Assembly (NCBI RefSeq): GCF_963675165.1
Contig: NC_087384.1
Coordinates: 5,139,182-5,203,181, forward strand
DNA from: Halichondria panicea
Lineage: Eukaryota; Porifera; Demospongiae; Suberitida; Halichondriidae
Length of the DNA stretch: 64,000 nt
Direction of reading: 5' to 3'
The notes beneath the pieces were generated by a model. The model did no database searches. It was not told where the DNA came from and worked only from the letters and a program-made list of their open reading frames with translations. Positions 1-64,000 of the stretch are shown here, piece after piece. The number at the start of each line of letters is the position of its first letter. Position 1 is the stretch's first letter. The translations under genes and the position numbers were made by a program.

Positions 1-433
1 AGCTGTAGTAATCTGTGTGGGCTGCCCATACCCTAAGGGGAAGTTAGGGGGCCTCTCCTCTCCTTGCCATTGGTGGTTGGCCATCGTGTTCAGGACAAGA
101 GCCTGTAGACATGCAGAAGAACATATCTAAGTGTGTACAGTCATAACACAACGCTACAATTGTGTGGTTTCAGTAAAGGTCACGCTGGTAGTGCTGCTAG
201 GGTTTGTCAATGTAAGCTGTTAAGCTGCTGCTTTAGGCTAGGGTACTGGCTACGTGTGTGTGTTTGCACAGGCATAGTTACCCCTTCATCGTAGCGGGGG
301 TTGCAATGGAACACATAGTCCTGCCCACACATGAAGTTGAGCCCAGTCCGGGTTGGTGCCGTTGGAGAGATATACGTCATGTTGACAAAACAACCAGTAC
401 CCCAGGAACCAATACCCACTTGAACAGTATCTC
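1..433 (-). CDS. Galectin, two internal exons, 3' end off the window
   Basis: Beta-galactoside-binding lectin domain read on the minus strand. The upstream exon is 282-433 (acceptor ...ctgctag, donor gtaact, phase 0 at its 3' end) and the next is 1-102 (acceptor ...gtctacag), continuing past the left edge. Joined, they give the galectin carbohydrate-recognition signature in order: FVNM strand, FHCNPRYDEG (the H-NPR motif), LVLNTM (the V/L-N motif), then HQWQGEERPPNFP (the W and EER motif). All sugar-contacting positions of the family are present except the second His/Arg variants, which differ freely in invertebrates. The N-terminal exon was not located between 434 and 1518. The gene is antisense to the ATPase gene on its right and may lie inside one of that gene's introns. 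Family assignment is firm; exon ends are read by eye. Confidence 0.8.
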
Positions 434-1518
434 CTAGCAGTGCAGTGGGCATACAAAAAACATCAGATTTGTACAGCTATTATAAACATGCATACAATTA
501 AACTATCTGAAACTACACTATCTGGTTACCCATGATAGTATTTGGCTTCTTCAATAGAATACAGTCACAGTAGCTCTCTCAAACTCTTTGTTCTGAACTC
601 TTGGGGCCAGTACTAGTATCAAGTAGATCTGTTTGTCACATGTGCAGTGTGTGTGTGGGTGTTCAAATATGGTCTGCTTTTTATTGGGATTCCCTGGGTC
701 TATGAATATAGGCCACCACTTCATTGTAGCCTAGGCCATAAGATTGATAATAAAGATTTCTACTCCTGATTGTGTTGAGTACTTCACAGCTAAAAGTAGC
801 CTCCTTCACAAGGCCTAAACAATTAGGCCTGCTACTGACTGCTTGCGCATGTGCAAAATTATTGGATAATATTCCCGTAATGTTTCCCATTAAACTGAAT
901 TTTACCCGAATTATATCCTGAATAACATATACAGACAAAGAATACTCTTCATAAAGTCAGACACAGAGCTATATAGCTAGCTAGCTAGAGACAGAGCTGT
1001 ATTGGTTACAGCAGCAATTTCTTTCTGATAGAGTCGACTTTCACCAAGGTTAGTGTCAGATGGGCGTGGCCTATCCATATAGGCTATTGTCAGCCTTCCC
1101 CTCCGTTCAGAGGATTGTTATCCACACTGTTGCAGGCTGTGAGTCTTTTGTTAACATAGTAGGCTAAGGGTAGCTATTAGAATGCTATCACACGGGCTAC
1201 AATCACACTTCTATCCCACTTTCTTCAATCCACTTCCGTTCGTTGTGACGTCATTGTTTTACTGAGCAAAATACAATGGTATCCGAATTACCCACTTTCT
1301 GGGTAATAGGTGGCGCATGCGCAAACAGTCGATACCAGGCCCTCTCTTAGCGGCCTGGAATCGAGGCTAAGCTAAAAGTTGCCATCCACGTGTTAGGGTG
1401 ACCGACCTCCTTGTTCTTCCCTTTGAGTAGTTGGGTATACATGTACAGTTTACATACGTCATTTTTACCTTTTCGTTTTCAGCTCCATTTCACTAATATT
1501 TCTCTTCCGTTTCTGTAG
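434..1518. other. Non-coding stretch between galectin exons and ATPase exon
   Basis: No exon could be supported here. A minus-strand open frame at 681-938 has no galectin or other recognisable features. The stretch holds a short (tagc)n run near 975 and one end of a Mutator-like repeat (1287-1373). It should contain either the upstream part of the ATPase intron, the galectin 5' exon, or both. Confidence 0.4.
1287..1373. mobile_element. Solo end of a TAGCCTCGA-type MITE
   Basis: The segment matches the right end of the complete element at 30944-31566: a short inverted repeat around ttacccactttctgggtaa, then gcgcatgcgc, then ggcctggaatcgaggcta at the terminus. No matching left end is visible in 1-1286, so this is a truncated or solo end. 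Confidence 0.6.
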
Positions 1519-19008
<17,490 letters not shown>

Positions 19009-19055
19009 ACACACATGAACCAAAACACATTTAATTCTCATTTATTACCTTAATT

Positions 19056-19061
19056 ATTAAA
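19056..19061 (+). promoter_or_regulatory. Candidate polyadenylation signal (ATTAAA)
   Basis: ATTAAA lies 48 bases after the stop of the long ATPase isoform, and the next gene starts at 19222, so the 3' UTR must be short. Hexamer match only. Confidence 0.4.
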
Positions 19062-19221
19062 ATTTTAACTAGATTAATTTGTGGTTTTGATAGTCATAAA
19101 TTGACAATACGTCATCAGAATGAATGCATTCTTGGATCTTTAGCTAGCTAGCTAGCGCTGGGATAATACTTGAAGACGAAGTATAATAATTTTTGCTAGG
19201 TCTATATAATAGAGAGAGAAA

Positions 19222-22200
19222 ATGGGGAGCAAAGGAAGCAAGCACTCTAATGTCGATGTTGAGCAGACGGATGGTGCAGCTGGCAACTCCACAATGGCCA
19301 GGGCCATCGCTAAGGGCAGGGTATATATAATCATCTCCTATCCTAACTCTGTGATTGGATACGAAGGGGTTGCATTCAACGACAGTCAGTTTAGGGAGCT
19401 GCTGATGGCACTGCAGGAGGTATGAATGTGGAGCTAGGCCGGGTTCTTGTACATATCGAGCTAGTGCATGTATGTACAGCTTGCTAGTCTAGCTGCATGC
19501 ATGGTCTATCTGCATGCTAATGTGAATAAGCTTATGGAAATTTGATATGCCTAGCATATATAGCATGTGCACTGTAAATTAATGAAACCTGAAAGTCGTG
19601 TGGTAATTATAAAACATGCATTTTTTGGTGTATTCGATCTGTCTGTTTAATACGTACCTATGTACGTACGTACGTAGGCCTAGCTATGCACGTTTATTGG
19701 GGAACCTCGCTTTATATAGAGAGTGTAGTATAGGAAGATAGCATTGGCACATAATTATTATTGTCTCGGGTACAGTGCAAGTGATTATGTAACTATTCCT
19801 GTAACATTTAGCATCCCATTGGCTAAGGTTGTGATATAAGTGCACATCAAAGCCTAAAGACTACAAAAACACTCTGTCAACATGGTTGTAAATTGCTGTT
19901 TGTATATATTAGGAAATTGATGTTTGCCTATTGCTGTTTGACTAGTTATTGCCAAATTGTTTTGTTGTTAAATCAGCAATTGGACGCACTACAATAAGAC
20001 TTAATGTAGATCTATTTGTGCATAAATTAGATTTTCAGATTTTCCCAATTGTGATTGTATTATCATTATCATGATGGTGACAATAGCTCTGTTGCGATTA
20101 GCTTGTTGCTTGTCCAAGATGGTTGTCAATAGTTCCTGTCACATGAATAAAAGTGTATGTAAGTGATTATTCCTCCTAAACAGTCAACTGTATTGCAAAA
20201 CATACTTATTCACTAACTGTTCTTAGTGGCATTCTTTGGCTAATACTGAATAATTATACTGTCCCTACAACTGCTCATTTGCCAGGTGCTGGATAACCTT
20301 TTTTGATGTGGCCTGGCCTACACACTAACCTAATTGTGGAGTAGAGCAGGCCACGTTAGTCTATTATGGTTTGTAACCAAGCTGTTCTTTGTGACTCCAA
20401 ATAGCTCAGCCAGCTCAATAAAATTGTTGTTTCTTTGCCAATTTATTCACTGCCTTGGTATGTGCTCTGTGTACCCTAAAGGAGAGTGATTGAATGGTTG
20501 TCATAGTAATTTTCTGAGGCCAAAAGCTATTTATTGTAGCAATGTGAATGGCTTCACTGTTACCTCAGTTTTTGCTGCCACAGCTTTCGTTCTTGATACT
20601 GAAGGATATGCTTCCTTTTTCTGTATAGTACGTTATACATGTGCTTTATCTGGTGGCAGTTGCTATTTTCCACATAACACTATATTATCTCACAGTCCGT
20701 TTTAAGCACCTACAATTGTTTAAATTCTACCATGTCTGCATGAGTAAGCTGAAAGTTCTTTAAGATCGATCCCTCACATTTTAAGCCCCTACAGTCTTCC
20801 ATGCTTAAACCAGAGTCTTATAATAGTAATTTGTCACTTTGCGTTCTACATACCACACAGCAACTAGCTGACTTTGAAGTGATAGTCGATGCCGGAAAAG
20901 TGGATCGGTTCTGTGAATTCGTGACGTGTCACAATAGCAACGACCCGAACAAGCTGGTCTCCAAACCGAGAGTTCTGGTGGAGGTCTTCTACACGGGGGT
21001 CTATGCTGGTATTGAGAAGAAAAAGATACAGTCAACCGTACAGGAGATGCTGGACCCTCAGAGCTACTGCTTGTAAGTCCATTTATTGTGAAGATGATAT
21101 ATTTCTTTAGTCTACATGTATATAGTGCTGAATATGGAAGACCATGTCTAGTTGATTTTAGCACAGGGAGCCTGAGAAGGCCTCGGCGGAACAGTTAGTG
21201 GGTGCGCTTAAAGCATAGATTAAAGCATAGATTAAACCACACCCCCTCTACCCCAATGCACATTGACTAAGCGATGGTACTCTCCGTGTCCCACTTGCTT
21301 CATAATGTTCTATAGCAGCTGTTCCTACCTGCGACACACCTGGTCAGTATCATTGCACTGGTGTTACTATTTGGAGGATACATACTACCGTATAGCGCGA
21401 AATTTTCGAGGCACTTAAATTTCGATCATGGAATGGCTTCTAAAAGGATAAATTTCGCGCTATTTAGTGAAATGACGTTGTGTCTTAGCATTTCGTGGAC
21501 CTAATTTTTGTGGAGGTTTGCTAACCCACGAAAACAGGAGTCCCTTGAAAATTTCGCGCTATGTGGTGTTTGTTGTAGCCTGTGGGAGCTGTGTTTAGGT
21601 ATCATGACTGCGTTTCACCATGCAGTGATGTCACTATGATGTAGATACACAATGTTATACAGTTATAAATGTACCTGTGACTGCAATATTCCAGGCAAAG
21701 TTACCATCTACAGCATAAGTATGGTTTCTATGGTTTTGGTGAAGCATTACAGTAGTGTAGTAGTAATTTGAGGTCAACCATTTTGACGGCACAGGAACAC
21801 ATGACCTTAATTGACTCCATGTCTGTTTGCTATAGCCTGGGCCCAAAGCTTTTTTTTCATGTTAAAGTATACATGTATTCCGTGTAATAGACTCTCTTCC
21901 TACATGCAGTGTAACTATAGCAGTTTCAGAACTAACTATAGATGAATATGCAGCTGTATAGATCTGTGATGTCTAACACCACAATGGCCTTGTTGTAATC
22001 AGTTGTACATGATTCCCTGAGGGGCATACTGGTATGGTGTGGGCCTTGTGTGAATGGTCTTTGATCTGGCCATAAATACAAAGCATTCAACCTGGGCTCT
22101 TTGTAGCTCTTCTCATTGTGGTCGTCCTACAGCTAAATTTATAATAATCTCCAAAAGTCTTTATATATAGTATGTGTTTCAACCTGTGTTATAGCAGGCC

Positions 22201-25200
22201 ACCTCTTTATTTCAGCCATTGTTGATTCTCCCTATGGACAGGTGTCACTGTATTACCTACCCTCACCCCCAGCCTAAGTTTACACTCACACGTACCAGGC
22301 ATATAGGTGGTACATGCATATACGTTGATTACAAACTATGAATATGTCCTCTCGCCTAATACAGTGCATCCAGTCTAGAGAGTAGAATACAAAAATAGGT
22401 GAGTAGTTGTACTTAAATGTATCTCAAGATTGGAACATTTCTAAGAAATTGTCCATTGTATAGGTAAAAGAATAAGCATGATTCAAAAATATTTCCCCAA
22501 AAGTTGTTGTAGTGGAAAATAATTTTAGGTGATAAAAGGGGTGGTCGCAAAAAAATGTACGTAACATCAATTATCTCTGGAACTAATTGGAAAAAAAATT
22601 TGTTATCAAAAGTTAGACAATTTATTCAAGCTTACTCTGTGTAATTTTATAGACTTTAGCCGTAAGGTTTTCTTCAAATCTCTCCCTAACCGAAACGGCA
22701 CTAAAAACTAGCAATTTTGAGCACTGCGGAGGATGTGTAGATATTTAAGTAACATCGAATCTTTCATAAGATAGCCAAACTATCTATAGATGTTGTGACA
22801 AAGTTCCAAACCTTAACCGGAAACCGTTGGCCTTTTCTCTCCCTAACCGATTACCCACTATAACAATTGGGTACTGTTTTATTAATCACCACAAACCCAC
22901 CACCTTATGTTGTCATGGAAATAATTTTGGATGTGATGTAGCTTATTCATTCGCCTACACAATGGTATCAGCAGATTTTCTTAGAAATGTTCCAATCATA
23001 AGATATTTACATTTAAGTACAACTACTCACACATTTTGGGTATTCGACTCTTTAGACTGGATGCACTGTATACGTACTACACACAACAAACAGTACATGA
23101 TGTACAACTTTATCATGTGACTCTCCCCACAGTATTGACGTGCGGTGTGAGATGGGACGTTACCACACGACCAACCACTTAGAGACATTGCTTAGAGTAT
23201 GAACTTCCCGTCGCCTATTCATCATCTGACCTGATTTTCAGAACTCTGCCTCGATTCAGGACTCGTGTTTTCTTAATTTTGTATATACATGTTTGCGTGT
23301 ACCTGATTGTACTTTCTGTTTCAGTTAGGTTTATTTATACTATTTGTTATGTCCACCAAATTTTTGTTTGCTATGCAGATTTGCTGTTCGTGGATAATAA
23401 TGATCTTATTAGTCTATCTAAGAAAATTAATGTCTATATATACTCGTTGTATATGTCTATATATAATAGGGTGCCAGTGACGATCAATTTAAGGTTATAT
23501 ACACTTGAACCTTAATTTGAATATAATTTTAAGGACACGAGCTTATAATTTTTTGTCTATAGCTCTGGTGGCTGCATGCATAGGGAGGTTCACTCAAAAG
23601 AGCAAATATTTGGATATATATAATTATATATATATATATATATTGCATGCATGCATGTGGCTTAACAAATATTTTTAAAGCTCCAACTCTCTATTTATGC
23701 TGCATAATAATTATATGCATGCATGTGGTCCTATATATAGTAATAATTAACGAGTGCTGCAAGCTGTGCTGTGCTGTGCTGTGCTAAGTAATTAATGCAT
23801 GCTTCCTTCCATTCTCGCCATCTTACACTCAGGAGTGTAATAATGTTACATGTTATGTTGTTACGTTATTATTGTTGATTGCATGCAGAATTAATTGAAT
23901 TCCACAGTTATTATAATATTAAAGAGAGGAGTTGATCATGATCACAAAATATCCCACATAATTGCTAAAAATTAAACGAAATTTTTCGCTCGGGTCCCCC
24001 CCCCACAGAAACATGTATGGGGGCCCTCGTCTAGTGTACTGGCACTTTTAAGGTTTCAATACCCCTGAGACATCATTTGGCGAGGGTGCATGTCATTACA
24101 GCTAGTTTGGTAACCTCATCATTATTTGTGTCGTCCTGCAGTTCCACCAGTACTTTGAGGCATTATTTGCAAAAGGGGAGGGGTTTGTGACAAGGGTTCT
24201 GGGTGTGGCTGGGTTGGGTTACCAATGGGGCCAAATTGAGTTGCCAATTAACACTAATCGAGGTACACCCCTTCGAGAGACCAGATCAACTCCCACGTAA
24301 TCAGAGCAATTTTGCATGCTGAGGTCAACTCTAACAGATCAACTTTTCATAGTCAACTCCTCTAATCAACTCAATCTTGAAATCCAGTAATTAACTTAAA
24401 GGTGTTGACCTCTATTTTTAGCTAATTACTGTCGTGCATGTGCGTCCTTGCCAAAGTACGCCTCATATAGATTTTATCACAATGCACACTCATTCACAAT
24501 GGCTCAATTCATCGAACAATTGAGGAGCTAGGAAAGATTTTAAATTTGAGGGGTATGATCTACACAAAATAAGAGAGACATCTTGTGACATTTTATAGAA
24601 ATCCATCAGCCCAGAATAGGTCCTGATATTATGCTCAAAACAATTTTAGCACCAATTAGGTGTCTTGGGCAACACTGTCCATTTTTGATAAAGATCATTA
24701 CATTAAGTTTTGGATAACGACGTTCTCATGGCACGATACTTCGATAATTACAGCGGGGAGCCAGAGGTGGCTACTTTTTGAGGCAGAAACATTATTTTTA
24801 AAAGTCCTTGTAGGGAATCCACTAGCCTTAATTAATTATTCCAGGCCACTTTAAAATACGAACTACATGTATTACAATAAGTCATTAAGTGGCTAGGACG
24901 CGACATATAAAACAACACAGCTTGAGTAAGTGCTACTTTGATAATGTCCTAAGATGTAGTGTGTTGCATATTTGGAGGGTCTCCTTAAAAAATGTACACA
25001 AGATACAATATACATGACGATTGTACGTTAAAACATAGTGCCTTTATATGTGCTCTACTGTCTACGCAGTTTTGTATAATGATTTTACAAATGCCCCCTC
25101 ACTCAACCACTTGTCTAGCACTTTGGTCCTTCACTGATCTTTTTGTTCATATCGCTTCATAGCTGATTGATGTGGTTTAGCCTGGCCCAAGCCTAAATTA

Positions 25201-25464
25201 ATGTACTTACAATGTGATAAATGTACATAATTATGTGTTTGACTCATGATTATTACCGTACAATTGACAGACTGTTTGTCAGTAGGAGTGCTGGCACTCG
25301 TAGTCTGTAGTGTGCACTAATTCCTTATATAATTAATTATTGTTTTTTTTATATAACACTCTGCAGGTACAGAGATCTACCATTGGGTTGCTGAGTACTG
25401 GCAATCTCAACAGGTTGCTCCGATCCCTCAGCGGCACGTCTCGTTCACATGGAGCATGCAGTGA
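19222..25464 (+). CDS. Uncharacterised 230-residue protein with N-myristoylation-type start
   Basis: Exons 19222-19419, 20861-21072, 23133-23196, 24142-24262 and 25367-25464 join with phases 0, 2, 0, 1 into one open frame of 230 codons ending at TGA 25462-25464. The start is MGSKGSKHS: Gly2 and Ser6 fit the MGxxxS/T myristoyl-transferase consensus, with basic residues that favour membrane binding. The rest is soluble and mixed alpha/beta in composition, with no transmembrane segment. Notable stretches are RVYIIISYPNSVIGYEG, PRVLVEVFYTGVYAGIEKKK, FIDVRCEMGRYHTTNHLE, FHQYFEALFAKGEGFVTRV and HVSFTWSMQ. I recognise no domain. Exon 3 (64 nt) is small and could have been missed by automated prediction: reading through its donor gives a stop at once. 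Introns 2 and 3 are swollen by MITEs. Confidence 0.75.
21247..21384. repeat. Dispersed repeat copy 2
   Basis: About 95 percent identical by eye to 17907-18050. Its right side is interrupted by the MITE at 21386-21567. Confidence 0.8.
21386..21567. mobile_element. MITE with accgtatagcgcgaaatttt ends
   Basis: Terminal inverted repeats of about 22 bases (accgtatagcgcgaaatttt at the left, aaaatttcgcgctatgtggt at the right) bound about 180 bases. Related ends occur at 27067 and 58933-59093. Confidence 0.8.
22360..23070. mobile_element. Mariner-type MITE with long inverted repeats
   Basis: tacagtgcatccagtct at the left and its exact reverse complement at the right bound 711 bases, flanked by TA. 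Inverted similarity extends about 100 bases inward (including gagtagttgtacttaaatgt and its complement). It lies in intron 2 of the 230-residue protein gene. No transposase is encoded. Confidence 0.8.
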
Positions 25465-25592
25465 CTAACAAAATTAATTAGCAGTAATTTTTGAAACTCA
25501 TCTTACTCTGTTTTTATATTACTCTTGTCCTGGACGGAGAAACAGAGTCGCCTTCCAGCGGCTCCAACGGTCTGACTAATGGTGGTCTTGCT

Positions 25593-25626
<34 letters not shown>

Positions 25627-26025
25627 AGAAACCCCTACCCCACTAGTGTCTTTGGATATCTTTCTCGGAGCCGAGTACTCGTTGGGCTGCCAGTGACACT
25701 TGTGAGAGGCCTGGGTAGCCATCTCTAGCTCTGTTGTTTTAATGTATTTTTCCTACGAACCATAAGGTATAACGTATTCTCATTTTCCGTTTTATTATCA
25801 ACAATAAATTTAGCGCATGTGCACTAACACCCTGCAATGAACACCAGGCCGTGTTTTAATCGGCGTGGATTCTAGGCTAGGATTCACCTTTCGCACGCAG
25901 AGATGTCCACTATAGATACTATAAATTAAGAAAAAAGACGCTTGGGAAGCATTTAAACATGTGCTTATACGTACCTCAATGTCAGAGCATCTTCACTCAT
26001 GCTGGACTAAATTTACCATAATTAT
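25465..26025. other. Intergenic stretch with (GT)n and a MITE end
   Basis: Contains a (gt)n run at 25595-25625 and, at 25850-25893, a fragment (gccgtgttttaatcggcgtggattctaggcta) related to the 58-base palindromic element at 27373-27430. No exon was seen and no promoter was identified for the sulfotransferase. Confidence 0.5.
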
Positions 26026-26840
26026 ATGGTAACTCCTGAGAGCATTGCAGAGGCAGCCAGTCTCCCCGTTGACCCTAGTGATGTGTGGATAGCTACCTAC
26101 CCCAAGTCTGGAACAACATGGACACAAAACATTTGAAACTGATCCGAAACAAAGGAGAAAAAGATGGCGTTCAATTAATGCTAAGTGTGCCATGGGCAGA
26201 AGCAAACAGTAATCTTAGCGGATTGAAAATCAACCTCTCCACTTTACCGAAACCTCGTACCTTCAAGAGTCACTTGACGTACGACTTAATGCCCTGTGGT
26301 AAACCAAACACCACTAATTGTAAGTACATATACGTTGCTCGTAACCCAAAGGATGTGGCAGTCTCCTATTTTTTTCACTACGTACGGATCTCTGTTAGGA
26401 AAGACGCTACCTTGGATTGGGATATCTTCTTCCGCAACTTCATCTATGGAAACGTTGACTTAGGGGACTTTTTTGATCATGTTCTGAGCTGGTGGCCTCA
26501 CAGAAACGAGGATAATGTTCTCTTCCTCATGTTTGAAGATATGAAGAAGGACCCACGAGCAGCCATCACTCGTATTGCAATGTTCATTGGTTCTGACATT
26601 TCCGAGGAGGTGGTCGACAAAATTGTTGCTGAAACATCTTTTGATTCAATGAAGAAAGACGAAATTGCCAATTATTCAGTCATTGACTTTTGTTATAATC
26701 CTGGTTCGACTCAATTCTTGAGAAAAGGGGATGTGGGTGACTGGAGAAACCACTTGTCACCCGAGCAATCTGCTGAGATTGACCAACTCTGTCGAGAAAA
26801 GCTCAAGGACACTGGACTAGTGTTTGACTTTGGAGAGTAG
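26026..26840 (+). pseudogene. Cytosolic sulfotransferase, intronless, with one frameshift
   Basis: SULT-family enzyme moving sulfate from PAPS to a hydroxyl or amine acceptor. Starting at the ATG at 26026 (MVTPESIAEAASL), the frame encodes the 5'-phosphosulfate loop WIATYPKSGTTWTQN and then stops. From about 26131 the protein continues in the next frame to TAG at 26838-26840. One base appears to be missing in a short T run (aacattt). The rest is complete: RTFKSHLTYDLMP carries the catalytic His, YIYVARNPKDVAVSYF is the 3'-phosphate loop, and FLRKGDVGDWRNHLSPEQ is the C-terminal PAPS motif. With the frame joined it would be about 271 residues, short of the usual 285-300 because the N-terminal 20-30 residues are absent. 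It could be a retrocopy pseudogene, or an intact gene with a homopolymer error and a missed first exon. Confidence 0.85.
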
Positions 26841-27372
26841 AATATTGTATTTCCTTTGAACCAGAACTAGAATCTATAATCATTGCACTAGAGAGATCAG
26901 GCTAATATTGCATGCTAGAATAGTAGATTGCCTCTTTGATTGGGCTTGTGTAGTGGAAGTTTCAGTTATTGGTACATTCAAGAGTGCTGACCTTTGCAGC
27001 TCACTTGGAAGTTTTGGTCAAATATATAGTAAAATGCAAAAAACCACTTGAAATAATAGTTTACATACCATATAGCGTGTAATTTTCGTGGGGCAAAATA
27101 TTCGTGGTTGGAGCTCTGTATGGTGTCATCTACGGTGGCCGATGTAGGCCTTGCCCAATTATGCTCAAAATTTTACCTAGTCTCCAAGTCTCATGCATTG
27201 TACCTATTAGTCTTTAATTATTACCTAATTATTACCCATTATTCTCGATAAAAATCATCAACGAGAATTAATTATACTGCAACACCACAGACGCTTCTAT
27301 ATATATAATCTTCTAAGGAGCTATACTGGTGAAAGAAATCTTAGAAAAGAGTTAACTGATCTAGTAGTACTA

Positions 27373-27430
27373 TAGCCTCAAATCCACGCCGATTAAAATA
27401 CGTATTTTAATCAGCGTGGATTCGAGGCTA
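27373..27430. mobile_element. 58-bp palindromic Mutator-like mini-element
   Basis: The whole element is a palindrome: tagcctcaaatccacgcc and its near-perfect complement ending gaggcta around an ACGT centre. It is flanked on both sides by GTAGTACTA (27364-27372 and 27431-27439), a 9-base target duplication. Its TAGCCTC ends match the larger element at 30944-31566. Confidence 0.8.
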
Positions 27431-28079
27431 GTAGTACTACTATAGCACCTTCCATATGTATACTCAGTATTAGCATTACTCTGCTATTGAGGCTATATAT
27501 AGTGCTTCTATAAAATCATACTTTCTACCAAAATTTGGTAAAAATTGCCTAATAGGCTCATATTTTTTGCCTATTAGGCTTGCATAACCCTTCCTTGCCA
27601 TTCGTGAAATCTGGAACAGGAGCGTCTTTAGGTCGATCAATTAGTGTGGATCCGGCCTCACCACGCCTCCATGTCATTCTATTAGTCTAGATCCGGCTAG
27701 CAATTCTAGCTGGGACTCCCAGTTCTAGCTCGTTTTGTTTAGCGTGTCAGAGACTGGGAGAAGATGATTGGCACTCCTTGGCTCCTTTGGATGTACAGCT
27801 GTCCAGATCCCTAGAACATACCCTCCATTCTGACGAGTTATCAGTGCATAGGGTGCTTACTAGATTCTTGCCAGCCAGTACAGTTCAAGCTACACACAGC
27901 ACCGCTCAACTATTCTCTACCCCATTATCTAGCTAAATCTGGTCCAACTAGACAGCAGACACAGCTAGTTAATTCAGTAAAGCCAGGGGTAGCCCTACTT
28001 CTACGGTTGTTCAGTACCCACGGTAACAAAAAAAACCAGGGCAGGCTGCTCAGGCCATTCCCTTCAAATTAAATTTGCT

Positions 28080-28289
28080 AGAAATAACTATTCAAGACAC
28101 TTCTACTTCATTAGAATTGCAAAAGTATGGAATAAATTGCCGTCGAATTTAATAAATCTAGATTCATCTCTAGGAACAATCAAGAAAAAGACTTCGGACT
28201 TTTTAGTGTCAGATTTTCTAGAAAACTTTGACACAAATAACTTATGTTCATTTCATATGGTTTGCCCATGCTCTAAATGTCATATATAG
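28080..28289 (+). mobile_element. 3' tail of a non-LTR retrotransposon reverse-transcriptase ORF
   Basis: An open frame ends in the typical LINE C-terminus: RHFYFIRIAKVWNKLPSNL followed by a Lys-rich helix and CPCSKCHI before the stop at 28287-28289. The W-N-x-L-P motif is characteristic of CR1/jockey-like ORF2 ends. No upstream reverse-transcriptase domain is in frame, so this is a 5'-truncated fragment. Confidence 0.7.
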
Positions 28290-28740
28290 GATCCTCTGTT
28301 AACTATACTTATCACTCTATAGATTATATAATATACATCAGCTGCTCCAATGTTGGAGTAAGTCTGTCAGCTATTTCCTCTCACCCAATAATTTTCACTT
28401 AATTTCTTTTGTCATGCTGTAAAGTTCACATAATAATAATAATAACAATTCCTCTGGGCTGGGCTAACTAGTTGAGCCACGCCTCCCAATTCTCAAGGCT
28501 AGGTACATGTCTCTGTCTAGCTGCTTCTTCAGCTTCTTGCTCAGTTTTGTGGCTTAGAGAAAGGCCAGCTACTCAGGGGGAAGAGTCGAGATGAAAGTCT
28601 GGCAGCCAGGTGACGTCCAAACGGTCAGTTATTCTTTCCACCAACTTTTTAATCTAGTCTAGTCCTGCTTGCACTGCTACTACTACTGTTACTCTTCCTA
28701 CTACTACTACTGCTACTCTTCCTAGCTAGTCAAAGGTTTC

Positions 28741-28760
28741 TTTTTTTTTTTTTTTTTTTT
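28741..28760. repeat. T20 tract
   Basis: Twenty T residues, possibly the tail of a minus-strand retro-insertion, although no body was recognised. Confidence 0.6.
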
Positions 28761-28980
28761 AACTACGTACATATGCACAAAGAGACATCAAAGCTTACAT
28801 CAAAGGACACAGATTTTTAGCCTACTTGACTGATAAGGCCGTTACCTAGACTACAGTTTGTTTGTCAGGGAGGAGCTCACATACAACTTCATCTAATTCA
28901 TCATAACGATTCGTTACCGTTGTTGTAATTTCTACAACAGATTGCCAACGAAAGAGATAATGCTCAATGCTCCACCGCAC

Positions 28981-29083
28981 CTATTAGCATAGATAGTAGA
29001 GGAAGGGGGATTGGAAACACAGGCAATTAGCACTATTTCACACGGACCGTCCTTGCTACTTCCTCTACTATCTATGCTATTAG
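28981..29083. repeat. 25-bp perfect inverted repeat
   Basis: ctattagcatagatagtaga at 28981 onward pairs perfectly over 25 bases with 29059-29083, with 53 bases between. Confidence 0.8.
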
Positions 29084-29293
29084 TCTCAAAATTATGCTAG
29101 CATATTGGGCAAGGCCTAGTGTCCGATAGGGGTCCGCCTCTGCTTGTTGCCCTCCTATGCCGCGCACGGTAAAGGGTCGCCGTATTCTCTACCGGCGAGC
29201 GGTAAAGAGCGACCGCCTCACTGTGGTGGCCACTTTATGACCGCCGCGTCAAAAACCTCGCCGCCAGCGGTAACAATCGCGAGATATCTCAAA

Positions 29294-29482
29294 ATTCTAA
29301 TAAGAGCGCATCTTACGTTTGCAGCATCTGTGTGGAGAGCTTTTAAATTATTACACATCCCAGAGGACCTTCATAAAGCATAGACTATTCACAGGGATTT
29401 AATTTGTAAGCTCTGGAGTACTATGCCATAGTACTCCTGTCCAGGGCTTACAGATGAAATCCATATGCGCTCTTATTAGAAT
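29294..29482. repeat. Inverted repeat enclosing a 23-nt palindrome
   Basis: attctaataagagcgcat at 29294-29311 is the reverse complement of 29465-29482. Inside lies the perfect palindrome ggagtactatgccatagtac-tcc (29415-29437). GC-rich blocks on both sides (29155-29290 and 29545-29610) with repeated gcggtaaa differ sharply from the AT-rich surroundings. Confidence 0.7.
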
Positions 29483-30568
29483 AGCGTAGGTGTGCTCTTA
29501 TTAGAAACATATACCTTTACCAGAGATACTTCTGTTTTGGACCCCTCACCGTGGGCGGTAAAAGAAGGCGGTCGGCGGAGGAGGTGGGTGACCCCTCGGC
29601 CACCGTCACTGTCTTGCGCATGCGTGCTACATCTAGTCCATATTATTTTACAGGGGTAGAGTCTTGCAACATAAACTTTTAACCAGTCTGCGCATGCGTA
29701 GAGATCTGCCACCATGTGATCAGTAAAAATGGATTCTAAAGTGAAGTCCAGGACTTGTATCACTATGTAGCTAGCTGAGGCAAGTAGTAAAATCAAAAGT
29801 GGGCAGTCTATCTTGGGATGGTGTTGTCACTGTCATTGGTCCTACAAGGCTGAAACACTGCCATTCGATTGAAGTCTTTATAAGGATACGGCCAACTTAA
29901 AAGAAGGCCGCAAGATATATTACATGTCCGACTACGAAACTAGGGTATTAAAGCTTCCTCTTCTACCAAGTTCCTATTGGTTCGAACTCATGCATGGATG
30001 TATTGTTTTGACCACGATGTCAATCCCACTACAGTGAACTCTGCTACATTCTACAACATCCACGAGTTAGAGCTGGCACCACTGGTTGCAAGCTCGAAGT
30101 TTAATACACAAGGCTATGGCAACCTCTGCAAATTTTAACTCCTGCTGATGTATTACACTCATGCTGCACATCACTATAATAAATTAATTTGGGGTTCAGA
30201 CACTTCCACGCTGGAGTACTCTGGCTCACCAATTACATCGTAATATCATTTCTGTACACATCACCCTCCACTGTTATAATTATGTGAAAAGAGAGTTTTG
30301 AGGCTGCCTTACTCATTTCCACACGCACATGCACTGACCCTTAGCTAATAGTCTGCGGTGAGATCAAAGGCAGATCTCTGCGCATGTGCAGACCGATTAA
30401 AAGTTCAAAACCCTGTACCAGGATACAGTATAATTATGTGTATTTGTAAAAAGCCATTGATTATTAGCTACCTACTGGTGTGTGAAAGTGAAACTGTTTC
30501 ATTAAGTGAGTGTGACTTTGTTCTATTGCACTGAAGATCCAGCTAGACTGTGTAGATTCGTCACTGAG

Positions 30569-33500
30569 ATGTCTGAGGGTAAGATATAAAAGTTGTATAT
30601 CTTACTATGAATTAAACTAGTTACATCTTTTGCAATCCACTACAGAAAAGATTTCAGCTACACCAGATGTGCACCCAGGAGACACGTACTCCAACCAACC
30701 ACCACCTCCTCAACCTTACCTTGGCTACCCTCCATTACCAGGTGCTCCTGGAACAATTGCCTACGACCCCACAAAACAACCAATGGGAGTAGGAGCAGCA
30801 CAGTCAGGGCCAATGCCTGCAGGTTAAACTTGTAGCATACATGCTTGCATGGAGTACTGTAGAGACGCTTATAATTTTTTTAAGGGGAATAAAACAATGC
30901 ATACTCCTAGTGGACTAGAAAAATTATAACTCCATGCATGTATTAGCCTCGATTCCAGGCCGCTTGAAAAAGGCGGCCTGGTATACCTTGTATGCGCATG
31001 CGCGAAATAATTGACCATCATACAAATTGTAAAAAAACGGACAAAGTTACAAAAGGGAATAATACGTATGACAATGTGACCAAAATGACAGCTTTTTCAG
31101 AGACACTAATCAAAGTAGAATAATTATGCTGCAGCAGTGTTAGTTCTTCTAGCTCTGTTTATCAAAGAGACAGTTCAAGAAAGCCTCCCAGACAGCTAGA
31201 GCTGCCAGCTAGGAAGAGTGGTGGACTCTTTAATACATCAGTAGATTTAGTAGCAGAATACTTGCCTGGTCTATATTACCACAGCCTCATCAGGGGACCC
31301 ACAGGAACACATCATGCCTTTCCTGTAGCCTTACAGTGTAGGGTGTCGTTAAGGCTTGATGCAATAAAGGGCGTATATGAACTCAGTCATCTTTGCACAA
31401 TACTTCTATGTAACGGACTGTAAAATCAGAATACAAATAGTATACGGTTTATTTTACTGACAGTATCCACAAATACACGGATTACCCCCTTTTTGGGGTA
31501 ATGTACACGCATGCGCATACAAGGTATACCAGGCCGCCTTTTTCAAGCGGCCTGGAATCGAGGCTATGCATGTATATCCAATTACCCCTATGAATTTGAT
31601 TTGATTTTAAAATGTAAAATATGTGTTTACTGAGGTCAAATGATGGGTCTAATACCTGCTAAGTGGTTTTGCTAAGTGGTTTGTGGCCTAGATGTTTACT
31701 CCATAATCTGGTTGAGAATATTCACAATCATGACAGTAAAGTATATATAGCAACATTTTCTTCAGTGGATGTACCATCTGACTTCTGCATGTGCACTATC
31801 TCTTCACTATACAAAGACTGGTCGTCCCATAAAATATGTCCATGCACTGAATGGAAACAGAGTAGTCTAGAATTGTAACATTTGCAAGAAACACTGCAAC
31901 GAGTAGTTAACTATGTTTGGAAATGTATACATGTAGTATTGAGTTAGCAAATGTAATAACACTAGCACACACGCACACATTTAATACATTCTTTACATGC
32001 AGGTTGATGTAGATTATATATAAAGTGTGTAAACAGTATTTACAAATGGTTTTGTAGAATCTGGGATGGGTGAAAGAATTGGCTGTGGTTTCTTGAAATC
32101 TGACTTAGAGCCAAAAAGTTATTTAATGGGTCCCCCTCCCCGCCCCTTCAATATACATGCATGTTCATAGATTGAAGAGAAAGGGATTGGCACGAAAATC
32201 AAGATTATTTTTTATTCATTTCCAAATGATACCTACCATCAGGGGGCATGTGTTTTTAAGTGTTGGAGGGGTCTTTGAGAAGTAGGCATTAGACACAATA
32301 AGTTTCCCGGGTTTTCGCAGGAGTTTTAGGGCGAAACACAAATGGTTTCAGGCCCATCTGTCTACACTCTATGCAAAAGCATCACGTGAACTGCCTCCGT
32401 TGCCTGGAATCCCTTTCTCTTCAATCTATGGTTAGACCAAGTGTTGCTTGTGAAACCTATAATTAGACACTAGATTATAATTATATATACTGCAGCCCCG
32501 GTAACATGCATTGTGAAGTTCTCTTGTATACCGGCATTGTAAAAATGATATGTATAATGTCAAGCATTTTCTTATGGTTTCATGTGAATGCAGGAAATGG
32601 TGCCCCTCCCTACTACCCTAACCCCAACTCTCAGCCACCACCAGGAAATGGTGCCTCTCCCTACTATCCCAATCCCAACTCTCAGCCACCACCAGGAAAT
32701 GGTGCCCCTCCCTACTATCCCAACCCCAACTCTCAGCCACCACCAGGAAAGGGTGCCTCTCCCTATTATCCCAATCCCAACTCTCAGCCACCACCAGGAT
32801 ATGGTGCCCCTCCCTACTATCCCAATTCTCAGCCACCACCTGGAGCATGGCCACCTCAACCAGTGAGTGCATGTGTTCATCTCAATATCACATTAGGAAC
32901 TATAAAATTATGCTGTACACATCGATCAGTGTCAACCTTTTTCAACTCACTTGAAATGCAAAACATATAGGCATTGTAAATGCCAATAGTTGGGGGTGTG
33001 GTGTTGTTTGTGTGCATGTCACAGCAGAGAAGGTACGACAGGCGTACAGCGTTATTGCTGTGCCATTCAATTAGAGAAAAAACAGCCTGGACACAGCAAT
33101 AACATTGTATGTGGGCGGATAATTAGTGTTTCAATCGAAGGGTAATTGCTTGAGCTGTATACAGCGCCTATCAGCGTGATCATGCAGAGGCCGTTTTTAT
33201 ATAAAGGCCGCACTCAAATAGTAGCCTCTCTATATACAGCCCATCTTCAGTGCAATAGAAGCCGCTCTCAAATATAGTAGCCTCATCAGTGAACTTTCAC
33301 CCTATATCTGAGGCAATCATCTCTGCACTATTGATACTGCATGGTATCAATGCTGGTGTCTGTAGCAACTAGCTAGTAGATAAGACTTTCTCATGGCAAA
33401 GTTTGAGTTTGTGCAGGTGAAAAGAACTTCTAAAATTTCCTGCTATGTATAAAGTAGGGGAGCTCAAACTGTATAAGAATTGTCACCTATAGTACAATAT

Positions 33501-34650
33501 TGATGGATTTGTACTGACATTAGACAAAATACAGCCAGATGTGGGAGGGTCTGCTCTAATCTGATGATATGATAAGACAATAAAGTGCTCTCAGGAGATG
33601 AATTCCATTCACTTCTGTGACATGCACACAAACTATTAGACACCCTTGTAATGCACACTATAATTATGTAGGCTATGTATTCTGAGGCCAATTTTTCCAA
33701 GTAAAAAGTATAGGCCTGATAATTCCCATTAATTCTTTAAACATGTGCCTATTATTCTCATATAAAAGTACACTGTTATCTATACTCTAATTCTATATTG
33801 AGAAGACACATGACTAATATATAATATAAGACACAGTCATGGCTATAATATAAGACATGCGACAATAAACCTTGACATAACATGATAAGCTGCTACAAAA
33901 ATTAATGGTGCATGGTGATGCCAATCTCTTAGCAGGCTTTTAACAACAATGTGATTGCAATATTCAGTTTCATTTTTCTGAGGCTTCCTATAATTATGGT
34001 GGCCTATAGTTACACACAACTTCATATACATGTATATACATTCCAGATTGCCCAGCAACAGACCAGCAGCAATGTGGTGGTGGTCAACTCCCAACCCTCA
34101 GCGATGTCCTCCACAGTGTATGTGACCAGCAATGATCAGTCCTCCTTCATATTTGGTGTTGTGGTTTCTGTGGTGGCAGTCTTCTGTCTCTGCTGGTGGT
34201 CTCTGGTCTGCACCATCCCAGGGGCTGTGGTGGGACACATGGTGAGCTCTTTATACTATAATTGGCAGGCTTCCATGCAGTTCATTTAATTTTGCTTCAG
34301 GTTAATGAGTCTGCATGTAAAGATTCAATGTCATTAGTGTTCACGTGCATGCATGTGTACGTGGGCACATTAATCATGTGTATAACTATACAAAATTCTG
34401 GTCGCATGATTCAACGGTATACATGTTCCATTCAACTTACCCAATCTATGGCATGCAGGCTGCAGCTGCTGGCAGGAATGGAGACAAAGTAACCAAGAAG
34501 AAGTACGACCAAATCTCCGGGGTACTCATAGTGGCTGGTATCATCTTCCAAGTCATTGGCCCCATCATCATCATAGGAAGTTCTGTGGCAAGTGTGGCGA
34601 GATTGTCTAGCAGCATACCATCATCATATTACTATTATAATTCAGGCTAA
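30569..34650 (+). CDS. Array gene 1: Pro-rich two-TM dispanin/CD225-like protein
   Basis: Exons 30569-30578 (MSEG), 30646-30822, 32594-32862, 34047-34241 and 34459-34650 give 280 residues; intron phases are 1, 1, 0, 0. The N-terminal half is Pro/Tyr/Gln-rich. Exon 3 carries five tandem copies of a 14-17-residue unit (GNGAPPYYPNPNSQPPP), more than in any paralogue, each with a PPxY-type PPYY. Exon 4 has NVVVVNSQPS, then a hydrophobic segment with clustered cysteines (IFGVVVSVVAVFCLCWW...CTIPGAVVGHM). Exon 5 begins AAAAGRNGDK, then KYDQIS and a second hydrophobic segment (VLIVAGIIFQVIGPIIII). This resembles the CD225 layout of TM1, a short loop with Gly-Asp, and TM2. IFITM/dispanin proteins act in endosomal or plasma membranes; that role here is inference. 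It belongs to subfamily A with gene 3. Confidence 0.82.
30944..31566. mobile_element. Mutator-like MITE with 9-bp target duplication
   Basis: A 623-base element with terminal repeats TAGCCTCGATTCCAGGCCGC and complement (arms about 75 bases, each containing its own small hairpin around ggccgc), flanked by TGCATGTAT on both sides (30935-30943 and 31567-31575). A 9-base duplication with long terminal repeats is typical of Mutator-like elements. It sits in intron 2 of array gene 1 and has no ORF. Confidence 0.85.
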
Positions 34651-34919
34651 GAATAATTAGACTTGGATTGTCTGCAGTAGCAAGACCTATACATGTATAG
34701 GTGTATACTAGATATAAACACTAAGTGTAGGTGTGATAATTATGATTATTTTTATACCACTTAATTAAATCAATCATTCAAAAGTGAATGATGGTAATTG
34801 TCGCAGACTGTCCCAAAACTATGATACTATTATAATTATGCTGTATACTTTATAGTTCTATTTGAACAACTGTTTAAAACTTAATAAATTTTTGCACCGC
34901 ATAAAGTATTATATTACAG

Positions 34920-36165
34920 GTACAGTGCAACAACCAAAGAGAGTAGATTTTTTTTTATATTATTTTTTTTCACATTTTGTGGCATATCTTCTGAAGTAAA
35001 AGTGATATGATCTATTTGAGTGCAGGTACTGAAAGTTCAATTATTGGCGCTTCCATTGGACCACCACCTGTTACATCATATGACATCATCACTATGAAAT
35101 GGCTGTCTGAAGATGTGTACCTCTGAAAATATGTTAGGAATAGAAGTAGCTTATTTGTTTGAGTTAAGATCTGAAATTTATTGTGTATGTACCTGACTAT
35201 ATTGCTCATCTTTTGAGCTTCAACGGAAGTCTGGGCTGCTAGTAAGTTCTGAGAAATACTGAATTTTGTTGTTTTTTGGTGGCAAATATGTTAGGAATAC
35301 AACTTTTGATTTTATGCTAGTTAAGGTCTGATTTTTGAGGAGCATGTACTACAATAGCATAGAATTCATCTGTACTAACTTACAGGAGCTAGACAAGTCT
35401 CATCTTTGCTAGAGCAGCCCTTCTTGTCAAAAATGGTGATTTTGCTCCGTTTTGCTACTTTTGCTGACGTATGCAATGATATTCATTGATTTGTGACATC
35501 ACAAATCATCTTGTTGTTATTTGCTACATCCAAAGGTCATGTGATGTCTACCTGCAAATACACAGTTGGTGTTGGTCATTCTGTGTCACAGGGCGTGGTA
35601 ATTGAGCTTACTACGTAGCCAAATTGCCCCAAAAGTCATAAAAAGCACTGTTTTTGACAAGATGGGCCGCTCTAGCAAAGAAGAGGCTAGCCTAACTCCT
35701 GTAAGTTAGTACAGATGAAAAGTACACTATTGTAGTACATGCTGCTCAAAAATCAGACCTTAACTAATATAAAATCGAAAGTTGTATTCCTAACATATTT
35801 GCCACCAAAAAACAACAAAATGCAGTATTTCTCAGAACTTACTAGTAGCCCAGACTTCCGTTGAAGCTCAAAAGATGAGCAATATACTCAGGTACATGCA
35901 CAACAAATTTCAGATCTTAACTCAAACAAATAAGCTACTTCTATTCCTAACATATTTTCGGAAGTACACATCTTCAGACAGCCATTTTATACTGATGATG
36001 TCATGTGATGTAACAGGTGGTGGTCCAATGGAAGCGCCAATAGTTGAACTTTCAGTACCTGCACTCAAATAGATCATATCACTTTTACTTTAGAAGATAT
36101 GCCACAAAATGTAAAAAATGTGTACCAAAAAAAAAAATCTACTCTCTTTGGTTGTTGCACTGTAC
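34920..36165. mobile_element. 1.25-kb foldback element
   Basis: Two arms of about 500 bases are inverted copies. The left begins gtacagtgcaacaaccaaag and the right ends with its complement; the arms match through the 65-codon open frames at 35012-35209 and 35875-36072 and inward to ttttgacaagatgggc. About 200 bases lie between the arms. Divergence between arms is a few percent. It encodes no transposase, and no target duplication was obvious. Confidence 0.85.
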
Positions 36166-36446
36166 ATGACATTGTAATCTATAATGAACTTTTGATGACA
36201 CTCTGAAGCATTCCCTCAACGGACCTACCTGAAAACCTCTAGATCTGATTACAGGTTGGTTCACTTCAACTTGTAATTTCTGCCAACCAACCTGAAATCC
36301 TCTGTATATTATTATAATTATTATTGCAAAGCTATATATATATGTAAATCAAGATCTCTACCACCTCACCTGTATACTTAATTAGTAGCCTCTTCATATA
36401 GTATTCAATCATGTACTATAGCTGAATATATATATAGGGTACAGTT

Positions 36447-36520
36447 ACGTAGAACCTCGATTATCCGGACACCTTGGTTCCAGAGGCAGGCCGAATAACC
36501 GGTTAATCGAATAGATATAA
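36447..36520. mobile_element. Pogo-like MITE end (fragment)
   Basis: tagaacctcgattatccgga resembles the ends of the elements at 41640 and 61537. The opposite end was not found. Confidence 0.5.
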
Positions 36521-36890
36521 ACCACGCCTTGATCCACCCACTTATTAAAGCACGTAGGCTGTATATATAAAATAATTATACCAATTAACGAGTCAGTGCA
36601 TGTATACAACTTAGCTGTCTTTAAAATCAGTGAGTTGTATTCCCCGGGGCCCCCTCCCATCCCTTATTCCTACGTACAGTTGTGTACATTGCTGTGTGAG
36701 AATGATGAGTTATACATGTATATGTAGCTATACATATTTTCTCTACAAGCAATTTGACAAATTTGCAGATATTAAGCCAGATTGTTCTGCAAAATACTTC
36801 CTATACTTCCATGGGGGGTTTATTTATTATTGTGCCAACAATAATTATACTATCCCTATATACGTACACTTCATATACATGCATGTGTTA

Positions 36891-37040
36891 CAGTAGTGAA
36901 TTCTCAGTCCACTGCAGTGCAGTGCCTACTACAGTACATGTGACCAAAGATTGACCTGCAAGATTCCCTATACATGTACATGGTGATGCAGTGGTCATGC
37001 TCATTCTGGTTGTCTGTGCTGTGTGCTTGGTGTGAGTGGA
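36891..37040 (+). pseudogene. Decayed exon 4 of an eighth array gene
   Basis: cagtagtgaattctcag, ccactgcagtgc, gtgcctactacagtacatgt and gtggtcatgctcattctg match exon 4 of array genes 2 and 4-7 in order, but with indels and a stop (aagattga). It is closer to the B subfamily than to gene 1. No other exon was found nearby, so this is a relic of an old duplicate between genes 1 and 2. Confidence 0.7.
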
Positions 37041-37872
37041 ATGTAATTAGGTATAATTAAAACTGAAATAGATAAGGTAATTCAATTTTAGCACCAGCTT
37101 ACTTACTGTTGATTATACCCTCAAGTTATTGTAGAGTCTATAAAATGTCCTATTGAATGCATAACAAACCAAAATTTACTTTTGTAGTCACAGCATACAT
37201 TACACACAAAATAAGCAGCCATGACAGATCTCACCTACAGCAAAAAAACAGCCTCAGTACGAATTTTCATAATAAAGATTTTCTCAGTGTAGCTAATAGA
37301 AGTGTATTTTTATCTTGACAATCTAAGAGTGCATGACCTGCATGCTTATTGAATAAGCTGCTATGTTATATCCACCCCATGCAGTGCACATTGACTATAA
37401 GCACTGGTATACTGTGGCCCCAGTGCACATTGACTATATAAGCACTGGTATATTGTGGCCCCAGTGCACATTGACTATATATAAGCACTGGTACTGTGGC
37501 CCCAGACTATAAGCCTGCATGGTACTGGCAGCTGTATAATGTACTAGAAAGCATGCCATTTCTAGCTATAAGTATGTAAGTGTTCCTTCCTACCTGCAAC
37601 ACAATGGTAACTGGTGTTACATTGTAGGAAGACCCTTGTGCATATACTGAAGTTCTATTCTGAGCCTGTTTCCTGTTTCTACTGATAGTATCTAGGCTGC
37701 AAGAATTAGTCAACCCACAATTATTATTACTATGCAACAAGAGTGCATACAGATATGGTTTCTATGGTTTTGTGAGTAATCTCCATTCATATGGTGCAGT
37801 AGAATCTCTCCTGCAGTGTAGAACCATAGATTGACTATACTCTATCTATGGTAGAACTACAAGCTATACAAA

Positions 37873-38493
37873 TACAGTGGATTGCTGTACACTTGCAACA
37901 GAAAATTGCCAAACAGCAAAACCACCAGATATGAATTTCATTACCAATAGTAATTCTAAGCTCAGCTTGCATTTTTATTACAATTAGCAGAATCTCATTG
38001 AACATCTGCTTATTCCTAAACATATACAGGTATGAGCAAATTGAATCTACAAGCTGGGCCCAGGGGATTAAATCCTAAAAAGGTGCTCAGTCATACACCT
38101 CCATGCGATTATACAGATATTCTCAGGGCACTCCTATTAGTCTCACTCATAGATACCTACAGAATGGATACTTTATGATAGCACTCTTGAAAAGCTTAAG
38201 TAGACTAGAAATGCATGAAATACATTTCAAGAATGCTTGACTGACTACAGTGTACAAATGTCATGCATGTAAATTACGTTCTTTGGGGGGGAGGGGGCAT
38301 GCCTAGAGAGGTTCAATGAGTGTCTGCTGAAAATTGGTTACTTTCAGTTGGCTCTATGCTTTCTACCTGTTCTATGCTCTATGTTTTCTACCTGTAATCT
38401 TCAGAAAACTGATAATGATATTCATAATAATTTATCTGATTGTGGTTTTGCTGTTTGGCAATTCTCTGTTGCAAGTGCACTGCAATCCACTGT
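37873..38493. repeat. Inverted repeat, about 70-bp arms
   Basis: acagtggattgctgt...gccaaacagcaaaaccac at 37873-37945 is inverted at 38422-38493 (gtggttttgctgtttggc...aatccactgt), with 5-10 percent divergence. It is probably another MITE. Confidence 0.7.
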
Positions 38494-38657
38494 ATGTGGT
38501 TGGTCAAGAACATGCATGTAATTATTATATTCCCTGAGGGCATACCCTATAGTGTGGGAGGTTGTCATAAGGTATGAGGAGCTGTAAATATCCTATTATC
38601 CCTTATCTTATGGGCTCCTGTTCAGTTTCATTGCATGGGGCATAACATTATAATTGT

Positions 38658-38672
38658 CCCCCCCCCCCCCCC
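38658..38672. repeat. Poly-C tract
   Basis: Fifteen consecutive C residues in intergenic sequence. Confidence 0.8.
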
Positions 38673-39158
38673 TAAATACAGAATAGTTTTGACTGTTCAA
38701 TCTGCTAACAACATGGACCCTTTGTATAATATAGCTGGCCAAGTTGTGGTCTTATCCTGCCTGAGCCATCCCTTCTATATATATAGCTAACTTCAAAGTA
38801 TCTGCACTGATGTACTTCAACCTGCTTATTACAGCCATGCATGCATGCACTGCGGCATGTTGATTGATCATCCTCCCAAAGAAAGCTATGTAGACAGCTC
38901 ACTGCATACACTCACCCTGAGCCAAAGGCAGCAGACACTGTGTACATTTATAGCTAGATCCATATAGTTATGTATATTGATTTGAAAACAGTTCAATAAA
39001 GGTGTCAAAGTTGTCCCAACACATTTTTTGGGAATATTAATTTATGAGCTGACGAACTTTATCTGTACAATGTCATGTATACTGCAGGATAATTTTTTAG
39101 GAAACACATACATGCATGCACGTATTATTTATTACCTGTATATATAAGCACAAAAACT

Positions 39159-40034
39159 GGCTGTCTGTAATCAGTGGACTGACTACTGGACTGGACTGGA
39201 CTGGACTGGACTGTTGCAACACCAATTACATTCCTTTTCCTCATAACAAGACCACAATGACAAATGATTGTAAACACTGTTGTTTATAGGCTCAAAGTAG
39301 GGGAAATTACACAAACACGGGAAACGTTACAGGTATAGATCTACAGTGAGTAAACAGTTCCCAAGTGTGTCTTTAAACATTCATGCCCTTTTTTCAAATC
39401 CTTCCTGAAATAGCACCTTAATTTTTCAAGTGATTTTCCTTGTACAGGAACATCCTTTGTATCTACTACGACCGGATCTGATACAAATAGCGGGGGGGAT
39501 GCTCATCCGTCTTGTTTGTGGTTTATAAGTGTGCATGTATGTGCAACGGCTTCATGGAAAGTACGACAGGAGTATGCACACAGAGCATGCACATAGACTC
39601 GATCTTCGTATGAAAAATGGCAAATATTCACTCTCCACGGCTCAACAGAGAAGCAGACACGCTTTATCGAAAGTGTTTACAATCAATGTACCATTTTAAA
39701 TTTAACCTACGTTTGAGCCTAAAAACAACAGTTCTATATATAGATGCTCCAATTGTGGTTCAATTAAGCAAGAATGCATCATGGTCTCAACCAGCTAGGC
39801 CAGTTACCTGTCCTCCTATACAGAAAGCTAAACATGCTCTTCCATCACCATGCAAACCTAAAGACAAGCATTAATGTAGCTAGGTGAACATGTGTTAAGT
39901 TTTTACAATCATTTGTCATTGTGGTCTTGTTATGAGGAAAAGGAGGTGTTGCAATAGTCAGGTCAAAGTCCAGTCCAGTCCAGTAGTCCAGTCCAGTCCA
40001 GTAGTATAGTCCGGTCCACTGATTACAGACAGCC
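39159..40034. mobile_element. 876-bp inverted-repeat element abutting a promoter
   Basis: Arms of about 120 bases: the left begins ggctgtctgtaatcagtgga and contains (ggact)n; the right is its inverted copy ending cagacagcc. Both contain cctcataacaagaccac or its complement. The right end lies 74 bases upstream of the TATA box of array gene 2. An 85-codon open frame inside (39617-39874) has no recognisable similarity. Confidence 0.8.
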
Positions 40035-40105
40035 GCACATGCAAGAAGTGTGTTTGTGCCCACAACTTTCAATTAAATGGGAAATTCCCCTAATAACCTG
40101 GTACA

Positions 40106-40117
40106 GATATAAAAAGG
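40106..40117 (+). promoter_or_regulatory. TATA box of array gene 2
   Basis: gatataaaaagg, about 195 bases upstream of the ATG, precedes a non-coding first exon ending near gattgaacatcag. The same 12-mer occurs upstream of array genes 4, 5, 6 and 7. Confidence 0.7.
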
Positions 40118-40303
40118 AAGGAAACTATAGTGTAGTCAGTCTATAGTATTTGTGCTGCAAAAAAATTGTATTGAAGTTGAAGCCAGCTCAGTAAACTATA
40201 TAGAATAGCTTGCAAAGATTGAACATCAGAAAGTTAGTATATTTTCATGCAGGTTTGTTAATGGTTTGTCCCTGATCATGCAATGTTAATACTTTCAACA
40301 GAC

Positions 40304-43300
40304 ATGACGAGCGAGAATGCTGAGGTGTACCCAGGCAATGCTGCCTACCCTAATCCAACAGTCCACCCTAACCAGCCACCCCCTCAAGCTAATGCTGCCT
40401 ACCCTAACCCAACAGTTGCCCCTAACTATAACCAGCCACCACCTCCTCAACCTTACCCTGGCTACCCACCAGCTGATCCTGGAATGACTGCCTACGACCC
40501 CAACAAACAACAAATGGGACCAGGAGTGCCAGCAGGTTAGTAGAAATGATATCAGTATATAATGATGCATGCATTAATAACTGCAAAAGAAAAAATTAAT
40601 GCATGCATGGATTTTTTGCAGGTGGAAATCTACCACCATACCAACCATATCCTTCTCATCAGCAACAACCAATGTATGCTCAACCACCAGTGAGTATATG
40701 AAATTGAACTCTCTTAAGATTTGCGTAAAAAAATATCGTCAAATTCCACTATAATTATAATAGCCTGGAGAGTGTTGCTATAACATGCATGAATATTGGT
40801 GTCATGTTTAACAGGTTGTCCAGCAACAAAGCAGCAGCAATGTGGTGGTAGTGAATTCTCAGCCCACTACAGTGCCTACCAGAGTACTTGTGGCGAGAAA
40901 TGATCAATCAGCTTTCATCTTTGCCATAGTGGTCACGTTCATTCTGTTCTTCTGTGGCTGCTGGTGGTCCCTTGCCTGCACGATACCTGCTATGGTGCTC
41001 GGAAGCATGGTGAGTGAAAGTGTATTCAGTATAACCAAGGGCGTATAAAAGAAGAGAGGGCATGCAACTGCACTATCACTATCAGTACCTAGCAGAGTTT
41101 AAACGTGGGCGGAGGAATGTGTGCATTTGCATGAAGTGCTAAAAATAGAAATTTCGATTTTTAGCATTTCATGCACAGTCATTCACATTCATCCGCCCGG
41201 AGTTGCATGCCCTCTCTTCTTTATACGCCCTTGGTATAACACTGAAATATCTCACTACTGAAGGAAAGCAATTTACAACTCTTTTTGCTTACTGATAGTT
41301 AGGCCACTCCAAGTGACACTCTGGTTTCTGGTCCTGATTGCATACGGGCAGGCGGCTTTTCTCATTATTTCATTATCAATTTCACCTTATGAACTCATTA
41401 TTTTGCAAATGAATATCATTATCACACTATTTTGTACTACATGGACCATTCTGCGTATGTGTAGTAGAAATAAATCCAAGAATAAAATCTGATGCGGGCG
41501 GAGGACCAGAAACCAGAGTATCACTTGGAGTGGCCTTACTAAGAGTAATCAAAAAATCATCCAATGGTAGATTTTTTTACCTTTGCCACATATTTATCCT
41601 ACAGCTTGTATATAAGAGTAGAGTATATAAGACATCGAACAGTAGAACTTCGCTAATCCGAATAGAGCCTGACCAGACCCCATCCGAATACATGAAATTT
41701 CCGAATTAACAGATGTCATTAAGTGACATTAACAAAGACACTTGTGTACATGTATTATGATATTACTGTGGCCGGAAGGGACTGCTAGCTAGAAATAGTC
41801 TTTTATCTCTCCAATACAGTAAGCTCTCTTCGTTTTCTTTGCAGTTCATTGTATTGAGCGAGGTATTGAGCATTTTATTAACAGATTTATTGCTGATTCA
41901 GCAAAGCAAGTTAGAGTGCGCATGCGTAGTAGTCTATTCTGCTGACAGCCCTCCTCTTTTTCAGTTTGCCATTTTGTCCGGATTTGTGAGGTTTCGGACT
42001 ACTGAAAGGGGTCCAGATTAGCGAGGTTCTACTGTAACAGCATTTGCCAAACTCGGTCTGTCATTCAACACTTCCCAGAAACCATACAGGTTAGAGTACA
42101 AACCACAGACCACAGCAGTTTACTCAACAACACATATTGTTCCGCCCACACTTAAATTTGCGTGGGTGTTCAATGCAGTTCAGTAAAGGCTACTCCAATT
42201 AATCTCGGTACTCTGAGAAACATAAAAATGCTAACCTTGCTAAGTACACTTACAAACAACATATATACCCATTACTGCAACGCTCCTTGGAGGGTGAGCC
42301 AGACCATGACTGATACTGTTAATTATAGGGTTAGGCCCTCTAATTAATTAGAGGAATGCAACCATGCTGGTTAAATAATAATTAGACATTAATTTTCTAA
42401 TAATTATAATTATTGCTCCCCTAATTAAGTACTTGGGGGTAAAGCCACCAGTCATAGCCTCGGCTCAGCCATGTCGTAACGACAGAGAAGATTATAGAAA
42501 TCAAGGGAGGGTTGGGTGTGGGGCTTTACTCAGATAGCTGATATAGCAAAGGCAGTGATCTCAGCACGAGGTAGTGAGCTGAGAGCACATGCTCATGCAT
42601 ATAAGATGGGCGAGGTCTTTATGTAATGATAGTAGGCAGGGCAGCATGGAGGTACATCGATTAACCTTGTTTAACTACCAATAAAGAACCGTCATGAATT
42701 CGCAGAATTTTGGCGAGGGGGAGCTGTTTAATAATATCATTTTCACCATAAAAATATATGTGTTATAACTAGTTTATATCCCGAGGGCATAGCAACATAA
42801 CACTGTTTTAGTAACACAATATAAACTGCACAAAAAGATGACAAAGACAACTCTAGACACAGCTCCATCTCTTCTCTCTTCTAGACGCCAGTATCTGCAG
42901 CGTATAAGATTGACATGACTGACGAATGGCTTGACACAAAATTGTTGGAGTCCCAACGCTGAAACCACTGTGTGTGTTTAGCAGGGAATTATGAGCCATA
43001 ATCTCATAGTTTCCCAGGGAATTATAAGCTTGAGGGTATAAAGTACAAGTATAATTTTTTGAATGCACAGAAATGAGCTGTAGCTGCATGATAATTAGCT
43101 ATGGGTATTCAGTTTTTTCACTACCAGTTTTTATAGCGTTTGCTGGATTGATGAGTAAGGTTCACCAGTATCTTTTCTTGTCTCTACGAGGAACACTAAG
43201 AGCCAGTGATTTTAACTGTTCTGGGTCCATTGTCACAAGCATGAAAGCATGTCTTCTACATGTATAGGCATTTGTCAACTTCGTCCTCCTGACTTCTGTT

Positions 43301-45758
43301 TCTATCCTGCAGCCATGTTTCAAAATTGTTACTTCAGTAGACTCCTGTGTCTTTTTGGGAACGATAGTGCACTGTAGCATTGCTGTAAGCTATTCCTTGC
43401 TAGCTAGCCCGTACAGATCAGAACAGTTCACTGAGAAGCTTGAGCTGGGGTGGGGCTTGAGTGCAGAGAAAAGAGGAGGCTGGGCTCATTTGTTGCAGAG
43501 CGCTTCCTGCACAAGGTGGAGTCACCAGTTTGTCCATCCAATGTTGAAGCAAGGCCAATGCAAAGGTTTTTTAGCAGAGAAGCAAAAATCATCTAGCTTG
43601 TCAGAACAGGACATTTTCAAAAATAAAACTGTTGCTAAGGCTTGCTGCTTTTATAGATACACTTCTTGCCTGAGGCAGCCAATGAAAAGTGCATGGGATC
43701 TAATCAGTTAGCACATGTGCATTCGGTATCTATGGTTATAGTGTCCCTCATCCATCGGGCAAAGCCCTCGTGATATGGGACACTATAACACATAGATACC
43801 TTATGCCCATGTACTATGTTATAGATAGTACATGGGCATGAGGTATCTATGTGTTATAGTGTCCCAATCACGAGGGCTTTGCCCGAGGGATGAGGGACAC
43901 TATAACCATAGATACCGAATGCACATGTGCTAACTGATTTAGATCCCACTTTTCATTGGCTGCCTCAGGCAAGAAGTGTATCTATAAAAGCAGCAAGCCT
44001 TAGCAACAGCTTTATTTTTGAAAATGTCCTGTTTTGACAAGCTAGATGATTTCTGCTTCTCTGCTAAAAAACCTTTGCATTGGCCTTGCTTCAACATTGG
44101 AATGGACAACTGGTGACTCCACCTTGTGCAGGGAGCACTCTGCAACAAATGAGCCCAGCCTCCTCTTTTCTCTGCACTCAAGCCCCACCCCCAGCTCAAG
44201 CTTCTCAGTAAACTATTCTGATATGTACGGCTAGCTAGCAAGGAACAGCTTGCAGCAATGCTACAGTGCACTATCTTTCCCAAAAAGACACAGGAGTCTA
44301 CTGTTTGAAACATGGCTGCAGGATAGAAACAGAAGTCAGGAGGAAGAAGTTGACAAATACTACAAGTTGAAGACATGCTTTCATGCTTGTGACAATGGAC
44401 CCATAATCATTGGCTCTTAGTGTTCCTCGTAAAGACAAGAAAAGATACTGGTGAACCCTACCATCAACCCAGCAAACGCTATTATAGAAACTGGTAGTGA
44501 AACTGAACAGCCATAGCTAATTATCATGCAGCTAGCTACAGCTTTATTATCATTTCTGTGCATTCAAAAAAAATATATTTGTACTTTATACCCTCAAGCT
44601 TATAATTCCCTGGGAAACTATGAGATTATGGCTCATAATTCCCTGCTAAACACACACAAGTGGGATCTAACTATAACTTATTGCACGAGCTAGTAACCAT
44701 ACTATTGATTAATCGTGTATGATGAAGTTCTCTGCAGTTTTTAATAACATTTTCAGCCGCAGCTGTTATTCGAAAATAATACATTGTCATTGGCAGCGTG
44801 CAATCACTTGACAGGTAATCACGCTGTCAATGACAACGTGCGATTACTAGACCGGATGTGATACGGGATAATTGCTGTACAATCTCCAGTCACTATCTTA
44901 CAATTATTGTAACTATCATTGTTTCATTGTTCTCTTTCATTGAATCATTGCAAACTACAAAATAATATTGTGATGTGATACTGTAACCTTAAATTGAATA
45001 TAGTGATGGCAGTAGAGTTTGGCAAATGCAATTCCACATTTACGCACTATATATACGTACCTAAGTTCAAAACTCTCTATACTTGTATCTAGTCTCATGA
45101 ATCAGCCGCACCTTTGGTGTCCGTCTGAGCATTTTTTACGTGAAATCATTTCACAATGGAATGTATTACGTCACTGTACAAGCTAAAAAAACCATAAAAA
45201 TGCAACCACATCCGCTATCTCTGCTCAGCCACATCACTGCTTGCTGCTCAACCGCATGTAAAGTTTCACTATTTGCTGCCTCCTATTCAAGTCACCTGAT
45301 GCTTGTGAGCAATCTCATTGGTCACGTTGGAAATCCATCGTGGCCCATGAGTTCACGTAAAGAGTGCTCAGACGAACACCAAAGGTGCGGCTGATTCATG
45401 AGACTAACTTGTATTTACTCTTGCTGGTAGGCATTAAACGAACCGCTTGCCTTGACAATCAACTTTGCGATCAAAGTATGCCAATATTAGAGCTAATTAT
45501 TTACATACAGTAACCTCCCCCCACCCCCCCCTCCACACACACGCGCAGGCATCCTCTGCAGGGAGTAGAGGGGACACAGATACTAAAGGCAAGTACGAAA
45601 AGATCTCTATGGCACTCACTGTGATAGCTATCGTGACTCAAGTGGTGGGATTTATCATTGTGGTTGGTGTGGCAGTAGGGATAGTCAATTCAACTAGAGC
45701 GGCGATAATTTCATCATGCTCCTCAAATCGTTTTTCGTCAAATTATTGTTTTGGCTGA
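40304..45758 (+). CDS. Array gene 2: Pro-rich two-TM dispanin/CD225-like protein
   Basis: Coding exons 40304-40535, 40622-40689, 40815-41009 and 45549-45758 (phases 1, 0, 0) give 234 residues. The coding exon starts AC-ATG after the acceptor ttcaacag, so exon 1 is untranslated. It starts MTSENAEVYPGNAAYPNPT, and the NAAYPNPTV block is duplicated. NLPPYQP gives an LPxY/PPxY-type motif. TM1 is FIFAIVVTFILFFCGCWW...CTIPAMVLGSM; the loop is ASSAGSRGDTDTKGKYEK; TM2 is ALTVIAIVTQVVGFIIVVG; the C-terminal tail is Ser/Asn-rich. Intron 4 is 4.5 kb, against about 290-370 bases in genes 4-6, because it has taken in at least five transposons, including a 1.7-kb foldback. Splicing across it is assumed. 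Subfamily B. Confidence 0.8.
41036..41233. mobile_element. CAAGGGCGTA MITE with 7-bp target duplication
   Basis: CAAGGGCGTATAAAAGAAGA with inverted copy at the right end, flanked by GTATAAC on both sides (41029-41035 and 41234-41240). The 198-base body is nearly all palindromic. It lies in intron 4 of array gene 2. The corresponding intron of array gene 4 has flanking sequence (aaatatctcac) without the insertion. Confidence 0.85.
41299..41538. mobile_element. MITE with 37-bp terminal inverted repeats
   Basis: ttaggccactccaagtgaca at the left and its complement at the right bound 240 bases, with a TA or TTA duplication. Confidence 0.75.
41640..42034. mobile_element. Pogo-like MITE
   Basis: cagtagaacttcgctaatcc at the left and ttagcgaggttctactg at the right are terminal inverted repeats of the pogo/Tigger type. 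The 395-base body matches the longer copy at 61537-62466. Confidence 0.8.
42965..44663. mobile_element. 1.7-kb foldback element
   Basis: An almost complete 1.7-kb inverted repeat with two arms of about 840 bases meeting near 43820. The left arm begins ccactgtgtgtgtttagcag and the right ends with its complement. The same open frame (LEL/LSWGWGLSAEKRGGWAHLLQ) is read from both arms outward-in (plus at 43355-43711, minus at 43939-44376). The centre is a nested set of shorter palindromes (gcccatgtactat, cgagggctttgcccg). No transposase and no clear target duplication. It sits inside intron 4 of array gene 2. Confidence 0.9.
45090..45406. mobile_element. hAT-like MITE with 8-bp target duplication
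   Basis: TAGTCTCATGAATCAGCCGC ends with about 40-base inverted repeats, flanked by ACTTGTAT at 45081-45088 and 45407-45414 (one extra C at the left). Eight-base duplications are typical of hAT elements. Confidence 0.8.
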
Positions 45759-47838
45759 TATGACTTACAGTTTTTTGAGTACTGGACAAAAACATTGAAC
45801 ATTATAGAATTATTATAGCTATATGCATGTATACATGTACTAACTAGATAGATCTAGTCGTTTTCAGTTCCATGCATGTATGCAGTCAGAGTATAACTGT
45901 AATTCATACACCGGTTGAGTATTGACAACCATTTTGTTTGCTGATCATAATAATTATTATTTCAACAATTGAAATCAAATATTACAATTTAACGACAGTA
46001 TAAGACCGAGTTAAGTGACCTAATAGACCACAACGTTCCCGCATTATTCGCTCAGTGTAATAAACCACGGATATTGACCATAATTATCACTGTTGCACAA
46101 ATGTCGCAAATTTTTATGGCCATGGTACTGTGGTCTTGTTGTAAGGGTGTCTTTCTTTTTTCGCTAATCATTGCAGCCAGTCTTTTAAAATGTTGTCGCT
46201 GGTCTTCCCATTCCTCCAGTGGCTGATAGGACCAGGGGGGTGAAGGTTAACTGTTCTATTTCACGTATCCTCTGATCGTACTGGCATTTTTTTTCCTGTT
46301 CATGACGCTCGTATGTTGCTTCCAATGAGCTTCGTCAGTTTAATCAGGCGCACTGGTTAAACGCTCTCAAATCCCATTCAAATCTTCCCTCCAAAAGCCA
46401 TAAGTGGAGACATTTTGTCAGGAGTTGTTATCAGTGTTCAAGGTCAAGTGTGACATTATCTCTCCAGGTATATAGCAGCTGTAGGTGAGGCTCAACACAC
46501 ACACTATAGCACACTTTAGACAGTAAGCGTGATGTGTGATGTGTGATGTGATGTGTGATGTCTCTCACCTCATTATGTCAGATGGAGGAAAAACCTCCTG
46601 TCGGACAGGAAAGGGCATTATCTATGTTGAAGACGTGTCCACAGGAGCAGGACGACGATTGGTTATGGATGGGCCAGTGATATCGGAGAGAGAGTGCGTC
46701 TCTAAACGCTGATTTATGCAGAGTAAAGCCGTGTGTACTGATTGGGAGGGCTGTTAGTAATCACGTCACCGTAATGGATGTAATCACAGTAATGGATGTA
46801 ATCACAGTAATAGATGTAATCACTGTAATGGACGTAATGGACTGTAAACATCGTAATGCATGGTTGTAATGTCAGTAATCACAGTATTGGGAGTAATCAC
46901 CGTAATGGACATTGCTATCACTGTAATGGACATAATTTTTATAGCTTATCACCGTAATGCAGACGTAGCTATCACTGTATTAATGGACCCAATCACTGTA
47001 ATGGTTGTAATACATGCACCCTTAATGTATATAAAAACACATGACAGTCACCTAGTATTCACACTAATCACACCATAATTATAGTTGTTTACTTTTATCA
47101 GTTTACAGTGGCATAGGAAGCAATTTCTCGAATGAAAAAAGTACAATTATCTATACATAATTATATAAAAAGTATAGGATAAATCATCTCTAGCTAGAAA
47201 GATGGGGGGGCTCCAGCCCCTGGAGCCCCCCTTCCTACGCCGCTGGTTTGGTCATGTGTTGTGCAATTAATCAGGTTTATAATTGTTGTAAATTCACAGT
47301 TTAGAGTTTGGCTTGGTCCTGGATGGAGCATGCAGCTGCTAGCACATGCAGTTGCCAGGAGGGAGTGTTGTATGTTGTAGGAGACTGTGTGTGATCTTAC
47401 CGAGGTGATCTGTGGGTGTGGATATCATAAATGCACATCGGATGAATGGTAATGCATGTTCAGAGGTGCATATCTACAATGTTCATACGTTAACTGTTTA
47501 GCTGAGAATTACACTTGGCCAGACAGATTGTGCTATATACAGGCGGCGTCAGGAACGGGTGCTTTAATCAGTAAACAAGTTCTAATCATGCAGTTTCAAT
47601 GTTTGGCTTTCATGAGAAACACATTGAAACAATCAACACAGCAGAATAATCAATTTGTTGTCAAACAGATTATATATAGTACAGACATAAAGCAACAGAT
47701 TACTGCATGATGGAATCCCATGAGAAAATCAAGTCTGCATGGTATAAATTGAATGATGGAGTCTTTGTTCAAGTTATTCTGTTAATCTTGCCAACTGCCT
47801 ATAGTCTGCTATATATATAGTATAGCTATACGGAGATA
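45759..47838. other. Spacer between array genes 2 and 3
   Basis: No exon was seen. At 45985-46020 caatttaacgacag...gagttaagtgacc weakly resembles the AMD1 last-exon remnants found further right. Short gtgatgt repeats lie near 46530-46565, an irregular gtaatggatgtaatcac minisatellite at 46761-47010, and a perfect 12-bp hairpin (ggggggctccag) at 47205-47231. Confidence 0.5.
46761..47010. repeat. Irregular gtaatggatgtaatcac minisatellite
   Basis: About twelve degenerate copies of a 17-18-base unit (gtaatggatgtaatcac and variants) in the spacer upstream of array gene 3. Confidence 0.75.
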
Positions 47839-49485
47839 ATGTCTGAAGGTACTGCACATGTATGCCAAATAATCTTACGCGTACTGTGTAACATTTCTCC
47901 TTGTAACCACAGAAAAGGCTTTGCTTCCAATGTGCTCGAACAACCAGCCACCACCTCCTCAACCTTACCCTGGCTACCCTCCGCCAGCTGCCTCTGGAAT
48001 TACTGCCTATGACCCTATGAAACAAACAGCACCGCCAGGCCTAGGGCCACCACCTGCAGGCACACTGTTTATATGATACCGTTGCCGTAGTCACTGACTA
48101 TAATGAGACTGTATAATTAGCAATGCATGTTTTTCACTGAGGGTGTGTTCGCTTGTACAATCTGGTAGACTTATATATATACATACATCCATGCATGTTC
48201 TTTATGTCAATGTGTGTTTCATACAAACACATGCAGGATACGTTGCCCCTCCCTATTATCCTGCCTCTCAGCCTCCACCACCACCTGGAGCATGGGCACC
48301 CCAACCAGTGAGTGTTGAATTTGTATCAGCTATAACAATATTATACTTATGCATGTATACAGTAGAGTCATTGCGCACTCTCATAAATTTATATAGGTAT
48401 TCAGCTGCATCAGTATTATACATGCATGGCTATGAGTGTATGCATACGGCCAATAAACAGTTTAATTGTGGTGCCTTGAAAACCATTTTTGCTACATAGA
48501 AACCACTTGCTGCATTTGTTTACTGTTTTTGATGGCTGATAATATTATGGTAATAATTGTATGGGTGCTGAGCCTGCATAGCAAACTTCCACACATGCAG
48601 GAACACCACATATATACTTCAGAGAGTGTATCCCTATATATATATATACAAGCATGCAATGATTTGACAGTAATGTTTGGGAGGAGGTGGGAATTTTTCT
48701 CCAGAGGTCAACTTTCTGTATGCTATAATTATCAAAACTCGCCACAGTGCAATAACTATAATTATTGGCACTTTGATTTCAGAGGTTAAAGGTCAAAAGG
48801 CAGCAAGACAAACTATGGCAGGCACTTCTGAATAATTATTGTCATAATTATTATACATATTTTGTTAACCTTTAATCCACTCCAGATTGCCCAGCAACAG
48901 ACTAGCAACAATGTGGTGGTGATGAACTCCCAACCCTCAGTGGTGTCATCCACAGTGCGTGTGACCAGCAATGATCAGTCCTCCTTCATATTTGGTGTTG
49001 TGGTTTCTGTGGTGGCAGTATTCTGTCTCTGCTGGTGTTCTCTGGTCTGCACCATCCCAGGGGCTGTGGTGGGACACATGGTGAGCTATATATACAATGC
49101 CGTTTACAAAGTGGTGTACACTTCCATGACTTATTAATGTGCGAAGTCATGTTATAAAAAATGATACATAATTATACATGTATAATAATTATGTATGCAT
49201 GTGGCTGTAAATTATATTATGTACAAAACTTTTTCTTGTAATTTGCCTGCCAAACAATTAGCGTGACACCAATTAATTTGATAACCTTTTCACTCCCATG
49301 TATATATACAGGCCGCAACTGCGGGCAGGAATGGAGATAAAGTAGCCAAAAGGAAGTACGATCAAATCTCTGGGGCACTCATAATTGCTGGCATTGTCTT
49401 TCAAGTCATTGGCCCCATCATCATTATAGCGAGTGTTGTTGGGCCAAGATTAAAATTTACTGCACATGGCTTACGTATAATATAG
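47839..49485 (+). CDS. Array gene 3: Pro-rich two-TM dispanin/CD225-like protein
   Basis: Exons 47839-47848 (MSEG), 47913-48059, 48237-48307, 48886-49080 and 49312-49485 (phases 1, 1, 0, 0) give 198 residues. It is closest to gene 1: it shares the coding 10-base first exon, APPYYP (PPxY-type), QIAQQQTS-N-VVV, FIFGVVVSVVAVFCLCW, CTIPGAVVGHM and the AA-AGRNGDK loop. It has a single copy of the Pro/Tyr unit that gene 1 expanded to five. The exon-2 donor is gcacac, a GC-AG intron where gene 1 has gttaaa. The C-terminus differs (VGPRLKFTAHGLRII) from the Tyr-rich end of gene 1, perhaps through a frameshift in the last codons. Confidence 0.8.
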
Positions 49486-49989
49486 AGACTTGAATGATAT
49501 ACATATATAGCAGTCAACATGTATAGCAAGACTTTTAGGCTACATGTATATATATAGGTTTATATTGATTTTAATACTGATATACCTGCATGCATGCGTT
49601 ATTAATTGCATGATAGGTCTAGATGATTCAGATAATTGACACATGCATTCATCCTATGCTTACTATATATACATGACTGTATATGCGTGTACGGAGTACT
49701 GATTCAGAAGCTATATAAAAGGTGTCAAAGTTATCCCAAAATATTGTAAGGGATATTCATGAGCTGTATTTGAAACAAGAGAACTTATCTACTGTACGTA
49801 TATATACTGCAAGTAGCTATATTTGGTGCAAAGTTTAGGAAACACATAAGCATGAAAACATTGAACATGGTGTGTATAATTATACTCACAGTAATGATAT
49901 GATTGCATGTGCACACAACTTTTCAAGCTTTCAAGATAATTATAGCCTAATCATTTAATTTATGGTAAAGTCCCCCGCATTAACTGGCG

Positions 49990-50001
49990 GATATAAAAAG
50001 G
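49990..50001 (+). promoter_or_regulatory. TATA box of array gene 4
   Basis: gatataaaaagg followed by atgaacg; the untranslated first exon ends at 50097 (acctcag, donor gtatat). Confidence 0.75.
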
Positions 50002-50151
50002 ATGAACGGAATAAATACAGTCTCAAAACTGGTTGGTTGTGAATTGAATTCGAACCAGTGAACTATCAGCAGAAAGACATAGCAGACTGAACCTCAGGTA
50101 TATATGTTAATCAATGGTTTGTCCCTGATCAATGTTGATGCTTCAACAGAC

Positions 50152-51066
50152 ATGACGAGTGAGAATGCTGAGGTGTACCCAGGCAATGCTGCCTATCCTA
50201 ATCAAACGTTCTCTCCTAACCAGCCACCACCCTCTCAACCTTACCCTGGCTACCCGCCAGCTGATCCTGGAATGACCGCCTACGACCCCACGAAACAACA
50301 AATGGGACCAGGAGTGCCAGCAGGTTAGTAACCATAACAAACTAACACACGTCAGTACTATATACCTCTACTCACCTGGCTAAAATTGCATGCACATTTC
50401 TTGAATGGAATTATTTTAGCCGACAAATTTTTGAACTGCATGCAGGTGGAAATCCACCACCATACCATCAACCAGCTGCATACCCTTCTCACCAGCAACC
50501 AATGTTCGCTCCACCTCAACCAGTGAGTTGAAAGTTAAAGAAAAAAGTGTTCACAACATTTTTGCATGAAACGTTCGTAAATTGCGCATTATAATTAGGA
50601 CATGCATAATTATTATAATAATGTCATGTTTAACAGGTTGCCCAGCAACAGAGCAGCAGCAATGTGGTGGTAGTGAATTCTCAGCCCACTACAGTGCCTA
50701 CCACAGTGCAGGTGACAAGAAATGATCAATCAGCTTTCATCTTTGCCATAGTGGTCACGCTCATCCTGTTCTTTTGTGGCTGCTGGTGGTCTTTTGCCTG
50801 CACAATACCTGCTATGGTGCTCGGTAGCATGGTGAGTGGAAGTGGTATATATGTATCCCTAGCTGATTATATTATAAGACGAAATATCTCACGATGTTGA
50901 AGGTAATTAATAAGCAAGGTAGATCTATAATATATTATATCTATACAGTGTTTTGCATGCATGCACTATAATGACAACTTAAAACGAAGCTCAACCAATT
51001 AATGATGTGTTTATAATTATACACCCTCCACACACACATACACACACACGCGTGTGCGCGCGTACA

Positions 51067-51108
<42 letters not shown>

Positions 51109-51339
51109 CACATGCAGGCATCCTCTGCAGGGAGTAGAGGGGACACTGACACTAAACGCAAGTACGAAAAGATATCTATGGCACTCACAGTGGTAGCTAT
51201 CGTGACCCAAGTGTTGGGATTTATCATTGTGGTTGGTACAGCAGTGGGGATTGTCATTTCAGGGGCTAGTGCGGCTAGATCAATCGTCACGTCATGCTCC
51301 TCGAGTCGTTTCTCGTCAAATTATTGCGGCTTTGACTGA
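50152..51339 (+). CDS. Array gene 4: Pro-rich two-TM dispanin/CD225-like protein
   Basis: Coding exons 50152-50323, 50446-50522, 50637-50831 and 51118-51339 (phases 1, 0, 0) give 221 residues. It starts MTSENAEVYPGNAAYPNQT; PPPSQPYPGYPP and NPPPYHQP (PPxY) follow. TM1 is FIFAIVVTLILFFCGCWW with Cys-rich CTIPAMVLGSM; the loop is ASSAGSRGDTDTKRKYEK; TM2 is VVAIVTQVLGFIIVVG; the tail is Ser-rich (SCSSSRFSSNYCGFD). The exon-5 acceptor is preceded by about 90 bases of (CA)n (51020-51113), a length-unstable tract. Subfamily B, closest to gene 2 in its C-terminal tail. Confidence 0.83.
51020..51113. repeat. (CA)n tract in front of exon 5 of array gene 4
   Basis: cacacatacacacacacgcg followed by a long (ca)n run ends at the catgcag acceptor. 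Genes 5-7 have ccacacccacacccaccc at the same place. Confidence 0.85.
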
Positions 51340-51540
51340 TATGACTTACAGTTTGAACTTTGAACACTGGACAAACATTGCATGAACCATTATTATAATT
51401 ATTGGCTATAAATTGTCATTATAATAGATAGAATTTTCCCTAGTTGACAATATATTATTATTATATTGCTTAATTTTCCAATAAAGTTATTAATGAAACT
51501 ATATACACAATCAAATCAAACCATCAAAAACATACTATGA

Positions 51541-51692
51541 TTTAACAACACACATGCAGGTAAGGCTTGTCCTTGCTAGTCCGAGTGAAGTGACCAAATT
51601 ATGTGAGGTCGTAAAAATAAACTAATCGCTGTATGCGGTAGCATTTGCAAATACGATTTTCAAGGGCAAAAATTGTCGTTAGCATTTGAATT
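51541..51692 (-). pseudogene. Remnant of AMD1 last exon (spacer 4-5)
   Basis: Compared with the functional AMD1 last exon (57726-57884), this spacer keeps the same order of blocks: tttaac-acacac, taaggcttgtccttgctag, ccgagtgaagtgacc, gtgaggtc, gcggtagc, tcaagggcaa, cgttagcatttgaattctgc. Indels destroy the reading frame. It is antisense to the array genes, as AMD1 is. Confidence 0.8.
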
Positions 51693-51933
51693 CTGCACAA
51701 ATTACATTTGTAAGATCAAGGCATGAGTATAACTGTGACAGTGTATACAATGAATCTTACTTGAATATACATGAACAACGTGCTATTATTGCATACATGC
51801 ACACAGTATTGAATGTGCATTGTGTGCATGTGCTCACTGTATTGATATGTTTGTGCCCATCATAACTTTCAAGTTTAGGTTTAGTAATAAATATAATCAT
51901 TGCTATGGTAAAGTCTGCATCAACTCCATGGAA

Positions 51934-51945
51934 GATATAAAAAGG
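51934..51945 (+). promoter_or_regulatory. TATA box of array gene 5
   Basis: gatataaaaagg followed by atgattgg; the untranslated exon ends at 52035 (gattgaacatcag, donor gtatgt). Confidence 0.75.
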
Positions 51946-52096
51946 ATGATTGGAATACATCAGTTTTCAGTCTCAAAACTGATTGCCAGTAAACTATATA
52001 CATAGCAGAAAGACACAGCAGAGATTGAACATCAGGTATGTTAATCATAGTTTGTCCCGATCAATGTTACGTTGATATATTATACCTTCAACAGAC

Positions 52097-53274
52097 ATGA
52101 CGAGCGAGAATGCTGAGGTGTACCCAGGCAATGCTGCCTACCCTAATCCAACATTCCCCCCAAACCAGCCACCTCCTCAACCTTACCCTGGCTATCCACC
52201 AGCTGCTCCTGGAATGAATGCCTACGACCCCACGAAACAGCCAATGGGACCAGGAGTGCCAGCAGGTTGGCTAATCAACATGCATGCATGCACGCACGCC
52301 AATACTACCTCCAAACTGCATTTATAATATTCAAATGGAAATCAGCAAAATAAATAATTTTTACTGCAGGTGCAAATCCACCACCATACCAACCATCTGC
52401 ATACCCTTCTCAACAGCAACAACCAATGTTTGCTGCACCTCAACCAGTGAGTGAATTTTAAAGAAAAAATGTTGCATGAAAATGTTCTACAGATGGCCCA
52501 GCAACAGAGCAGCAGTAATGTGGTGGTAGTGAGTTCTCAGCCCACTACAGTGCCTACCACAGTGCATGTGACAAGAAATGATCAATCAGCTTTCATCTTT
52601 GCCATTGTGGTTACGCTCATTCTGTTCTTCTGTGGCTGCTGGTGGTCTTTTGCCTGCACAATACCTGCTATGGTGCTCGGTAGCATGGTGAGTGGAAGTT
52701 ACATGCATGTATATCCCTGCATGCATGGTTAATGTAAGCAAGGGGCTTATAAAGAGAAGAGGGCAATGACGCATACATGCATGTAAATCGAGGCAGGATA
52801 ATTATACAGTATAGTGTGAAAAGTCATGCATTCCACCCACGTTGAATGTCTAAAAATAATATTACAGCTGAGTTGGCATGCATGCCCTCTTCTTTTTATA
52901 AGCCCTTGATATAAAAGACAGGAAATTAATTTTTGCAAGTATAGACTATAATTTTATCCTAGAGCTTTTATGCATGCACTAATGTTAAAACAAACCTCTA
53001 CCAAAGTGTGCATACACCCTCCACACCCACACCCACCCACGCATGCATGCAGGCATCCTCTGCAGGGAGTAGAGGGGACGCTGACACTGAAGGCAAGTAC
53101 AAAAAGATCTCTATCATACTCACAGTGGTAGCTATCGTGACTCAAGTGGTGGGATTTATCGTCGTGATTGGTACGGTAGTAGGGGTCGTCCTTTCACCTG
53201 GTGCATTCGTTTCAACATCATCACGCTGCCTCTCATATTATTCTTATTCGTCACGCTGCCGCTATTATGGCTGA
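52097..53274 (+). CDS. Array gene 5: Pro-rich two-TM dispanin/CD225-like protein
   Basis: Coding exons 52097-52265, 52370-52446, 52493-52687 and 53053-53274 (phases 1, 0, 0) give 220 residues. It starts MTSENAEVYPGNAAYPNPT; NPPPYQP supplies the PPxY motif. TM1 is FIFAIVVTLILFFCGCWW; the loop is ASSAGSRGDADTEGKYKK; TM2 is ILTVVAIVTQVVGFIVVIG. The tail is short and Tyr/Ser/Cys-rich (SYYSYSSRCRYYG). It lies in a unit of about 2165 bp that is repeated almost unchanged as gene 6. Intron 3 is only 46 bases, very short. Subfamily B. Confidence 0.85.
52739..52908. mobile_element. Degenerate CAAGGGC-type MITE in intron 4 of array gene 5
   Basis: caaggggcttataaagagaa at the left and ttctttttataagcccttg at the right are decayed versions of the element ends at 41036-41233. 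It is shared with gene 6 (54906-55074) and partly with gene 7 (about 57117-57153), so it predates those duplications. Confidence 0.75.
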
Positions 53275-53547
53275 TCTGACTCAGTTAAAACACTGGACAA
53301 ATTAACATTGTAGATATCGATCAAGATGTATTATAGCTACATTTTATATACTAACTATATAGTATAGATATACGTTTTCAGTTTCATGCATGCACGCAGT
53401 TCATGAGTATATTATACAGTTGAAAGTTGACAAAAAATTTATCATTTTAAATTGTTTGCTGCTCAATTATTTTTCCACATAAGGTAATACTGAGCAGGTA
53501 TCAACTTTTGAATATTATGTATTAGTTAGAGCCTAGCCAGAGTGCAA

Positions 53548-53600
53548 CTAGCCTCGATCCCAGGCCGAGTTTTCGCTTTTATAACGGTTAGGCGAACAAC
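53548..53600. mobile_element. TAGCCTCGA-type MITE end in spacer 5-6
   Basis: tagcctcgatcccaggccga plus gttttcgcttttataacgg; a second copy lies at 55703-55755 in spacer 6-7. The ends match the Mutator-like family at 30944. Confidence 0.6.
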
Positions 53601-53710
53601 CATAATTATATTGACAATATAAATTATTATGATTATATTGCTTAATTTTCCAATAAAGATTTAATGAAACTATATTATACACAATCAAATCAAATCATAA
53701 AAAACTATGA

Positions 53711-53858
53711 TTTAACGACACACAGTGTAAGGCTTGACTTGCTAGTCCGAGTGAAGTGACCAAATTATGTGAGGTCATAAGAATTAACTAATCGCTGTAT
53801 GCGGTAGCATTTGCAAATATGATTTTCAAGGGCAAAAATGTTCGTTAGCGTTTGAATT
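53711..53858 (-). pseudogene. Remnant of AMD1 last exon (spacer 5-6)
   Basis: Contains tttaacgacacacag, ctagtccgagtgaagtgacc, gtgaggtcataagaatta, gcggtagc, tcaagggcaa and cgttagcgtttgaattctgc in the same order as 57726-57884. The start and stop context of the exon is kept (gaattctgc acceptor, ttaacgacacac stop region), but the middle has indels. Confidence 0.85.
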
Positions 53859-54098
53859 CTGCACAATTACATTTGTAAGGTCAAGGCATGAATATAACTG
53901 TGACAGTGTATACAATGAATCTTACTTGAATATACATGAACAACGTGCTATTATTGCATACATGCACACAGTATTGAATGTGCATTGTGTGCATGTGCTC
54001 ACTGTATTGATATGTTTGTGCCCATCATAACTTTCAAGTTTAGATTTAGTAATAAATATAATCATTGCTATGGTAAAGTCTGCATCAACTCCATGGCA

Positions 54099-54110
54099 GA
54101 TATAAAAAGG
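54099..54110 (+). promoter_or_regulatory. TATA box of array gene 6
   Basis: gatataaaaagg, in an upstream region nearly identical to that of gene 5, so the pseudogene is probably still transcribed. Confidence 0.7.
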
Positions 54111-54261
54111 ATGATTGGAATACATCAGTTTTCAGTCTCAAAACTGATTGCCAGTAAACTATATACATAGCAGAAAGACACAGCAGAGATTGAACATCAG
54201 ATATGTTAATCATAGTTTGTCCCGATCAATGTTACGTTGATATATTATACCTTCAACAGAC

Positions 54262-55440
54262 ATGACGAGCGAGAATGCTGAGGTGTACCCAGGCAATGCT
54301 GCCTACCCTAATCCAACATTCCCCCCAAACCAGCCACCTCCTCAACCTTACCCTGGCTATCCACCAGCTGCTCCTGGAATGAATGCCTACGACCCCACGA
54401 AACAGCCAATGGGACCAGGAGTGCCAGCAGGTTGGCTAATCAACATGCATGCATGCACGCACGCCAATACTACCTCCAAACTGCATTTATAATATTCAAA
54501 TAGAAATCAGCAAAATAAATAATTTTTACTGCAGGTGCAAATCCACCACCATACCAACCATCTGCATACCTAATTCTCAACAGCAACAACCAATGTTTGC
54601 TGCACCTCAACCAGTGAGTGAATTTTAAAGAAAAAATGTTGCATGAAAATGTTCTACAGATGGCCCAGCAACAGAGCAGCAGTAATGTGGTGGTAGTGAG
54701 TTCTCAGCCCACTACAGTGCCTACCACAGTGCATGTGACAAGAAATGATCAATCAGCTTTCATCTTTGCCATTGTGGTTACGCTCATTCTGTTCTTCTGT
54801 GGCTGCTGGTGGTCTTTTGCCTGCACAATACCTGCTATGGTGCTCGGTAGCATGGTGAGTGGAAGTTACATGCATGTATATCCCTGCATGCATGGTTAAT
54901 GTAAGCAAGGGCTTATAAAGAGAAGAGGGCAATGACGCATACATGCATGTAAATCGAGGCAGGATAATTATACAGTATAGTGTGAAAAGTCATGCATTCC
55001 ACCCACGTTGAATGTCTAAAAATAATATTACAGCTGAGTTGGCATGCATGCCCTCTTCTTTTTATAAGCCCTTGATATAAAAGACAGGAAATTAATTTTT
55101 GCAAGTATAGACTATAATTTTATCCTAGAGCTTTTATGCATGCACTAATGTTAAAACAAACCTCTACCAAAGTGTGCATACACCCTCCACACCCACACCC
55201 ACCCACGCATGCATGCAGGCATCCTCTGCAGGGAGTAGAGGGGACGCTGACACTGAAGGCAAGTACAAAAAGATCTCTATCATACTCACAGTGGTAGCTA
55301 TCGTGACTCAAGTGGTGGGATTTATCATCGTGATTGGTACGGTAGTAGGGGTCATCCTTTCACCTGGTGCATTCGTTTCAACATCATCACGCTGCCTCTC
55401 ATATTATTCTTATTCGTCACGCTGCCGCTATTATGGCTGA
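54262..55440 (+). pseudogene. Array gene 6: near-identical copy of gene 5 with a frameshift
   Basis: Exons 54262-54430, 54535-54613, 54660-54854 and 55219-55440 match gene 5 almost base for base. Exon 3 is 79 nt instead of 77: gcatacccttctcaac in gene 5 reads gcatacctaattctcaac here, a net two-base insertion. The frame leaves the Pro-rich sequence and meets a stop early in exon 4 before TM1, so no membrane protein can be made unless exon 3 is skipped out of frame or the insertion is an assembly error. Exons 2, 4 and 5 are individually intact, which points to very recent inactivation. The promoter is preserved. Confidence 0.85.
54906..55074. mobile_element. Degenerate CAAGGGC-type MITE in intron 4 of array gene 6
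   Basis: Near-identical to 52739-52908, copied with the unit. Confidence 0.75.
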
Positions 55441-55863
55441 TCTGACTCAGTTAAAACACTGGACAAATGAACATTGTAGATATCGATCAAGATGTATTAT
55501 AGCTACATTTTACTAACTATATAGTATAGATATACGTTTTTTCAGTTTCATGCATGCACGCAGTTCATGAGTATATTATACAGTTGAAAGTTGACAAAAA
55601 ATTTATCATTTTAAATTGTTTGCTGCTCAATTATTTTTCCACATAAGGTAATACTGAGCAGGTATCAACTTTTGAATATTATGTATTAGTTAGAGCCTAG
55701 CAACTAGCCTCGATCCCAGGCCGAGTTTTCGCTTTTATAACGGTTAGGCGAACAACCATATATTGACAATATAAATTATTATGATTATATTGCTTAATTT
55801 TCCAATAAAGTTATTAATGAAACTATATTATACACAATCAAATCAAATCATAAAAAACTATGA

Positions 55864-56016
55864 TTTAACAACACACACACAGTGTAAGGCTTGTCCTTGC
55901 TAGTCCGAGTGAAGTGACCAAATTATGTGAGGTCATAAGAATTAACTAATTGCTGTATGCGGTAGCATTTGCAAATATGATTTTCAAGGGCAAAAATGTT
56001 CGTTAGCGTTTGAATT
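55864..56016 (-). pseudogene. Remnant of AMD1 last exon (spacer 6-7)
   Basis: Same block order as the other two remnants: tttaacaacacacac, ttgctagtccgagtgaagtg, gaggtcataagaatta, gcggtagc, tcaagggc, cgttagcgtttgaattctgc. It is closest to the 53711-53858 copy. Confidence 0.85.
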
Positions 56017-56250
56017 CTGCACAATTACATTTGTAAGGTCAAGGCATGAATATAACTGTGACAGTGTATACAATGAATATATTACTTGAATGTACATGAA
56101 CAACGTGCTATTATTGCATACCATGCATGCATGCACACAGTATTGAATGTGCATTAATTGTGTGCCATGTACTCACTGTATTGATATGTTTGTGCCCACA
56201 ATTTTCAATACATAATCATTGCTATGGTTAAGTGTCTGCATCAACTGGCA

Positions 56251-56262
56251 GATATAAAAAGG
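56251..56262 (+). promoter_or_regulatory. TATA box of array gene 7
   Basis: gatataaaaagg followed by atgaacg; the untranslated exon ends with gattgaacatcag before gtatgt. Confidence 0.75.
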
Positions 56263-56411
56263 ATGAACGCAGTTTTCAGTATCAAAACTGGTTGTCAGAT
56301 TAGTAAACTATACATAATAGCAGAAAGACACAGCAGAGATTGAACATCAGGTATGTTAATCATAGTTTGTCCCGATCAATGTTACGTTGATATATTATAC
56401 CTTCAACAGAC

Positions 56412-57482
56412 ATGACGAGCGAGAATGCTGAGGTGTACCCAGGCAATGCTGCCTACCCTAATCCAACATTTCCCCCAAACCAGCCACCCCAACCCGCTTA
56501 CCCTGGCTACCCACCAACTGCCCCTGGAATGACTGCCTACGACCCCACGAAACAGCCAATGGGACCAGGAGTACCTGCAGGTTGGCTAATCAACATGCAT
56601 GCATGCACGTCAGTACTATACCTCCACTCACCTGGCAAACTGCATTTTAAAAAATTGTAATCAGCAAAATAAATATTTTTTACTGCAGGTGCAAATCCAC
56701 CACCATACCAACCACCTGCATACCCTTCTCAACAGCAACAACCAATGTTTGCTGCACCTCAACCAGTGAGTGAATTTTATAAAAAGTTACATTGAAATGG
56801 CATGCTAATCCTATACAGATGGCCCAGCAACAAAGCAGCAACAATGTGGTGGTAGTGAGTTCTCAGCCCACTACAGTGCCTACCACAGTGCATGTGACAA
56901 GAAATGATCAATCAGCTTTCATCTTTGCCATTGTGGTCACGCTTATCTTGTTCTTCTGTGGCTGCTGGTGGTCCTTTGCCTGCACAATACCTGCTATGGT
57001 GCTCGGCAGCATGGTGAGTGGAAGTTACATGCATGTATATCCCTGATCAATCATAAGCAGAGTGTGAAAAAGTTATCATTCCCACCCATGTCTAAAAATA
57101 ATAGGATGAAGTTTGAGATAGCCTGAGCTTGCATGCCCTCATAAAGCCCTTGATATACTATTTATCCTAGAGATTTTATGCATGCACTAATGTTAAAACG
57201 AACCTCTACCAAAGTGTGCATGCACCCTCCACACCCACACCCACCCACGCATGCATGCAGGCATCCTCTGCAGGGAGTAGAGGGGACGCTGATACTGAAG
57301 GCAAGTACAAAAAGATCTCTATCATACTCACAGTGGTAGCTATCGTGACTCAAGTGGTGGGATTTATTATTGTGGTTGGTACGGTAGTAGGGGTCGTCAC
57401 TTCAGGTGCTCGTGCAATTGTTTCAACAACATCACGCTGCACCTCATTTTCTTATTCGTCAAGCTGCTTCTATGGTGGCTGA
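56412..57482 (+). CDS. Array gene 7: Pro-rich two-TM dispanin/CD225-like protein
   Basis: Coding exons 56412-56580, 56689-56765, 56819-57013 and 57261-57482 (phases 1, 0, 0) give 220 residues. Pro-rich half with NQPPQPAYPGYPP and NPPPYQPPAYP (PPxY). TM1 is FIFAIVVTLILFFCGCWW; the loop is ASSAGSRGDADTEGKYKK; TM2 is VVAIVTQVVGFIIVVG. The tail ends TSFSYSSSCFYGG. It is the last array member, 244 bases from the stop of AMD1, which converges from the other strand. Gene 7 is more diverged from 5 and 6 than those are from each other. Subfamily B. Confidence 0.85.
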
Positions 57483-57725
57483 TCTGACTTCACAGTAATA
57501 TAAAACACTGGACGGACTGAAACATTGAACCTTATATAGAATGTATTATATAACTATGAGTGTAGACATAATTATCATTTTCAGTTTCACGTATGCATGC
57601 AGTTCATGAGTATATACAGTACAGTTGAAAGTAAAAAAAAACTTATCATGTTTGGTACTAATTAATTATAATTATTTCCACATAAGGTAATACACAATCG
57701 AACACAAAAATAAATAATACACAAT

Positions 57726-60700
57726 TTAACGACACACAGAGTAAGGATTGTCTTTGCTAGCCCGAGTGAAATGACCAAATGTGAGGTCATAAGAATTAAA
57801 GCTACAAGATTGTTTATCTCGGCAGCGGTAGCCTCTGATTTTCTCATTTCCAAGGGCAACAAGTGATTCGTTAGCGTTTGAATTCTGCATGAGATAATAA
57901 GATACTATTACAGCACATCATAAAATCATGTACGTAGTGATATACACCTAGTACCATGACAACAATACAGTTACAATTCCATAAAATGAGACAACAGCTA
58001 GCCTAGATATCTATATACTTACAACATTTGCGGGGATATTCGATTTGAATCAGTTACACCAATGTCAAACTAAATACATGGATAGGTCACACCATTACAG
58101 TGTACACAAAGGTTGCAACAATTGCTTGGCCAGGCATACAATTAATTTTCCATAATACACCCACCCATGAACACGCAAACCAGGACCGACCTCACCTTGC
58201 TCATAAAGAGAGACATGGTGAAGCTGCCAGGCTTGAAGATGGACAGCACTTTGGCTATGATAGGGATGTGGGAATCCAACACAAGGTTAGTCTCGAAGCT
58301 CACCCAAGAACATTCAACCTGAGGGGTCACGTGGATCGTGAAATATTCGTCACCCTGCAGGCATAAAAATGTGGAACACGAATGTGATGTTGTGACATTT
58401 GTTTTGATGACTTGAGGGAGAGTGGTTACTGAGCAAACACAGCTGTATCCTTAGATGGGGTTACTCTATTTCATGTTTTCTACACTTGCTACTAAAGACA
58501 ATATCCCAAGGACAGGTGTCAACAGTTCAGTATCAACTAGAGCCTCGTATAAGGACACCAAATTGCCGCTAGCAACAGCCATGCAAATTAATACCCACCT
58601 TAATGATGGCATTGGCTGAGAAGCCACATGGGTCGAATATTTTGGAGTCGAGGATGGCTCCAGGGACAATCTGGTCTATACCCGTGTCACGCATGAGTAG
58701 CTTGCCGGAGGGGTAGGCTACCGAGGAGTAGAGGGCCATGATGTCAGGGTCCAGGTCTGTCATCAGGATCTAGGGGGAGGTGTTGGGGAGGAGGAAAGTT
58801 ACATATGTGAGTGTAGGTACACTTTGACTATGAAAAGTACACTGTCTTAGGAAAAAGCGTGTTATCATTTGAAACACATAATTTTATGAGAGTGTGTGTA
58901 TACAATAGAATTTAGCAACACTATTATGGTAATACCGTATAACAGGTAATTTTCGTTGGTGCAAATTTTCGTGTGAACTACCCATTACAGGATAGAATAT
59001 AATTATAGTGACGTTGAATCTAGAATAATTTCGTGCTCTTCCAATACGAAATATACGAACATTTCCACCATACGAAAATAACCTGCTATACCATTTTAGA
59101 CAAAGAAGATGCCATTGTACATGTAGTAAGCACAAAGAATGTAGAGGTCACCCTTAGGCAGAACAACAACAAAGAGGTGACCTGCTATAAACTCAAGACA
59201 AACCACTCGCTTCAATGGGAGATCTTAGAGATTATTATTTACATATATGGGTGACCACAACCCAAAAAATACTCTTGTACACAAGCTAACAGTTAATGCC
59301 AGTAAAGTACAAGTGCACATGTACACGTATAGCTGGTAATTTGTGGTTGGAGGTCAGACCACGAATATTGTACCCACGAATGAAGCAACCTTGCCTACCT
59401 TTACCTGCAGTGCAAGCAGCAACCACGAAAATAAAATATTGCTCAACCATGAATGTTTTGTCCCCTGAAAATTACTGGTATAATAGTCACAGTATAGCTA
59501 CGTATAGTGAGACAGTACCTCCAGTGTTTGGTCATTGCCCTCCACCAGCTGAGGCACACACACAGTGTACAAGTACCAGGCGTCTCCATTGATCCTACCC
59601 AGGGCATATGCAGCACCGTCTGTGTAGGATAGACATGTAGTACACAGTAGTACAGGGATATGCCCACACTGCATGGTCGGTGGTGGTTTTAGTCCTAACC
59701 ACCACTAAACAACAGTAGCCACTATCAACAAAAATAGCCCATAATTAGGCTATAAAAAAAGGCAAATTAGTGCGTGGAATTGAGATTGAGGATTGAAATA
59801 GCCACTATACCTCAAAATTGTGGGCACATTAATTACTGACAGTACAGTTCACCCCATAAGCTGACCCGGTCTCTATAACCAATCCAGCTAGGTTTTAATG
59901 ACTCCAAAGTTTCCGTAACGTTTCAACCTATGGCCCTCGGGTATACTTTAGTGCCGGTGATAAAAAGTCACTAGGGAGATGATGTTTGCATGTACAGTTA
60001 GCAGAGCAGCAACTTGATAATCATTAGTTTTTGTTATTCATAGTCTACATGTACACGAAAGTTCCCACTGTAGATAATGAAAGCACCATGGGTGTTGATG
60101 CCTCGGTGGAGGCAACAAAGCTGTACGACATCAGAGCGACATGAAGCTACATGGCCGTAAGAACCAGGGGGCAACTGCCCTAGTCTAAACACCCGAGGCA
60201 TAATTGCATGTATGTATTTTCTTAACATTAGTGTAATCAACATTCCCAGGCTCTTAAACTATCAACTGTATTATACAGTGCACAGCATTTTCTAAGCTCA
60301 CCTTTGAAGATTCTATCCAAATATCGAACCTGTACATGGGAACAAGTGTGCACACTACACTTTACTGTCTAAAAGGACATGATGAATCATGACTGAACAG
60401 GACACAAATCACACCAATCCATGATTTGATCACCCACCATACAAGTAGACACATAGGAACAAGTGTACATACTACACAAAAAATTTACACTCTACAAAAA
60501 TAGAGCAAACATTTTTTTTAAAAATCACCCACCAAGTTACCATGACATTCTATCCTTATTGGCAACTATAATTATAGGCAGTAGCCATTAAAATTAATGG
60601 TTAGACAAACCTCGTCCTCGAAGCTGCTGTGTGGGTGTGGCTGCAGCTGTGGTTTCTGGAAGTTACGGTGAGAGTAGAAGAAGGCCTGTATGCATGGCGA

Positions 60701-61267
60701 TGGAATGATACTAGTTGGGATATTTACGTGTTACTGTGTATACAGAGATGTTGTCCCATTATACTCTTTATGGCACTCCTGAGAAGCTTATTCAATCACA
60801 AATCCAGTCATCACTGAATGAGACTCACCGTGACTTTGTTGTTAGGAAACGCGGCTGAGATCAGCTGAAAGAGCGGCTTCACTGCACAGAGGAGGGTGGT
60901 GTTGCCGCAGGTTTTAAGGACGAATCTGTTGCTGGATACAAACAGACTGCTCTCACTGTGTGTGAGAGAGAGAAAATGGTGGTAAAATTGCATGCAGGTG
61001 CATCTACTCTTTGCAACGGTGCTTGCACACTACATACACACCTAAAACAGTGTCCTTTAAGCAGTGTACACATCGTTTAATAGCAACGCTACATCAGTTT
61101 CATATTCAATTTCAATTAATGACACAGTGTACATTTCTCTCCCCCCTCCCTCGACTGGGAAGTGTTGATAAGCCTCTTACCTGAGTAGGTAGGCGTCCAT
61201 GTACCCGTTGCTACAGCTGCTCAGAATCTCACAGTTGACAAGCTTCAGTAGCACTTCCCAGTTACTC
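57726..61267 (-). CDS. AMD1: S-adenosylmethionine decarboxylase proenzyme, 5' partial
   Basis: Pyruvoyl enzyme of cytosolic polyamine synthesis that makes the aminopropyl donor for spermidine and spermine. Minus-strand exons in order: 61181-61267, 60829-60955, 60611-60685, 60302-60329 (only 28 nt), 59519-59619, 58599-58769, 58196-58354 and 57726-57884. They join in one frame to 301 residues; human AMD1 has 334, so roughly the first 35-40 residues (including the FEG-E-LLE region with active-site Glu) are missing. LLSESSLFVSS holds the Glu-Ser self-cleavage site whose Ser becomes pyruvate. RFVLKTCGNTTLL holds the catalytic Cys. FFYSHRNFQKP, GRINGDAWYLYTV, FDPCGFSAN (processing Ser) and FTIHVTPQVECSWVSFETN (processing His) follow. 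The C-terminus is NSYDLTFGHFTRAS...YSVCR. Decayed copies of its last exon occur in the array spacers. Confidence 0.93.
58933..59093. mobile_element. MITE with accgtataacaggtaatttt ends
   Basis: The left end taccgtataacaggtaattt and the right end aaaataacctgctatacca are inverted repeats around about 160 bases, in AMD1 intron sequence between 58770 and 59518. A related pair of ends (agctggtaattt and aaaattactggta) bounds 59334-59480. Confidence 0.7.
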
Positions 61268-61317
61268 CTACACACAGAGGAGATAATTTATAGCAATGCT
61301 GTAATAGTACACACCAT

Positions 61318-61456
61318 TACACATACACATACACATACACGTACACATACACGTACACATACACGTACACATACACGTACACATACACGTACACATACAC
61401 GTACACATACACGTACACATACACGTACACATACACGTACACATACACATACACGT
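61318..61456. repeat. 12-bp microsatellite (acacatacacgt)n
   Basis: About eleven copies of a 12-base acacatacacgt unit immediately upstream (in AMD1 sense) of the exon at 61181-61267. It opens a Thr-His-Arg repeat frame that is not a gene. Confidence 0.9.
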
Positions 61457-61536
61457 ATTAAAGTCTATGTGTTGAGTTCAACTTCATAAAGTTTTCATAA
61501 ATTTGTCAACTTCATTGAAATTCAAAGTTTCATATA

Positions 61537-62466
61537 CAGTAGAACCTCACTAATCCGAATAGAGCCGGACTAGACCCTATCCGAATACATGAAATTTTCG
61601 GATTAACGGATATCATTAATTACAAATAACGAAGACACTTTTGTACATGTATTATCAAGGGCGTATATATAAAGGGAAGAGGGCATGCAACTACAAATCT
61701 ATCGTATTATAAATGACCGGGGGCTTATGTATAAAAATAGTAAAGAAATTATTTCACATGGCACTTTAGGCCATGCAAAGTCAATTTGTAGTTTCTCAGG
61801 CCCTCGCGCTTGGAAATTGGCAGCTTTATTAAATATCACGTGACCTCAAATTAAAGGCACTAAAAGAAAAGAAAACATTTGTATGGTTTTTTGGTCATGA
61901 ATAATAATTATGACTAAAATTAATTAGAAAAAATTATGCACTTCCTCTTATTGAGGAAGTTAGGGGTGTGTTTCAATTAAAATTCTATGAATATCATTAT
62001 CATTGATATTTATCAAATGCCTCAATCCGCTTGCTATTTTAGCCTGAGAAACTACAAATTGACTTTGCTTGGCCTTATACTCCTTGTTTTTCTATCCTAG
62101 TGGGCGTTGGCTAAATCATGGCTAAATAATTATAGTATATCCTGCTGACTCATCAATAATACATATTGTGAGTTGCATGCCCTCTTCTTTTCATACGCCC
62201 TTGGTATTATGATATTACTGTGGCCAGAAGGGAAGCTAGCTAGAATAGTATTTTATCTCAGCTTTCTCTCCAATATACAGCGAGTCTTGTGAGCTCTCTT
62301 CGTTTTCTTTGCAGTGGCCATTGTATTGGGCGAGGTATTGAGCACTTACATGTATTATAAAATTATTGCTGATTCAACAAAGCAAGTTAGAGGACAGCCC
62401 TCCTCTTTTCTGTTTGCCATTATGTCTGGATTTGCGAGGTTTCAGACTAAAGGGGTCCGGATTGTA
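61537..62466. mobile_element. Pogo-like MITE carrying a nested insertion
   Basis: The left end cagtagaacctcactaatcc and the body (tacatgaaattttcggatta; gtacatgtattat; gatattactgtggcc; ctctcttcgttttctttgca) match 41640-42034. The right end has decayed after aaaggggtccggatt. A second element is inserted at 61656-62203. Confidence 0.8.
61656..62203. mobile_element. CAAGGGCGTA MITE nested in the pogo-like element
   Basis: CAAGGGCGTATATATAAAGG at the left and the inverted end (catacgcccttg) at the right bound 548 bases, flanked by GTATTAT on both sides (61649-61655 and 62204-62210). The uninterrupted site is present in the other pogo-like copy near 41755. Confidence 0.88.
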
Positions 62467-64000
62467 CCAGTGGATTCCTTGTTAAAAAGCGCTTCTATCT
62501 ATAATTTATTTATGCTATAGAGCTGGTAAGCTAAAAGTTAGCATTTTTAGTGTAGAAGTCCTAGGCATACTTGTCCACCACATATATAGTTACATGTAAA
62601 GCGTAAATGAAGCCATAATGGACCACATAACTTCTGGGGCCGAACTCAATGCAAATAGACTTTAGCATTGAGAGATTAATGTTTGACGTAGATGTTACAG
62701 ATAACTGTACAGTGATGTGTCCAGGCGGTGGTTATTATTCTTTATTAGTATTGTGATACTATTGCACTCCGTGGAATTTGTACAGTGAAGCAGTATCACT
62801 CCGGACAAGTAATTGAGGGTCGTCAAGGCTGAAATTGCACTGGGGGTTGTTTTAGAAACTGCCTCATAACGATTAGCAATCAATAGTATGGTTACTTGTG
62901 CAACGAGTGTTGCAAGCGTGCGCTTGCTAATGCCTCTCGCCATGTTTTTGCTTTCGCTCAGAGTGTTATAGAAGAGGTAAATAATTTGCAATGTGCTTCA
63001 TTGTTTCACAAGAAAGGGGTGTCCACAGTTAATAGTCTATATACTGTGAGTTTGTCAAAGGCACGGTGTAAGAGAGAAGAAAAAAAAGAAAGAAGAGAGA
63101 ACAGACAGTAGTATAGTATATACAGTACAATGTATGTATCTATTATACTGAAAAGAAAATACTTGTCTACATGTATCTATTGTTACCAGACTTGTGTACA
63201 TGTATCTATTGTTACCAGACTTGTGTACATGAATCTATTGTTATCTAGTCTATATGGTATCATTTGTTTTGTGGCTTACCGCTATACCAGGACCTCAAGA
63301 AAAAGAAGTAAGTTGACAGCCACTGGATTCTCTATTAACATGTGGGGATGAGCGCGCATGCGCATTGCATCCACAGGAATATTTAAAGGGTGTGTCCAAA
63401 GAGATCAAGTTCACAATGGCTACTGCTAGCTAGCTGTTTTAACATATCTTTTCTGACTCTTGTAGCTAACAAAAAGCTAGCGCTTTAGTGCAAGGCTAAC
63501 TCATGTGTTGAATAGAAAGTTTGTGTGAACAGATGATGCTATGAAAGATTCTGAAGAGACTGCAACAGCCTTCAATGTGAGTCAAACTAGCCATAACTCG
63601 AGAAAGAAGCTTTAGTTTGCTAATCCACGAATCAAAATCCAAGAGAACGTGGCTAGAAGCCTATAGAAGCTGTTAGTTTTCGTCGCATTGCAACCGTTGA
63701 GCAGTTACAGCTGGAACGGACACACACACACACACACACAGTTAGCTCCCTCGTGCGGCTACACCTCGAGGCATAATAAGGGACAGTCTTAACAAGCGCT
63801 GGCAATTAAGGTAAATAACACTCGGCTTTGCCTCTCGCAATTAATCGCTATTAATCCCATTGCACTTTTAACAATACCAGCAGATTACAGAAGGAGCAAC
63901 TAACTCTACATGAGTTTGGAAATTGTATCTCGTGTGTTTTCCTAAACGCCTTACAAGGAAGGTGATAAGCTAACCTATGTGTCAGCTCTTGCCTACTGAT
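62467..64000. other. Right end of window, no supported gene
   Basis: The first exon of AMD1 may lie here or beyond, but none could be recognised. It contains a purine-rich run (63070-63110), three 29-base repeats (63162-63248), (ac)n at 63720-63740, and a plus-strand ATG context at 63541-63576 (MKDSEETATAFN followed by gtgagt) that could be a first exon of another gene. Confidence 0.35.
63162..63248. repeat. Three 29-bp tandem repeats
   Basis: Three copies of cttgtgtacatgtatctatt-gttaccaga, with small changes in the first and third. Confidence 0.88.

Follow-up and report, generated by a model that had tools for sequence, protein, structure and literature searches.

A tandem array of PPxY-bearing genes with two hydrophobic segments in Halichondria panicea, probably divergent relatives of the CD225/dispanin superfamily

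We analyzed a stretch of 64,000 nucleotides of Halichondria panicea DNA (the window) and found seven related loci, G1 to G7, arranged in tandem on the + strand between positions 30569 and 57482, together with one exon relic. In scripted splice-site models, six of the seven loci (G1, G2, G3, G4, G5, and G7) have an open spliced frame of 198–280 amino acids with a stop, while G6 is broken. The seven-gene array and the single relic proposed in a first-pass annotation of this DNA were thus confirmed. The features are as follows.

G1, 30569..34650, + strand: splice model with exons 30569-30578, 30646-30822, 32594-32862, 34047-34241 (TM1), and 34459-34650 (TM2)
TM1-exon relic, 36893..36944, + strand: 52 nt, 81% identity to the G4 TM1 exon, E 1.3e-10
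G2, 40304..45758, + strand: splice model with exons 40304-40535, 40622-40689 (LPPY), 40815-41009 (TM1), and 45549-45758 (TM2)
G3, 47839..49485, + strand: splice model with exons 47839-47848, 47913-48059 (GC donor), 48237-48307 (PPxY), 48886-49080 (TM1), and 49312-49485 (TM2, altered C-terminus)
G4, 50152..51339, + strand: splice model with exons 50152-50323, 50446-50522 (PPxY), 50637-50831 (TM1), and 51118-51339 (TM2)
G5, 52097..53274, + strand: splice model with exons 52097-52265, 52370-52446 (PPxY), 52493-52687 (TM1), and 53053-53274 (TM2)
G6, 54262..55440, + strand: splice model and comparison with G5; frame-shifting PPxY exon 54535-54613
G7, 56412..57482, + strand: splice model with exons 56412-56580, 56689-56765 (PPxY), 56819-57013 (TM1), and 57261-57482 (TM2)

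The loci share their intron phases, as had been claimed: the intron preceding the PPxY exon is in phase 1 in 7/7 loci, and the TM1 exon, which measures 195 nt in all seven, is bordered on either side by phase-0 introns in the six intact genes. A common exon plan held only in part. G1 and G3 carry a separate first coding exon (ATGTCTGAGG and ATGTCTGAAG, respectively), the coding start lies within the next exon in G2, G4, G5, G6, and G7, and G3 requires a GC donor at exon 2 and deviates in its C-terminus. The PPxY exon of G1 (32594-32862) is internally repeated, with three copies of PPYY and one PPGY, and the last intron of G2 spans 4.5 kb. An alignment of the G5 and G6 units covers 2161 nt with 97.5% identity; G6 has no open frame because of a +2 indel relative to G5 in its PPxY exon (exon 3). 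G6 is a recent near-copy of G5 and probably either a pseudogene or an assembly error. The window had no Rfam match at the gathering threshold.

Five of the loci are preceded by TATAAAAAGG, which has just five exact matches in the 64 kb compared to 0.19 expected. Given this placement, it is probably a TATA-type core promoter common to the five loci.

TATAAAAAGG, 40108..40117, + strand: probable core promoter of G2
TATAAAAAGG, 49992..50001, + strand: probable core promoter of G4
TATAAAAAGG, 51936..51945, + strand: probable core promoter of G5
TATAAAAAGG, 54101..54110, + strand: probable core promoter of G6
TATAAAAAGG, 56253..56262, + strand: probable core promoter of G7

All six array proteins encoded by intact genes have two hydrophobic regions according to Kyte-Doolittle analysis (some split into overlapping pieces), a C-x-C in TM1 located 19 and 17 residues ahead of the intron, and Gly-Asp in the loop, in agreement with the Cys-rich TM1, Gly-Asp loop, and TM2 described before. 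TM1 follows the pattern C-x-C-W...C-x-I-P and is flanked by an invariant Asp 36 residues before the intron. This Asp lies at 27 residues in 9/9 CD225 genes on C17 of the same genome, compared to which the array TM1 is 9 residues longer; four C14 entries have no Asp there. TM2 contains an invariant Gly, whose register with the CD225 Gly varies by alignment. Purifying constraint prevails in the TM1 exons, where dN/dS is 0.16–0.30 with the exceptions of G1–G3 (0.68) and G7 versus G5 or G6 (0.03). For TM2 and the loop, dN/dS was 1.16–1.30 in three pairs with G2, values that derive from few sites and from a stretch too short for a selection claim. PPxY is present in five of the six intact proteins, and the sixth (G2) has LPPY instead. 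The proposed PPxY-type motif in a Pro/Tyr-rich N-terminus was therefore recovered, but its frequency is within the expectation from composition (fraction of 2,000 shuffles reaching at least the observed count, 0.065–1.0), so that the motif is notable for its constant place in one exon rather than for its number.

The array shares two hydrophobic segments, C-x-C in TM1, a Gly-Asp loop, a phase-0 intron between the segments, and a Pro-rich N-terminus with the CD225/dispanin superfamily (PF04505; IFITM, PRRT, SYNDIG, TUSC5, TMEM233). It differs from this superfamily in having C-x-I-P in TM1, no Pfam match over the cut-off, and no A-X6-A in the loop (0/6, compared to 8/10 CD225 cores of the same genome and the bridge gene described below). 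The comparison with the Pfam CD225 profile suggested in the first-pass annotation turned out negative: none of the six full proteins matched at E<=10, and among the six cores only that of G3 did so, weakly (E 0.085, 13.4 bits versus a cut-off of 27.1). When the same genome was searched with PF04505, 37 CD225 exons were reported over the cut-off and no exon of the window.

Gene structure and profile comparison nevertheless point to a relationship. A phase-0 intron lies between TM1 and TM2, exactly 7 residues ahead of Gly-Asp, in 6/6 array genes, 10/10 assembled CD225 cores, and the bridge gene, a comparison of exact position that is confined to genes of the same genome. CD225/dispanin genes have been described as conserving a splice site within the loop that separates the two segments (PMC3282796). 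In hhalign, 14 array-type cores scored 50.7 (probability 95.4) against 10 CD225 cores, compared to at best 20.0 in 100 column shuffles, 23.2 in 100 hydropathy-preserving shuffles, and 18.1 upon reversal. The array cores alone reached 31.1 (probability 61.2) versus a control maximum of 22.0; when the array alone was compared with only the C17 CD225 genes, the probability was 1.6. A profile built only from CD225 genes of the same genome placed the seven TM2 exons of the array at ranks 1–7 among 1,255 window ORFs but did not single out the TM1 exons (ranks 72–419), which indicates that the signal resides in the loop and TM2. With a C17-only CD225 profile, an unrelated window ORF came out on top.

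The closest paralogues of the array are a cluster on C7 and the gene C17:5105519 (profile E 3.2e-33 to the array). Like the array, they show NVxV, C-x-W...C-x-I/V-P, the same loop intron, and an upstream PPxY, the latter in 8/8 relatives within stretches chosen by eye. A Gly follows 7 residues past the loop intron in seven of the eight, as G-D in three, G-N in two, and G-Q and G-E in one each, and is absent in the remaining one. Unlike the array, four of the eight retain G-x-x-x-G, and traces of Pfam CD225 were reported in six of the seven scanned; CD225 was the top family in three of these (E 9.7e-4, 4.1e-3, and 4.2e-3, all below the cut-off). The bridge gene, C17:99298-99964, matches Pfam CD225 with E 1.3e-8 and resembles two C14 CD225 genes (49% identity with E 0.0015 and 47% with E 0.017). 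Its hhalign value was 96.8 against the array-type profile, 10.1 against the C17 and 0.4 against the C14 CD225 group. As judged from sequence, the second cluster on C7 and the bridge gene on C17 connect the array with the CD225 genes.

Membership of the array in another two-TM family, for example a DUF3611-, TatC- or DUF4190-like one, with the CD225 likeness being convergent, appears very unlikely to us. DUF3611 (2/6 array cores; G5 E 6.3e-4, G7 1.8e-3) and TatC (4/6, best E 1.5e-3) did outscore CD225 (1/6, 0.085), as did DUF4190 (4/6, best E 8.4e-3), and among the 11 members of set A4, DUF4190 was weakly matched in nine, CD225 in six, and TatC and DUF3611 in three each. However, all of these matches are below the cut-off (array best of 20.1 bits under 27 for DUF3611, PF12263; 16.3 bits, E 0.0084, under 35 for DUF4190, PF13828), the preferred family varies by member, and a DUF4190 search of the same genome reported no array exon at E<=10. 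Intron position, PPxY, and bridge gene are moreover common to the array and the CD225 genes. In the C7/C17 relatives, CD225 matches extend to profile position 64–67 of 68 in four of the six showing CD225, and DUF4190 matches mostly cover the first half of the DUF4190 profile. In Pfam and NCBIfam scans, the array and C7 cores matched many membrane families, always below threshold. We did not adopt DUF3611, TatC or DUF4190, nor the NCBIfam model "CCC motif membrane protein" (5/11 members, best 0.024); the strongest NCBIfam match was Wzy_O6_O28 (2/11 members, best 3.6e-4, sub-threshold). Two innexin matches slightly above the cut-off were set aside. Wnt matches at three places, on C3, C12, and C6, indicate an animal genome. 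In the PDB, the array profile and a wider profile matched just 8qag (sc-CC-6-95; E 0.11 and 0.27) and a designed repeat protein (E 4.4), neither of which was retained. PRRT1/SynDIG4 (PDB 9zks chain M) was matched by the CD225 gene C14:2203024 (E 0.0064) and by neither the array nor the wider array-type profile.

The intron position and phase, the profile-profile scores relative to shuffles, the ORF ranking, and the intermediate genes support the dispanin/CD225-like homology initially proposed. The array thus probably represents CD225/dispanin relatives that have diverged beyond the reach of standard family searches.

Beyond the gene structure, the paralogy, and the distant CD225 similarity above controls that we observed, we favor, with moderate confidence, a tandem expansion of a divergent CD225/dispanin branch encoding ubiquitin-controlled endomembrane hairpin proteins. 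With its Pro/Tyr-rich N-terminus, PPxY or LPPY in its own small exon, and two hydrophobic segments around a Gly-Asp loop, the array protein would form a putative hairpin, palmitoylated and inserted into the endosomal or plasma membrane. Binding of the PPxY by WW-HECT (NEDD4-like) ligases might set its level or sorting; IFITM3 is bound by NEDD4 through PPxY (PMC4532365). Adjacent WW and HECT matches are found in the same genome at C7:5.50 Mb, C7:0.17 Mb, and C17:5.30 Mb. The genes would be turned on via the TATA-type promoters, and the copies may serve to adjust the traffic or fusion of membranes in cells ingesting particles and microbes.

The parallel to IFITM3 drawn in the first-pass annotation stands with regard to the N-terminal PPxY, the TM1 cysteines, and the hairpin layout, and fails for the second Gly of GxxxG and the SNARE-like Arg, both of which are absent from 6/6 array proteins; in addition, the PPxY tyrosine is not followed by a YxxPhi signal. 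The Arg position lies two residues past the intron and corresponds, by our count, to IFITM3 R85; it is occupied by Ala or Ser in all six array proteins and by Arg in 8/8 C17 CD225 cores. These differences bear on the idea that the array encodes IFITM-like restriction factors that keep enveloped viruses or intracellular microbes from fusing at endosomes, with expansion and turnover reflecting an arms race. Distant CD225 homology, PPxY, and Cys, as well as tandem turnover (a recent copy and a relic) and common TATA-type promoters, would fit this idea. Mycobacterial IFITM proteins with minimal identity to IFITM3 are reported to restrict influenza virus in human cells (PMC4488726), and the symbiont-dependent genes tabulated in another paper include a Hydra PRRT1/CD225 gene (PMC6019070). 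We still regard it as unlikely: G95, the second Gly of GxxxG, is described as required for oligomers and activity of IFITM3 (PMC7665892), although it is likewise missing in 10/10 CD225 cores of the same genome. The lack of the SNARE-like Arg and the purifying constraint on most TM1 exons also argue against it. Where an IFITM3-like factor would have an amphipathic helix, before the first TM1 Cys, the 11 residues are plainly hydrophobic (helical moment 0.18–0.23, versus 0.17–0.33 in CD225 cores, the sole comparison set).

CD225 proteins have been reported to affect SNARE-driven traffic via a SNARE-like stretch (PMC12478428), which would suit trafficking regulators that mimic SNAREs like PRRT2/TUSC5. 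The replacement of the Arg in 6/6 array proteins makes this highly improbable, even though a subset of human CD225 proteins likewise has no such Arg according to the same report. A broader proposal, that about 40 or more CD225-superfamily loci lie in several tandem arrays and that the branch with the longer TM1 and without the SNARE-like determinant is an independently evolved, PPxY-controlled, inducible repertoire for membrane defense or symbiont control with a mechanism unlike that of IFITM3, seems distinctly unlikely.

Within the portions of the literature on dispanin/CD225/IFITM genes of sponges or invertebrates available to us, we found no earlier report of the array branch; Dispanin C1 has been reported for the sponge O. 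carmela (PMC7653359). If our favored interpretation of a CD225/dispanin branch is true, the superfamily is broader than the Pfam model. Since the array lacks some parts that IFITM3 needs, such as the second Gly, it would offer a natural test of which hairpin features cannot be spared when membranes are rigidified, fusion is controlled or cargo is trafficked, and also of whether PPxY control predates interferon. Dozens of dispanin genes in tandem arrays would then be possible in one animal, compared to 14 dispanin genes reported in human (PMC3282796).

Splice models place seven tandem loci (G1 to G7) on the + strand at positions 30569-57482 of the window, which corresponds to C8:5139182-5203181 within the 131-Mb genome. 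This number agrees with the first-pass annotation. Six of the seven loci have complete open frames, that of G3 depending on a GC donor, and G6 is broken. In nucleotide comparison G6 is a 97.5% copy of the adjoining G5, nearly identical except for a +2 indel that destroys the frame in the PPxY exon (exon 3, 54535-54613); the frameshift marks either a young pseudogene or an assembly error. The single exon plan that had been claimed holds for the last three exons but not for the 5' end, where G1 and G3 have an additional first coding exon and the others begin one exon later. The TM1 exon measures 195 nt in all seven loci, and its phase is 0/0 in each of the six that are intact. The reported relic was also found:

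36893-36944: TM1-exon remnant, 52 nt

Exon 2 of G3 (47913-48059) would end in the GC donor (GCACAC), and the C-terminus of this possibly decaying gene is without the Tyr/Cys-rich tail. Large inverted repeats are located in the last intron of G2 (42969-44658; nested palindrome arms of 245 nt at 96%, 92 nt at 98%, 75 nt at 96%, and 73 nt at 99%) and downstream of G1 (34966-36118; 489-nt arms at 92%), and probably derive from mobile elements.

The first-pass annotation had likened the array proteins to CD225 and named Pfam PF04505 as the test. No match in the array exceeded the cut-off, an outcome that, taken alone, comes close to what that annotation had set as grounds for giving up the assignment. 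CD225 matched none of the six full array proteins at E ≤ 10 and one of the six cores (TM1 and TM2 exons joined), that of G3 (E 0.085, 13.4 bits, cut-off 27.1). DUF3611 and TatC outscored CD225 on the cores, all of them below cut-off: DUF3611 matched G5 (52493-53274, E 6.3e-4) and G7 (56819-57482, E 1.8e-3), spanning both hydrophobic segments, and TatC matched four of six (best E 1.5e-3). The DUF3611 similarity would reflect either a chance hydrophobic likeness or a remote link. Genome-wide, PF04505 gave at least 37 exon matches, on contigs C17, C14, and C6; none of the matches listed falls in the window.

Profile-profile comparison argues for a relationship. With hhalign, 14 array-type cores (six from the array, eight from relatives on C7 and C17) aligned to ten CD225 cores of the same genome with a score of 50.7 and a probability of 95.4, compared to 20.0 for the best of 100 column shuffles, 23.2 for the best of 100 shuffles preserving the hydropathy pattern, and 18.1 for the reversed profile. 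The array alone reached 31.1 (probability 61.2; best shuffle 22.0). Narrower comparisons did not all succeed, the array alone giving a probability of 1.6 against eight C17 CD225 genes and 70.2 against two C14 CD225 genes. When a profile built solely from own-genome CD225 genes was run against all six-frame ORFs in the window (1,255), the seven array TM2 exons took ranks 1-7 (E 0.024-0.31; next ORF E 0.55), which, as these exons are paralogues, is worth about two independent observations; the TM1 exons ranked 72-419. TM2 exons took ranks 1, 2, 3, 6, 7, 8, and 14 with a C14-only profile and ranks 2-6, 9, and 27 with a C17-only profile, for which an ORF at 18013-18195 (-) was first.

Beyond the array, genome searches with the array cores matched a cluster at C7:5702646-5729879 and, in addition, C7:5677097 and C17:5105519. 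These eight relatives have the loop intron and the motifs NV-x-V/I and C-x-W...C-x-I/V-P in common. Among the seven submitted to Pfam, six matched CD225, which was the top family in three (E 9.7e-4, 4.1e-3, and 4.2e-3, all below cut-off). A further gene, C17:99298-99964, matches Pfam CD225 with E 1.3e-8, and its hhalign probability is 96.8 against the array-type profile compared to 10.1 and 0.4 against the C17 and C14 CD225 groups. Its best non-self matches in the genome are a stretch covering the TM2 exon of one C7 relative together with the intron ahead of it (27% identity, one internal stop, E 6e-4) and two C14 CD225 genes (49% identity with E 0.0015, 47% with E 0.017). Within C17:97500-101500, its N-terminal NVVVxNQP stretch is array-like and its TM1 half is unlike both groups. 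By sequence this gene is a bridge, although it sits on a very long branch of the tree and its placement is unsure. The array groups together in the tree (99/98), as do, separately, the CD225 genes (85/84); the C7 relatives do not form one resolved group.

Gene structure provides a further link. In all ten CD225 cores assembled, a phase-0 intron separates the TM1 from the TM2 exon exactly 7 residues ahead of Gly-Asp, and the same holds for all six intact array genes and for the bridge gene. Among the C7/C17 relatives, Gly occupies that loop position in seven of eight, followed by Asp (3), Asn (2), Gln (1), or Glu (1). Nearly all eukaryotic dispanins are described as having a conserved splice site within the loop (PMC3282796). 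Because the loop is short, the coincidence alone is modest evidence, but it gains weight alongside the profile evidence and the intermediates. Overall, homology of the array to CD225 appears quite likely. The array lacks A-X6-A and the SNARE-like Arg (0/6 each), and its stretch between the flanking Asp and the intron measures 36 residues, compared to 27 in nine of nine C17 CD225 genes. Due to these differences we regard the array not as a PF04505 member but as a divergent relative of the CD225/dispanin superfamily. The second Gly of the IFITM3 GxxxG is missing in 6/6 array and 10/10 own-genome CD225 cores, which sets both apart from IFITM3 but does not distinguish the array from its CD225 neighbours. 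All six array cores, all eight C7/C17 relatives, and two of four C14 CD225 entries carry a Cys 11 residues ahead of the intron.

The genome-wide CD225 matches comprise at least 20 TM1-type and 17 TM2-type exons. As five TM2 matches, including the bridge gene, have no TM1 match at the same place, there are at least 25 CD225 loci, some perhaps broken, in addition to at least 15 array-type loci (7 + 7 + 1); the searches score best candidates only. For human, 14 dispanins are reported (PMC3282796).

The PPxY-type motif claimed for all array members is PPxY in five of six proteins and LPPY in G2; the counts do not exceed composition expectation, but the motif consistently lies where one particular small exon begins. 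In stretches chosen by eye rather than surveyed, PPxY lies upstream of TM1 in 8/8 C7/C17 relatives and occurs in 8/9 CD225 entries from C14, C6, and C17, the ninth having LPPY. Adjoining WW and HECT matches at C7:5496819-5502146, C7:173110-177436, and C17:5298025-5301730 fit the expectation for NEDD4-type ligases; NEDD4 is reported to ubiquitinate IFITM3 via PPxY (PMC4532365). The most economical reading, in which everything beyond the sequence features is inferred, is a membrane hairpin with a Pro-rich arm, whose TM1 cysteines would be palmitoylated, which WW-HECT ligases would sort or degrade, and which might shape membrane traffic or fusion. We consider this explanation as a whole, mechanism included, somewhat better than an even bet. 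An antiviral role is possible, given that mycobacterial IFITM proteins with minimal identity are reported to restrict influenza virus in human cells (PMC4488726), although the array lacks both the Gly described as required for IFITM3 oligomers (PMC7665892) and the Arg belonging to the SNARE-like motif (PMC12478428).

Five of the array loci also share a probable promoter sequence. TATAAAAAGG occurs five times in the 64 kb compared to 0.19 expected, and every copy lies upstream of one of these loci (G2, G4, G5, G6, and G7):

40108, + strand: exact TATAAAAAGG match
49992, + strand: exact TATAAAAAGG match
51936, + strand: exact TATAAAAAGG match
54101, + strand: exact TATAAAAAGG match
56253, + strand: exact TATAAAAAGG match

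The window search found no exact copy upstream of G1 or G3. Part of this sharing is common descent of recent copies. In the alignment the leader is conserved, and it probably contains a 5'UTR intron. Since TATA-type promoters are often inducible, regulated expression of the array genes can reasonably be inferred.

Elsewhere in the window, a short tandem repeat at 9453-9857 carries long ORFs on both strands, the - strand unit being 17 protein letters, and a 252-aa open frame at 26082-26840 (+) resembles a cytosolic sulfotransferase by eye.
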